DNA from: Deroplatys truncata | Lineage: Eukaryota; Arthropoda; Insecta; Mantodea; Mantidae | Direction: 5' to 3' | NCBI GenBank assembly: GCA_030765065.1 | Contig: CM060977.1 | Coordinates: 91,715,795 to 91,779,794, forward strand | Length of the DNA: 64,000 bases | Shown: positions 1-64,000 of the stretch, piece after piece | Layout: every line of letters begins with the position of its first letter | Position numbering within the stretch: the stretch's first letter is position 1 | Position numbers and translations under genes: made by a program | Notes under the pieces: generated by a model | What the model was told of the DNA's origin: nothing | The model's database searches: none | The model's input: the letters and a program-made list of their open reading frames with translations, nothing else

Positions 1-145
1 CGTATTTGAGTTATGCTGTACAGGTACACACAGGCACCTTTCTCTAAAAAGGTTTTGTTTTATTAATGGACCTCAAAACATGTATTTCTATATCGAACTT
101 TTCGGTTGAATGCAGTGCTTTCTCTATATATTATGAGAACTCGAG
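1..145 (-). mobile_element. HINE-like repeat, 5' part, cut by window edge
   Basis: The block matches the 5' quarter of the window's main repeat family in reverse: a 'ttgagttatgctgt' stretch, a run of short CA repeats, then 'cctcaaaacatgtattt' and a degenerate terminal part. The rest of the copy lies outside the window. The start is decayed (the 11-mer terminal motif is barely readable), so this is an old copy. Confidence 0.75.
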
Positions 146-304
146 TTATTGCTATGATTTTGTAAGACCTGCCTTAAAAACAAATTTCCTAGTTTTATTT
201 TCAGATTTTTCAAACGTGAACACCGAACAAAAAAAATATTTTTATTAGATTTTTCTAAATTCTTTCATACTCTTATACCTAATTTTTCTACTTTTATATA
301 TACG

Positions 305-440
305 TTCACCCATCCTGGTTCATCTGTCTGCTCCATGAGTATCTGCTCCTCGACGGGACTCTGACCCCAGGCACCCGCCTGTAGGTTCTGGGGGGTGTAA
401 GTCCTACATCAGATGAGGATAAACAGAGAATGAATGAATG
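305..440 (+). mobile_element. SINE, 5'-truncated copy (same family as 34725-35106)
   Basis: This is the 3' third of the SINE found complete near 34.7-35.1 kb: both carry 'cacccatcctgg', 'ctgctcctcgacggg', 'ccccaggcacccgcctgt' and 'ggggggtgtaagtcctac', and both end in GAAT repeats. The tRNA-like head is missing, as expected for a truncated insertion. No coding function is expected; an open frame across it on the minus strand is incidental. Confidence 0.8.
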
Positions 441-932
441 TATACGGCAAATAACCTCGCATTTTTTCTTTGCGTTGTAATCTTTGCTATTAATAAGGGG
501 TGATAGGAAAGCAGATTTATAGAATATTATCATCTAAAACACAACGGTTGCCACGTTGTTGAATGATAAAAGTATCATATTAACTCATTTTGTCGGATTT
601 TAAGTGCATATAGCTCCGGAACTCTTTATTTCACAATATGGTACACAATCTCCTTTTGTAGATAAATGTTCGCATTTCATTACAGCGTACACTAATTATT
701 TTTATAATATTCACAAAACTCTACGCACAGTTTTTACTTATTTTAAGCGTCTCCGGTTTTTATGAAATTAAAATATTAGATTGAGAATAATCCAGTGTCA
801 TTAAGAGAAGCCGTCAATGTTGGTAAATTGGTAATAATTTATAAAACACACACACACAAATGAATAAACGCAGCGATTTACGTAGTAAATGCACGATAAT
901 CATCAAGCTCTCTGTGAATCTGTGAGGAAATA
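441..932. other. AT-rich non-coding stretch
   Basis: I see no recognisable gene or repeat. It contains a short CA run near 847 and stop codons in all frames. Confidence 0.5.
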
Positions 933-3282
933 CTCAGAACGCATACTGCTTACTACTATTAGTTTCAAATGGGAAGAGTTCTGAGCTACAGCGAATGAGG
1001 TGCATTTGCGTGCACAGCGTTGCCACCTCGTTACCCCCACTCTTTTCATATTTCCCTCTCACTCTCACATCTGCCTGTCGCTAGAATGGTCGACGTAAAG
1101 CAACCCAAACTGAATTATCTAAACTTTTATAATTCTCCTGGTGTTTAAATCCATAATTGGGAATATACTCGCATGCTACGTACGTATTTTTTAAGTGTTA
1201 TATAATTATAGCTTATGAATTACCTGTGCTTTTAATCCAATGGAACTGCCAGTGGCTCATCCGTATCACTGTCATCAGTTACGTGAAGAGGCAATTCGTC
1301 ACTGACACTGTCTTCATCGTCTGAGTCTTGCAAATTTATGATGATAGGTTCCAAAATATCGTCACGGCCTATTTCTTTCCAAAAGTCGTCGTCTTGTAGT
1401 TTTTCTGCATGTCTCACGCAGGCTTCCCAGTCTTGTTGAGTTACCTTGTCAATTTCTTCGTGAATAAGACGTTCAACGTCAGTCAGTTTAAAAGTGTTAT
1501 TTCTGTTTGCAACCCCTCGTTTTGTTTGAGCCCATACTAACTCAATTGGATTATACTGGCAGTGATAAGGGGGGAGGCGGATTACCTCGTGTCCCATTTC
1601 CATTGCAAGTTGATCCAGCTGATACACTTTTCCCTGGTTTTTAAATGGAAGTACTCGTTGCAGTAACTCATTTTTAGTTTCTGTTGCCGAAAATTCAACC
1701 CCCTTTTTTTGCAACCATTCAACAATTTCGTTCTTTCTACTGGCAGTATTCGGTACTTTGTTTTCAATAACCGAATGATATGGTGCATTATCCATTATAA
1801 TTATGCTTCCCTCTTCTAAATAATTTAGGAATCTGTTCAAAAACCATTCTTTAAACGTATCAGCTGTCATCTCTTCGTGATAATCTGAGGTGGTTTTGGA
1901 CAGAAAAATCCATTTGCTTTCAGGTACAAATCCTGTCTTAGCGGACCCTACATGACAAATGATAAGTCGACTGCCTTTTCCAACAGGTACCTTCAGGCCA
2001 CCCTTTTTTGAGGAATCTTGCCAGATTGAATTTTGAGTGTGGGTTTTATTTACCCATGTCTCATCTAAGTAAAATATAGGTCTCGTATCGCAAGAATTTC
2101 GAATTTCGTGCATTTTGCGTAAGAATTTTATTCTTGCCGCAACAATGTCACTCCTCTCCATTAAAAATTGTCGCCCATCATTTGTCTTTCTGTACCTGAA
2201 CCCTAATCCTCTCAAAATTCTATAAGTAGATGAATTTGAACCAGTGTATGATATTTTAGTTCTAAGGGCACAAGTTATTTTCTGTATTGTTGGGAATTCA
2301 CCTTGGTCATAAAACTCGAACACAGTTCTGCGTACAACGTCCTTGTCAAAGTCAGTTAAATTTTTAATCCTGTTCGGAGGTCCAATGTGCTTTCTGGGCG
2401 ATACAAACACTGGAGTATCACTGGGAACAGATTTTCTTGCCTCTCCGCAAATGCGAGACACACTTGCTTTACCGACACCACACGCTTTAGCAGTAAGCTG
2501 TTGAGGATTTTTGAAATCAAGTTGATTTCTGTGTTCCTCATTGTTACATTTTTTAAAAAACGAGTAGACCCTAAATATAATACTTTGAGCCTGACTTCGC
2601 AATACCTGCCTCTTTGACTCGCCACTAAATTCACCACAATAAGCCATTGCACTATTTTACTCTTGCTGCTTTCTCTCTGAACAACAACTGAATACTGATA
2701 TTAACTGTGTAGGGTAAATAAACTCCAACCCAGATTTAAAAACAACACACAATCATAAACATGTGACGGCTCACGTTCTGCAGATTCTACAAGTAACACA
2801 AGTGAGCTTGGTGGGCTGTTTGCTCTCTCTCAGCTTTAACAAACGCCTTGGTTTTACAACATAATTCTTTATCACCATCAAGTCAGTAGTTCTGTATAAT
2901 TACAAATATATATACATAATGTATACAATAATGCATACATACAAATAATGTGACCATTACAGTGCTTACGTGGTTATATTATAACATATGGGAATGTTTA
3001 TTTGTTTGTATTATGAAAACTATTTGAGCTAAAAATATGTGGTTTTTACGGTTGTGTTACGAAAATTACTCCTTACCTTCTAGTGGGTTACTTTTTGCAA
3101 AATTTGAATTTTTGTCTTAGCGCAAATTATATGTATTAGAAACACATTCGCTTAGCACGCGTCACGCTTAGCTTACGGCGAATGCAATATGACAACACAG
3201 CGGAACTACGATTGGTTGCCGCTCTGGCCGCGCTCAAGGACAAACATCATCCCATTTGAAAAACACAGTAAGCGTTCTCATT
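933..3282 (-). mobile_element. Sailor-like (DD82E) DNA transposon with candidate inverted ends
   Basis: The transposase gene at 1232-2647 is flanked by a candidate terminal inverted repeat. On the left, AGAACGCATACTG (936-948) is followed by TTTCAAATGGGA (963-974). The reverse complement of the right side reads AGAACGCTTACTG followed by TTTCAAATGGGA (3250-3279). The two blocks are in the same order, but the left spacer is about 10 bases longer. A flanking TA duplication is not clear: TA is present at 931-932 on the left but not at the matching place on the right. The non-coding flank on the 5' side of the gene (2648-3250) is unusually long. The gene is certain; the exact ends are inferred. 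Confidence 0.55.
1232..2647 (-). CDS. DD82E transposase (Sailor-like, IS630-Tc1-mariner superfamily), intact
   Basis: This is an uninterrupted 471-codon frame and the only intact recognisable protein gene in the window. It would cut and join transposon ends in the nucleus. The N-terminal ~130 residues contain helix-turn-helix-like segments (for example around residues 50-70, LTAKACGVGKASVSRI) and probably bind the element ends. The catalytic core follows: D195 in FYLDETWVN, D286 in IIIMDNAPYHS, and E369 in YNPIELVWAQ. There are 82 residues between the second D and the E, which is the DD82E spacing described for the Sailor group, against 34 in Tc1. The tail (residues ~436-471) is very acidic, rich in D, E and S. 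The start is the first ATG of the frame, with no in-frame alternative upstream. No frameshift or stop is seen, so the copy is young or constrained. A domesticated role cannot be excluded, but candidate inverted ends argue for a transposon. Confidence 0.88.
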   Translation of the reverse strand: MAYCGEFSGESKRQVLRSQAQSIIFRVYSFFKKCNNEEHRNQLDFKNPQQLTAKACGVGKASVSRICGEARKSVPSDTPVFVSPRKHIGPPNRIKNLTDFDKDVVRRTVFEFYDQGEFPTIQKITCALRTKISYTGSNSSTYRILRGLGFRYRKTNDGRQFLMERSDIVAARIKFLRKMHEIRNSCDTRPIFYLDETWVNKTHTQNSIWQDSSKKGGLKVPVGKGSRLIICHVGSAKTGFVPESKWIFLSKTTSDYHEEMTADTFKEWFLNRFLNYLEEGSIIIMDNAPYHSVIENKVPNTASRKNEIVEWLQKKGVEFSATETKNELLQRVLPFKNQGKVYQLDQLAMEMGHEVIRLPPYHCQYNPIELVWAQTKRGVANRNNTFKLTDVERLIHEEIDKVTQQDWEACVRHAEKLQDDDFWKEIGRDDILEPIIINLQDSDDEDSVSDELPLHVTDDSDTDEPLAVPLD

Positions 3283-4540
3283 GTTTAACCCTACGTACAG
3301 CAGCTTGCTTGACCTTCAGTTCAAAAACAAACGCGCGAGAGCAACCATGAGTGCGTAAAGTAATTTACTTCTTTATTTTAGACGAAACCTTATCAGTAAC
3401 CATTTCAGTAAAATACATGTTTGATTGTGTTTAAATTACGGAATCTACCATATGTAGTAAAATAGTTTTTCTTAATCCGTAACCACCTTCACTTGAAAAA
3501 ATAGAAATTACTTCACTTAAATAAAATAAGAAGAACATGTTTATTTATCAGTATGAAATTAAAGTTTAGGAAATCAAAATAAAGCTCAATTTAAATAATT
3601 AGATTTAAAGGTTTCAGAGTATAACAGTTTGAAGTTGGGATTTTTAGGAAGATACGATAAATTTGAACAATTAATTGCAAAACTATGATGTTCTAAACTC
3701 AAAGAGTTTGCATAGAGCATTGTATCGGGCTTGTCTACAAATTCAAAAACTTTTGTTTCATTTAAAAAATGCAAAGTCGATTCTCCTTCTATTTCGGACG
3801 ATTTGAAATGGAATGTCCATTAGTTATATCCATGTTTAATTAATTTATAGCTTTATGTATACTAATTTTAATAAATTATATAATTATCTGCTTTAGATCA
3901 TTTTTAAAGGTTTAGTCTAGAGATAATTTTCCAAACATTTTTAGGTCATCAATATTCGGGTGATTACTGATCAATAGAAACAAACCATTCATTATAAATG
4001 GACACTTCTGTCAAGCTGTGCACAGGTATTGCCCAACACTTTGAACACAGAAGATATCTGCTTCATTGGGAAGCTGCAGCATTCACTGCTGTGTCAGCAC
4101 GGCCTCAGGAGCTCTTGAGACATCTCAGCAAGCATTACTTCCTTCCCCCTCCGTCCTTTTGACGCCCTCATCCACCATCTTTCCCCGCCTCGTCATCTGC
4201 TAATGACAGCCTTACCACTGAATTGGCCCTTCATGTTTTTTCTTACCCTTCTTTCTTTCGTTGGCCACCTCCATTTGTTATCCCGTAATCTTTTGTTTAA
4301 CAGAGTTTCCTTCAAGCGGAGGTTGTAAGCCCTATGCTTGCAATTTTAAATTTAAGAATTTTAATCGCAATTTTCTTGGAAACTATGTATTTGCTCTAGA
4401 GATGTAAAATTTGAAACACATAAATAAATGATTTCTTACCATATTGATTTTATATATATATAGTTGATTTGACAAGGTAAATATAAATAAAATATGGGAA
4501 ATAATGAAAGATACTGGATTTCCTAACATATAATATGTGC
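3283..4540. other. Non-coding stretch; AT-rich with a mixed-composition patch
   Basis: Mostly AT-rich sequence without a recognisable gene. The patch at about 4010-4330 is richer in C and T and reads like an old repeat tail ('ggaggttgtaagccct'), but I cannot assign it. Open frames here are short and unconvincing. Confidence 0.4.
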
Positions 4541-4544
4541 CATA

Positions 4545-5450
4545 CAAAGTTTATATTTGGAAACTAAGATTAGAATTAAAAGTGGAGGAAGACTCTCAGT
4601 AAATGACACTGAAATAAATCAAGGTGTCCGACAAGGCTGTCCACTTTGACCCTCATTATTTAATATTTATTTAGAGAACGTCATCCGTAACTGGCAAGAT
4701 ATTTTAACTACTAATTTTAAAATAGATAGTATAAATATGGACACTTTAGCTTTTGCTGGTGATCAAGCAGTTATAACATCGACTGAAGATAGTTTACAAA
4801 TAGCTAGTTATAAATTACAGTAGCTATTGAATATAATCTGGAAATTTTAGCCGAGAAAACAAAAATAATGGCATTTTATGGGAAACATCCTGTCAGAGCC
4901 AAACTTGTGATTGGTAATATACCTGTTGAACAAGTTATGGGCTTTAATTATCTAGGAGTTTTCATTGGCAAGGATAGAACAAAAGTTGTACATAGAAAGC
5001 TAAGTTTAGTGCAATAAATATGTGGAACAATCAGAAGAGGTTTATCAAGAAAAAGTCCGCAAAGAAACTCTATATTGAAATTTATAAGGTTCTAGCAGTT
5101 CTTGTAATATTATATGGGTCTGAATGTTGGACTCTAAATAAAGATTCTTTGAGACGGATAGAAGTTGCGGAAATGAAATTCTTAAGGTTCATAGCAGGTT
5201 ATACTCTAATGGGCAAACAGAGAAGTGAAGATATCAGAGAACAACTGGGAATATTTAAACTGACGGACAAAACAGTAGAATGTCTGCAGAATGGAATATG
5301 ATAAGATTCCCCAAAGAGCACTAAATTATAAACCAAAAGGACAACGAAGTCCGGTAAGACCTGCTAGAAGATGGATGGAGCAGACTTAGTTTGGAGTCGG
5401 AACAGATTACCAGTGGTCTCATTATTGTTTGTGTGATGATGATGATGATT
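4545..5450 (+). pseudogene. Non-LTR retrotransposon reverse transcriptase remnant (RTE-like endonuclease-RT)
   Basis: A decayed, 5'-truncated LINE. In one frame the RT core block reads QGVRQGCPL-stop-PSLFNIYL (4620-4670), followed by the catalytic box as FAGDQAVI near 4750-4775, where families have FADD: the first catalytic aspartate has become glycine. The C-terminal part is open at 5020-5301 with LYGSECWTL and EMKFLRFIAGYT, the usual tail block of insect endonuclease-RT LINEs, then KPKGQRSPVRPARRWMEQ (5332-5385). It ends in a GAT triplet run at about 5431-5448, a usual LINE tail. Several stops and frameshifts make it non-functional. The same family recurs at about 38.19-38.73 kb. Confidence 0.85.
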
Positions 5451-5476
5451 ACAGATATGATTTCTTAATTGTTTAT

Positions 5477-6341
5477 TTTCTCTATCACGTACGTAGTAGG
5501 TAGAGAAGGTATTGCATTCCACCAAAAAATTAAATATCGATATTTCACAGAAAATATATGTTTCGGGGCTTCCTGAATCCCCCCAAAAGCATTTCTAGAA
5601 AGATGTCCTTGTGTGTTTGTAAATAACATAACTCAAAAACGAAAAGCTGTATAAATACCTAAAACTTGATATTCAGATACAGGATCTTCCAAAGATACGA
5701 CACGAAAAGTTTTAAGAAAATCTCACACCCTTACTTCCCTTTATATGGAATATTTTACATTTGTTATGTTCTAAAAAAATGGCTGTATCGATTTTGATTA
5801 AAATATCATATTATGTACATATATAAGACATGACATGACAAATAAAACGTATATCTTGAATTTTCTGGAAATAGTCTGTGAAATCCTCTTTATTCGGAAG
5901 GAACTTTGTATAATCTTGTACGTTAAGCCGTAAACGAAAACGTATTAAGACAAAAAAGAATGTAGATCTCTTTAAAACACACAATTTATTTCAAATAAGT
6001 TTCTTGTGGCATAAGTAATTTCTGAGATATCTGTTACTAATGGTTCGAATTGTTCAAAATTTGGCTATTCTCTTGAATTCCTGTCAACATTCAGATGTTT
6101 CTCGCGATGTCATGGATACAGTATGGGATTTTACGGCCAGCATATAGCGTTCAGTTCTTAGATATTTGACTGCCGCTATTCTTTTTGTATCTATAACGAA
6201 ATATGTAATGTAGCTATTTCTGCAAAGGTTTATTTGGATTAAAATATAGTAGATAGAAAAACAAGCTTTAATAAGAATAGTTTGTATACCCACTAATAAA
6301 CGATGAGGGTTGAGAAAGTCATGTGAATGTATAACATCAGA
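5477..6341 (+). mobile_element. HINE-like repeat, full-length copy
   Basis: The copy opens with a degenerate terminal motif (ATTTTCTCTATCACG), has the 'attgcattccacc' and 'tcaaaaacgaaaag' blocks, and closes with 'ttgagaaagtcatgtgaatgt' and 'aacatcaga' before a T-rich flank. It contains no coding capacity; an open frame on the minus strand near 6.1-6.3 kb is incidental and recurs in other copies. Confidence 0.85.
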
Positions 6342-7425
6342 TCTTTTTGCAATTTGTTTTACTGTAATATACTCAAATAATATAGCTTGTATTATTTCAT
6401 TTTACTTACAAATATAATTAGAATACTAATAAATGTTCATGGTTACTTCTACTGTTGTGACGGGCTACTAAAGAAACGCCACATACATGAAAATGAAGAA
6501 AGTCTGTTGTACTTTTACTTGTGTATTTAAAATTAAAGGGTAAAAAGAAGTTGAGTAGCTCTACGGGGATTTGAACTTATAACTCATGGAACATTAAGCC
6601 AACTCTCTATCACGAAGCTAAGGGTGCTGTTGTAAGTGTGACATTGTAACTGGCTTTAGTCATTGGGAACCATAAATCAATAAAGTGTGTTTTGGTTACA
6701 AATATTCAGCTTTGAAAAAGTGAAACATATCTGTTCGAAATCTCGTATACGAATTATTTTCTCAGAAGACTTTTGCGATTATAATTGTGTTCCCCAGTAT
6801 AACTACTACAAGAATATACGCAGTCTTGTGAACAAAGTCTGGCTGTCTCTGTCTCTCACTGAAGAGCCCGATTTGGCCAGTACAGTATATGGCGTAAAAT
6901 ATGATATCAAGATCATTTGCTATTCAGAAACTCACAATGCATGGAGAAAGAAATGCAAAATTATTCATCTATGCACGCTATACAGGCACAAATTTTAGTA
7001 TCCAATATAGGTCTCTTAGATGCCGGCCAGTTTTAAATTGACTGAGTGTGTGGATTGTTGGACCAGTGTGATTTACAGGATCAATAAACATATACCTACT
7101 TTGCTTTAAATGAAATAAATGCTCGTTCATTCCATATACGTTCATGACATCAAAGTTTGTGGTTCACTCTAGCTTCTGCAATGCTTGATAATGCTTTGTG
7201 TAGGGAAGGTTGCATATAGAGCATGAGCTGCTGCATATACAACGAAATGCACCCAGATAATGGAGTAGGTGTTAGCCATTGAGTTAGGAATCTTCTCACT
7301 AGAGGGACAGTTGGCTCTACGAGAGCGTTTGGAGTCAAGCCGTCTAGGTGTAAGTCATGACAAGGGGACATGTTGATATAGGTGTCAGATGTAAAACAGC
7401 GTTCCCTGTTTAATTTGCTCCCTAC
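6342..7425. other. Non-coding stretch
   Basis: Apart from the tRNA-like block at 6550-6625 I recognise nothing. An open frame at 6687-6998 (plus strand) has no family features I know. Confidence 0.35.
6550..6625 (-). repeat. tRNA-like block, possible SINE head
   Basis: Read on the minus strand, the block has an A-box-like stretch (TAGCTTCGTGATAGAG) and a B-box-like AAGTTCAAATCCCC at tRNA-like spacing. Acceptor-stem pairing is poor and there is no clear SINE body, so it is not called as a tRNA gene. Confidence 0.3.
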
Positions 7426-8197
7426 CACTTATGTTTTGATGACCCCTGAATAAAACATGTTAGAAAAAGGTCTATGTGTGTGACTGTGATCAGCATAACT
7501 GAAAAACATAAAGTCGGATAAATACCAAACTTGGTATTTAAGTTCAATACCTTCCAAAATATTACACGAAGATTTCCAGGAAAATCCCCCATCCCAAACT
7601 ACACTTTACATGGTAAATTGTTTGAAATTTTTTATTGTCTAAAAAGTGACCAAAGCTTTTGATTAAAATACGGTATATTAAAGGCATTTTACATGGCAAA
7701 TGAAATGTGTATCTTGAATTTCTGGAAATTGCCTATGAAGTCCTTTTTATTTGGAAGGAATTTTATATAATCTTGTGCAACTGGCAAACTTTAAGCGATA
7801 GACGATAACGTACGGCACAAAAGTGGAAATTTCTTTAAAACACACAATTTATTTTAAATAATTTTTTTACGCATCAGCTATTTCTGAGATATACTTATTA
7901 ATGGGTCTAACTGTTCAACACTGAGACATTTTTTTTGAAGTTCTGTCTATTTTCAGTTGTTTCCCGCAATGCTTGCTGATTTAAAATTCCAGCAGTATGG
8001 AATTTGAAGTCCAGCGTTAAACATTTGACATTTGTTCTCTTTGTATCCATAACGAAATGTGTAATATAGCTATTTGTCCAAAGGTTTATTTGGATTAAAA
8101 TGAAAGAGATCAAAAAATAAGCTTTCGTAAGAAAATTTGCATTTCCGCTAATAAGACATAGAGGGTAGAGAAAGTCATGTGAATGTAACACATCAGA
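7426..8197 (+). mobile_element. HINE-like repeat, 5'-truncated copy
   Basis: It starts inside the family at 'atgttttgatgacccctg', continues through the GT-rich and 'aagtcggataaataccaaac' blocks, and ends with 'gggtagagaaagtcatgtg' plus the 3' stem-loop 'aatgtaacacatcaga'. The next partial copy follows directly. Confidence 0.85.
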
Positions 8198-8420
8198 CAT
8201 TTACAAAAAGATCCCTGTGTGTGTATGAATATGACAACCCCAAAACGAAAAGTCTGTTAAATAACAAATGTGGTATTTGAGCTCAACATGTATCCAAGAA
8301 TGCCAAACAAAGATCACCAATGAAGTCCTCCCATTATAAACTAACTTTACATGGAAACAATTAATATTTACATGAAAAATAAAATATATATCTTATATTT
8401 ACTGTGAATAGCCTCTCGGA
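8198..8420 (+). mobile_element. HINE-like repeat, internal fragment
   Basis: It begins 'catttacaaaaagatccctg', the family's position about 90 bases from the 5' end, directly after the 3' end of the preceding copy and in the same orientation. It stops after 'gtgaatagcctctcgg'. Either a tandem insertion or a rearranged piece. Confidence 0.7.
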
Positions 8421-9097
8421 GGCCACTAAGGGTTGCTGATAATTCTGTCGATTACAACATTGCTTAACATTAATTTTCATATCAAGATAATAGTCAGCAT
8501 CCCTTGTAAACAGCATCTGTCAGTTACTCTCACGTCTCACATACTTTTTCCATCACACGCATCATGTTTACCCTTTGTGAACAAACCGAACTATGGTAAA
8601 CAAAACAGAAATTACAATGAGTAGGAGTACGACAGATTATTTATAACAAATGTTGCAAGAAATATTTTTTTACATGCACAGTGACAAAAGATAAACTCGC
8701 TTCTTAACTTGATGAGCCCCTCTTGCGCTAAAGTTAAAGCTTATAACTATCACCCCATAACATCCCTGTTTAATGATAAATGGAAGGTTCAGGTTCGGCA
8801 ATCAATGAAATAACTCAGATATGCTCCATTAATAATAGATTTTAATAAGTAACCTCGTAGAAACATGAACAGTATACAACTCAAAAGATTACAATGGTGA
8901 GCTGAATATGCACAACAAACACGACGTAGACATCTTTGTATATGTTGAAACAAAGAACATATAAATACACGAGAATCATACTGATATATTCTGAGACACT
9001 TTTAAAAACTCCATTACATGCATCCCAAAAGCATACATCAAAATAAGAAATCGTAGCGGAGGAAGTGCTGCACGTGAGTGCCACGTGTTACCTCACA
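8421..9097. other. AT-rich non-coding stretch
   Basis: No recognisable gene or repeat; open frames are short. Confidence 0.4.
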
Positions 9098-9099
9098 TA

Positions 9100-9690
9100 C
9101 GAGGGCAGTCCCAGAGGTACCAGACCTACGTATATATAGCGGTTGTTGTTTCAAACAAATGACTATGATAGAAAGTGCCACCCTTATAAAGTTTAAGTTT
9201 GAAGTTTGACGATGCTACGTTGTTTTGTAATTGTTTGGCAGCCATTAATAGTGAACTCTCTCAGCGAACTTTAAACATGGATAAAATTGGCGTGATACAA
9301 TACTTTCATTTGAAAGGTCTTAGTCTAACTAATATTAAAGCTGTGCTAGATTCTACTCTGGGGGAAGTCTGCTCCTTCGTTTACAACAGTAAAATATTGG
9401 GTGGCAGAGCTTAAGCGAGGCCGTGCGGGCTGCCAAGACGAACATCGCAGTGGTCGACTAAATGAGGTGACCATGCCAGAAATTGTGAAGAAAATCCACA
9501 AAATGGTACTGGATGACCGTTGACTGAAAGTGCGCGAGCTATCAGCCATCGTAGGCATTTCAAAAAGTGCTGTACATCGCATACTAACTGAAAATTTACA
9601 CATGAGAAAGCTGTGCGCAAGATGAGTGCTGCGTTTACTCACAATGGAACAAAAACAGCATCGTGAGGACAATTAGTTGAGGCTTGACCG
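9100..9690 (+). mobile_element. mariner transposon, 5' part only
   Basis: A left inverted-repeat end starts after TA at 9098-9099 with CGAGGGCAGTCC. The same end is seen at 57203-57214 on the other strand, so the two belong to related mariners. The body runs through the N-terminal half of a transposase and stops near 9680-9690. The catalytic half and the right end are absent, so this is a 3'-deleted copy. Confidence 0.8.
9277..9675 (+). pseudogene. mariner transposase, N-terminal half, broken
   Basis: The product begins MDKIGVIQYFHLKGLSLTNI and carries the mariner DNA-binding region. A frameshift near residue 30 separates it from WVAELKRGRAGCQDEHRSGR, then PEIVKKIHKMVLDD, a stop, LKVRELSAIVGISKSAVHRI, and MRKLCAR-stop-VLRLLTMEQKQ. 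The signature helix-turn-helix (VGISKSAVHRILTE) is well preserved. No catalytic DD(34)D region remains, so it cannot act. Confidence 0.85.
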
Positions 9691-11765
9691 CCACTGGAGA
9701 AGTCAGCATAACTCGTTGGTTCGAGGAGTTGCACGTCCACATAAATTTTCTACCTAATTAAAATTTTATTCCTTTCACCTGTAGTAAGTAATCTTCTAAA
9801 TTTATTTTACGATTCGTGAGGCGTGCTTTTAAATGTGCGAACGGTTTAGCGCGAGCGGTTATTGAAAGACTATGTATACTCTATGGGAACCCGAATTTTG
9901 CAAGAAAGACAAAGAAACAAGGACAGATTTGATTCACGTGTTTGCTAGCTGCCTGTAATTTTAGTGAACATTCAGAATATATGGGCATTTAATTGTTGTT
10001 CAGCTGATTTTTATTTGCATAAATTTTAATCCTTGGTTTTCAAATGCTATTTTGATATTTTGTTGCTAGTATGTGTTACTACTCAGAAGAATATAAAGGG
10101 CCCAGCACGAAAGATCTTCCTAGAAGCACACAAGTATTTCTGTACTCTATCTACGATTCACAGCACGCCAAAGGCAGTGCAAAGTGAAGGCAAGTAATAA
10201 GCTTACTTTCCCTTAAAAAGCTTAATTTATTCGCAATATGATGCCCATTGTGGCGGCTAGCAACTTTTCCTTGCTTAACACAAAATGATACTACACAAGC
10301 TGTACAAGTAATCTTTCCACTACTACATGAATCTATCTAACTGCGTCACACAATATTCTCCCACTCACATACACGCACACAATCTTCCGTCTGAGTAACA
10401 TGTGTTACATCGTGAGAGTAAAATCACAGAGTGTGCAACTTGGAGCCTCTTCCCCTTTTTATAGCTTCCTACTACGACGCTAGATTTTGTGTCTTTATAT
10501 GTAACAACTATTCTCATTGGTTATCTACTTAGCGTGCTAGAAAAATAAATAGTTCCAATTTCAGCAGTCACGCGTCCCTCTGACTTCTCTGGTAAACTCC
10601 ACTATTCCCGTCTCACTTTATAGCTCTCGTTCCTCCTCCTATTCTTCCAACTCCCTTGTCTTCAGGAATTGGACCAGTATCTCTGTCTCACTCTAATCTC
10701 TCTACTTTTTGTGACTCTACATAAACCCTGTGTGCATTAGCGTGTATGTGCCTGTGGACTTTACTTCTGTTGCTCGCTCGCCTGGTAGTTGCTAATCACC
10801 CTGTTCCTTACATGCCTAATTTCACATCAATTACATTCTGAGGTACAAGTTATTCTGCAATAAAGCTATTTCTATATATTATTTTACATCGTTATTTCCA
10901 TTATTTCAATATTCTACTGTATACGGTATTGTCTCCTTACAAAATAATGTCCATTTAAAGCACGTAGCTCAATTGCATACATCCAAATAAAAATAATTTT
11001 AATTTAAGACAGACAGACTAAAATGCATACTTCGAAACATTCATAATATTCATTTAAAACATGTAGCCTAAAATGTACACATTGAAATAAGAGATAGTAT
11101 CCATTTAAAACTATGAATTTATAAGCGCCCCACACAAGTATAGCGACACTACACAAGACCCAATAAAATAGTGAATTAAAAAGCTACCTCCCGAAGTAGG
11201 GAAAGTAGGTACGAAGGTAAAACATCAATATCGCGAAGGTACCAGGAAAGCTGCACGCTGAAAGATTTCCATATGCTGGAGCAAAACGGCACAAACTGTG
11301 CTCTTCAAGTTCTTTCGAAACATCCGTTGAAACTGGGGATATTTCTTTGCAATATGAATTACACGTTGGTTAATATCGTATTGATATTCCCCTTCAATGA
11401 GAACCTCCGTTCTGAAGAAGGATTCAGTAATGAAGACTGTGTTCTTACATTAAAGGTACCCTAATTGTGACAGACCACATACACATACTATTCGGCACAG
11501 ATCTATACATAATAATCAGGCAACCCTTATATTAATTGTTAATAATGTAAGATACAAGAAAAAATACAATGGGAAGGAAATAGCAGGAAAGCATAAGCGA
11601 TTCAAACAGAATGTAAACAGAGTAAATATCAATACTATAAGGAATGCAAATACTATTGTAAACAATTTATATGTATTACAAAACAGCAAACGTAATGTAA
11701 AAAAGTTGTATAAACGTTGGTTAGTAGCGCGTCCTACCAACCAGCCCAACTGACAAGCGAACTTT
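9691..11765. other. Non-coding stretch without recognised elements
   Basis: About 2 kb, AT-rich, with a pyrimidine-rich patch at 10560-10760. Some composition recalls retrotransposon flanks, but I find no paired repeats or coding motifs. Open frames at 11273-11464 and 11516-11965 have no recognised family; the latter partly reads the GA run of the minisatellite. Confidence 0.35.
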
Positions 11766-11801
11766 GAAACACACGGAATTGGAAAACGTAAGACACACGC
11801 A

Positions 11802-11838
<37 letters not shown>

Positions 11839-12720
11839 CAGCTAATAGAAGAGGCAGGAATAGATTCAATTGCTGGAAGTGTCTCAGTCTCAGCACAGGG
11901 AATTGGAAAACTGTAGACACAGATATAGAGAGAGCAGCTAATATAACAGACAGCAATAGATTCAATTTTTGGAAGTGTCAGTCCCAGCACAGGGAATTGG
12001 AAAACAACAGGCACAGCGATAGAGAGAGAGCCGCTAATATAACAGACAGCAATAGATTCAATTCTTGGAAGTGTCAGTCTCAACACAGGAAATTGGAAAA
12101 CAGCAGACACAGCAATAGAGAGACGACAGCTAATAGAACAGACAGCAATAGATACAATTCTTAGAAACGCCAGTCCCGGCACAGGGAATTGGAAAGCTGC
12201 AGACACAGTGAGACGAAGAGAGAGAGAGGTCAGCTAATAGAAGTGAGAGCAATCGATTCAATTCTTGGAAGTGTCAGCCCCAGTAGAAGTAATTGGAAAA
12301 GGACAGACATAGCGATAGGGAGGGAGAGAAAGAGAGAGAGGGCAGGTAATAGAAGAGAGAACAATGGATTCAAATTCTTACAAGTGTGAACAGGGAAGAG
12401 AATGAGAGAGGGGGAAAGCTAATAGAACAGACAGCAATAGATTCAGTGCTCAGAAGTGTCACAGGGAATTAGACACAACGAGAGAGGAAGAGAGAGGGGT
12501 CAGGTAGAAGACAGCGATAGATTCAAGCTTGGAAGTTTCAGCCCCGGCACAGGGGATTGGAAAACGACAAACACAGCGAGAGAGAGAGAGAGAGAGAGAG
12601 AGGACAGCTAATACAAGGAGACAACGATAGCATCAATGCTTGGAAGGTCAGTCCCGGCACAGGGAGCTGGCTGAAATGGGGACATGTTAGAGAGAGAAGC
12701 CGGCGGATAAGAAAGAGACG
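11766..12720. repeat. Minisatellite, about 96-bp unit, roughly nine copies, with GA runs
   Basis: Successive units share 'cacagggaattggaaaac', 'gacacagcgatagagag', 'agctaatagaacagacagc' and 'aatagattcaattcttgg'. The 'gctaat' landmark recurs at about 11841, 11937, 12033, 12129, 12233, 12345, 12418, 12501 and 12607, giving spacings of 96, 96, 96, 104, 112, 73, 83 and 106. The first three periods are exactly 96; later units vary mainly through GA-run length. A minus-strand open frame at 11721-12206 is a by-product of the unit being 32 codons long. Confidence 0.9.
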
Positions 12721-14120
12721 GACAATGTAGAAAAACCTAAAGTCACAGTGTCGCTTACTTGCAAAAATTATACAACTTACTTTTTATACGTTTCAGCCAA
12801 CGATATCGTCACCGCTAATCAAAAGGTGGTGACAATAGCGCGAAAAGTAGCGTCATGTTAAGTTGTTATAAAACCGGAAGCATGCCAGAAATTCACTGAT
12901 TCATTCTGGTACTCGCTGTGACGCTGCATCTTGATTTGCAAGGGAGCGGGACATGATTGCGTGTGACAGTTTTACCCTTAAATACATTCAGATGGTTGCG
13001 TTAAGAAATCCTTTTAATACATAATTTGCAGAAAAGTGTTGCTAGCCACGTCGCTATTACAGTTGTTACTCAGTAACAAGTTAGTTATTATTCATTAATA
13101 AAATGTAGTTAAAGCTGTAACACGTTGCTACAAGTTCACGACTTGCCATCACCCACACAAACCATGAGATAGAAAGAGATAGGGTTTGATTCACAGCTTC
13201 TACAAGAACAACCAGCCAGGTGGACATCGAACCAAGGACGCCACAGGGGATGCATGCGCATAGGAAGCACCCCCCCACATGATGCAGGTGCTGATAAATA
13301 GACAGTTTCCTACGATACAGGAATAGAAATGGACGGTTTAAACCTAAACAGTACCACAACTCCTCCGTTACTACCGGTAGTCTTCTCGGGGGTTGAGGTA
13401 GGCTGTTTGATCGACAGAGAGCGCCATAGGTAGGAGTACCGCTATAGAACCTTGTTACCCCGTGGGAACCAGGCAACTTCTTCGAAACAAAGCTACCCCA
13501 TCTTTGCAATCTCTGAAAAGGTGAAATTGACCTCAAAACAGCGACGTAATTTAGAGCAAGGGTGCGCTGTGGTAAGACCAATTTAAAACGAACATCCAGT
13601 AGAGTTGCAAAAGTACTGTATAATATCGAAAACATTGTATAATACTACATTAATCAAGCAACATGCAACTTTTACTGCTGCGATAATCACCGTTGTGCAT
13701 AACCACCAGGCGATTTGTCTATCTTCGAACAACACGCTAGGTCATGACAGTGGAGTAATCATGGCTAACTTAACAGAATTTGAAGTTAGCAACAAGTAAT
13801 GTACCACTATCTCAGTCGCAACTGGTCTCCCTTGGACGAATCTACATAAAAGCCAGGAAAAAACTATCTCCGGCAGCAACCTAAAAACTGGTTTCGTACA
13901 ATGAAATCTCTGATACATGCAGATGTACCAGTACCAGTTGAGAATCAACCAAAGCAATTGTCATCTATGAAGAGATTGATTACTCTTGGGAATTGCTGCA
14001 ATTCTTAATAAAACGTCTCAATTCTGGCACAAAATATTCTGGTTTTGCTTACTATGTGTGTGGCTTGCTTGGCTCAGACTGGGATCATGGCGAGCGCTCA
14101 AATTCATTAACGAAGGCATA
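12721..14120. other. Non-coding stretch with one long unassigned open frame
   Basis: The minus-strand frame at 13081-13635 (184 codons) is long for this composition and covers a GC-richer patch (13170-13560), but I recognise no domain; it could be an old repeat. Nothing else stands out. Confidence 0.3.
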
Positions 14121-14300
14121 AGAATCTGTCCCTGATGTAGAGAGGAAGAAACTTGGATTCATATTCTGGCGCATTGTAAACACAGAACAGTTGAGGAGAA
14201 AATAACTACCGGGTCCCTTTGTTAACTCAAGGAGAGTTACAAACTTGTTGGACCTTGCTGGTTGGGAGGGGGAGCAATTAGTACATTTTTACAAAAGATT
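14121..14300 (+). pseudogene. Non-LTR retrotransposon ORF2 C-terminal remnant (CCHC knuckle)
   Basis: The frame at 14127-14177 reads CP-stop-CREEETWIHILAHC, a CX2CX7HX4C zinc knuckle like those near the C terminus of many non-LTR retrotransposon ORF2 proteins, here with an internal stop. The following codons (KHRTVEEKITTGSL) stay open briefly. No RT core is seen upstream, so this is a short 3' remnant. The family cannot be set from this much sequence. Confidence 0.5.
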
Positions 14301-14649
14301 ATGCAGCTCAGATTGAAGTGTAAGGAAGAGGGTCAAGGGTGGGATAGGGAGGATTAGTAGCTTAGGGGCAGGTATTTGTTGGTTTTGCAAGCAAAAGTGT
14401 GTGCTTCTGAATAAGTTTTTCTCTTCTTCTTCTTCTTCTGTTTTATTTGTGTCGTTTTTGTTGTTAGTTTATCTGTTTTTTCTTTTCTTTTATTTGTTGT
14501 AAATACCATTAACATTAAAGTTCAGTGAGATGAATATAGCCTGAAACATATGAACTAAAATGTATTATGTAAGCACGTAGGTCTATCTGACTCTTGCGAT
14601 GTATGAGTTTGAATACGTAAAATGTTTGACACCAAGAAATACACCACTA
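14301..14649. other. Non-coding stretch with TTC microsatellite
   Basis: Contains a TTC run at about 14420-14440 inside pyrimidine-rich sequence, possibly the 3' tail of the preceding LINE remnant. No gene seen. Confidence 0.4.
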
Positions 14650-15495
14650 AACTCTACTCTAGTATGTAGAGAAGGTATTTCATTCCACACAAACATTTTA
14701 TACTTAGATATCACCGGAAATACATGTTTTGAGGCTCCTATATCAAAATAGAGCATTTTTATAAAACGATCCGTGTGTGTGTGTGTATGTGTGTGTCTGT
14801 GAACAGTATAACTAAAAAACGATAAGACGGATAAATACGAAACTTGGTATTTAGGTTCAATATCTTCAATGATGAGACACGAAGATTTTCAACCAAATCT
14901 CTCACCCCAGCTATCCTTTACATGGAACATTTTTTGAAAACTTTGATTTTTTAAAAAAATGGCCCTAATGATTTTGATTAAAATATCATTTATTAAAGAT
15001 ATTTACATGAAAAATAAAGCGTATATCTTGAAATTTCTGTGACTAGTCTGTGAAGTCCTCTTTATTCGGAAAGTATTATGAATAATCCTGTATGATTGGT
15101 AAACGTTAAACGATAGACGAAAACGTATTACACAGAAGTGTAGATCTCTTTAAAACACACAACAACTTATTTAAAATAAGTTTTCGTGGTAAAAGCCGTT
15201 ACTAAGATATCCGATATTAAAGGTTCGAATTGCTCAATGCTTGTCATTCAAGCCTCATCGATTTTCAGTTGTTTCTCGTGATGTCATGGAAACAGTATAG
15301 AATTTTAAGAGGCCAGCGTATAGCGTCCAGTTCTTAAACATCTGACTATCGCTGTTCTATTTGTATCTGTAACGAAATGTATAATGTAGTTATTTCTCAA
15401 AGGTTTATTTGGATTCAAATGTAGTAGATGCTTTAGTAAGAATAGCTTGAATACCCATAATAAAGATAGAGAGTAGAGAAAATAATGTGAAACTT
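14650..15495 (+). mobile_element. HINE-like repeat, near full-length copy
   Basis: It has degenerate ends but all internal blocks: 'aggtatttcattccacac', a GT run at about 14773-14792, 'gataaatacgaaacttgg', 'acttcgtt'-type middle blocks and a 3' end reading 'gagagtagagaaaat'. It belongs to the subfamily with 'ggttcgaattgctcaatgc' in the 3' half. Confidence 0.85.
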
Positions 15496-15722
15496 TGTTT
15501 TCTTTTGCAAAAATCAGTGCAGATATTTTTCATTGAAGTATAAGTCAAGTCAATATCATGCAAAGTATTGCAGTAGTCGTTTTTTAATTTGTTTTATTAA
15601 AATCGTCACTTGTATATTTATATAAGTAACAAATAATTATTTATTTATGTTTCTTTGGAATGTATGTATTATTAAGCTACAATTTTATTCGCAGGGCGAA
15701 ATTAAGATAATTTAAAAAAAGT

Positions 15723-16218
15723 TTTGATGTTTTACATTCACACGACGTTCTCTAGCCTTTATCTTTTATTAGCGGCTACACACTATTCATACCAAATCTT
15801 ATTTTACTATCTACTTCGTTTTTATGGAGATAAATCTTTGCAGAAATAGCTACATTACACATTTCGCTCATACATAGAAAGGGAACAGCGATAGTCAAAT
15901 GTTTAAGAACTGGACGCTACATTCTGGTCTTAAAATTCCATACTGTTTCCATGACATCGCGAGAAATAACTCAATGTTGAAACTACTTAAAGACAATGGC
16001 CAAGAAATGAACAAGTCGAGCTTTTAATAACGGATATCTCAGAAATGGCTTATGTCACGCAAAAATTTACGAGAAATAAATTGTGTGTTTTAAAGAGATA
16101 CACATTTTTTGTGTAGTACGTTTTGGTCTATCTTTTAAGGTTTACCATATAGACTTCCTTCCGAATGAAGGACTTCAGAAGCTATTCCCAGAAAATTCAA
16201 GATGTACACTTTATTTTT

Positions 16219-16249
<31 letters not shown>

Positions 16250-17465
16250 TTAATATATGGTATATTAAACCAAATCGTTATAGCCATTTTTCAGAAAATA
16301 AAGAACTTCGGAAAGGATCCCATGCAAAGGGTAGTATGTGGTGGGAAGTTTTCTTGAAAATTTTCGTTTTGTATCTTTGAAAGGTAAGGTAAAGCACACT
16401 TAGATACCAAGTTTGGTATTTATACAACTTTTCGTTTTTACTTTTTCTACTACATATACTAAGTAGGGGAAGTATTGCATTCCACCCAAAAATACGATAC
16501 CGAGATTTCACCGAAAATACATGTTTTGAGATACGCTGAATCCAAATATAGCATTTTTGGGAACGTGTCCGTGTCTGTGTGTATATCTATCTATGAACAG
16601 CATAACTCAAAAACGAAAGTCGGATAAATACCAAAGTTGACATTTGAATTTAAATCTTCCAAGGATGCGACACGAATATTTTCAAGAAAATCATCCTACC
16701 CGTACTACTTTTACATGGAACCTTTTTCGAAAATTTTGAGTTTCTTAAAAATGGCTAACGATTTTGATTAAAGTATCAGATGTTTAAGATATTTTTATGA
16801 CAAATGAAATGTATATCCTGAATTTTCTGAGAATGTCCCCAAAAGTCATCTTCATTCAGAATGGCTTCCGCATAACTGGTAAACCGTGGGAGAGAAAAAA
16901 AATTACTATACAAAAAACGTATATCTCGTTAAAACACACAATTTATGTCATATAATTTTTTGTGGAGTGAACAATTTCCGAGATATTACTTGTTATTTGT
17001 TTGAATTTTCCAATACTTATACTTTTTCTCAAATGGAAATTGGTTATTGGTTTTTTAATGTCCTGGGCATGCAAAGAGAATGGAATGCTCCACAGAGCAA
17101 CCAGTTCTTAAAAGATTTGACTGTCGCTTAAAGCCTACCATATTCATCTTGCACCTACAAGAAAATTAGTAATTGGATAGCTTCTGCAAATGTTTATCTC
17201 AATTAACATGAAGTAGATGGAGAATAAGCGTTGGTAAAAATAGTTTGTATAAGAGTAGAGAAAGTCATGTGACTGCAACACATCAGTTTTTCTTTTAGTT
17301 ATGCTGTTCACACACACACACACACACACACAAACGTACACGTGGATATTTTTCTAAAATGGGGTTTTTTTTTGATTCAGGAGTTCTCAAAGCTTTAATT
17401 CTGGTGAAATCTTAGTATCGAATTTTTAGGTGGAATTTCTCTATCTACTACGTGGTAAAGAAAGT
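15723..17465 (-). mobile_element. HINE-like repeat, full copy split by a nested copy
   Basis: The minus-strand copy runs from its 3' end at 15723 to a T run ending at 16439 ('acttttcgttttt'), is interrupted by the copy at 16440-17286, and resumes at about 17292 with 'ttttagttatgctgttcac' exactly where the family consensus continues, ending near 17465 (AAAGT on the plus strand). A TA microsatellite at about 16223-16250 and a CA run at about 17311-17331 lie at the family's two variable simple-repeat positions. Confidence 0.9.
16440..17286 (+). mobile_element. HINE-like repeat, nested full-length copy
   Basis: Starts ACTTTTTCTACTACATA right after a T run and ends 'gtagagaaagtcatgtgac' plus 'tgcaacacatcag' right before a T run. 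It sits inside a copy of the opposite orientation, so both ends are fixed by the interrupted host copy. The length is 847 bases, no target duplication is seen, and the subterminal 11-mer is present at both ends. It belongs to the subfamily with 'tttgaattttccaatactt'. Confidence 0.92.
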
Positions 17466-18615
17466 AAACGAATATTCATATTACTTACAAACATTCAAGT
17501 TGCTAATCTAACTAATTTTAGCAACGACACCACGTATTATATTGCATTGTACCCGATTTGTTATTTACACAAAAATACGGCTCTGGTTTTAAACGATGCC
17601 TCAACTGTGGGAGTAACACTGCTACTGTGAAGAAACGCCAGTAATATCCGCTCTGCAGGTGGACTGCAGGAACGATGGCACGAAACCCCGTAACTCAAGT
17701 TCACTCCGTTTTATAGGAACTAGGGTGGGCTACCCACGACTACTGCAGATTGAGCACTAATTGCGAGGCGTGATAAGCACGCGAGAGACAACGCAATGCA
17801 AATCACATTAATTTACTGATGAGTTAACAAGGTAAAGCACCCAGCCACAGAGGCTAATTTATTAATGATGTTGACACACCCTGCATGCATGGAATATGGA
17901 ATTCAACAACCCTCGGACGGATTTGCATAATGATATCGTCACATAATTAATATTTTAAAGGAAGGAGGAATGCTTTCATACCTAATCCAGCAGTGTCTAG
18001 TAGTCTTGGGGTAGAAACGCATTAATACTTATCATATGAACAGAACTGTACATTTCAGTATTTGAATTAGCGTTATTATTAATATAGCCGTCCACTTTGT
18101 TCAAGTAGGCAACACAAATGGCATCAGGGATGGTAAAATCTGTACTGTTTTATCATTACATTAGTTGGACTACTTACTTCTGTTTAAAAGCATTCTAGTA
18201 TTGCTGTCACTGCGTACAGGCAAGTGTATTTGGTATACGAAATTTAGCTTTGACTGTTTGGTTCTCGGTGTGATCAACGGCTTCCTGCTGATAATCTAAG
18301 GCTTCCGGTCAGTGTTGCCAACACAAATTCAGTTGCCGGTTTCAGTGTAAAATTCGGATTGAAACATCTCTGCACATAACTTCTTTGACCATTATCGATG
18401 CAGTAATGAATTAATGAACAGCATTATTCAAAAAAATTGCGTAATCCTTAGAATTTTGAGGGGAGGGACTGGCCCTGCCTCCACCAGTCCTGGTGGTGAT
18501 CATCCTAAAGGGATCTACATCGCCTCCTCTATCATGCTCTACGTCTACTCTACGAGGATGGTTGGGAAGATGTGAGATCAGGTATCGCCGAAGCATACCT
18601 GATTTTAGTAGGTGA
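17466..18615. other. AT-rich non-coding stretch
   Basis: No gene, SINE head or repeat block recognised; a minus-strand open frame at 18411-18722 overlaps the SINE boundary and is incidental. Confidence 0.4.
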
Positions 18616-19214
18616 AAACTAAATAGGCACCTAACCGAGCTGAATGGCTGAGGCGGTAAGGTCTGTGACCCGCATTCGGTATAGCGTGTGTTCGATTCCC
18701 GTGGCCGACCTTCCTGACGCATAAGTTTTCTCGGAGGTTTCCCCGGGTTGCCGGGCGAATGCTGGGAAGGATCATTTTATCCCTAGAATTTCCTATCCGT
18801 CCATTGTCATTTCACTTCACCCTTCATCTGCTTGGTTTCCTTCCGGGTTGCAAGTGTCGGCAGGAGGTCTCGGCGTATACATGACAGGGGAAAACGATGC
18901 TCTGAGAAAACCGTTGTCCTCCGGGCTGCGAGCGGTCTGTGAGTCCCGGGCCCCCCAGGGGATGTGTGTAAGTCCAATGGGTGTGAGGGGAGCCGGTTGC
19001 ACCAGCCACTACCTGGAGAGTTAAAATCTGTAAATGGTAGGGACCCTGCTCTCTGCAAGTCGTGCCTCCTGGTTCGGACGCCCTCTGTCTCCTCTCACAT
19101 CACCCCTCCCTCCCGGGGAAACCCAATAAGATGCCTATATACAAAAATCTGCATAGGTCGGGGTGCTAAGTCCCCCTTCGCTTCTAGTTCTATCCTAAAC
19201 TAAATAGGCACCTA
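18616..19214 (+). mobile_element. SINE with perfect 18-bp target duplication
   Basis: AAACTAAATAGGCACCTA occurs at 18616-18633 and again at 19197-19214, bounding a body of about 563 bases. The head has Pol III promoter elements: A box-like TGGCTGAGGCGG (18645-18657) and B box-like GTTCGATTCCC (about 18690-18700). The body is GC-rich with 'tttccccgggttgccgggcg' and 'tcctctcacatcacccctcc' stretches that have counterparts at 31.2, 37.6 and 40.5 kb. Such elements are copied by LINE machinery. The perfect duplication implies a fairly recent insertion. Overlapping open frames are incidental. Confidence 0.9.
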
Positions 19215-20028
19215 CAAGGAAGCAGAGTGGGGTTAGGTAGAGGCTGTGGCAAGCAGCCCGATCTGGGACTTAAGTGTTAGTGGAGGTGTTGCAGGCAGAA
19301 TGCTTCAGGTAAAGTTGAGACAGTGCTTACACCTCTTCTACGATTTGGTTATGTTTGTATGCTTATTACCTCATTTGTGTTATCACTTTATTATATCGTT
19401 CACATTTACAATCTAAGGAAATATGTCTGTGCCTATATATTATTTTTAGTAACTTTAGATTTCCGCACCAACAGGAATGTAAAAAGCGTTAGAAAGGAAC
19501 AAGAGTAAAGCTTATTGCACTGTGTGTTACATATTCGTAAAAGTCTTTGTTAGTTGACATGCAAATAGGACACATTAGGGAAAGTCACAAACAAAATAGT
19601 TCACAAACCGCGGATTTTTCAGTGTATTCCACCGTGTAATCCCGAGTTGGTCAATCAGGTTAGCAGGAATTTATTAGTGTTTGAACGTAAAGTAAATTGC
19701 GCCAGCTCGAGGACTAATAGAATTAGTTTGTAAACTTCACATTCGCTCTCTCAGAACTGTATATACCTTTTTGAGGTACTTGTCAACATTTCAGGCAGTT
19801 TTTGGACTTCAAAAACAGGAGGAACCTGTGCTCCTTGCAACAAAATTTTCACGCCAGAATTACTTCAACAATGTAACTAAGTTTTGAACTTAGCCGCATG
19901 AGTAATATATGTGCTAGAAGTGACAAGAAATTGGCGGAGAGAATAACTAAACATGCAGAAGTCTTGTTATAAGCTGTTAAACAAGTGATCAAGTAATGCA
20001 TTTGTGGAAGTCGAAGTGTAACCATGTA
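19215..20028. other. Non-coding stretch
   Basis: AT-rich, no recognised gene or repeat before the Tc1 element. Confidence 0.4.
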
Positions 20029-21263
20029 CACTATGTGATCAAAAGTATCCAGACACCCCACAAACATACTTTTTTCATCTTAGGTGCATTGTGCTGCTAT
20101 CTACTGTCTGGTACTCATCCGCGGTCTCAGTAGTCATTGGACATCGTGAAACAGCAGAATGGGACGCTCCGTGGAACTCACGGACTTCGAACGTGGTCAG
20201 GTGATTGGATGTCACTTGTCTCAGATTTCCACACTCCTAAACATCCCTAGGTCCACTGTTTCTGATGTGATAGTGAAGTGGAAACGTGAAGGGACATGTA
20301 AAACGTGAAGGGACATGTACAGCACAAAATCGTACAGGCCAACCTCGTCTGTTGACTGACAGAGACCGCCGACATTTGAAGCGGGTCGTAAAGAGTAATA
20401 GGCAGACATCTATCCAGACCATCACACAGGAATTCCAAACTGCATCAGGATCCACTCCAATTACTATGACAGGCGTGAGGTGAGAAACCTTGGGTTCCAT
20501 GGTCGAGGGGCTGCTCACAAGCCACACATCACGCAGGAAAATGCCAAACGACGCCTCGCTTGGTGTAAGGAGGGTCAGCATTACACGATTGAACAGTGGC
20601 AAAACGTTGTGTGGAGTGACGAATCACGGTACACAATCTGGAGATCCGATGGTAGGGTGTGGGTATGGCGAATGCCAGCGTGTGTAGTACCAACAGTGAA
20701 ATTCGGTACTACCATCGGTGGTGGTGTTATGGTGTGGTCGTGTTTTTCCTGGAGGGGGCTTGCACCCCTTATTGTTTTGCGTAGCACGATCACAGCGCAG
20801 ACCTACATTGATATTTTAAGCACCTTCTTGCTTCTCACTGTTTAAGAGCAATTTGGGGATGGCGATTGCATCTTTCAACACGATCGAGCACCTGTTCATA
20901 CTGCACGGGCTGTGGCGGAGTGGTTACACAACAATAACATCCCTGTAATGGATTGGTCTGCACCGAGTCTTGACGTGAATCCTATAGAACACCTTTGGGA
21001 TATTTTGGAACGCCGCCTTCGTGCCAGGCCTCACCGACCTACATCGATACCTCTCCTCATTTCCTCACTCCGTGAAGAATGGGCTGGCATTCCCCAAGAA
21101 ACCTTCCAGCACCTGATTGAAAGTATGCCTGCGAGAGTGAACGCTGTCATCAAGGCTAAGGTTGGGACAACATTATATTGACTTCCAGCATTACCGATGG
21201 AGGGTGCAACGAACTTGTATGTCATTTTCAGCCAGGTGTCCGGATACTTTTGATCGCGTAGTG
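20029..21263 (+). mobile_element. Tc1-like transposon, complete ends, dead transposase
   Basis: TA at 20027-20028 and 21264-21265 is the target duplication. The left end reads CACTATGTGATCAAAAGTAT then CCAGACACC; the right end in reverse complement reads CACTACGCGATCAAAAGTAT then CCGGACACC, an inverted repeat of about 29 bases with four mismatches or so. The element is 1235 bp, a usual Tc1 size. Confidence 0.95.
20159..21181 (+). pseudogene. Tc1 transposase, DD34E, inactivated
   Basis: The N terminus reads MGRSVELTDFERGQVIGCHL with a helix-turn-helix following. The catalytic triad is visible: WSDESRY (D1), QHDRAPVHTA (D2) and NPIEHLWDILERR (E), with 34 residues between D2 and E. Three lesions kill it: a tandem 19-bp duplication at about 20284-20322 that shifts the frame, a frameshift at about 20475-20482 before RNLGFHGRG, and a stop at about 20843 after FLLLTV. 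The C-terminal part (20912-21181) is otherwise open to its natural end. It would have acted on the inverted ends at 20029 and 21263. Confidence 0.93.
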
Positions 21264-21265
21264 TA

Positions 21266-22105
21266 CTTTGTTTAATACACAACTCGAAAGGTTGGTTGTA
21301 GATTTCCTGTTAACACTCACAACAATAAAAAGAAAATGTGTGTTGAATTAAATGTGCTGTGTCGTCTACAGTTATTTTGTTAGCCAATGCAGCCTTTACG
21401 TATCACGCCCTGGAGCTCAACAAACACATGTTTCTACCACAAAAATAAATACATATTCGAACCCAGAGCAGAGGATCTTCAACGCGTAGCCGAGATGATG
21501 AACAACACGTCAACAGGAGGTGACCAACTGACTGCATTCTCTAGGTAAATATAAACAAAGGTAAAGGACGACGCAAAGCTCCGTGCTTAAATTGAGGAAT
21601 ACATCACCTGAACACTGGCTGCAGCCGGAGAGGGAACTGATTGTCTCAACACAGCGTGTGCTGTCCTGAAACATATGCATAGAAGTTTGTTTGTTATGTA
21701 CATTTATAGACATATTATGTATAGAAATATTGAGCTCTTTTGTTTACTTTATGAATATATTCATTTATGTATGGATGAACTATTATTTTTATTTTATACA
21801 AATTGATTTTTTCTTTTATCATTTTATTTATTTATTTTTAAGCCTACAAGACAATGCACATCAGCATCTTCCACTTCCATCTCTAATAATAGTTCATCTG
21901 TTGTTTGCAACAAGAAAGAAAGTCCATCAACTTTTAATTTTAATAATTGTACGTTTTAAAGTTACCTATTAAATTTTGTTCAATGGAGATGTATTCTCAT
22001 TATTCTAGAGAGCAAAACAAAGTTAAAAAAATAAATCTATAGACGAACTACTTACGGATTATACTACATAACATTAGTTGGTTATTACCATTCAACTTTT
22101 AAAAA
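21266..22105. other. Non-coding stretch
   Basis: AT-rich, with a strongly T/A-biased patch at 21690-21860. No element recognised. Confidence 0.4.
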
Positions 22106-22824
22106 TCTGATGTGGTACATTCACATGACTTTCTCTACCGTGTTCAAATGTTTAAGAAGTGCAGTGGCCTTAAAATTCCATACTGTTTCCAAGACATCGC
22201 TAGAAACAACTGAATGTTGAAAGGACTTTAAAAGAATGACAAGATTTGAACAATTCAAACCATTAATAATGGATATCTCAGAAATGGCTTATGCAATAAA
22301 AACTTATAAATAAATTGTATATTTTAAAGAGATCTATATTTTTATTTGGTACGTTTTCGTCTGTCGTTTAACGTTTACTGTTATACAAGATTATACAAAA
22401 TTCCTTCCGAATGAAGAGGACTTCACAGGCTACTCCCAGAAAATTCAAGATAAATATTTTAATTGCTATGCAGTTGTATTATACTTTAATATATAGTATT
22501 TTAATCAAAATAGTTAGCCATCGTTTAGAAAATAGAAATTTTCAAAAAATGTTCTATGTAAAGTGTAGTTGAGGGTAGGGGATTTTCTTAAAAATCGTCG
22601 TGTCGCATCCTTGGAAGATACTAAACTCAAATACGAGGTTTGATATTTAGACGACTTTTATTTTTGAGTTATGCTGTTCACACGCACGCACGCGTGCGCG
22701 CGGAATTTTTTCTAATAATGCTTTCTTTGTGTTCAGGTGGCCTCAATTTCCGGTAAAATCTCGATATCAAATTTTTGGGTGGAATGCGATACTTCCCCTA
22801 CTTGCTATGCGTAGTAGAGAAGGT
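22106..22824 (-). mobile_element. HINE-like repeat with internal deletion near its 3' end
   Basis: Read on the plus strand it begins TCTGATGTGGTACATTCACA after an A run and ends TAGTAGAGAAGGT. About 130 bases of the 3' part are missing at about 22140 (junction 'ctaccgtgttcaaatg'). The simple repeat near 22680-22700 is a mixed CACG/CG run. All other family blocks are in order. Confidence 0.88.
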
Positions 22825-23647
22825 AAGAATAGAATTTCATTTTGTATAGTTCCAGACATTTAACAGGAAAGCATAGGAAGGACTATTACTATTTGTAATA
22901 ATCCATAAACTTCAGAGGGCTTTGCGGTCAAAGTACAACTAAGGTTATTATTATATCCTTGAAGTAGTTAGTTTTTATATTTATTTATAGCATCTGCTCT
23001 TGTACGTATTATACGCTGAAGTAGATAATTACACGCGAGCGCCTTTCAGTCAATGTTCGGTCTCATTGATGTCTTATTGACCAATCAGAATCGAACTTAA
23101 TGGATAGTTTTAAAACGTGGTGGCGATGCTTCATTATCGTTTGAAGACTAAAGAATCGCCAGCAAGCGTTGACGTCATATCTTGTACAATAGCTGGACAA
23201 CGGGCCAAATAAAATGAAATTTTCATTGTAAGAAAGTAGGCAAGAAATACATGAATAGCAAGGGAAATTCTAAAGTAGTTTCTTTAGTATTCATAAAATG
23301 CATAGTGACCTATGCTTCTTAATGATTCAGTTAACGACAATTGATATAGCACACCTAGAATGATCCAATCAAGCAATGAGTTTAAACTAAAATCACTTCA
23401 ATTTTCCAGTCTTCTCCCCAACTGGTTTTTTGTTCTCTTTTTTCCGCTCGTTTGTTGGGTAAAGCATCAATCAACCTCCTACATTACACAGTAGTCCTTC
23501 AACGTGATCTGTAGATAGGAAAGCAATCTTTTTCAAGCATCCATCTTTCCTCTACGGTTTCGTATCCGATAATCTTGTTTCCCTAGTTAGTCGGCGCCAT
23601 CGGCTAAATGCACTTCTTGACAAGCAACTATCACTTAAAAGTAATTT
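22825..23647. other. Non-coding stretch
   Basis: No recognised gene or repeat. Confidence 0.4.
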
Positions 23648-23649
23648 AT

Positions 23650-23742
23650 TTTTTCTGTCTCTATCACGTACCTAGTACTGCACAAAAAACTCGATATATA
23701 GATTTGATAAAAATAACTCCACTTGAAACGTTTATCTGAAAA
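23650..23742 (+). mobile_element. HINE-like repeat, 5' fragment
   Basis: Degenerate 5' end ('ctgtctctatcacgtacctag', 'aaactcgatatatagatttg') in plus orientation, joined head-on to the 3' end of a minus copy. Only the first ~90 bases of the family remain. Confidence 0.55.
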
Positions 23743-23745
23743 AAA

Positions 23746-24571
23746 CACCTTAAATTCACATGACCTTCTCTAACCTCTTATCATTTATAAATGGGTATAA
23801 AGTCTATTCTTACGAAAGCTTATTTCTCCTTCCACTTCCTTTCAATCGAGATAAACCTTTGCATGAATAGCTACATTACACATTTCGTTATAGATACAAA
23901 GGGAACACGATAGTCAAATGTTTAACAACTGGACGCTATATACTGGCCTTAAAATTCAATACTGTTTCCATGACAACGCGAGAAACAACTGAATGTCGAT
24001 GGACTTTAAAAGAATGATAAAAATTGAAGAATTCAAACCATTAATAACGGATATCTTGGAAGTAGCTAATGCCAAAAATTATTATTTGAAATAAATTGTG
24101 TTTTAAAAGAGATCTACATCTATCGCTAACCTTTACCAGTTACAAAGGATTATACAAAGTTCCTTCCGAGGATTTCAAAGGCTAATCTCAGAAAATTAAA
24201 GATATACATTTTATTTGTCATGTAAACATATTTAATGGCATTTTGATAAAATATTTGAGCAATTGTTCATAAAATAAAGAATTTCGAAAAAATTTCTATG
24301 TAAAGGGTAGATGAGAGTAGCGGAATTTTCTTGAAAATCTTTGTGTGACATCTTTGGAATATACTGAACTTATACCAAGTTTGACACTTATCCGACTTTT
24401 AATGTTTTAGTTATGCCGTTCACAGACACAAAGGTCTGCGACCCTTTTCTAAAAATGGTTCATTTGGATTCAGTGGGCCACAAAACATGTATTTCCGGTG
24501 AAATCACGCGATAGAATATTTGGGTGGATTGCAATACCTTCTCTACCTATTATGTACGTTGTAGAGAAAGT
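23746..24571 (-). mobile_element. HINE-like repeat, near full-length copy
   Basis: Plus-strand reading begins 'ttaaattcacatgacc' (3' end) and finishes 'acgttgtagagaaagt' followed by an A run. Internal blocks are all in order, including 'gcatgaatagctacattaca' and 'ggatatcttggaagtagc'. Confidence 0.87.
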
Positions 24572-25029
24572 AAAAAAAAGTATTTTTCTGGATATTTCTT
24601 TTACGGATTACATCTCTAAACGTTACTTCATAAAATTGCGGAACTTTGTAGAATAAATACATAAAAATATTTAGATTTCTTAGAGAAATCATCTCTAAAA
24701 TTTTGTTATGTAATTTTGTAAATTTTAGATTCATTCATTTTATGTTATTTATCAAACATTTTTGGGTCATCAAAATCCGGACCCGGTGGATAACAATGTC
24801 ACATAAATAGTTCTGTTGATTTAATGCATTTGAATTTTTCAAGGGAATTTTATTTCAGAGGTACACAATTTGGGTCTTCATGAAAAGGGAACCAAAAATG
24901 TAAATTACTGTTTTCGAATTTGACGAGTTGCACTCTCTAACCATTCTTCTGCAAAGTAGCGTTAAAGTGTTTATTCTTCGAGTTACGTAATCTAGAATTT
25001 GCTATTATTATATATTTATTTGACGTACA
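24572..25029. other. AT-rich non-coding stretch
   Basis: Nothing recognised. Confidence 0.4.
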
Positions 25030-26751
25030 GTAGGCTGAAGCGATAGTCAGGTATTTTAAAAGCTGGTCGTTATGTGATGCCTTTGAAATTCCGTTTTCCT
25101 TTTGTATGACAGCGAGAGAAAACGAATACCGACTTACTGCTTGAGAAAAGTGTAAATAAGTATTTGAAAACTTAACCAATAACAAATATCTCGGAAATGG
25201 TTACGTCACAAAACTTTTGTTTCAGATACATATCCTTTAATGAGATCAACATTTTTATGTAGTGAGATTTCGTTTAATTTTTACGGTTTACCAATTATAT
25301 TGAGTGTGCCAGAGCACCCGTGTCAGTTGCTTTTCTTTAAAACTATATGATACTTATTGTTCACACAAACATTTGATAACCATAACCTATGTAAAGAATC
25401 GATTGGTGGTATTTCCATTTTCGGAACAAACCGGAAGTAGGGGTACTCTGATCTACTTTGAAATTTTAAATGAGAACGTGGGTTGTTTAAGGTATCATTG
25501 GATGGTGCTTTTAAAATGAAACAATTTTTACAAAAACTTTCTGTGTATCGGCATGCATTTTGCTTGTCATGTAAATACCTTAAACATATCGTATTTTTAT
25601 GAAAACTATTAGAGCCATTTTTAAGAGAATAAAACGTTACAATAATTTTTCTGTATATAGATTAGTTTGTAATGGGGATATTTTCTTGAAAATCTTCGTT
25701 GTATCCCTAGGGTACGCTGAACTTAAATTTAACCGCCTTTTCGTTTTTGAGCTTGCTGGTCACACGCGTGCGGATCTTTTCCCAAGCTTTACTTTCTCTA
25801 CCACGTACACCGTACGTACAGAAGGTATTACATTCCTTCCGAAAATTCATTACCGAGATTTCACCGAAAATATATGTTTTAAGGGATCTTAAAATCAAAA
25901 AAATGTATTTACAGAAAAAGAGCCGCACACGTGGTGTGTGTGTCTGCGAACAGAATAACTAAAAAACGAAAAGTCGGATAAATACTAAACCATTAGGTTC
26001 AGTAGTTTCCAAAGATGCGACACCAAGATTTTAAAGAAAATCCCCCAATCCTAAACTACCCTTTACATGAAACATTTTTCAAAACGCTTAATTTACTAAA
26101 AAGGTTCTACATTTGGATTAAAATATCATACATTAAAGATATTTAAATGACAAATAAAATATATATCTTGAATTTTCTGGAAACAGCCTATGAAGCCCTC
26201 TTCATTCGATGGAATCTTGTATAATTTTGTACATCTGGTAAACGTTAAGCGATAGACGAAAACGCGCTACATAAGAAATGCAGACCTCTTTAAAGAACCC
26301 AATTTATTTCAAATAGCCTTTTTTGGGGCATCAGCCACTTTCGAGCTATCCGTTATCAATGGTTCGAATTCTTCAAAACAATCATTCTTTTGAAGTCCTG
26401 TCATTTCTCGCATGTCATGGAAACAGTAACAGATTTTGAGACCAGTGTATAGTGTCCAGTTCTTAAACATTTTACTATCGCTGTTCTCTTTATATCTATA
26501 ACGAAATGTGTAATGTAGCTATTTCTGCAAAGGTTTATCTGAATTAGAATGAAGTAAATAGTAAAATAAGCTTTCATAAGAATAGTTTGTATACACACTA
26601 ATACACGATAGAGGGTAGAGAAAATCATGTGAATGTAACGCATAAGATTTTTTAATCACGGAGCCTCAAAGCGTATATTTATGGTAAAACCATATTGAAT
26701 TTTTGAGTGAAATGCCATACTTCCTCTACCTACTATGGCAATAGAGAAAGT
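25030..26751 (-). mobile_element. HINE-like repeat, divergent copy split by a nested copy
   Basis: The first part (about 25030-25790) belongs to a divergent subfamily ('gaagcgatagtcaggtatttt', 'tactgcttgagaaaag'). It is interrupted in the T run 'aagcttt' by the copy at 25791-26647. The remainder resumes at about 26648 with 'ttttaatcacggagcctc' (the family's 'ggattcaggggcctc' position) and ends 'atagagaaagt' at 26751. Confidence 0.82.
25791..26647 (+). mobile_element. HINE-like repeat, nested full-length copy
   Basis: Starts ACTTTCTCTACCACGTA directly after CTTT and ends 'gtaacgcataaga' before TTTTTT, 857 bases, inserted into an opposite-orientation copy. The 3' subterminal 11-mer is present with one change (gtagagaaaat). 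Confidence 0.9.
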
Positions 26752-26971
26752 AAGAATTGCCGACGTAATTGTTTGAACGTCTAACGCTGATATTTTTAAT
26801 AATAGATTTAGATTCTCTTGAAAATCTGTATTTTAGGACTTACTTCTCACTGGAAAATCATCGCCAACATTTACCACCCTCGTAGAGATGCTCATCTAAT
26901 ATCTAACAGACTCCGTTCTCCTTCGTTGTTGTTGGTTGGAATAAGACACGAAGGAATAATGAGATAAGGAT

Positions 26972-27400
26972 GTACGAAATAAAACAGAAGGGGGCACCTA
27001 GCGCAATACGACGCACGAAATATTTTGCGGTTCTACCACTCCCTGAGAAAAGGGATGAAGTGAAGGAACCACAGGAGGCTACAGGTCGCAGGCAGACAGG
27101 CCACAGGGACGCGCTGAAGTCCCTACCATTTCCTGCTCGGAGACCCGACACACTATTAAGCTTCCCAGAGAGAACGATTTACAACCCATTCAACCAGGCA
27201 GCCCTCTAGTGGCCACGGGAGGTAGTATTTCCTTTAAGCTAGCATCCGCGCCTCCTAACTGGCACCGCCTCCCGCCACGAAACCTACGAGTAAGCACACC
27301 TAAAATTTGAGAAGGAAGGGGAATGAAAGAAAAACGAGCGAAAGGAAATCATAGATGCGAAGTTACCCCAGCATTTACCTACCGACCAGGGAAAAACAGG
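26972..27400 (-). mobile_element. SINE body, headless copy
   Basis: Read on the minus strand it carries 'ggcggtgcc', 'cccgtggccactag', 'tagcctcctgtggttcc' and 'cacttcatccc', the same 3' family as the copies at 35.94-36.21, 51.0-51.4 and 63.5-63.86 kb. The tRNA-like head is not seen at 27400, so the copy is truncated. Open frames on both strands here are incidental. Confidence 0.72.
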
Positions 27401-29668
27401 ATAAACTTCCTGTGTATAATGATTAGAGCTAATGAGCTTAAAATAGGCAGGCAAATAGGCAGTATCAAAAATGCTAACCAGAGGCATGATTATTTGCTAA
27501 TTTACCTCTTAAAAATACATTTTGACATGGCGAAACGGTATAGATGTAACAAAATAGTTATATCCCATATATTAATATTATTAAATTAAACTTTTCTCTT
27601 AAGTATAAACTGTAAACTTTATTTCTCTAAATCTGCACGCTCCAATTATTGTGTAATTTTAGTGGCAAACCCTATTATGCGTTTTTAAGTAATACGTTTT
27701 ACACTCTCACGCTGGTTTGTAATTACCAATTGGTCTGTTATGTATTATGAAACGGACTATTGTTGCATTTGCAATTAAATAATTCTAGACTTTTTATGTC
27801 AGTACTGTGTTTTCGCACGCGTGGGAAGTAGAAAACAATAAACTTATCGTATTAATGAATGAAGCCAAGAGTTAACACTAAAATTATGGATTTCCCAGTC
27901 GTAAACCAATAGCGTTTTGTTTCTGATCATTTACCGTACACTTCATTGTGTTAAGTAGCCGCTATTTTATTATTACACGAAACAATGTAACTGCTGACGT
28001 TAGGAAAGGAATGTCGGTATTTCAAACTTCCTCAGGCACGTTGTCAACAATGGCTCATTGGCTCAGAGCGCGAAATATTAATTTTACAACAATGTTAATG
28101 TTATTATGATTGTTATTATGATTGTTATTACTAATGTTAATCATAATGTTATTATCACGTTAATAAATAATATTATTAAATAACCACCAATAGCAAAAAT
28201 AACAAAATTTTGATGAGCTAAACCTTGATAATGATTCTTATTACAAAAAGCCATAATAAGCACTTACGCTACAAAACGGTACACACTGAAAATAGGAGAT
28301 TATAGGCACTATATAATTAGTATATTTTACTCTAGTAAGCATCAAACATAGTATTTACTCGTATATATACAAAGTCTAGATTCTAAACAAAGGAACAAAA
28401 TAGGCAAATACGGAGCTCTAATGATGAGCTAATACAGTGCTTTTCCTTCACACTGTGGCTATCGCACGGCTGCCGTAGCTCGGATTCCCGTCGAAACAGC
28501 TATATCCCCGCAACCGCCTCACGCTCTCATAGTTACAGTTACAATTATTAAAGTTAATAAGCACATATCTAATCAAAAGAGACGTTAAGAATGTCCTTAT
28601 CTATCCATATGCGATGGACCTCTCGGCTGCTCTTCGTCCTCCTTCCTGGTGTGGGTGTTGATGATGTGTTGTAATAAATTGTCCCTACAATACTTACGTG
28701 TTGGCCTACACTCTTAAATTCTCTCTTGGGCGTGGTAACAGGAGACGAAATAAAAAGTTTACGTTCAATTTAACTGTAATTTAGTCATACTTGTTCGCAG
28801 TTAGCAGCAATTTCTATCCCACAAATATTATTGGGTTATGAATCCTATCTGTTAAGCTGTACCTCCCACTCTATATATCTATTCTTTACTAAATTGCTAA
28901 CAGCTTCTTCACCCTCTGACGATATTGTATCTCGAGGCTGTCTGTTTATGCGTCCTGAAAATGAGGCTATTTCCCCATAACTATTTTAAAGCGATAAGGT
29001 GATTGGCTAATCACCTTAGCGTCATATGAGAACAATTGCCCTCTTATCTCCTTATGACGCGTCTGGACTTTCCATTTCTGTCCGAACCTCTTGTCCGTCC
29101 ACCCACCCACCCACCCATCCCATCCCATCCCACTCTAGCATCTCTGCAAGTCATGTGTAGCATAGGCCCTGTGCTTTAAGCTGTCCCTTGAGATCTCTCC
29201 GCCAAGTATTACTTGGTGCCATGTACCTGGCGCTCACCTTCACAGCTAGCTAGCCTCCATTACATTTAATACAGGTATTTACAATTTTATAACATTATTT
29301 ACATTAAGATTGATATTTACATTGATATACCTTGTTCGCGCTACGCAAAGCACGATGAATAAAATTGAACAAGAGTTATTTTCTGCCACATTGAAAACCT
29401 TTCTTGTAGCACATTCCAGTTTTTGATCCTGAATATTAATTTCACGCTTGGTAAATCCACCATTACTCATTTTGGTCACATGTTTAGGCAGGCTGCAATA
29501 AATTGAACAGTAAGCGTATATTTCCCCATTTCCACTTGATAATTACTCCCTTATACGTAGAGCAATTAAACTACTGTCGGTTCAAATTCTCGTACAATCA
29601 CAGTTTTAAAACATTACTGCAGTAAAAATCACTACATTGATAAATCTCTATGAAATCATTGATTGCAT
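27401..29668. other. Non-coding stretch, about 2.3 kb, no recognised element
   Basis: Includes an AT-rich simple-sequence patch with repeated 'gttattatgatt' (28090-28170) and a CCCA/CCCAT run at about 29100-29135. The 28.5-29.25 kb part has mixed composition and could be an old retrotransposon piece, but I find no paired ends or coding motif. Confidence 0.35.
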
Positions 29669-29672
29669 TTTT

Positions 29673-30492
29673 ACTTTCTCTTCTACGTACTTACAATGAG
29701 CAGAGGATGTACCGTATTCCAACCAAAAAATAAATCTAGATATTTAACCGGAAATGCATGTTTTGAGACACCCTCAATAAAAAGAAGTTTTAGAAAAAGG
29801 TACGCGCGTGAGCGCGAGTGTGTGTGTGCGTCTGTGAACAACTTAACTCAAAAACTTAAAGTGGATGAATACCTAACTTGGTTCATTACCTTTTAAAGAT
29901 GCGACATGAAGATTTTCCACAAAATCTGCCATTCCAGACTACCCCTTAGACGGAACATTTTTAGAAAATTTTTATTTTCTCACAAATGGTTCTATTTCGA
30001 TTAACATATGATATATTTAAGATGTTTCCATGGCAAATGAAATGTATATAATGAGTTTTCTGGGAATTACCCAAAAGTCCTCTTCGTTCTGAATGACTAT
30101 CATAACTGGTAAACCTAATTTTACTAAAAAAAAAATGTAGATCTCGTAAAAACACACAATTTGTATTCACATCCATTTTTTGTCGAGTGAACCATTTCCG
30201 AGATATTCCTTATTTATTTTAAATCTCCAATACTTATACTTTTTCTCAAATGGGAATTCGTTATTCGTTTTTTGTGTTCTGGACACACAAAGAGAATGGA
30301 TTGCTTCACATAGCAATTAGCTTTTAAAAGATTTGACTGTCGCTAAAAGCCTACCATAGTCCCTTTGCACCTAGAAGGAAATTAGCAATAAGAGTTTCTG
30401 CAAATGTTTATCTCGATTAACATGAAGTAGGTGGAGAATAAGTGTTTGTAAAAATAGTTTGTACAGAATAGAGAAAGAGTGCAACACATCAG
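29673..30492 (+). mobile_element. HINE-like repeat, full-length copy
   Basis: Starts ACTTTCTCTTCTACGTA after five T's and ends 'gtgcaacacatcag' before six T's, 820 bases. The right flank is a remnant of an opposite-orientation copy, making this a probable fourth nested insertion. Confidence 0.88.
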
Positions 30493-30580
30493 TTTTTTGG
30501 GTTCAGGGGGTCAAACATATATTTCCTGTGAAAACTCAACATCGAATTTTTTGATGTAATATAGTACTTCATATTTCATA
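30493..30580 (-). mobile_element. HINE-like repeat, 5' remnant (host of the nested copy)
   Basis: 'gggttcagggggtcaaac' and 'atatttcctgtgaaaactc' match the reverse of the family's first ~90 bases; the terminal part is decayed. Confidence 0.65.
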
Positions 30581-31156
30581 ATATTTTGGTAAAATCTTCA
30601 TATTTTATGAAAATGTACACATTTATTTATATTTTTAAGATTTAGGATTTGTAGCTTCTAAAATAATATCCATTAGCAATTAACCAGGCTTTCCAGATAT
30701 TCTATTGGGGTAATTTTCTATGAAACACGTTTAGAAAACCAAAGCACTCTTTCCAACAAGTGAAGTACGACTGAGAACATTTAGCATTTGTTCTATATGA
30801 GTATGCTAAATTAAATCCCTGTATAAGAATTTTTATTTACTCGAACCAATGCTTTTATTGCCGTATTGTAATTAGTATTAGGTAAGAACAAAGCAACAGT
30901 AACTTCTTTTTCAGGGTGGGTTATGGCACAAGGTATATTATACTTCACTTTTAAGTAACAGATGATTAATACCTAACGACAAAATGCCAATCTGTAAGAC
31001 TCGAAAACACCAATGAGACTTTTTCTGAGGCATATCCGCTGACGTGTCCAGAATAAAAGGCTGCTATAGATGCAAGACACTAGAAAATTCTAATTTTATT
31101 AACACGTGAAAGTTCACGGAACACTAGGTATCTAATTCTATTATCGACATGTAAGA
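30581..31156. other. AT-rich non-coding stretch
   Basis: Nothing recognised. Confidence 0.4.
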
Positions 31157-31167
31157 TCATATGTTTT

Positions 31168-31704
31168 AACGAGCGACATGGCTCAGCGGTAACGTGTGAA
31201 CATCGCATTCGGGAGGTCCCGGGTTCGATTACCACCTACTTTGACCATGGGTTTTTCCTGCTTGACAAAGGCGAATGCTGAATGGTGTATTCTATCACGG
31301 ATTTTCTCTCTCCCACATTTCCTCTCATTTCATTTACCTTTCATGTTTCAGATTGACTCCGGGGCTATGGTTCGGTCGGAGTTGAGAAAATGGCTCAGAG
31401 GATTGGATTTGCAACTTCTTCTCGGCTCTGAATGGAGGGAAGGCTGTCGAGCGTCCACTGCTGGGTCAAGTTTCCCCGGTCCCATTAGAGGCACGTCTCC
31501 GAGAGAACCTCCCGTGGCCGGGTGGTCAAGCCCGGAACTGTTAGGGAACACTGCGCATCTCTTCGACTTCCGCCGCCCTCGATCTGCAACCTATACGTCT
31601 CCTACGGTTCTCTCACTTCATCTGTTCCTCCCGGGGGTGTACGCACAAAATATCCATTGGGTTCGAGGTGCTAGGTGTGCCCTTCGTTAACTAGTACTAT
31701 CCTA
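31168..31704 (+). mobile_element. SINE, full-length copy
   Basis: The head has A box-like TGGCTCAGCGG (31179-31189) and B box-like GGGTTCGATTACC (about 31219-31231), so it is tRNA-derived. The body shares 'agattgactccggggc', 'ggaactgttaggg' and 'tctcctacggttctc' with the copy at 40.5-41.0 kb. TCATATG at 31157-31163 and 31705-31711 may be the core of an eroded target duplication. The open frame through it is incidental. Confidence 0.85.
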
Positions 31705-31711
31705 TCATATG

Positions 31712-32135
31712 CGGTATATTAAAGCGGGTACTTCCAGTTGATAAGTATTATATTTCCGCCTCCGCACGCATCGCGTTTATAACCCTCACATGTGTTGACC
31801 CTGCGCACGTCTAAATTGCAAGTGTCTTACTCGTGTATTTCAAATCTCGCTGTGTAACGTTTGTTTCTTCTTCCAAGTAATGTAACACCTTCCTTTAATT
31901 TTATTCGTTGACAGAATTTCCTAAAAATAAGTGTAATTTTCCTACTGGTGGATAAATATTACAGGCACTCTCACAAGTTGATGAAATGTAAACATTCTAA
32001 GCGTTTCCATTAGAAGTAATGCGATCTCAAGATAAAGCATCCTTTTGCCGAAACCTTTACTTTAACATAAATCCTAGAGTCTATTGTCCTGGTCACGTCT
32101 GCCGCAGCTACAACCGTCAAAATTCTGGCTTATTA
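31712..32135. other. Non-coding stretch
   Basis: Nothing recognised. Confidence 0.4.
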
Positions 32136-32137
32136 TA

Positions 32138-33045
32138 CAGGGTTATTACAAATGATGGACCCGATTTCATGAATTCACTGTAACTACATTATTTGACATA
32201 TTGTTACACAACTCAAGTCGTACAGAAAAATTCACAAAGTTTTAATTGCGCTTCATATTTCTGCCACGAGAACGCAGCAGTGAACAATTAGTCAAAATGG
32301 CGACAGGCGCCGAGAAATATGTTGTGTTTGAGTTTCATTCACGTCATTCTGTTGTAAGAGTACAAGGAATACTTTAGAACAGTTACAATGTGCGAATCTA
32401 GGGGACAGGGAAACCCCACGTTATCGTGCAGCACTTTCGTGACTCGCCAAAAGTTAATGTGTTCTAAGCAGTCTCACGGTTTAAAGTTTACGGCCCCTTT
32501 TTCTTCTGTGAAAAAGAAACCGTTACAGGACAAGTGTATCTGGACATGCTGGAAAATTAGCTCATGCCACAGCTGGAGACCGGCAATGTGGACTTCACCT
32601 ACTAACAGGATAGTGCTCAACCCCATTTCCGTCACGATGTTCGTGAATTCTTAAAACAGGAGATTGAGAAACCGATGGATCGGTCGTGGTGGGGATGAAC
32701 AATTGCTATCATGGCCTCCAGGCTCTCGCGACCTACCCCCATGCGATTTTTTTTTGTGTGGGGTTATGTGAAAGATTGTGTTTTAGCTTCCCCTACCAAA
32801 AACCTACCAGAACTTCAAGCTCGTATCAACAGTGGTTTTGAACAGATTGACAGGTCCATGCTGCACGGAGTAGTGGAAGAACGTAATTATCGAACTTGAT
32901 ATCTGTAGAATCAGTAGGGGCACATGCGGAGCACTTGTAATATGTCAGAAAAAGCTTGAGTTTTTCTGTATGTCTGTGAAAGTATGTAAAATAATATAGC
33001 TACAGCAAATCAGTGAAATCAGGTTCATCATTTGTAATAACCCTG
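32138..33045 (+). mobile_element. mariner/Tc1-type transposon, internally deleted, long inverted ends
   Basis: TA flanks both ends (32136-32137, 33046-33047). The left end CAGGGTTATTACAAATGATG matches the reverse of the right end over the first 20 bases without mismatch. Recognisable similarity goes on for roughly 90 bases (for example ACTGTAACTACATTATT against GCTGTAGCTATATTATT). The 908-bp length is short for an element whose transposase should need about 1 kb of coding sequence. Confidence 0.9.
32297..32899 (+). pseudogene. mariner-type transposase, deleted and frameshifted
   Basis: The N terminus (MATGAEKYVVFEFHSRHSVV) leads after stops almost straight into the catalytic half: FRDSPKVNVF, KVYGPFFF, VTGQVYLDMLEN and QPHFRHDVREFLK, then an open end reading FFFVWGYVKDCVLASPTKNL and PELQARI. 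About 100-150 residues of the N-terminal half are missing, and several stops and frame changes occur. The first-D block and part of the DNA-binding domain are gone, so it is dead. Confidence 0.82.
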
Positions 33046-33059
33046 TACACAAGGATACA

Positions 33060-33172
33060 ATAGGTTAAAACGACAGGCAGGTTTTTGAAAAGTGGGTTGC
33101 TATCTGATGGCTGAAATTACATGTTGCTTGCATGACCATTAGAAAAAAAGAATAACGATTTACCGCTGCTTG
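33060..33172 (-). mobile_element. HINE-like repeat, short fragment
   Basis: Matches the 'cgatagtcaggtatttt ... aataacgacttaccgcttg' region of the divergent subfamily seen at 25.0-25.15 and 56.36-56.6 kb. Ends are gone. Confidence 0.55.
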
Positions 33173-33362
33173 GAAAACCAGCGAGGTGGCGCCGCAGTTA
33201 CATGTGCGGGAAATTCGGGAGATTCCGGATTCGATCCATGGCGACTGCCCACTCTAACTTATGTTTTTTTTGGGGGGGGGGTTTCCTGGCCGAATGCTGG
33301 ATTGGTTGTTTCTCTACCACCACTTCAATTCCGTCATTTGCCTTCCATTCTGTTTCCTTCTC
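33173..33362 (+). mobile_element. SINE head, 3'-truncated
   Basis: A box-like 'gaggtggcgccgcagttac', B box-like GGATTCGATCCATG (33228-33241), then the 'tttcctggccgaatgctgg' body start shared with other SINEs here. A T8G10 run interrupts it at 33266-33283. No 3' part follows. Confidence 0.65.
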
Positions 33363-34710
33363 GTCTTTATATATACAACACAGTAAGGAACTTTACTTAA
33401 ATCTAGAATCACTGGCAAATAAAATTAGCAATATAGCCTGGGAAAGTAGAATTTGTATTAACAAATGTAAACACACAGACAGTTATTGAAGATCGTAACA
33501 AATTAAAAACATGTCTACATTAACCGCATTATTGTCCTTATATAATACTGATAATATAAACATTCAACATGAGACAGAGGGAGAGAAGGATGAGGAGAAA
33601 GAATAGAAATACGAAAGAGAAGAAGAGGGAGATGTAAAAGAAGCAGAAGAGAATATAAACACAGTATAAATATAATACATTCAACCAGAACAAAACACGT
33701 GACAAGGGGAGGTAGGACAAGGAGCAGAAGAAGGGCAGGAGGAAGGAAAACGTTACTTAAATTAACAACTGAGAGAGGCAGAACCAGAGATGCTATGAGG
33801 AGAGAGGACAATGGTGGGTCGAGTGACGGCGGAAAGGGACGACTAGGTTAAGAGCTCCACAGCTGGCGAGAGGAGGGAAGATGTCCGACGAAGGAAGGAG
33901 GTGAATATTAATTTGAAAGTGAAGTGTAGTGTTTTTTTGAGTTATATACATATATTATCAATATTTTAAAATTTGTAATATATACTTAGTGAAGTAATAA
34001 TGAACAGTATTTTATTAACACATAGCTGTGTTATGAATTAAATGTATTTATGTATGGGCGTGTTTAAGTAATCTGTATTGTGATGTAAAAAGTGAAATAC
34101 AAGAAGCGTTGAAATAGTGTAAAGTAGAAGAACTGGTTAAAAAAATTTTTTAACCATTATAAATGGCCAAGGTGAAATAGTTCTAATGTTAAAAAGATAT
34201 ACCAGTAATGTATGATCTTTAATTTATTTGTTTTCATAAAATGAATGAATAAATTTAAGTTACAAAAGTATGTATAAAATAAAAAAATTAAAAAAATATA
34301 TAAGGTGAAAAAATAGAAAATTAATTAAAGTATATAGATGAAATGAAACAAAATTAAACAAATTTGAAGCATTGAGAATATCAAAACTGTTAATTGATAA
34401 TAGTAACATACATGATTAAATGGTTAGAATAATATTAAATTTTTTAATTTGAAAATAAAATAAGTAAATTTTCAATTGTAAGTTCTATGTGAATGTAGTG
34501 AGACGAGTAGTAATGAAATGGGAGTTGTGTTGTATTGATTGAAGAGGTATTTAGTTAATTGTGAATGTATTGTAAATTTATTTGTGTAATTTGTGCGTTT
34601 TTTGTTTATTTTTATTGTATTTAAGTTTAATGGTTAAGATTTTAATAATAATGTTTTGGTATTACAGTGTCAATTACGGTTTTTGTTGTTTGAATGAAAT
34701 TTATTATGTT
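33363..34710. other. Non-coding stretch: purine-rich patch then strongly AT-rich
   Basis: 33570-33900 is GA-rich on the plus strand; 33960-34690 is very AT-rich with stops everywhere. No element recognised; the minus-strand open frames at 33515-33811 read the purine-rich patch and are low complexity. Confidence 0.4.
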
Positions 34711-35120
34711 TTATACCTTTTGTTGGCGGCGCCGTGGCCGAGTGGTTAGACCGCTCGCCTCCCACCGAGCCGGACCGGGTTCAATCCCAGGGACCTGCAT
34801 GTGGGATTTGTGGTGGACGAAGCGGCGTCTGGGCGGGTTTTCTCCGGGTTCTCCGGTTTCCCCCGCCACTCATTCCACCAACTGCTCCATCATCACCTTT
34901 CCTTTCATCCATTTCACCAACATTTCGCTTCATCCACTTCCTTCATCCCATACCAGGCATCGGGCTGATCACCCATCCTGGATATTCTGTCTGATCCATG
35001 AGTGTCTGCTCCTCGACGGGCCTCTGACCCCAGGCACCCGCCTGTTAAGTCCTGGGGGGTGTAAGTCCTACATAAGAGGAGGGTAAACAGATAATGAATG
35101 AATGAATTATACCTTCTGTT
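34711..35120 (+). mobile_element. SINE with tRNA-like head, GAAT tail and target duplication
   Basis: TTATACCTTTTGTT (34711-34724) and TTATACCTTCTGTT (35107-35120) form a 14-bp duplication with one mismatch around a 382-base body. The head carries A box GTGGCCGAGTGG (34734-34745) and B box GGGTTCAATCCC (about 34778-34789); GTGGCCGAGTGGTTAGA resembles the Leu/Ser tRNA class. The 3' end is an AATGAATGAAT tail. The body's 3' third recurs at 305-440. Acceptor-stem pairing is absent, so this is not a tRNA gene. Confidence 0.92.
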
Positions 35121-35231
35121 AATATTCTATTTATATTTTGCTTTTTATGTTTTACAGTTATTATTATTATTAGTTTCATATACGTATATATACCTATAAA
35201 ATATTGTCTGTAAAATTATTTATATATATAT
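35121..35231. other. AT-rich spacer
   Basis: Short AT-rich sequence between the SINE and the GC-rich block. Confidence 0.4.
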
Positions 35232-35740
35232 CCCTTAGGGAGGGGTTCCGACCTCTTCAGCTCCCGCGGTGCGGCCAATGCGTACCCCTAACACTAGTGG
35301 TACTTCTGACGTTACTAGAAGTACGTGGCCCCGAATATGTGAGCCGCTCCCGCTAGGGAGCTGTTCGAATTGGGTTGGTCTCGACTGGGCAGTGGTTCCC
35401 GATACCCATGAGAGAAGCGTACGTTTGGATGTCTAAGCGGGATTGCGAAACGGTTCAGTGTCCTCCAATACCAACCTGAGAGCTGGTAGACGTGTGCTAG
35501 TTCGCTGGCCCTACCGAGGTTTTCGGTAGTCTTTCCTTTGGCGTATCCAGCTCCGTCCTTGCGTCAGCGGGGAGTTTTTTTAAGAATTCAGACATTGGTG
35601 TAATGGTAAAACCCACGGAAGGGAGGGTCACTCAGTTGACGCCATCCGCTGGGCTACTAAGGTAAACTTCGGCTCTGGGTAGACCTTCTCTGCACCTCTA
35701 TGTATATATTAGATTCTTAACGACGTTGTCAATTGCCAGG
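35232..35740. repeat. GC-rich block with several perfect hairpins, unassigned
   Basis: Composition changes sharply from the AT-rich surroundings. Hairpins visible by eye: AGCTCCCGCTAGGGAGCT (35348-35372 area), GTACTTCT...AGAAGTAC (35302-35324 area) and CTACCGAGGTTTTCGGTAG (35512-35531). An A box-like 'ggtgtaatggtaaaac' occurs at about 35596. There is no good open frame. It could be an unrecognised SINE/LINE body or a structured-RNA-derived repeat. Confidence 0.45.
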
Positions 35741-35744
35741 ATAT

Positions 35745-35920
35745 ATAAGTGCCGTCGGTGTAATCGAATTTCACTCTGCAGTTCTTTTACATGCTGGTAA
35801 ATCTAGTTACATGGGGCTGTTGTTTTTAAGCACACTTATAAATCGGACTGGGTTGGGTTTGAACCCACGACCTTGGGAACATAAAATCAGCGCCTAACCA
35901 ACTGAGCCACCCAGACCGAC
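35745..35920 (-). mobile_element. SINE, tRNA-derived head plus start of body
   Basis: On the minus strand: GGTGGCTCAGTTGGTTAGGC (A box region), GGGTTCAAACCC (B box), then 'aagtgtgcttaaaa' and 'taaatctagttaca'-type body. The head has a near-perfect T arm, but the anticodon arm does not pair, so it is SINE-derived. A related headless piece is at 37.46-37.58 kb. Confidence 0.75.
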
Positions 35921-35935
35921 TCCTTTAGGTATACT

Positions 35936-36215
35936 AGGTTTCGTGGCGTTTGACGGTGCCGGACAGATGGCGCGGATGCATGATCAAAGGAAAGAATACT
36001 CCCCGCGGACACCAAAGGGCTGCTTGGTTGGTGGGTCGTTCAACTTCCACTCTCGGCAATTCCAGCAGGGGGACAGGTCTTCGGGCTTGGAAATGCTAGG
36101 GCCTTTCGCGCGTCTCTGGGGCCTGTAGTCTCCTACGGTTCCTTCGCTTCATCCCTTCCGGGGTAGCCGCGATAGATCTATACAGGACGCAGCGCGTGAA
36201 ACACCTATACCTATA
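35936..36215 (+). mobile_element. SINE body fragment
   Basis: 'gacggtgccggacagatggc', 'ccccgcggacaccaaagggc' and 'tctcctacggttccttcg' match the body at 63.58-63.83 kb and, in reverse, 26.97-27.4 and 51.0-51.4 kb. The head is missing, replaced by the opposite-orientation SINE at 35745-35920. Confidence 0.72.
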
Positions 36216-36221
36216 CCGCTT

Positions 36222-36730
36222 GAAAAAGTATTTCAAAATTCAAGCAAATAACAAGGAATATTTGACATAAATTGGGTGCTTTAATGACATCTACTTTTTT
36301 GCACAGTAAGATTTCTGATATCGCTTACGGTTTAATAATTATACAAAAATCATTCAAAATGAAGAGGTTTCTAAAGGCTATTCGCAGAAAATCCAAGATA
36401 TACATTTTATTTTTTGTGCAAATATCTTAAACATATGCTATTGAAACAAAATTATTAGAGCGATTTTTACGAAATTAAAAACCTTTCCATATTTTCAGGG
36501 TAGTTTGTGCTGGGGGGAATTTGTTCAAAATCTTTGTGTCGCTTCCTTCGAAGAACTTTGAAGTTGTATGTAAGTTTGGATTTTAACCGAAGTTTGTTTT
36601 TGAGAGACATACCTGGAGCTACTTATAAAAGTGTTTTTTTCGGTTCAAGACGTAGAACGTGTATTTCAAGTGAAATCTCGGCATCGAATAGTTGGATGAA
36701 ATGCAATACTTTCTCTACTTAGTATAGGTA
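36222..36730 (-). mobile_element. HINE-like repeat, 3'-truncated copy
   Basis: Plus-strand reading runs from 'attcaagcaaataacaagg' through 'attttattttttgtgcaaat' to 'gaaatgcaatactttctcta'. The 3' half of the element is absent. Confidence 0.82.
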
Positions 36731-37455
36731 AACGATAGATAAATTAATAAGAAAAGGATATGATTTAAAACTTAATGTAACATGAAATCTCGTTTAAGTG
36801 CCGTAGATGTCAATGCACTCCGTTGGGTAGCGCCAGTTGCAAGGATTATGACTAAAGCTAGTGCGGAATGAATTTATAATGCCCTTCTAGCTCAGCACAT
36901 GGCACCATCTTGCTAAGCCCTGTGTGCTCACAACGACCAAGTGATGCAACTACAGTAACTAATTCCTTGTCCGGGTAATGCGGTCAACGAACAGTTATGT
37001 AACAATATTCCCATGCTACCTACTTTTGAACATCATACAGGGTATCAAAACATGCATGCAAACACGTGCCATCTATATGAATTGCAGAGAACAAACGTGG
37101 TCTAACAGGGCCACGCACAAGCTCTCGCCACAGACTCACGCCAGGTAGGAGTATAGATGTCATCGGAGTAGATCCACAGGAGTAAACAGACGTGCATAAA
37201 AGTGATCCTAATAGAACGCAGCTGTTTATGTTAGTACAGACGAATCTAGCCCTACCCTCTGCCAGCGTGACTTCCTCTATTCTTTCAGCATAAAATTCTA
37301 ACCATTGGATTGGCAGAGTACTTTACCTCTCCCAAACTGAACGGAAAAAAAGTTGAATTTTATTTATGAACGCTCTTTAACTGCTATGGTTCTTAGCGTC
37401 CCATTCTATATTGGGTTTTAAGGACAGGGCATTTTCCTTAGAGGCCTCTTTATCA
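36731..37455. other. Non-coding stretch
   Basis: No recognised gene or repeat. Confidence 0.4.
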
Positions 37456-37459
37456 GGTT

Positions 37460-37585
37460 TGAAGTTTTTTTACGTGCCGTAAACATACGACAGGGACCAC
37501 CGGCTTTACTTACGTTCCTGAGGAAACCAAACTAAGGATTTTTACGTCCGAAAAAATCCATCAATCAGCCGGATTTGAACCCAAA
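37460..37585 (-). mobile_element. SINE fragment, head-proximal
   Basis: The minus-strand B box-like GGGTTCAAATCC followed by 'ggctgattgatgg', 'aaaatccttagtttggtttc' and 'tttacggcacgtaaa' resembles a common insect SINE arrangement. The A box side is replaced by the next SINE. Confidence 0.45.
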
Positions 37586-37587
37586 TC

Positions 37588-38070
37588 GAGCAGGATGGTT
37601 CAGGCGGCAATGTCTGTGGCCCGCATTCCTGAGGTCCCGCGTTCGATCCCCGGCCACCCCCAGTCTGTCCCATGGGTTTTTCGTGGTTTCTCTCGGTCGA
37701 CAGGCAAATGTTGGGGTGGTTCATCTTCTAACACGACTCTCCCTCTCATTTCCTGTACCCATCATCTCCCTGTGCGTTCTTAGAGATTTCTTCCTGGCGT
37801 CGCTGCGGAGACTACTCAGGTCTCTCCTCCAAATGGGCTCCACCCTGTGGGGACTGCCATAGGTTCGGTAGTTTGTGGGCGGATGCGTTCAATCTGGAAA
37901 CATTAGAGAACCCGCCTATGCTTGTGTCCGTCATCCGGATCTGGAGCCCTTTGGGTCTCTCTCCTCATCCTTCTCTCTTGAAGGTCACTAGTAGGAGTAC
38001 AAGGGGCCTACTGGCCTGCGTGCGGTGCTCTGCCCCGGTTACAAGTGTCCCCATCGTTCGTTTACCTTTT
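37588..38070 (+). mobile_element. SINE, near full-length copy
   Basis: Head with A box-like ATGGTTCAGGCGG (37594-37606) and B box-like GCGTTCGATCCCC (37642-37654); body with 'catgggtttttcgtggtttc' and 'ggtgctctgccccggtt' near the end. No clear target duplication. Overlapping open frames are incidental. Confidence 0.75.
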
Positions 38071-38184
38071 CACCGCCCCAAAATATGGTCAAAATACCGA
38101 AGTGTAACATTAAAACTAGTATCTACGTTCTCAGAAACGGCGTATTGTTAAAACAATGCTTCCTTAAACTTGGGTGCTAAAATA

Positions 38185-38735
38185 AAATATAACAGAAATG
38201 CAAGTAATGAATTTTAATTACTTGGGGGTATAGGTTGGCCTTAATACAAAAACTGAAATTAATAAAAAATTGCGTTTAATTCAACAGATATGTGGGTCAA
38301 TCAAAAGGCCATTAACAATAAAAGTAAAAGAAGAAAAATTCTTGAAATTTTTCAAAGCATCAGTGATGTCAATGCTATTGTTTGGGTTGGAATGCTGGAT
38401 AACAAAGCAGACAAACAAAAGAAGAACGGAGGTAGCTGAATTGAGATTTTTAAAATATGTAAAAGGCCATACATTAGTGGATAAAAAGAAAAATCAAGAA
38501 ATTCGAAATGAATTAAAAAGTTTAGCATACTGACGAGATTGAAGATATCAACAAAAAAAAAAGTATGAACATGTATTAAGAATGAATACACCTTTGAATA
38601 TTTTAAAATATAAACCAAAAGGTAAAAGAATTCATGCCTGACCTAGTAAGACATGAATCGAACAGTTATTTAACTTAAATGGAGCGGGAGCAGACTAATA
38701 ATAGTCTAATCCTTGAAGAATACTAATGATGAAAA
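38185..38735 (+). pseudogene. Non-LTR retrotransposon RT C-terminal remnant (same family as 4545-5450)
   Basis: After 'FNYLGV-stop-VG' the frame at 38270-38533 gives EINKKLRLIQQICGSIKR, LLFGLECWITK, EVAELRFLKYVKGHT and NQEIRNELKSLAY; then ILKYKPKGKRIHA and SKT-stop-IEQ in shifted frames. These correspond block by block to LYGSECWTL, EMKFLRF and KPKGQRSP of the remnant at 5 kb. No RT active site is present. Confidence 0.8.
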
Positions 38736-38897
38736 ACGCAGAAATAAAGACAAAGGTTAATAACTATGTTTATGTTTTTTAATACAATTAAACCTTATAT
38801 TTTTGCTCATTAGCGTTTATTAATGTCGTTTTCTTATTGCATTTCGATGGCGGCAAAAACTTTAAGCTTTGTCTCTATGGGCTGATGAAAGCTTCCA

Positions 38898-40176
38898 TAA
38901 GGGTCACTCCAAACGTTTTGAGATGGACGCAATACAATTTAGATCTGATCATTGCATCTTTTCAAAATATTCTCCATTGCATTCTGTACACCGCCTCATC
39001 CATTCAAACCATTTTTCAAATGCTGAACGCCATTCTTCTTTGGAGAGAGCGCAAATACATGCTTCGTAAGCAGCTACTGCGGCTTCAAGTGACACACATC
39101 GTTTAACTCGAGTTTTCCCTTCATTTTGTGAAATATAAAAAGACGCATGAGGTCAGATCTGGACTGTAGGGAGGATGGGACAAATATCTGACCTAGCAAA
39201 AATGACGTTGTTTCTTGTGTAGTGTGAGCAGAGGCATTGTCATGGTGCAACAAAATTCCACGCAGACCAGTCTTAGGACGCTTTCTTCTCACTTCATTGA
39301 ACACTTATGGCAGACATATTGTGGTGTACCATCTGGCAGTAACAGTCTTTAGTCCCTCATGCGGAATCGTCACAATGTCGCCACGTGCCGAGAAGAAGGA
39401 ACAAATCATCTTCTTGCGACAACCTGCTCTTTCACTTCACTTTTGTTGGGGGATCTTCTCCCAGGAAGACCCAGATCGCTAATTGTCGTTTAGTTTCTAA
39501 ACCACACTGGTAAATCTAGCTTTCGTCACCTATTACAATGCTAAATATATTTTTGGATCTTTCTCTATTTTATTTTTCAATCATTTTCTGGCAACATTGC
39601 ACACGTGCTTGTTTATACTAATTTGTGAGGTAGTGAGGGATCCAGCGACTGCAAAGCTTCCTGACGTCAAGTTTTTATTTCAGGATTGTTTTCACTGCTG
39701 CCAATCCAATATTTAGGGCTTCTTGAATCTGGCTATTTGTCAAAGATGGATTTCCCGCAACATGTGCTCTGCTTTCATCCATTGTTGCTGTAGCCGGCCG
39801 TCCTGCTCGGTCTTCATCTTCAAGGGAATCCCTTCGTCTTCTAAACCCTGCGTACCATCATAAATGGTGGATTGCGAAGGGCAAAGATCCCCAAATGCAC
39901 GATGCAGTCTTTCAAAGTATTCTCTCTCCCGTAAACCGACATCAAAGTCATAGAAAATCATAGTACGGAAATGCTCTCGCTTGAGATCCATCCTAGGTAT
40001 GGCGTAACAACACCTGTTATACATACACACGCGGGGCTGTCCAAGTACATTGTTGAAACGCGCCCAGACTTGCACTCGTTGCTATCTGAACTTCAATGTG
40101 AAGTTAGGAAAAGCCGATTTGGCTTATCACCACTCATTATTTCCCATTATCAAAACTTTCAGAGTGACCCTTTGTA
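38898..40176 (-). mobile_element. mariner transposon, full-length, decayed
   Basis: Inverted ends: plus-strand left AAGGGTCACTCCAAACGTTT (from 38899) and reverse complement of the right AAAGGGTCACTCTGAAAGTT (to about 40173), bordered by TA at 38898-38899 and 40175-40176. The element is about 1.28 kb, the family's normal size, with transposase remains throughout on the minus strand. It is unrelated at its ends to the mariners at 9.1 and 57.2 kb. Confidence 0.87.
38949..39991 (-). pseudogene. mariner transposase, inactivated by many lesions
   Basis: Recognisable blocks in order: MDLKREHFRTMIFYDF start and ERLHRAFGDLCPSQSTIY (N-terminal helix-turn-helix region, 39991 downward), then IGDES (first D) near 39530, GLRGILLHHDNASAHT (second D) near 39240, a degraded YSPDLAP equivalent (SRSDLM), and the C terminus EAAVAAYEACICALSKEEW and FEKWFEWMRRC up to FEKMQ-stop. 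Frame changes and stops occur between nearly every block. The third catalytic D block is altered. Confidence 0.88.
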
Positions 40177-40471
40177 TAACCATCGTAGTTGTCGTCCAGG
40201 TTAACGACATATGCAAATAATATTATTTATCCTTTACTCTAGAAGCCCTTCATTGTGTACCAATCATAGCGAAACTTTTTCATAGTGGGGGTATCTGCAG
40301 CACCCCTTCATTCCACATAGATTATAACCCATTCATTGGTTCGTTTTTATGTCTGTGTAGTGTTTTTCAGACCAGTCACGTAGAGAACTGTTACAGGTTG
40401 GCGGAAGTCAAAGGTTAGATATCTGAAGGAGGAAACCTTACGGAGGGAAAAACACTATTACGATCTATGAA
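40177..40471. other. Non-coding stretch
   Basis: Nothing recognised. Confidence 0.4.
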
Positions 40472-40984
40472 TATTGGCCACCGAGCTAGATGGCTCCGCG
40501 GTACTGTGTAATTTTTGTATTTGGGACATCCTAGGTTCAATTCCCGGTGGCCGCTCACTCTGACCATGGAGTTTTCGTGATTTTCCCTGGTTTAGAAAGG
40601 CGAATATAAAGTGGTGTATTCTACCACGGCCCTCCTCTCTCTTCTCCCCATTTTATATCATTCATTTCCCTTTTATGTTTGAGATTGACTCTGTGGCTGT
40701 GGTTCGGTAGGTGCCGGGAAGATGGTGCGGGGGCTTGCGGTTTGGAAGTATGTATATTCCGGTCCCACTGAAGGGACGTCTCCGAACAGCCTTCCCATGA
40801 CTGGGTGATCAAAGCCGGAACTGTTAGAGAACTCTAAGCGTCTCTGTCCGGCTTCGCTCTGTAACCCGTGTGTCTCCTGCGGTTCTCCCACCTTATCCGT
40901 TTCTCCCAGTTCAATGGATCTCTTGAGGGTCTCATTGTTAGGTGTCCCCTCCGTTCCCTAGTCCAGTCCAGGGGTATGGGCCAC
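40472..40984 (+). mobile_element. SINE with target duplication (same family as 31168-31704)
   Basis: TATTGGCCAC (40472-40481) and TATGGGCCAC (40975-40984) flank a 493-base body. The head has A box-like TGGCTCCGCGG (40491-40501) and B box-like GGTTCAATTCCC (40530-40541). The body shares 'tttgagattgactctgtggc', 'aaagccggaactgttag' and 'tctcctgcggttctccc' with the 31.2-kb copy. Confidence 0.9.
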
Positions 40985-42140
40985 ATTTTATGCACGTCAG
41001 TGTACATGATCTCTTGAGCAATATATGAATACTAGCTGCCTTACCCAAAACATTGCACAATTAGCTTTTTAAACTTCAGTGACGAATTCATCAATTTCAT
41101 TTACCTCCCCGTTCTTTATGAAATTCTTGTACAATGATCTAGAGTGTTTTTATAGTCAATCCTTTCCTTCACCCCTTATAATTTTAATTTCGTACACTCT
41201 CCTCTATTCCAATTAACATTAAAAAATCTCCTGATGTTTACGCAAGAGGATGTGAAACATCGGCAGAAGGTCTGACTTCCTTAACTTCCTCTTGGCAATC
41301 TTCCAAGTTCTGGAAATGCTGCATAGCTTACAAGTACTCTTTGGTAGCAAAGAATCCTAGGTCGGAATGGTCAAGTAATTATTTAGATAATTTAGTAGAT
41401 TAAATTTTAAATATTTGTACCTTACTTTTTGGTCCCATACTTATTTAGTAACACAAAAGCTGCATACTTTTCACATAGCTGCGGAACCTTTAACACATAC
41501 AGCGAAATCGGATCCAGCATTCCCAGGCCACCTAGTTAACCTCTTTAGAAAACAGATAGAGTTTGTGATCATCTATCTTCTCAGTTAATATAAAATACCG
41601 GTTCACTGTTTTCTAATGTTAGCAGTTTTCTCTCTTTATACAACTATTAAGCGCGTCCAGCTAAAGAACTTGATTACAACATAAATACAAAGGAAATGTT
41701 ACAAACCTTTCTTAGATGAGGTTGTTAGAAGGTATTGGCATCTAGTACTTCAGTACATTCATCCATAGGATTAAATAAAGGAGACTGTTTCATTACATAC
41801 ACATCTGCAGTGTTTAATAAATGTCATTTAAAGTAACAAACATAACACAGGATCGATTGTCGATTTTTAAACCCTGTCTTCTGTTTGTTGAAGTGTTACG
41901 TCATGGCCATTAATGTATATTCATTGCAATAAAATGTAACTGGCTTTTGCTTTTGTACTCTGAGGAGATTATTAACTATTTACATTCTGTGGAGCAACAG
42001 CAATTATTTCTTCTACTCCATGGCATTCTCAAATAAAGGTCAACGCTTTCTTCGAAAGTATGCTTTTTTATTACTCTATGTATATTACGTCGCTTTAACT
42101 GCAGGGTCATATCGCGATGGATCTGTTAGTGGATAACTCT
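40985..42140. other. Non-coding stretch
   Basis: AT-rich; no recognised gene or repeat. Confidence 0.4.
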
Positions 42141-42580
42141 GGCGGACAGTTAGCCTTCTAGATCTCATCCCTGTAACCACCTGCTTCATGGTATTTACAG
42201 AGACAGGCGCATAGCAGCTGGATCTTCTGTTTCGTGCCGTGCAGATGGCATTAGCGTGCCGTCCAGTCTAACTGCTGCTTTCTATAGAAAGGCGGACAGT
42301 TAGCCTTCTAGGTCTCATCCTTGTAACCATGCCACCTTGCTTCGTCATGTGTCCACAGAGACCCTAGCGCATAGCAGCCGGACTTTCTGCTTCCTGCCGT
42401 CCAGTCCAACCGCCGCCCTTACTCAGAAAGGCGGACAGTTAGCCTTCTAGGTCTCATCCATGTAACCATGCCACCTTGCTTCGTCATGTGTCCACAGAGA
42501 CCCTAGCGCGTAGCAGCTGGATCTTCTGCTTCGTGTCGTGCAAATGGCATTAGGGTGCCGTTCAGTTCACCTGCTTTTAT
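42141..42580. repeat. Tandem triplication, unit about 140-150 bp
   Basis: Three units each start GGCGGACAGTTAGCCTTCTA (42141, 42291, 42430) and contain 'catagcagctgg' and 'tccagt'-type blocks. Unit 2 (139 bases) lacks the 'cagatggcattag' insert that units 1 and 3 have. Units 2 and 3 share 'accttgcttcgtcatgtgtc' in a form that differs from unit 1. Moderately GC-rich against AT-rich flanks. No open frame runs through it. Confidence 0.9.
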
Positions 42581-42664
42581 TGTCTGTGGATAGATAGCAC
42601 AGCATTCGCTATTACCACCTATTTTTCATTTTTACTATTGTTTTAGCTTAAGGTGGAACTTTGG

Positions 42665-42818
42665 GTTGTGGTATTAAACATCCAATCCAGCATTTACTTT
42701 AGCGACTGAGGGAAATCACGAAAAAACGTCAGTCTGTTTGATCGGCCCACGGGATTTGAACTCGGGACCTCCCAAATGCGGGCCACAGGCGCTACCGCCT
42801 GAGGCATTCCACTCGGTG
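42665..42818 (-). mobile_element. SINE head, 3'-truncated
   Basis: On the minus strand: CGAGTGGAATGCCTCAGGCG (A box region), GCCCGCATTTGGGAGGTCCC, GAGTTCAAATCCC (B box), then 'tttcgtgatttccctcagtc' and 'aatgctggattgg'. The SINE body breaks off after about 150 bases. Confidence 0.75.
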
Positions 42819-43135
42819 CAAGTATGTTCTTTTATAACTCAAATGTGTTCGTATTAGAGTTCAAGGGCTTTGTAAGCAGTTCTAATATTTTAATAATTTA
42901 TGAAATGAAATTAGAAGGCGTTCATTGTCAGAACGATTTGGGGCTTTTAATGGTGAAACAATTATCTAAACAGGTTGAGTGTTTTTTTGAGATTACCTTA
43001 TATAAAAAAACAGACAAATTTCCTCTTTATAATAGAGAAATGATGGAGAGTGTATAAGCCCCGGCGTCACTGTATTGAAGCTGCTGAATTTGGCTCGGTA
43101 ACTTTTTATGTTTACGCATAAAGCTTGAGGCAGTA
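42819..43135. other. AT-rich spacer before the LTR element
   Basis: An open frame at 42824-43057 (plus) has no recognised domain. Confidence 0.35.
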
Positions 43136-44033
43136 TTTTTAACACTTAAATGATATCAGTCTAATTATATAACATAAAATATAATAACAGCCCGCCTTAA
43201 AGCAATATGTGTATAAATAATATATAAAGTGTATGTAACAGCCATTATATTATGTTTATATTATTATGTACATGTATAATAATGTAATGTGAATGTATTA
43301 AGTAATTTAACAATGTAGGAGCTGTGAGAATAGAGGCCGAAAGTTGCTAACAATAAGGTAACTTTGAGGCAATAATGATTGGAAAGTTTAATATTGCTTC
43401 TAATAATTCTTGGAACTCTAATGAAATATTTAAAACAGTTATAAATAGCCAATCAAAAACTAGAAAACCTTGAAGTTAAATAAAAGTATTCTATTGCAGT
43501 AAAGTTAGCCAATCAGAGACTTGAAATATAGTAAAAGTATAAATTTAGGCGGTAGAAGCCAGACGCTAGAAGACAGCGTACCCAACCAGATGCTACTAGA
43601 CGGCGAACTGTTCGTTCGAAACGTATTCAGTGTGAGACAGAAAAAATTCATTACGGCGTGAATAATATAAAGTTTACGTGTTAAATAGTACAAGTAATAA
43701 TAATTTTACACCTCTACAGTAGGATATATCAGTGAAGTGTTATTTAATCGTGTGAAAGATTAATAAAACGAAGTGAAATACCATTATAATTTGTGTAAGC
43801 CTTCATTCTTTAGCCACACCGAGCCCTGCTAAGAGATACGTATTTCTGCAAATTAATACTGACGCAGCCGAGGCATAAATATATAATATTTAAATAAACA
43901 TTAAAATACAAAGTTGATTTTTTAAACATAGGGCGAAGGCCACCGGAAAGTTTGTATCGTACGTGGGGCTCCAACTACCTCAAGTTTGGTGCTCAAAGCG
44001 TGGTGCTAATAATTTAAAGATACATATACTTCA
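43136..44033 (+). repeat. 5' long terminal repeat (898 bp)
   Basis: Begins TGAGGCAGTATTTTTA and ends ...TACTTCA. It is a direct repeat of 46567-47469 with scattered differences and small indels. Promoter-like features: two AGCCAATCA (CCAAT) boxes at about 43448 and 43507, a TATAAAT at 43538-43544 and an AATAAA at 43762-43767, in U3-R order. Divergence from the 3' LTR implies an old insertion. Confidence 0.93.
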
Positions 44034-44036
44034 AAT

Positions 44037-44056
44037 TGGCGCCTAAACGTGGGGCC
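44037..44056 (+). promoter_or_regulatory. Primer binding site, tRNA-Lys type
   Basis: TGGCGCCTAAACGTGGGGCC starts three bases after the LTR end. It differs by a base or so from the site complementary to the 3' end of tRNA-Lys(1,2), used by several retroelements. It marks the start of minus-strand DNA synthesis. Confidence 0.85.
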
Positions 44057-44444
44057 AGAATAGGCAAGAATAGGTAAAAAGAAGAAAAGAATCAAGGAAG
44101 AGTTACCAGAATCGACGAAACTACAACACTTAACTACAGGATCTCAGAGTACTTCAAAATCATCAACAATAACATCATCCAAGGACAGCAAAAATTCTTT
44201 AAGGTGTACGGGGCACGCAATCAACAATTCAACTAGAATATACGAGGGAATATCAGGGTATAAAGGTTTACTAACACAGCCAGAACAAAAGGTCAGAAAA
44301 TTCCAATACTTTATATGTATATAATTGTCAAGATAGTTAAGAAAATATACATTGTTATTAAAATAATTTCATGTTGTTAAAAGTGGAAAATTAAAATTCA
44401 GCAGTTCCAAACGAAATATAACAATAGAAAATATAGAAAATAAA

Positions 44445-46130
44445 ATGGAAAGAGAAAACAATGAAAATATGGAAGTACGAGAGGATAGGTCAGCCATTAC
44501 AGATTCCAATATAAATTCACAGTCAGAGGTAGAGGAAACAAATAGGTTGAACGTAGAAGAACAATCATCTGTAAATTCACAGTTAGGTATAGAAAGAGAT
44601 AGCAATAATATGCTAGGTCAATCACCTTTACATGTATTAGTGCAGAGAACAATAAATGAAAGAAATACTATTCCTCATACATCTAGTCAACAAGATAAAG
44701 AAAACTTATCACAGCAGAATTTTATGTGCCTTCTAAAAGCAATAACTGAATTTAGTACACAGTTAAATAATAAGTTAACTGAAACTGATAATAAGATAAC
44801 TGAAACTATTACAGAGCTGAGAGTAGAATTAAGTAATAAGTTAACTGAAACTAACACAGAGCTAAGAAAAGAGTTAAGTAATAAGTTAAATGACAATAGT
44901 ACAAAGTTAAGTAATACGTTAACTGAAACTAATACAGAGCTATCTAGTATAAAAAATGATCTTGTTAAGCAAATAGAAAATTGTATGAAAGAAAGTAAAG
45001 CTGAAAGTAGGAGGTTATAAATCAAAATAGAACAATCTTCTAAAGCACTTCAAAATGATATAGATTTAAAAGTAAATAAAGGTTGTAAGCAATTAGAACA
45101 GAAATTGTCAAGTCATATTGATAAAAATCTACTGAAATGGAGTTGAAAATTACTAATACTAAACAGGTATTTGTAATAAGTTAGGTAAACAGGGTGAAGA
45201 ATTAAAAACAATGGTAGAAAATACAAATGCAGATCTTGTGCAAGTACAAATGGATTTAACAGGGGAAATAAATAAAATGCATGAAATGGCTAAAACAAAT
45301 GTAGATGCAATAAAAGAAGCAAATACAGGGCAAGGACAAGTAATACAATAATAGATGAAATTAAGGATAAAGTACAAGAAAGTAGCAAAGAAAGTAATAA
45401 ACTTAGAAATAGTTTTGAAAATTTAAATACCAGTTTACGAAAAGTAAATGCAAATGTAACTAGTTCAGTAAATGCTTATTCAAATGCATGATAATAATAC
45501 AAGTGCAGAAAGAAGTGTATCACCTTTGTTAACTAATAATACAAGAGACGCTACTGCTTTTTCCATAGCATCAGCCTCTCAAACACAAAACAATAATGAT
45601 GACACATATCCGCATGTACCAAAACAAGTGTCAAACTATTTTTCTGTACTTAATGAATTACCATTACCTTATTTTAATGCTTACTCAAGTCCAGTACAAT
45701 TTATTCATGATTTAGTAAAATATTTTAAATTGAAAAATGTGCCTGAAGCATTAAAATGGTACTTGTTAGAAAATGCTTGGACAACGAATCTTAGAATGGG
45801 AATGGTTACATATGCTAGCAGATAGTGAAATGAGTTTTGAAACATTTACAGTTTTATTTTGAATAAGGTTTGGAATACCTCTGTGCAACATAAGATAAGG
45901 GCAAGCCTAAGTTATTCACAATATAGTAGAGACGACAACTTATCAATGACAGATTATCTTATAAAGTATGCAGGTTTTCTTTGGCACAAGAAGAAACAGA
46001 AAAAGAAAAAGTAACTAGAACATAAAAGGGGAAAGCAATGGAATTTAAAATGTATAATAATATATTTACTAGATGTAACCAATTGTCAATAACACCAATA
46101 ACAAAAGAGAGTATAAATAAAAAGATGTAA
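44445..46130 (+). pseudogene. gag-like gene, broken
   Basis: The first open part (44445-45020, 191 codons) is polar, with repeated LTETNTELRKELSNKL-type heptads over residues ~105-175 that predict a coiled coil; the repeats come from short internal DNA duplications. After stops, an open part at 45472-45825 contains PLPYFNAYSSPVQFIHDLVK and FKLKNVPEALKWYLLENA, the kind of capsid block found in insect retrotransposon Gag. Further capsid-like pieces follow in other frames to about 46000. At least half a dozen stops or shifts. No zinc knuckle is recognised. It would have formed the particle shell. Confidence 0.75.
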
Positions 46131-46551
46131 TAGAAGAAAATCCACTGTTAGCAAGAAAACATAAGAAATCTTAATAACAACTACATTTATAATGTATAGG
46201 AGATAAATGCCTAATTAAGTGTTAAATGTCTAGCACATAGAATATTTAATAGTGGCTGTGTTAGTGAATAAACAAATTTAACTCAGGTCATTGAACTCCA
46301 GATCATTGACCTTACACCAGTCGTTGACCTTAAAAGTGTCAAATGTGGCAGAAAAGATAAATTACTCTGGTATACGAGTGTAGTGAAAACCGTGTTATAT
46401 AAATAGTGACAGTGAGGAATATCAAGTATTTGATATATATATAAGTTATGTATCTTTCTTTCAGAAGACTCTCAAAAAATATTCAAAAAAGAAAAAAAAA
46501 GAAAAAAAATTAAAAAGACAAAACAAAAAGAACATAATTTTGAAATACTTC

Positions 46552-46562
46552 TAAAGGGGGGC
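46552..46562 (+). promoter_or_regulatory. Polypurine tract
   Basis: AAAGGGGGG lies five bases before the 3' LTR start, as expected for the plus-strand primer of LTR elements. An A-rich tract (46484-46530) lies just upstream. Confidence 0.8.
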
Positions 46563-46566
46563 AATT

Positions 46567-47469
46567 TGAGGCAGTATTTTTAGCACTTAAATGATATCAG
46601 TCTAATTATATAATATAAAATATAATAACAGCCCGCCTTAAAGCAATATGTGTATAAATAATATATAAAGTGCATGTAACAGTCATTGTATTATGTTTGT
46701 ATTATTATGTAATATATGTACAATAATGTTATGTGATTGTATTAAGTAATTTAACAATGTAGGAGCTGTGAGAATAGAAGCCGAAAGTTGCTAACAATGA
46801 GATAACCTTAAGGCAACAATGAATTGGAAAGTTTAATAATGCTACTAATAATTCTTGAAACAATAATGTAATATTTAAAACAGTTTATAAATAGCCAATC
46901 AAAAACTACAAAAGCTTGAAGTTAAATAAAGGTATTCCATTGTAGTAAAATTAGCCAATCAGAGACTTGAAATATGTAAAAGTATAAATTTAGGCGCTAG
47001 AAGCCAGACGCTAGAGGACAGCGTACCCAACAAGACGCTACTAGACAGCGTTCCCGAGCAGTTCGATACGTATTCAGTATGAGACAGAAGAAATTCATTA
47101 CGGAGTGAATAATATAAAGTTTACGTGTTAAATAGTAAAAGTAACAATACTTTTACTGCTTTACAGTAGGATGTATCAGTGAAGTGTTATTTAATCGTAT
47201 GAGAGAGTAATAAAACGAAGTTAAATACCATTATAGTTTGTGTAAGCCTTCATTTTTTAGCCACACCGAGCCCTGCTAAGAGATACGTGTTTCTGCAAAT
47301 TAATACTGACGCAGCCGAGGCATAATTATATAAAGATTAAAATACAAAGTTGATTTTTTAAACGTGGGGGCGAAGGCCACCGGAAAGTTTGTATCGTACG
47401 TGGGCTGAAACTGCCTCAAGTTTGGTGCCCAAAGCGTGGTGCTAATAACCTAAAGATAATACTACTTCA
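46567..47469 (+). repeat. 3' long terminal repeat (903 bp)
   Basis: Starts TGAGGCAGTATTTTTAGCAC and ends ...TACTTCA, direct repeat of 43136-44033. The AATAAA is kept at about 47209. Numerous substitutions and indels relative to the 5' copy. Confidence 0.93.
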
Positions 47470-50400
47470 AACTTTTGTTCCAAATTGGCTCATTAGGTTG
47501 CATAAGAAGCTTTTGCAGCAAATCACCTCAGACTTGTGCTATATGTTATAAATAACAAAAGGAGCCGACCATAGAGAGGGCACAATCCCGAGCCACATAG
47601 AGATGAATGAGCATCACTGTGTGTTGAAGACAAGAGAAACCGAGTTATAACAAGAATAATTAGCTGCAGAAGTGGGGAAGGAACTCGGTTTATGAATCGT
47701 AAAATACATATTCTTGCTTATCAAGAAAGTAGGTAGAAACTTTGCAACTCAGTTTCGAGTGTATGTTAAGTGGCATAGTTTGTTTTCATGCAAGAAAAGC
47801 ACATCTACAAATTAAGACTAAGACTGCAAATGGTTTTGAAACTGAATGAAATACAAAGGTGGAAATTCTACAAATAAATCGAATCCGATTGAAACCGATC
47901 GAAAAAAAAATTCTTCTGTTTACTTTCTGTTAAACGAGATAAACTTTCATTACACATTTCGTTGTACAATTATGGGTTATACAATGGAGGGTGGTATCAG
48001 AGCTGTCCATTGAACGAGTTTGGTTATTAATTTGTACCATTCGTGCCTTCGAGCACAAATGAGCTCGTGTACAGGGCGAGTTCACTATACCAGAACTCGA
48101 ACGGTGTCTCGCTCTCAGTCCATTCCGTTTGGTATAGCGAACGAGGATGTCTGTCCTTTCCTGTTCAAACGCCCAGTGTAATAACAAGCAAGGAGAATGC
48201 TAAGTATGCTTCACTGGCTTTGTTGCTGCAGCCTGATACTCCGGAGTCGAGTGGTACAAGTGAAAATGTTTTCTTAAAATTAAATGAAGGACTTCTTCAG
48301 TTGGAACATAAAACTGGAGGATATATGGAATCACTTCGGGATTATTGTCGAGAAAACGATATAATAATAAGAAGTGTTGAAGTGTTCTTAAATTTACTTT
48401 TAAGAAACATTATGTTTAAGAAAATTTTATTTTATTTTTATACTATTTCAGATTTATGCTACATATTCATAACATAAAGTTGCTCTCAAGTGTCGTGTAG
48501 CATTATCCACCATTATCCATGTGTTGCGAAAGGAATTTAAGCGTGCTGGAAATACGATCAAAACCTAACTGATATAAATAGAAATTATTGTAATATTCAA
48601 AAGATAATTTCCTTTCCTGACATTTATTCATAGAATTACAAAATATTTTGTTTGTAATTATTTTAGAAATACAATTTTATAGAACAAAGTCCACTAGTGT
48701 TCAAATGTAACACAGTACGGCGTAATTCTTCGTTTTGCCGGAGCAAAAAAGCCAAGCCCTGTTCTTGCATTCACAGTTCTTTGTATTAGACTTGCAGTGA
48801 TATTTTTAACATTTAATAACTCTGTTTTAAACTTTACAAATTTTAACATCCTTAAACATCTTTCCCCAGGTGATAAACTATTCCTTTTAACAAGTAACAA
48901 TACATATTGGTACCATAATTATCGACGGGAATATATAAATAATTAAATAAAAATAGTAAGATTTCCGTGTATTAAATCAGTGCACGAGTACAATGTAACC
49001 AGTTTGAGTTGAAATGTTTGTTCGAAGGTAATGAAAGAAGGTAAGAAGATGAAGGTAATTAGAAATTGATATTAACCAAAGTCATTAGCGACAGCCTAAG
49101 TAGTGCACGTATTAGCTTAAAGATTCTGAGAACTCAAATGGGTTATAAGTTCAGTACGCTTACGCAGTCACGTAGGCCGAAATTCTGAAAAAGAGAAGAG
49201 AAAGGTGTTTCCAAATAGTTAAGAGATGTACATGTGGAGGGATTTAAGTATTGGCCCGGGCATGGATAATAGCGTTGGTGGGGGAATAATATATATGCGG
49301 AGCTAAAAGTAATAAAGGCGTGCAATTCAAATCAGAGATTCACTCCACTCTGGCACCGCTATTGGTACGGATCGACGTTCGTGTAAACAGTTGTGCACAT
49401 ACTAGTTTCTCTCTCTGGTACAGACAGCGGTACTTAGATGTGTAAGTTTAAGCGCTTAGTGATGTGTTTATGAGGTCAAGATTTCGCGGCTGTCGTGAGG
49501 GATCTTTCCGACCAAAATTTTAGCTACTCACGGCAGATTACGCTACTAGTTTCTTTTATTGCGGAAACAGTTATTTCCAACCGTAGCTTTGATACTGCAG
49601 AAGTTAGCAGGTATAATAATTCAGTTGCTACAATTGCAAGTGCTAGGATTAAGAGTCAGTCTTTTGCTTCATCTCGAACGATCGACAACTCACTCCAATA
49701 ACTCAAATATTACTTCACATAAATGTCTCAGTGAAATTAAACTGGTGTTGTCCTTCACAATACATCCACGCATACCCTGGGGGGAACATATTGATAGCTC
49801 AACCACTGGAGCAGCCGGCAGCAGAATCAACAGTAGATATTGGAAACGAGAAAAGGTGGCAACTACATGCCTGTACTAAATTGTTGCACCATCATCGCGG
49901 CCTCACACTTTCTGCTTCATGTATTATAAAAGTCTGTCTTTGCCTGAATGATAACCATGTTGGACACGAATTTTAAAAGGTCCAGAACATGACGCACCTT
50001 AAATTTAATTTTACACCCCACGTGCTACCTGTCGGGTAATCTCTCGGGATCTCCCCATCTCTCTGCCGGTGCCTGGAGGAGTGAATAGTTCCAACTTTGG
50101 CCGTCGCAGTGCTGCCGCCCCACTGCTGGCGAATCGCTCTGCCAATAACATGATCCAGCGCTCACCACTTCGCTATCTTGATCATGCCTAGTAACTGGAG
50201 AACTACAAAATGGTGCACTGTATCATCTTGTTTTCTCCGTTGAAGACGACCTTGAAGAAGCTGGCTCAATCGTCAGTTTTCGGTTAGAGATTTTTGTCAC
50301 TACCGAGTTACTTTACGTTTTCTTTAACTTGTATCTCGTTAAAAGAAAGCGCAATTTTAAGTACAATCATTGTGTACATCATTGTAGTAAAACAATAACT

Positions 50401-51007
50401 TTGAGTTAATTAACCTTAATTTGTGCCAAAGGTTGGTAGTAGCGTAACCTACTTTAAGGGTAGCACTGAAATATCTGGGGTTTAAAGAATAATTATTGCT
50501 TAATTTGTTGTATTATGTATAATTTGTAATTTGTAGTTAACCAAATATTCATACACATGATTCTGAGTTTTCTTTTTCCTCTAACGGAAATTCTGAATGA
50601 AATTTTAAGTAACACTTTTATAACATTTATTTTGGAACATATTTCAATATACATTTTGCTTAGGTGTAATGCCAGAATAGAACTGACAAAACGGAACTTG
50701 TGTAACATAACGATATGGTAAAACATTTTGACTAACAGTAGGTAGAAACAAAATCTGAAACGTAGTAACGAGGCATAAGGTAATATCATTCATTGCCCTA
50801 ACGCACTGAAGCAATACGCGTGATAATAACGCTATTATGTGAACTCTCGAACGAGTAAAGCCCATACGAACCAGAAGCTCGACCACTGTTCGGTATATTC
50901 GTTGCTGCTTTTCGAACCGAGTAGGCCTCTAAGAAATGAACGAGTAAACTGTACGTCCCTGACAACTCTAGGATACATCCTGCGCACTGTAACTTACATA
51001 GATCTAT
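47470..51007. other. 3.5 kb without recognised repeats; one coding-like frame
   Basis: Mixed to AT-rich DNA. I find no SINE, HINE or LINE block. The open frame at 48043-48477 is listed separately; overlapping plus-strand frames at 49495-49976 and minus-strand frames at 50493-51073 are short and not recognised. Confidence 0.35.
48043..48477 (+). CDS. Unrecognised open frame, coding-like middle part
   Basis: A 144-codon frame. Residues ~49-115 (SKENAKYASLALLLQPDTPE, then NVFLKLNEGLLQLEHKTGGY and MESLRDYCREND) have a balanced amino-acid mix unlike the lysine/isoleucine-rich noise frames around it, so it may be a decayed or partial exon or a piece of an unknown element. The first ~40 and last ~25 residues look like non-coding sequence. 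I do not recognise a family and see no splice context I trust. Confidence 0.2.
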   Translation: MPSSTNELVYRASSLYQNSNGVSLSVHSVWYSERGCLSFPVQTPSVITSKENAKYASLALLLQPDTPESSGTSENVFLKLNEGLLQLEHKTGGYMESLRDYCRENDIIIRSVEVFLNLLLRNIMFKKILFYFYTISDLCYIFIT

Positions 51008-51395
51008 TGTAGCTACCACCCCTTCCCAAGAGAAAGGGGTGAAGTGAGGGAACCACGGGAGGCTATAGGCCACAGAGACAGGCGAAACAGTTTCAGGCTC
51101 GAAGCCCCGTCCTACTGCTGGAACTGCGGCGATAAACGACCCGTCGGCCGAACAGCTCTAGTGTCCACGGGAAGTAACTTTCCCTTGGGAAGGCATCCGT
51201 ACCATCTGTCCGAAGAGAAGGAAACGGAATGGAAGGGAAATGATAGAAAGGAAATCGCAGTATATGAGCAACCACCCCAGCATTCGCCAACCGACAGGGC
51301 ATAAGCACGAAAAATCCAAAGTCAGAGTTGGCGATCGAACCCAAGACCCCCGAATGCAAGCCTCTCACGTTACTGTATAGCTATCTCGCTCGGTT
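51008..51395 (-). mobile_element. SINE, full-length copy on the minus strand
   Basis: Minus-strand head: 'gcgagatagctatacagtaa' (A box region) and GGGTTCGATCGCC (B box), then 'tcgtgcttatgccctgtcgg' body start and the 'cccgtggacactagagctg' / 'tatagcctcccgtggttccc' body shared with 26.97-27.4, 35.94-36.2 and 63.5-63.86 kb. No clear target duplication. Confidence 0.85.
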
Positions 51396-51792
51396 ACACC
51401 CATACGTACATTATATGCCGATGCTTTGCATTTTGAACTTTCACTATTACTTTGATTTCCTTTCGTTCGTGGCTTACGTTTTGAATACCCAGACATGAGG
51501 AACTATTTGTGTCCTGTCAAGAGATCAAATAAACTTTCCAGGCTGATAAACATGATTATGGGAAGCCCAACTGGGTCTTAAACGATGCTGAGGGGAACTA
51601 GAGGATGTTTGTGAAATCATTGATTTCTTTTTGCAGACGCTCAGATGTTCCTGTTATGATTTCTCATTTAATCATTTAGGAATATGTTGTACTGGAGATT
51701 AGGTGCTACAGAAATTCCATTTTGTTGCAATGTAAATAAGAAATAGGACGTAAGCACATACGCCACATCGATGATTCAAAGCTAACCCTGCC
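51396..51792. other. Non-coding stretch
   Basis: Nothing recognised. Confidence 0.4.
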
Positions 51793-52069
51793 GTTTTGCG
51801 AGTGATGATGATGATGATGAGATGGGGTTTAAGGGCGCTAAACATCTAAGGTCATCATCGCCCTTACAAAGTATAAAATTTAAAATCCAAAAACTAAAAT
51901 ACGGGACAAAAACCCGGTTAGTCTAAAGCACTAAAACCAAGACAGTATATTGTAAAAGACATCACACTAAAACCATGGCAAATAAAACAATAAAAGAGTA
52001 AACGATGTGTCAAGAACTGTAGAAGTCAAGCTACAGGAGTGCCATACGTCCGCCTGTTCTGCGAGTGAT
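51793..52069 (-). mobile_element. 5'-truncated LINE 3' tail with target duplication
   Basis: GTTTTGCGAGTGAT (51793-51806) and GTTCTGCGAGTGAT (52056-52069) flank 249 bases. On the minus strand the insert ends 'cgatgatgaccttagatg' and 'tttagcgcccttaaacccc' followed by CATC repeats, a 3' UTR arrangement common in insect LINEs. No coding sequence is retained. Confidence 0.85.
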
Positions 52070-52084
52070 ACTAAGTTTCAAACA

Positions 52085-52930
52085 TCTGATGTGTTCCATT
52101 TGCATGACTTTCTGTACTCTCTATCGTTTATTAGATATTAACTATTCTTCAGAAAGCTTATTTTTCGATCTAATTCATTTGAATCGAGATAAACCTTTGC
52201 AGAAATAGCTACAATATACACTTTGTTATAGATACAAAGAGAACAGCGATACGCAAATGTTTAAGAACTGGACGCTATATGCTGGCCTTAAAATTTCATA
52301 CTGTTTCCATGACATCGGGAGAAACAACTGAATGTTGACAGGACTAAGTGACTGACCAAGTAATGAACAATTCGACCCATTAATAAAATATATCTCAAAA
52401 ACAACTGTCACAGAAAACTTATTTGAAATAAATTGTGTCTTTTAAAGACGTCTATTTTTATGGAGTAATTTTCTTCTGTCGCTTAACATTTACAAGTTAT
52501 ACAAGATTATACAAAATTCCTTCCGAATGAAGAGGACTTCATAGGCTACTCACAGAAAATTCAAGATTAATATTTTATTTGTCATGTAAATATCTTTAAT
52601 ATTTGATATATTAATTAAAATCATTAGCACCAACCTTTTAGAACATAAAAATATCAAAAAATGCTCCATGGTAAGGGCAGTTGTTGAGGGATTTTCTTCA
52701 AAATCTTCATGTCGCACCTTTGGAAGATACTCAACTTAAGCATCAATTTGGTATTTATCAGACTTTTCGTTTTTGAGTTATATTGCTGCTAGACACACTG
52801 ACACGGGTCTTTTTATAAAAATGCATTTTTTAAATCAGAGGGCCTCAAAAAATGTGTTTCAGGTGAAATATTGGTATCAAATTTTTGTGTGGAATGCAAT
52901 ACCTTTTGTACCTGATATGTACGTGATAAT
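52085..52930 (-). mobile_element. HINE-like repeat, near full-length copy
   Basis: Begins TCTGATGTGTTCCATTTGCA on the plus strand (3' end) and runs in order to 'gtggaatgcaatacc' and a decayed 5' terminus near 52930. Confidence 0.87.
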
Positions 52931-53751
52931 TTGTGTATCTCTTGGGAGGAAAGACAAATGCTTTCAAAATTCTTGTTGGATACTGCATCTTTCCTAGAAA
53001 ATAACCCCAAAACATCTGTTTTGGGACAGATTACCACGGACTCCTACTCAACTGTTTCATACCCGTTCTAAAATAAGACGTATTCCATTAGTTCAGATCT
53101 ATGCACTTTTCCAATAAAGCTACCCCTCGTTCTTTCCATATTTCCTTTTGTCACCTTAGAGATCAATTCGCTGCCTTGGAAGGGGTCGCCTCTAGCGCAG
53201 TAAAGTTGGTAGCACTAGGAGTGAGAGAGAGGAAACGTATTGTTGTCCTCAGCACCTGACGGAACATATTTCCCGTTGAACAATTACTCTTCTTTTGGCT
53301 AGCCTCCGGCAAGTAAGTAACCTTACAGGGGCAGGCAATGGGCCCTTTATCAAAGAGTAAGAACCAACTCCAAGAAAACTCTTGTGATACCCTCTCTTCA
53401 TCTTTCTCTCATCCTTTTGTAACTGAGCATAACGATCTCGTATAAATAGCTGAAAGCTATTGACTGCATGTCACACTTCACACATTCTAACGTAAATCAG
53501 GTTTATATATTCAAAATAAACACCTGCTAGGTAAATAAACATCTTGTTCAAGTCATGTGCATTACACAACATAAAATATCAGTGAGATACAAATTCTTTA
53601 CACAGGTTTTCCGAATCCCCCTGTGAGCACAAATAATGCTGGTTGAATTTTGCAGGTTTCGGGGGTGGAGGTACAAATTTAATCAGTAATGAGGAGAGCT
53701 GGACAAAATATGAAGAAAAGTGTTGCAAAATATGAACATGTGAGGAACAAC
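52931..53751. other. Non-coding stretch
   Basis: Nothing recognised. Confidence 0.4.
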
Positions 53752-55054
53752 TCTGATGTGATACATTCATACACTTCATATACCCTCTATCGTTTACTAG
53801 TAGGTATACAAGCTGCTCTTAGTAAAGCTTATTACTTTCTCTACTACGTACAGTAAGTAGGGGAAGTATTGCATTCCAACCAAAAATTCGATATCGAGAT
53901 TTCACCGGAAATACATGTTTTGAGGCTCCCGAATCCAGAAAAAAAGCATTTTTAGAAAAAGGTCCCTGTGTGTCTGTGTGTCTGAGTCTGTGCACAGCAT
54001 AACTCAAAACAAAAAGTCGGATAAATACCAAACTTGGTATTTTCGTTCAGTATCTTTTAAAGATGTGACACGAACATTTTCAAGAAAATTCTCCCATTCC
54101 AGACTACCCTTTACATGGAAACTTTTTGAAAATTTTGATTTTCTCAAAAATGGCTCCAACGATTTTGATTAAATTATCATAGTTTATGATACTTTCATGG
54201 CAAATGAAATGTGTATCTTGAATTTTCTGGGAATGTCTCCAGAAGTCGTCTTCATTGTGAATGAAGTTTGCATAACTGGTAAACCGTAAGAGAGAGACAA
54301 ATTTGTACTACAAAAAGTTGTAGATCTCGTTAAAACACACAATCATTTCCGAGATATTGCTTGTTATTTGTTTGAATTTTTATCAAATGGGAATTCGTTA
54401 TTCGGTTTTTTATGTCCTGGACATTCACACATGCTCCACATAGCAACCAGCTTTTAAAACATTTGACTATCGTTTAAAGCCTACTTTATTTTCATACTCC
54501 TCTTGCACCTACAAAAAATTAGCAATAAGATAGTTTCTGCAAATGTTTATCGCGATTAACATGAAATAGATGGGGAATAAGCGTTTGTAAAAATAGTTTG
54601 TACAAGAGTAGGCAAAGTCATGCGAGTCTAACACATCAGATTTTTTTCTATCTAGTTCATTTGAATCCAAGCAAACCTTTGCAGAATTAGCTACAATGCA
54701 TATTTCGTTGTAGATACAAAGAGAACAGCGATAGTAAAATGTTAAAAGCACTGGTCGGTATAAGCTGGCCTTAAAATTCGTACTGTTTCCATGACATCGT
54801 TAGAGACAACTGAATCTTGACAGGACTTGTAAAGATGGACGAAGTAATGAAGAACTCGAACTATTAATAAGAAATGGGTTATGCCCAAAAACGTATTTGA
54901 AATATATTGTGTCTTTTAAAGACGTATACATTTTTTATGCATTACGTTTTCGTCTATCGCTTAACATTTATCAGGATTATACAAAATTCCTTCCGAATGA
55001 AGAGGACTTCAAAGGTTATTCCCAGAAAATCTGAGATGTACGATTATCTTTAAT

Positions 55055-55085
<31 letters not shown>

Positions 55086-55426
55086 GTGTTTTAATCAAAA
55101 TCGTTAGAACCATTTTTTAGAAAATAAAAAATGTCGAAAAAGTGTTCCATGTCAAGGGTAGTTTGCGGTGTGGGATTTTCTTGAAAATCTTTAAGTCGCA
55201 TCTTTGGAAGGTTTGGTATTTAATAGACTTTTCCTTTTTTAGTTATGCTGTTCAGTCACACACACAAATACAAACACACGCGCACACACAGACAGATATT
55301 TTTCTAAAAGTGCGTTGTTTTTTGGATTCAGAGGGCCTCAAAACATGTATTTCCGGCGAAAACTCGGTATCAAATTTTAGGCGGTACACAGTACTTCGCC
55401 TACTTACTATTCGTAGTTGAAAAAGT
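53752..55426 (-). mobile_element. HINE-like repeat, full copy split by a nested copy
   Basis: The first 82 bases (TCTGATGTGATACATTCATA to 'agtaaagcttatt') are the 3' end. The copy is interrupted at 53834-54640 and resumes with 'ctatctagttcatttg', precisely the next family position, continuing to 'gttgaaaaagt' at 55426. A CA/TA microsatellite lies at about 55056-55085 and a CA-rich run at about 55255-55290. Confidence 0.92.
53834..54640 (+). mobile_element. HINE-like repeat, nested full-length copy
   Basis: Starts ACTTTCTCTACTACGTA after TTATT and ends 'taacacatcaga' before TTTTTTT, 807 bases, inside the minus copy 53752-55426. It belongs to a different subfamily from its host, so it is an insertion and not an inverted duplication. 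Confidence 0.93.
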
Positions 55427-55435
55427 AAAAAGGCC

Positions 55436-55710
55436 GAAAACTGAGCCCTATGGTACCCCACAGTAGATATATTTTTCATATCAGGGCTCTGATTAGTTAG
55501 CGTTACACAATGCAGCGTGTTATAGAAATATGTTTTCTTAAGAGCGATTTCTACATTGCTGTTAAAATAGTATTTCAAGTCTAAATAAGGATTGTGAAAC
55601 ATTATCAAAAGCTTTGGTCACTTCTAATAGAATTGCACTAATATAAATTTTACCTTCAATTATGTTAGACCTTTTCTTGCACTGAATCGATGAAACAGAA
55701 TTCTATGTAA
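55436..55710 (-). pseudogene. Jockey-type LINE reverse transcriptase fragment
   Basis: On the minus strand the frame near 55640-55570 reads AILLEVTKAFDNVSQSLF, matching the first catalytic block (D-x-SKAFD) of non-LTR RTs, and near 55440-55500 LTNQSPDMKNISTVG then VP-stop-GSVFG, matching the GVPQGSVLGP block. Stops and shifts are present. The sequence is cut at about 55430 by the end of the HINE copy, just before the FADD box would be reached. Confidence 0.7.
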
Positions 55711-56361
55711 CTATAATACACATGATTTGTCTATACACAGGAAAGGCTGTATTAACTGCGTTTATTTCAATGTGGTGGTCACCATGGTAAATGTACGACA
55801 AATGAAAGGTATATATGCATGGGCCAGAAAGTTACTTTATTTTACGTACTTGTAATTCAAAGCAATGACTATTTGAAGTTATTGTGATGCATAAATATTT
55901 ACAATTTAATTCCGTAAAGTTCACCCTGTACGGTGAAAAGAAAATAAGATAATCTGACCCCGTACTATGGAGAGGAAAAGTTTGGGAGTTAATGTATAAT
56001 GGAAGTAACTTCTAAAAGTGTATTGCTGCATCACGGCCCTGCACTCAGGTAATGAATGTTGCAGCAAGCAAGACCAAGCTCTCTCAACTCTGTGTCTTCT
56101 AATGGAAAAACTAACGAAGCTTTGCAGGATGTAATGTACATTTATTATCTGGCATTCCATACTAAAGTATGAGCAAAGAATCCTGGAGGGAGAAATTTGC
56201 AAAAATAGCTGCTTGGACACCACAGCATTTCCTAAAGAAGAATACTTAAGCAAATATGTTCTTATTTATAAATATCTGGTCTAAAAATGTGCTTAATTTA
56301 ACGTTAAATAATTGCGTATTTTAATTAATGCGAGACTAAATGATGAACACTGCCAAAAATA
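55711..56361. other. Non-coding stretch
   Basis: May contain more of the decayed LINE near its left edge; otherwise nothing recognised. Confidence 0.35.
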
Positions 56362-56605
56362 TCTGACGTGTTGCATTCACATGAATTCCTTTACTCACTC
56401 TTCTACAAACTATTCTTATTATTCCAGCTACTTCTTTATCATCCACATAAACTTTCAATTCACATTTACACATTTGGTGTAGGATATAATAGGTAAAGCG
56501 ATAGTCAAAGTTTTAAAAAGGAGTCACTATGGGATGGCTTTGTTTTCTATGTTCCTTGCGTGACCACGAGAAAAAGGAATAATGACTTACCACTTGAGCC
56601 AAATC
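56362..56605 (-). mobile_element. HINE-like repeat, 3' fragment, divergent subfamily
   Basis: Starts TCTGACGTGTTGCATTCACA and matches the 25.0-25.15 kb subfamily ('gcgatagtcaaag', 'gacttaccacttgagcc'), ending after about 240 bases where another copy begins. Confidence 0.75.
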
Positions 56606-56862
56606 ACAACCCTTTCTCTACCCTCTATCTTTTAGTCGTGACTATACAAACCATTGTTACTAAACCTTAATTTTATATCTACTACGTTTTAATCCAAATA
56701 AGCCTTTGCAGAAATAATTACTATTCACGTTTCGTTACAGATACAAAGAGAACAGCTGAACGCTGTATGCTGACCTTAAATTCCATACTCTTTCCGTGCA
56801 ATCGCGAGAAACAACTGAATGGTTGGAATTGTTCATTTCTTGGTCATTCATTAAAAGTTCTT

Positions 56863-57045
56863 TTAACATTCGTCGTGAACATTTGTACGGCCATTTTTAA
56901 AATCAATGCACCATTGCCCGACTCGGCTTTCACTCATTATTCCCTGCCCGTAAACATCACAAAGTTGACGATAAATTTCAATTGGTTTGTTCTTTTTAGC
57001 CAACCGCACTTCACAAGTGGCGGGGTTTTCTATTGCAGTGCACAT
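56863..57045 (-). pseudogene. mariner transposase N-terminal fragment
   Basis: Sixty codons: MCTAIENPATCEVRLAKKNK, then KPIEIYRQLCDVYGQGIMSE and GRTNVHDE, typical of the mariner N-terminal DNA-binding region. Everything beyond, including the catalytic domain, is deleted. Confidence 0.85.
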
Positions 57046-57214
57046 TTTAACAACTCACAGAGAACACAGTAAGGAAGGCACAGTCCTCACGCTACCACAG
57101 CTGGCTGTATACTCAATGTAGGAACGTTCTGACACCAAGATGGCGGCTATAGCCCTACTCATCGCCAGATAGGCCGATAGGCCAAAACGTCTGGGACTTT
57201 CTGGACTGCCCTCG
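56868..57214 (-). mobile_element. mariner transposon, 5' part, inside a HINE
   Basis: The minus-strand element starts after TA (57215-57216) with CGAGGGCAGTCCAGAAAGTC, the same end as the mariner at 9100. It runs through the leader into the transposase start and breaks off near 56868. The 3' end is missing. Confidence 0.82.
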
Positions 57215-57341
57215 TAGATATCTTAAATATTTGGAATTTTAATCAAAACCGTTTTTTGAGAAAATAAAAAATATATAAACTTTTTCGATGTAAAGGGTAG
57301 TTTGGTGTGTAGAAATTTTCTTTAAAATCTTGAGTTATGCT

Positions 57342-57343
57342 GC

Positions 57344-57397
<54 letters not shown>

Positions 57398-57422
57398 TCA
57401 CACACGCACGCGCGCGCGCGCA
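57342..57422. repeat. Compound microsatellite (CT)n(CA)n(CG)n in a HINE
   Basis: Runs of CT, then CA, then CACG/CG occupy the simple-repeat position of the HINE family. Plus-strand open frames across it are low complexity. Confidence 0.9.
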
Positions 57423-57530
57423 AATGGTTCTTTTGGATTCAGGGAAGCTCAAAACATTAATTTTCGTGAAGCTCGATATCGAGTGGAATGCAATACTTTA
57501 TCTACCTACTTGTTACGTGGTAGAGAAAGT

Positions 57531-58350
57531 AGAAAGTCAAGGTTGATAAACTGTCAGCTCTTGTGTACATCGCTGATATACAATATACTGTTTGTGGAGC
57601 TCAGTGTTAGCAGCTCACGGGGGTAAAATATTTTAGAGCATTTAATATTCACTTAATGCCTATGTTGGTTGAAGAGAAAACCGTTGCCCAAAGGTGTAAT
57701 AAAATAAACTCCACAGAGGAACAGAAACACATTAAACGAATGTTAGAAAGAATGCATCCCTTCATACGCATCAGCAACACGCGAAGCTTTACCTACCATT
57801 CTATTTATATCCAGGAGCAGAAACACCCCCGGTTGGTTATCTCCTGACGCCTATATTATGTGCTTGATTTACACGACAGTAGCATACCCCGTCAGAATGA
57901 GAGATAATGCAGTAACATCCACGATTGGGGTAAGGGCTCCAGTTGTGGATAAGCACGGAATTCCTCAACGATTCAATTCTGTGTTTAATTATAGCGATAT
58001 ATGTGGTCATTATAAAGTAGTTACAAAAAAAATAAAAAGGAACTTATACTGTTAAGAAAGTATCAATCAGATTTAAATAAATAATGAAGCAAACACAGCA
58101 GTACAACTTCTTTTTTAAATTTTATTTTACGACGTCCTGAGACAACCATAATGAATTATACAACCGTATTTAATTATTCAACACATTAAATTCCTTATTT
58201 TATGTTTAGTTGTTCAGTATATACGTATACAATATATATATTATATATATATATATACTTGATTTCGTATTAATCAGTATTGTTTTTTTTTCTTCCTTTA
58301 TATTACAGCTTCTTGATCTAATCTGGGTGGTATTTCTCTAATGAAAAAAA
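57531..58350. other. Non-coding stretch with TA microsatellite
   Basis: A TA run is at about 58228-58258. No gene recognised; open frames at 57656-58055 are short and unassigned. Confidence 0.35.
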
Positions 58351-58706
58351 TCTGATGTATTGCACTCATATGACTTTCTCTACTCCTGTACAAACTATTT
58401 TTACAAACGCTTATTCTCCATCTACTTCATGTCAGTCGAGATAAACATTTGCGGAAGAGCTGGTTGCTATGTGGAGCATTACATTCTCTTTGCATGTCCA
58501 GGACTAAAAGAAAAGAATAACGAATAATTCTCATTTGAGTATAAGTATTGATAAATTCAAACAAATAACATGGGATATCTCGGAAATGGTTCACTCGACA
58601 AAAAGCATGTATGTGACATAAAATTGCGTGCTTTATTGAAAACTGCATTTTTTGTGTAGTAAAATCTTGGGTGGAATGCCCTACTTACTATACGTAGTAG
58701 AGAAGT
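58351..58706 (-). mobile_element. HINE-like repeat, internally deleted copy
   Basis: Plus-strand start TCTGATGTATTGCACTCATA after an A run; the end 'tacgtagtagagaagt' at 58706. About 450-500 internal bases are missing (junction around 'gtgtagtaaaatcttggg'). Confidence 0.85.
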
Positions 58707-59117
58707 GTAGCGGGGTTTGGAAATGGAAAAATAAAGGTTTGTAATGGTGCGGTTCTTGGTTGTTGGATTGTTGTTGCTGCCGGCTACTCAGGTAGAGCAA
58801 TTTAGGTTCAGGAGTCTCTTACCTCAGGGAGTGTGGATGGGAGATAAATGAAGTTCACTTTCTCCTCTCAGATGGCCCGTTTATTGATGATCCAAACTGA
58901 TGTCCTCGTACGAATCTCCTTTCCACACAAGACGAGATTTTTCCTGTCACCCCTGCTACTGTTTCCGTGTTCTTACCCTTTCTTAATTACTTTGCGAAGT
59001 TGAAGTACGTTACAATACTATGCTAATGACCCTTTCGTCAGTCCCTAGCTACCCTGTTCCTCACGGTTGCCTTAAATTGGTTTTCAACACATAAATATTT
59101 ACTCGAAGGCCGCTACA
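58706..59117 (-). repeat. Probable LTR (412 bp) of an otherwise unseen retrotransposon
   Basis: Ends are TGTAGCGG (58706-58713) and CCGCTACA (59110-59117). The minus-strand orientation is suggested by AAAGAGGGAAACAG, a polypurine tract, just outside at 59118-59131, and by an AATAAA on that strand near 58878-58883. No short target duplication and no second LTR are seen, so this would be a 3' LTR with truncated internal sequence. Confidence 0.45.
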
Positions 59118-60006
59118 CTGTTTCCCTCTTTAATATAAGATATTTTGAATTTCTGAATCTATCATACTTTCCCTCACTTTTCTACACGAATCTATTTCTT
59201 TCCCTACAAATCATCTTCTCTCCACGACGTTTCGACACAGTGTTTTCTTCCCTCCTGGACGTTTCGACAGAGTGAGGTATCTTACGCACGTCTAAACGTC
59301 CTTCTGCCTCATAGATAATTTTCTATTTCACGCCTATTTTCTAGTTTCTCTCTCACTTTTTGCTATTCACGTGACTTTTCTTCGTTATGATTGGTTACAT
59401 TTCTGAATTTTTCCTCCGTCTACCATTGGTTCTCAATAACATCGTCCGAGCGTCGCTCGCGTCTAACATTAACAAATTATGTTCGATTTACTGCATTTTC
59501 TGTGCGCTTGATTAACTTCGCTTTCCTGCCCGTTGTCTTGGCTTCCTGTGTGCACAACTCGGTTCCTATTGTCACTAAGCGATCTCTAATGTTCTTTTTC
59601 CTGTCCTTTCCTACGTCTGCTATCCTTATGTGATTTTCGCCATGTTTGTTCGTTCTCAACTACATGTTTTATTTCATGTTCTTATTATTAATTAATATCT
59701 ACCCTCTACGTTTTTTCTCTCTTCATGATTTCATTCCCCCCTTTCTATAATTCTTAAGGTTCTCTTTTATTCTTCCCTCATACTGGTATTCCTTCATATT
59801 ATTTTGATGATATGCTTATTAGTTATTCTTCTTATTCGTTATTATTTATTATTCGGGCGGATGTTATCACTTCAGGAGGTAAAAATGTTAAATTTTCTTT
59901 ATTGGAGGTGTCATTTAATTCAGTTGTATGGTCTTATTGCTTCTTACTTTATAGACCTTTTTTAATTTCGATAATTACATTACTTTTTAAAAATTAAAGC
60001 TTTATT
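59118..60006. other. Possible LTR-element interior, otherwise unassigned
   Basis: If the LTR call is right, this is the 3' interior on the minus strand. I see no pol motif; open frames at 59391-59659 are short. Confidence 0.3.
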
Positions 60007-60868
60007 ACTTTTTCTACTACGTATAGTAAGTATGGGCAGTATTGCCATTTCAACAAAAAATTCGATACAGAGATTTCACTGGAAATGCATGTTTTGTGCG
60101 CTCTGAATTCAAATAAAGCATTTTTGGAAACGTGTCCTGTGTGTGTTTGTGTGTCTTTCTGTGAACGGTATAACTCAAAAATGAAGAGTCGCATAAATAC
60201 CAAACTGAATTTAAACCAATCAAATACCAATTTGAGTTTAAATCTTCCAAGGATGCGACACGAAGATTTTCAGGAAAATCATTCCACCCCTACTACCTTT
60301 ACATGAAACGTTACGAAAATTTTTATTTTCTCAAATATGGCACTAAGGATTTTGATTCAAATATTTGTTTAAGATATTTTCATAGCAAATGAAACATGTG
60401 TTGAATTTTCTGGGAATGCTTCCAAAAGTCCTCTTCATTCTAAATAGCTTTTGCATAACTGGTAAACCATAAGAGATAGGCAAAATTTTACTACACAAAA
60501 AATGTAGATCTCGTTGAAAAACACAATTTATGTCACACATTATTTTTGTCGAGTGAAGCATTTCCCACGTATTCCTTGTTATTTGTTTGAATTTTCCAAT
60601 AGTTATAGTTTTTCTCAAATGGGAATTCTTTATTAGTTTTTTATGTCCTGGACATACAAAGAGAATGGAATGTTCCACATAGCAACCAGCTCTTAAAACA
60701 TTTGACTATCGCTTAAATCCTACCATATTCCTCTTGCACCTACAAGAAAATTAGGAATAAGATTCTGCAACTGTTTATCTCGATTAACTTGAAGTTGATG
60801 GAGAATAAGTGTTTGTAAAAATAGTCCGTGCAAGAGTAGAGAAAGTGATGTGAGTGCAATACATCAGA
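60007..60868 (+). mobile_element. HINE-like repeat, full-length copy
   Basis: Starts ACTTTTTCTACTACGTA after TTATT and ends 'gcaatacatcaga' before TT, 862 bases, with both subterminal 11-mers (the 5' one with one change) and a GT run near 60140. Confidence 0.92.
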
Positions 60869-61794
60869 TTGTTTTTACTTGTATTCCAAAATTGCCAAAA
60901 ATGTATGTTCACTACAGAAAGCTACTACAGCAAAATCGCACATTTGATGCAGCCACGCTACGTCCTCCAACAATGAAGCACTACCTTCGCCTCACGATTG
61001 CTGCCTTTCTCCTCCTAGTTGTTTTTTTATACTTTGCCACGGCTGCTCGAGCATGAGATCTTAATCACTGGGTGTGGTGGATGTGTACAGAGAAACACGA
61101 ACGCTTCCTTGGAACACTTTTATTCACCATTTAAAATAAAACTTAAGGTTTGCCGATCACTTTTAAATGCATACGATGCTACTGGGCCTTTACCAAGACC
61201 GAAGATTATTAACTACAGCTGAACGTTCTACCCTCTTGCATGTTCGCCGCCAATGTTCACAACTCGACGAGAATGTCGTCCCGTTCTCACTGATCGCTCA
61301 GGACAGAATGAATTTCACCACGGCGCTACAAAGAGGAAAAACTCCTAACTTCCCCTCTCTCCCTTCAAAACTCTCCTCAAACTTAGCGTCATGAAGCCTC
61401 TAATGACCTTCACCAGGCTAAGTGCAGCTGTTCTCGGCTGTTACCAGGAAAAACGTGCTTCAATGGTATTTACCCTTTCTACATGAGGCTGGTCCCTAAT
61501 TAACAAAACTGTGCCTGTCTGGTCTTTCTGTCGCTTTTACAGTTAACAATTTTCACAATGCTTCTCCTTTTTATACATACACTGATTTTAAATATATTAT
61601 TACTTATTTTATATCGCTATCCTTCTCAGAATATTATGATAATTATTGCCTTTATAATTCCGGCTTCACATTTATAATTAGAAAGGGATTTATTCCAGCA
61701 ATCCTTGTGGACACAATGGTCACGTCAATTCATACTTCGGTTTAGAAAGGCCTTATTCGTTTATAAAGTAAAATGTTTTTATCAAGTCCTGAAA
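60869..61794. other. Unassigned stretch
   Basis: Less AT-rich at 60900-61400 than around it. A short frame at 60976-61056 encodes a hydrophobic stretch (LTIAAFLLLVVFLYFATA) but has no continuation. No element recognised. Confidence 0.3.
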
Positions 61795-62030
61795 AATGAA
61801 GATTTTGGAATAAGGTCTTCTCTAAAAGGCTTGATTGAAATACCAAGTATGGTATTTAACCGACTTTTCGTATTAGGGTTATGGTGTACAAAGAGAGATA
61901 CGCAGACCTTTATCTAAAGAAACTTTCTGTGGGATTTAGGGAGCCTAAAACATGTATTTCCGGTAAAATATCTGTATTGGAATTTTGGATGGAATGGAAT
62001 ACTTTCTCTAGAGAATACAACAAGAGAAAG
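61795..62030 (-). mobile_element. HINE-like repeat, 5' fragment
   Basis: Blocks 'ataccaagtatggtattta', 'catgtatttccggtaaaat' and 'ggaatggaatactttctcta' in reverse family order; the terminal 11-mer is altered. Confidence 0.75.
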
Positions 62031-62393
62031 ATATGCTAGTTATCTCACTGTAAGTAAGTTGGAGCGGGATGAGTTTCAAACAAAGCAAATCGACAGAGAT
62101 TGTCACATCAAGAGTCATTCGTCCTGGTTCGTGGTGCTTGTAATGCTTGTATAGTAGCACTTAGTTAAACTGCCATTTACATGCTTGTTCAACAGTCCCG
62201 CATCGCGGTTTCAACAGCAAACGCTGGTATCGGCAAACGTCTATGGTTTACTGCCCACTTAGTTTGGGTGGGGAGGGGGACGACCTTTGTTAACCACGTC
62301 GTTAGTCACTCACTTCCAGGTAGGAAGTGCTATGTTAACAGCTTCGTCCACAGTCAGCAACTATTGTTACCACTGCATTTCATTCTCATTTTT
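62031..62393. other. Non-coding stretch
   Basis: Nothing recognised. Confidence 0.4.
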
Positions 62394-62505
62394 ACTTTCG
62401 CAACTACTTACCTATAGCAAGTAGAGGAGGTATTGCATTGCACCCAAAAATTCAATACCGAGTTTAGGTCGGAAATACACGTTTTCAGACTCTCTGAATC
62501 CAAAA
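62394..62505 (+). mobile_element. HINE-like repeat, 5' fragment
   Basis: ACTTTCGCAACTACTTACC, then 'attgcattgcacccaaaaat' and 'tctctgaatccaaaaat'; breaks off about 110 bases in and is joined to the interior of a minus copy. Confidence 0.75.
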
Positions 62506-63174
62506 ATTCTGATACGACCTTACTCTTTCCATGACATTACGAGAAACAACTGAAAATCGACTGGAATTAAAAAAAATTGCCGAGCATTGAACAATTCGAA
62601 CCATCAATAACGATATCTCGGTAATGACTTATGCCATACAAAACTTATTTAAACAAACTGTGTTTTAAAGAGATCTACATTTGTTGTGTAGTACGTTTTC
62701 GTCTATCGCTTAACGTTCCAGTTATAAACGATTTTACAAAACTCCTTCCGAATAAAGAAACCACCTGCTATTCCCAGAAAATTCAAAATATAGGTATGGT
62801 TTATTTTTCATGTAAATATATTTATTCCATGGTATTTTAATTAAAATCGTTAGAGCCATTTATGAAAAAATAAAACATTTGGAAAAATGCTCCGTTTAAA
62901 AGATAGTTTTGAGTACGGGATTTTTTTTTAAAATCTTCGTGTCGAGTCTTTTGAAGATATTGAACCTAAATACCAAGTTTGGTATACATTTATCAGACTT
63001 TTCGCGTTTGAATTATACTGTTCACAGACAGACACACAGGCCTTTTTTTTTTAAAAAAAATGCTTTATTTGTGTTTAGGGGGTCTCAAAACATGTATATC
63101 AGGGAAAATCTCGGTATAGGATTTTTGGATGTAATGCAATACTTCCCTTACTTACTATACGCAGTAGAGAAAGT
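62506..63174 (-). mobile_element. HINE-like repeat, 3'-truncated copy
   Basis: Begins inside the family at 'ttccatgacattacgaga' and ends 'acgcagtagagaaagt' at 63174. The junction with the plus fragment suggests a deletion that removed the 3' ends of both. Confidence 0.85.
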
Positions 63175-63189
63175 AAAAATATGCAATAA

Positions 63190-63297
63190 AAGCGTTTCTA
63201 CAAATGCGTATCTACATGGAGTAGATAAAAAATAAGTTGTTTTAGGAATAGTTTGTTGAAGAATACGTAGAGAAAGTCATGTAAATGTAACACATAG
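63190..63297 (+). mobile_element. HINE-like repeat, 3' end fragment
   Basis: 'gtagataaaaaataag', 'aggaatagtttgttgaaga' and 'gtagagaaagtcatgtaaat' with the 3' stem-loop. Confidence 0.7.
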
Positions 63298-63299
63298 GG

Positions 63300-63460
63300 G
63301 CATAGAATTTCAAAGCTATCACTGAGCGTTCCGCTGGTTGTTTTAGTCGTGTAAACGTGTAATGAAAGTTGATCTCATTTAGCAGGAAACAAAAGAATAA
63401 GCTTTTGTAAGAATAGTTTGTAGAAGAATGAGTAGAGAAAGTCATGTGAATGTAAAACAA
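63300..63460 (+). mobile_element. HINE-like repeat, second 3' end fragment in tandem
   Basis: Repeats the 3' end: 'agaataagcttttgtaag', 'aatagtttgtagaagaa', 'gtagagaaagtcatgtgaat'. Minus-strand translation shows the resulting doubled peptide (HMTFSTHSSTNYS / YMTFSTYSSTNYS). Confidence 0.72.
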
Positions 63461-63489
63461 GCTATTTTACGTTACTATAAAAAGCCTTA

Positions 63490-63865
63490 GTGAGAGAACT
63501 GGGTAACGTGTGAGGCTCGCATTTGGGAGGTTCTCATTTATCACGATTTCCGTTTCCTTCTCATTTAGGTTTGTTGGTGTGTGGCGGTGCCGGACAGATG
63601 GCGTGAATACCTTCTCCAAGGAAACAATATACCCCGTGGACTCTTATAGGGTTGCGTGGTTCTACGGATCGTTGATCATCCTCTCTGGTCAGTTCGAGAA
63701 GTAGGACGGGTTTTTAAACCAGGAACTGATAGGAGCTTACGCGTGTTTCTGCGACCTGGTTCCATCACTTCATACCTTCCCTCTGGGGGTGGTAGCCGCA
63801 ATAGCTCTCGCTCGTAGGCCGCGGTGCGCGAGGAGTCCCCCTCCGTTGTGTAACCTATACCATAA
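63490..63865 (+). mobile_element. SINE, degenerate head and body
   Basis: The head is decayed ('gggtaacgtgtgaggctcgc'); the body 'ggcggtgccggacagatggc', 'taccccgtggactcttatag', 'cagttcgagaagtaggacgg' and 'ctgggggtggtagccgcaat' matches the SINE bodies at 36.0 and 51.2 kb. Confidence 0.75.
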
Positions 63866-63951
63866 AAAAACATTCCTAGTGATCCCTGGATTGCATTGGG
63901 AAGCGAAGGGAACTCGGCACCGATCCAGAAAGGGTGATATTACACTGACGT

Positions 63952-63977
63952 CCCACGAGGGGGCGCCCCCACGAGGG
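63952..63977. repeat. GC palindrome with flanking direct repeats
   Basis: GGGGGCGCCCCC (63959-63970) is a perfect palindrome, overlapping two CCCACGAGGG copies (63952-63961, 63968-63977). Context is cut by the window end. Confidence 0.6.
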
Positions 63978-64000
63978 AAGGTTGAGGTAAAGGGAGACAC

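Follow-up and report, generated by a model that had tools for sequence, protein, structure and literature searches.

The closest described systems are the HINE/DINE-1 elements and Helentrons of Thomas et al. (2014, PMC4067079), for which that paper reports subterminal inverted repeats (11 bp or longer), a 3′ stem-loop, an internal microsatellite, and T-T insertion without target duplication, with a varying number of T's. DINE-1 is further described there as having a 5′ inverted repeat, and Helentrons as encoding Rep, PIF1, and endonuclease domains with an RGSPH motif; the repeat family analyzed here, together with its partner, resembles these elements in each respect, for the stem-loop in sequence only. 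The FoHeli Helitrons of Fusarium oxysporum (PMC5148889) likewise have a 3′ end in ATTTT and copies with several 5′ termini and one 3′ terminus, for which a model of self-insertion followed by a stop at the first 3′ terminus was proposed. The duplicated 5′ pieces reported there are typically shorter than 200 bp, with no endonuclease found, whereas the present family involves complete 5′ units of 640 bp and 3′ units of 220 bp, junctions number in the thousands, an endonuclease domain is present, and one founder lineage ends at both first and outer 3′ termini. Cg_HINE of Crassostrea gigas (PMC7492417) is similar in its abundance, oligo-T insertion without target duplication, and links to satellite arrays, but it could not be linked there to any autonomous element, whereas a partner with shared ends is present here. 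A literature search on Helentrons, HINE/DINE-1, multiple ends, self-insertion, and partners, its scope mostly outside subscription journals, brought up no paper recognized as reporting many-ended HINEs on such a scale. The HINE family is new; the kind of element is already known.

The window analyzed is a stretch of 64,000 bases. A profile of length 881, built from 16 strand-checked HINE copies, matched 38 pieces covering 14,752 of the 64,000 bases (23.05%), of which 16 reach the 5′ end, 18 the 3′ end, and 9 both; 10 Markov shuffles and the reversed window gave no match. The preliminary description had counted about 25 copies and fragments of one repeat, a fair figure, because several pieces derive from one nested or deleted copy. 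Features are listed below; all rest on profile matches except the copy at 53834..54640 and the DDE_3 frame, and further evidence is given in parentheses.

5475..6341, plus strand: HINE of subfamily I with both ends (profile 3-881 of 881; ends read)
7430..8196, plus strand: HINE with intact 3′ terminus and truncated 5′ end (ends read)
14652..15493, plus strand: nearly complete HINE of subfamily I
15725..17465, minus strand: older HINE, split by the insertion at 16440-17287 (noisy comparison with an empty site, at roughly 75% identity)
16440..17287, plus strand: HINE of subfamily II, nested antisense within the older copy (subfamily comparison; empty site)
22107..22824, minus strand: HINE with internal deletion
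23748..24571, minus strand: HINE with both ends
25791..26645, plus strand: HINE of subfamily I with both ends
29673..30492, plus strand: divergent HINE with both ends
36191..36726, minus strand: HINE fragment carrying the 5′ motif
52086..52928, minus strand: HINE with both ends
53753..55425, minus strand: older HINE, split by the copy at 53834-54640 (other window copies serve as empty sites)
53834..54640, plus strand: HINE nested antisense (TT, insert, TTTTTTT, where the two clearest empty copies have TTTTT)
56363..56822, minus strand: two decayed 3′ units in succession
57378..57530, minus strand: HINE fragment, 5′ end
58352..58668, minus strand: 3′ part of a HINE with a deletion
60007..60867, plus strand: HINE of subfamily II with both ends (subfamily comparison)
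61820..62014, minus strand: HINE fragment
62395..62506, plus strand: HINE fragment, 5′ end
62518..63173, minus strand: 5′ part of a HINE
63177..63458, plus strand: two 3′ end units in succession
1232-2656: DDE_3 open frame, not framed by HINE profile matches

Two weak pieces, at 33055-33149 (E 4.1e-5) and 47910-47966 (E 3e-4), are marginal. An Rfam search of the window at gathering scores gave no match.

The termini were read as previously claimed, that is, a 5′ motif, its inverse near the 3′ end, and then ATGTG, a 7-base loop, and CACAT, with mutated ends in several window copies. The 5′ terminus is (T)ACTTTCTCTAC, and the 3′ end runs through GTAGAGAAAGT, C, ATGTG, the 7-base loop, CACAT, and CAG, followed mostly by A and T's. 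At no more than one mismatch, ACTTTCTCTAC occurred 31 times in the two strands of the window, compared with a mean of 1.58 and a maximum of 5 in 100 shuffles. In young copies and several window copies, ACTTTCTCTAC and GTAGAGAAAGT form subterminal inverted repeats that are identical and no shorter than 11 bp. The inverse motif begins some way in from the 3′ end, at a distance of about 21-26 bases, in contrast to the 38-60 given for the mite in PMC4067079. ATGTG-7-CACAT is conserved as sequence at the 3′ ends; the 37-nt end shows no folding advantage over shuffled sequence (z −0.6, −0.7). Five young copies measure 785, 838, 902, 924, and 948 bp, and young copies contain an internal GT/CT tract. 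The window contains at least two subfamilies, and exact matches to the 32-nt 3′ end number 3,463 genome-wide.

Minus-strand matches of an earlier profile had suggested that the HINE was one long inverted repeat, a palindrome of the whole element. This reading was rejected; the matches were artefacts, because three training copies (L003, L005, and L008) stood in the wrong strand. Pairwise comparison of the 5′ half with the reverse-complemented 3′ half scored 29.0, at chance level (shuffle mean 26.2, largest 47.5), on a majority sequence that included the same three wrong-strand copies.

Paralogous empty sites placed HINE insertions in T-runs with no duplication other than T's, bearing out the claim of T-T insertion without target duplication. 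The empty sites comprised five paralogous ones for the HINE at L037:978-1926 and, for 53834-54640, two clear ones among five window copies, and those for four cores of the helper elements described below are unfilled HINE T-runs. Comparisons for A4 and for the window copy at 16440 were noisy, and helper core B1 has two bases missing at its 3′ junction. More precisely, T's are added at filled sites, in most cases about 3-6 of them, and this gain is best read as the HINE 3′ terminus ...CAGATTTT. Target duplication at HINE ends, which had been named as contrary evidence, was seen at none of the empty sites compared, T's aside. That result bears on whether the family could be a MITE of a DDE transposon, with the 11-base inverted motifs near both ends as its terminal inverted repeats and the DDE_3 frame lying in the same window. 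Such an origin is exceedingly improbable given the empty sites, the 3′ motif lying 21-26 bases inside the end with hairpin sequence after it, and a partner with HINE-type ends that encodes a Rep-helicase.

This partner, a putative type-B Helentron, is present elsewhere in the genome as likely helper elements of about 10 kb with frames of about 2,300 amino acids, bounded by HINE-type ends. Six of the 39 type-B Rep loci were read, and HINE-type 5′ and 3′ termini in the correct orientation bound all six. The protein of copy B4 matched Helitron_like_N (PF14214; 9.4e-28), PIF1 (PF05970; 1.4e-28), and, at its C terminus, Exo_endo_phos_2 (PF14529; 5.1e-6, at 26.8 bits slightly under the Pfam cut-off of 27.4), with PF03372 at 0.0029. 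GDFN and SDHKP motifs were found in the helper protein, which we take to count toward an AP-type endonuclease. The Rep motif of B4 is RGSPHEH, and RGS(P/L)HxH is given as the Helentron signature in PMC4067079. By sequence, the endonuclease part had no match in the PDB, and no separate frame of at least 250 amino acids was found beside the main frame between the helper termini. Matches to the type-B Rep (profile positions 8-190) fell in open frames of 2,108-2,543 amino acids in 18 of 39 cases, from 150 scored of 291 candidates. Five helper cores share longest mutual blocks of 7.0-9.1 kb at 97-99% identity, and the open frames that persist in these near-identical helpers suggest that the system may have moved recently.

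Across the final 60 bp, identity of the 3′ end belonging to the helper itself is 0.69 to the outer HINE 3′ unit and 0.63 to A4, while the outer 3′ unit of helper loci is 0.97 identical to A4 and is the sole helper-locus 3′ unit that matches HINE. Helper and HINE belong to different subfamilies, because 0.69 lies below the 80% over the last 60 bp that PMC4067079 uses as its same-subfamily rule. The check proposed in the preliminary description, an autonomous Rep-helicase element sharing both ends, thus turned up such an element at six of six type-B loci read, its own 3′ end being only related; no DDE-transposase partner with HINE termini was found, the partner encoding Rep, PIF1 helicase, and endonuclease. 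Ends, T-T insertion, and partner, all structural evidence, support the proposed class, and the sequence data support the repeat as a putative non-autonomous Helentron. The genome has a canonical-type Rep as well (RGLPHAH, L041), which would suit a non-autonomous canonical Helitron (Helitron1). HINE ends, however, are not TC...CTRR, insertion is in T-runs and not between A and T, and HINE ends framed none of the four type-A loci read, within the approximately 18 kb examined, making this origin very improbable.

In contrast to the elements in PMC4067079, helper copies read here have several termini. All six are attached on their 5′ side to a HINE, at its internal T-run, and so have at least two 5′ termini, and four of the six have extra 3′ termini too; the layout in the T-run is 5′ unit (about 640 bp), core, and 3′ unit (about 220 bp). 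Genome-wide, exact patterns gave 17,601 5′-5′, 8,263 3′-3′, 6,848 3′-5′, and 33,891 unfilled junctions, counts that miss mutated copies and are in some cases inflated by tandem arrays and by copies within a long inverted repeat; reversed-pattern controls were all 0. Unequal recombination between the longer 5′ units is another possible source of the 2:1 ratio of 5′ to 3′ junctions. Among exact matches in the junctions listed for C1:9.0-23.26 Mb, chains with extra ends and without a head-to-tail junction were 5′-rich in 26 cases, 3′-rich in 12, and balanced in 4, an excess that is no more than suggestive. Four of those 26 are arms of inverted pairs. A DDE-type element with terminal inverted repeats made of HINE ends was considered for these pairs and rejected; in the one pair read (L049, L052, L053), the HINE composites are contained in the arms, each longer than 2.9 kb, of an inverted repeat whose two arms are near-identical.

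Several termini could instead arise by unequal recombination or segmental tandem duplication. Tandem arrays do exist, with units of about 3.4 kb at C1:20305-122563, units of 2,481 bp, and spacing of about 641 bp in L031, and the 5′ unit, being longer, would recombine more often. The junctions nevertheless coincide with element termini within the T-run, 5′ and 3′ termini are balanced at some loci (2:2 in B1 and B6, at least 3:3 in B3), and founder copies without the outer 3′ unit stop at the 3′ terminus plus its T's, beside different sequences. We therefore consider recombination unlikely and favor nested insertion with alternative stopping.

The proposed nested insertion with alternative stopping can be examined in one lineage, whose founder 5′ junction, GCGTTATTCATTTT joined to ACTTTC, has 72 exact copies. 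It lies 9.6-11 kb upstream of 17 of 51 core 3′ ends and is absent from the other 34; core 5′ flanks were read for six copies. Among these 17 founder-lineage helpers, the first 3′ terminus is the end in 9, an outer one in 7 (6 with an exact outer 3′ unit and L059 with a mutated one), and L058 is ambiguous. First-stop copies B2, B4, L054, L056, and L060 adjoin sequence without a notable HINE or helper match, L057, L061, and L062 sit in 5′ units of other HINEs, and L055 sits in the non-coding part of another helper. The 9:7:1 split fits a start at the outer 5′ end with a frequent stop at the first 3′ end, as in the Fusarium model of PMC5148889.

It is possible, if doubtful, that the helper entered the T-run many times independently, as a preferred internal target, and that its insertions there are not one amplified composite. 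At least two junction types occur (T4 with GCG in B2-B6, T6 in B1), 5′ ends are joined to a second T-run of the 5′ unit as well, at 1,168 exact junctions, and four of the nine first-stop copies lie within other HINE or helper DNA. Set against this are the single exact founder junction in 72 copies and, among the roughly 100 5′-5′ junctions listed, exactly five T's in all but 18. On balance we lean slightly toward an amplified composite that amounts to a natural termination experiment, in which a Helentron, as passenger of its non-autonomous relative, would start at the outermost 5′ end and stop at the first 3′ end in 9 of 17 copies and at an outer one in 7.

The following explanation, taken as a whole, is one in which we have considerable confidence. 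A Helentron of about 10 kb, with a 5′ terminus identical to that of the HINE and a related 3′ terminus, would supply a Rep-PIF1 helicase-endonuclease; this protein, given the shared ends and the empty sites, probably moves the HINE into T-runs by rolling-circle replication, leaving no target duplication. The internal T-run of the HINE lets the elements insert into each other, and the several 5′ and 3′ termini that result are seen in the loci read. Transposition would start at the outermost 5′ terminus and, judging from the structures, stop at the first 3′ terminus in about half of one founder lineage's copies and otherwise at an outer one. Every helper copy read has an additional HINE 5′ unit, so HINE ends may by now be what mostly carries the helper, as their passenger.

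Shared ends connect this very abundant HINE family with its likely autonomous helper, a link that was not achieved in the oyster (PMC7492417). From the many-ended copies, the polarity of Helentron transposition and its stopping can be put into numbers; the precedent found in the literature consulted is a model from Fusarium. With open frames in near-identical helpers, the system is potentially testable.

The preliminary description had reported that a HINE-like family prevails in the window, and this was borne out by a profile search. With a profile of 16 strand-checked copies, 38 HINE pieces were recovered, together 14,752 bases (23.05% of the window), while shuffled and reversed window controls gave zero matches; both ends were reached by 9 of the 38 pieces. 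The 11-base motif occurs 31 times in the window at one mismatch or fewer, against 1.58 expected. Each HINE is divided by a T-run into a 5' unit of ~640 bp and a 3' unit of ~220 bp. At the 5' end stands (T)ACTTTCTCTACNACGTA and then its inverted partner, which resembles TAGGTAGAGAAGGT in subfamily I and AAGTAGGGGAAGT in subfamily II; the 3' end is GTAGAGAAAGTCATGTGAATGTAACACATCAGA plus T's and is mutated in several window copies. Folding is stronger than in shuffles at the 5' ends (z -2.4; z -4.3 for a blended sequence of window copies) but not at the 3' end. The family belongs, as assigned, to a known class. A tandem array of a ~96-bp unit adjoining AG repeats lies at window positions 11826-12387. 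The features referred to here are as follows.

G000:C3:91715795-91779794, the window, in a genome of 4.29 Gb
Window 1232-2656, minus strand, DDE_3 transposase domain (PF13358, 1.6e-10) in a 474-aa open frame, not framed by HINE profile matches
L035:3130-9000, fetched stretch with the N-terminal Herpes_teg_N match (9e-9) and run of charged repeats of the Helentron protein

An autonomous Rep-helicase element sharing both ends had been proposed as a check, and a likely partner was found. A genome search for Helitron_like_N, in which 150 of 291 candidates were scored, gave at least 152 matches. Among the matches listed, 39 span profile positions 8-190, and by our own count 18 of these lie in open frames of 2,108-2,543 aa. 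Others listed extend over positions 1-191, mostly in a broken state; one of these, L041, is a broken canonical-type Helitron gene (RGLPHAH), present alongside in the same genome. Each of the six fetched copies of the 39 (helpers B1-B6) has correctly oriented HINE-type termini on its 5' and 3' sides. The 2,324-aa protein of B4 contains a Herpes_teg_N-like domain, charged repeats, DUF6570, Rep (RGSPHEH), a PIF1 helicase and an endonuclease domain; frame length varies among copies, probably through repeat number. Because the first 650 bp of the helper match two young HINEs at 86% and 91%, HINE appears to be a deletion relative of a Helentron, but the helper 3' end itself belongs to a different subfamily from that of HINE.

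Insertion into T's without target duplication, as first described, held in empty-site comparisons. HINE L037:978-1926 sits inside one helper copy, and comparison with five paralogous empty sites revealed no duplication: an empty run of 8 T's (7 in one) corresponds to a filled T6-element-T7, with a few substitutions. Window HINE 53834-54640, an antisense insertion in an older copy, reads TT[insert]TTTTTTT, against a clear TTTTT in two of five window copies aligned as empty sites, four T's in one and sequence too altered to judge in two; since its two left T's are preceded by A, a duplication longer than TT is excluded there. Four helper cores compared with the unfilled HINE T-run gave the same pattern, except that the 3' junction of B1 is short by two bases. 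Two more comparisons, for A4 and for w16440 (window HINE 16440-17287), were noisier. We infer that the T's gained at filled sites are the element's own 3' end, ...CAGATTTT, in line with the variable T number in PMC4067079 and the ATTTT ends in PMC5148889.

In all six helpers, the upstream side is joined to the T-run end of a HINE 5' unit. With the 5' flanks of these six copies read, there are two 5' and two 3' termini each in B1 and B6, two 5' and one 3' in B2 and B4, at least three of each kind in B3, and at least two of each in B5, the outermost 5' end of B3 and B5 lying beyond the fetched stretch. Genome-wide, exact matches, some inflated by tandem arrays, numbered 33,891 for unfilled T-runs, 17,601 for 5' unit-to-5' unit junctions, 8,263 for 3'-to-3' junctions, 6,848 for 3'-to-5' head-to-tail junctions and 1,168 for a second T-run of the 5' unit joined to a 5' end; reversed-pattern controls gave zero. 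Part of the surplus on the 5' side can be accounted for by unequal recombination. On contig G000:C1, a HINE-bearing tandem array near the start of this large contig (20305-122563) shows an internal HINE junction every ~3.4 kb in at least 31 copies, and four head-to-tail 3'-5' junctions are spaced at exactly 2,481 bp (19824422-19831865). A near-identical inverted repeat with arms over 2.9 kb (22025700-22035700; L052, L049 and L053) carries HINE composites, and at least two further inverted junction sets of that kind occur on the contig among the 5'-5' junctions listed.

The helper 3' end occurs 51 times in the genome, directly followed by an exact 3' unit in 10. The founder junction, an exact join of HINE 5' unit to helper core common to B2-B6, occurs 72 times; among the 51 helper 3' ends, it lies 9.6-11 kb upstream of 17 and is absent from 34. 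Seven of these 17 helpers carry the outer 3' unit (exact in six, mutated in L059), and in nine the first 3' terminus forms the element's end. The latter adjoin sequence without notable HINE or helper match (B2, B4, L054, L056, L060), or lie inside 5' units of other HINEs (L057, L061 and, by a short match, L062) or the non-coding part of another helper (L055). The remaining copy, L058, is ambiguous; it adjoins a helper-type form of the internal T-run. The 3' terminus at which copies of one founder end therefore differs from site to site. Judged from structure, transposition would begin at the outer 5' end and would often, though not always, stop at the first 3' terminus, a scheme that the founder-copy ends fit. 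The same start and stop model was already proposed for Fusarium (PMC5148889). The interest of the present family lies in the scale of its many-ended composites and in these stopping data.
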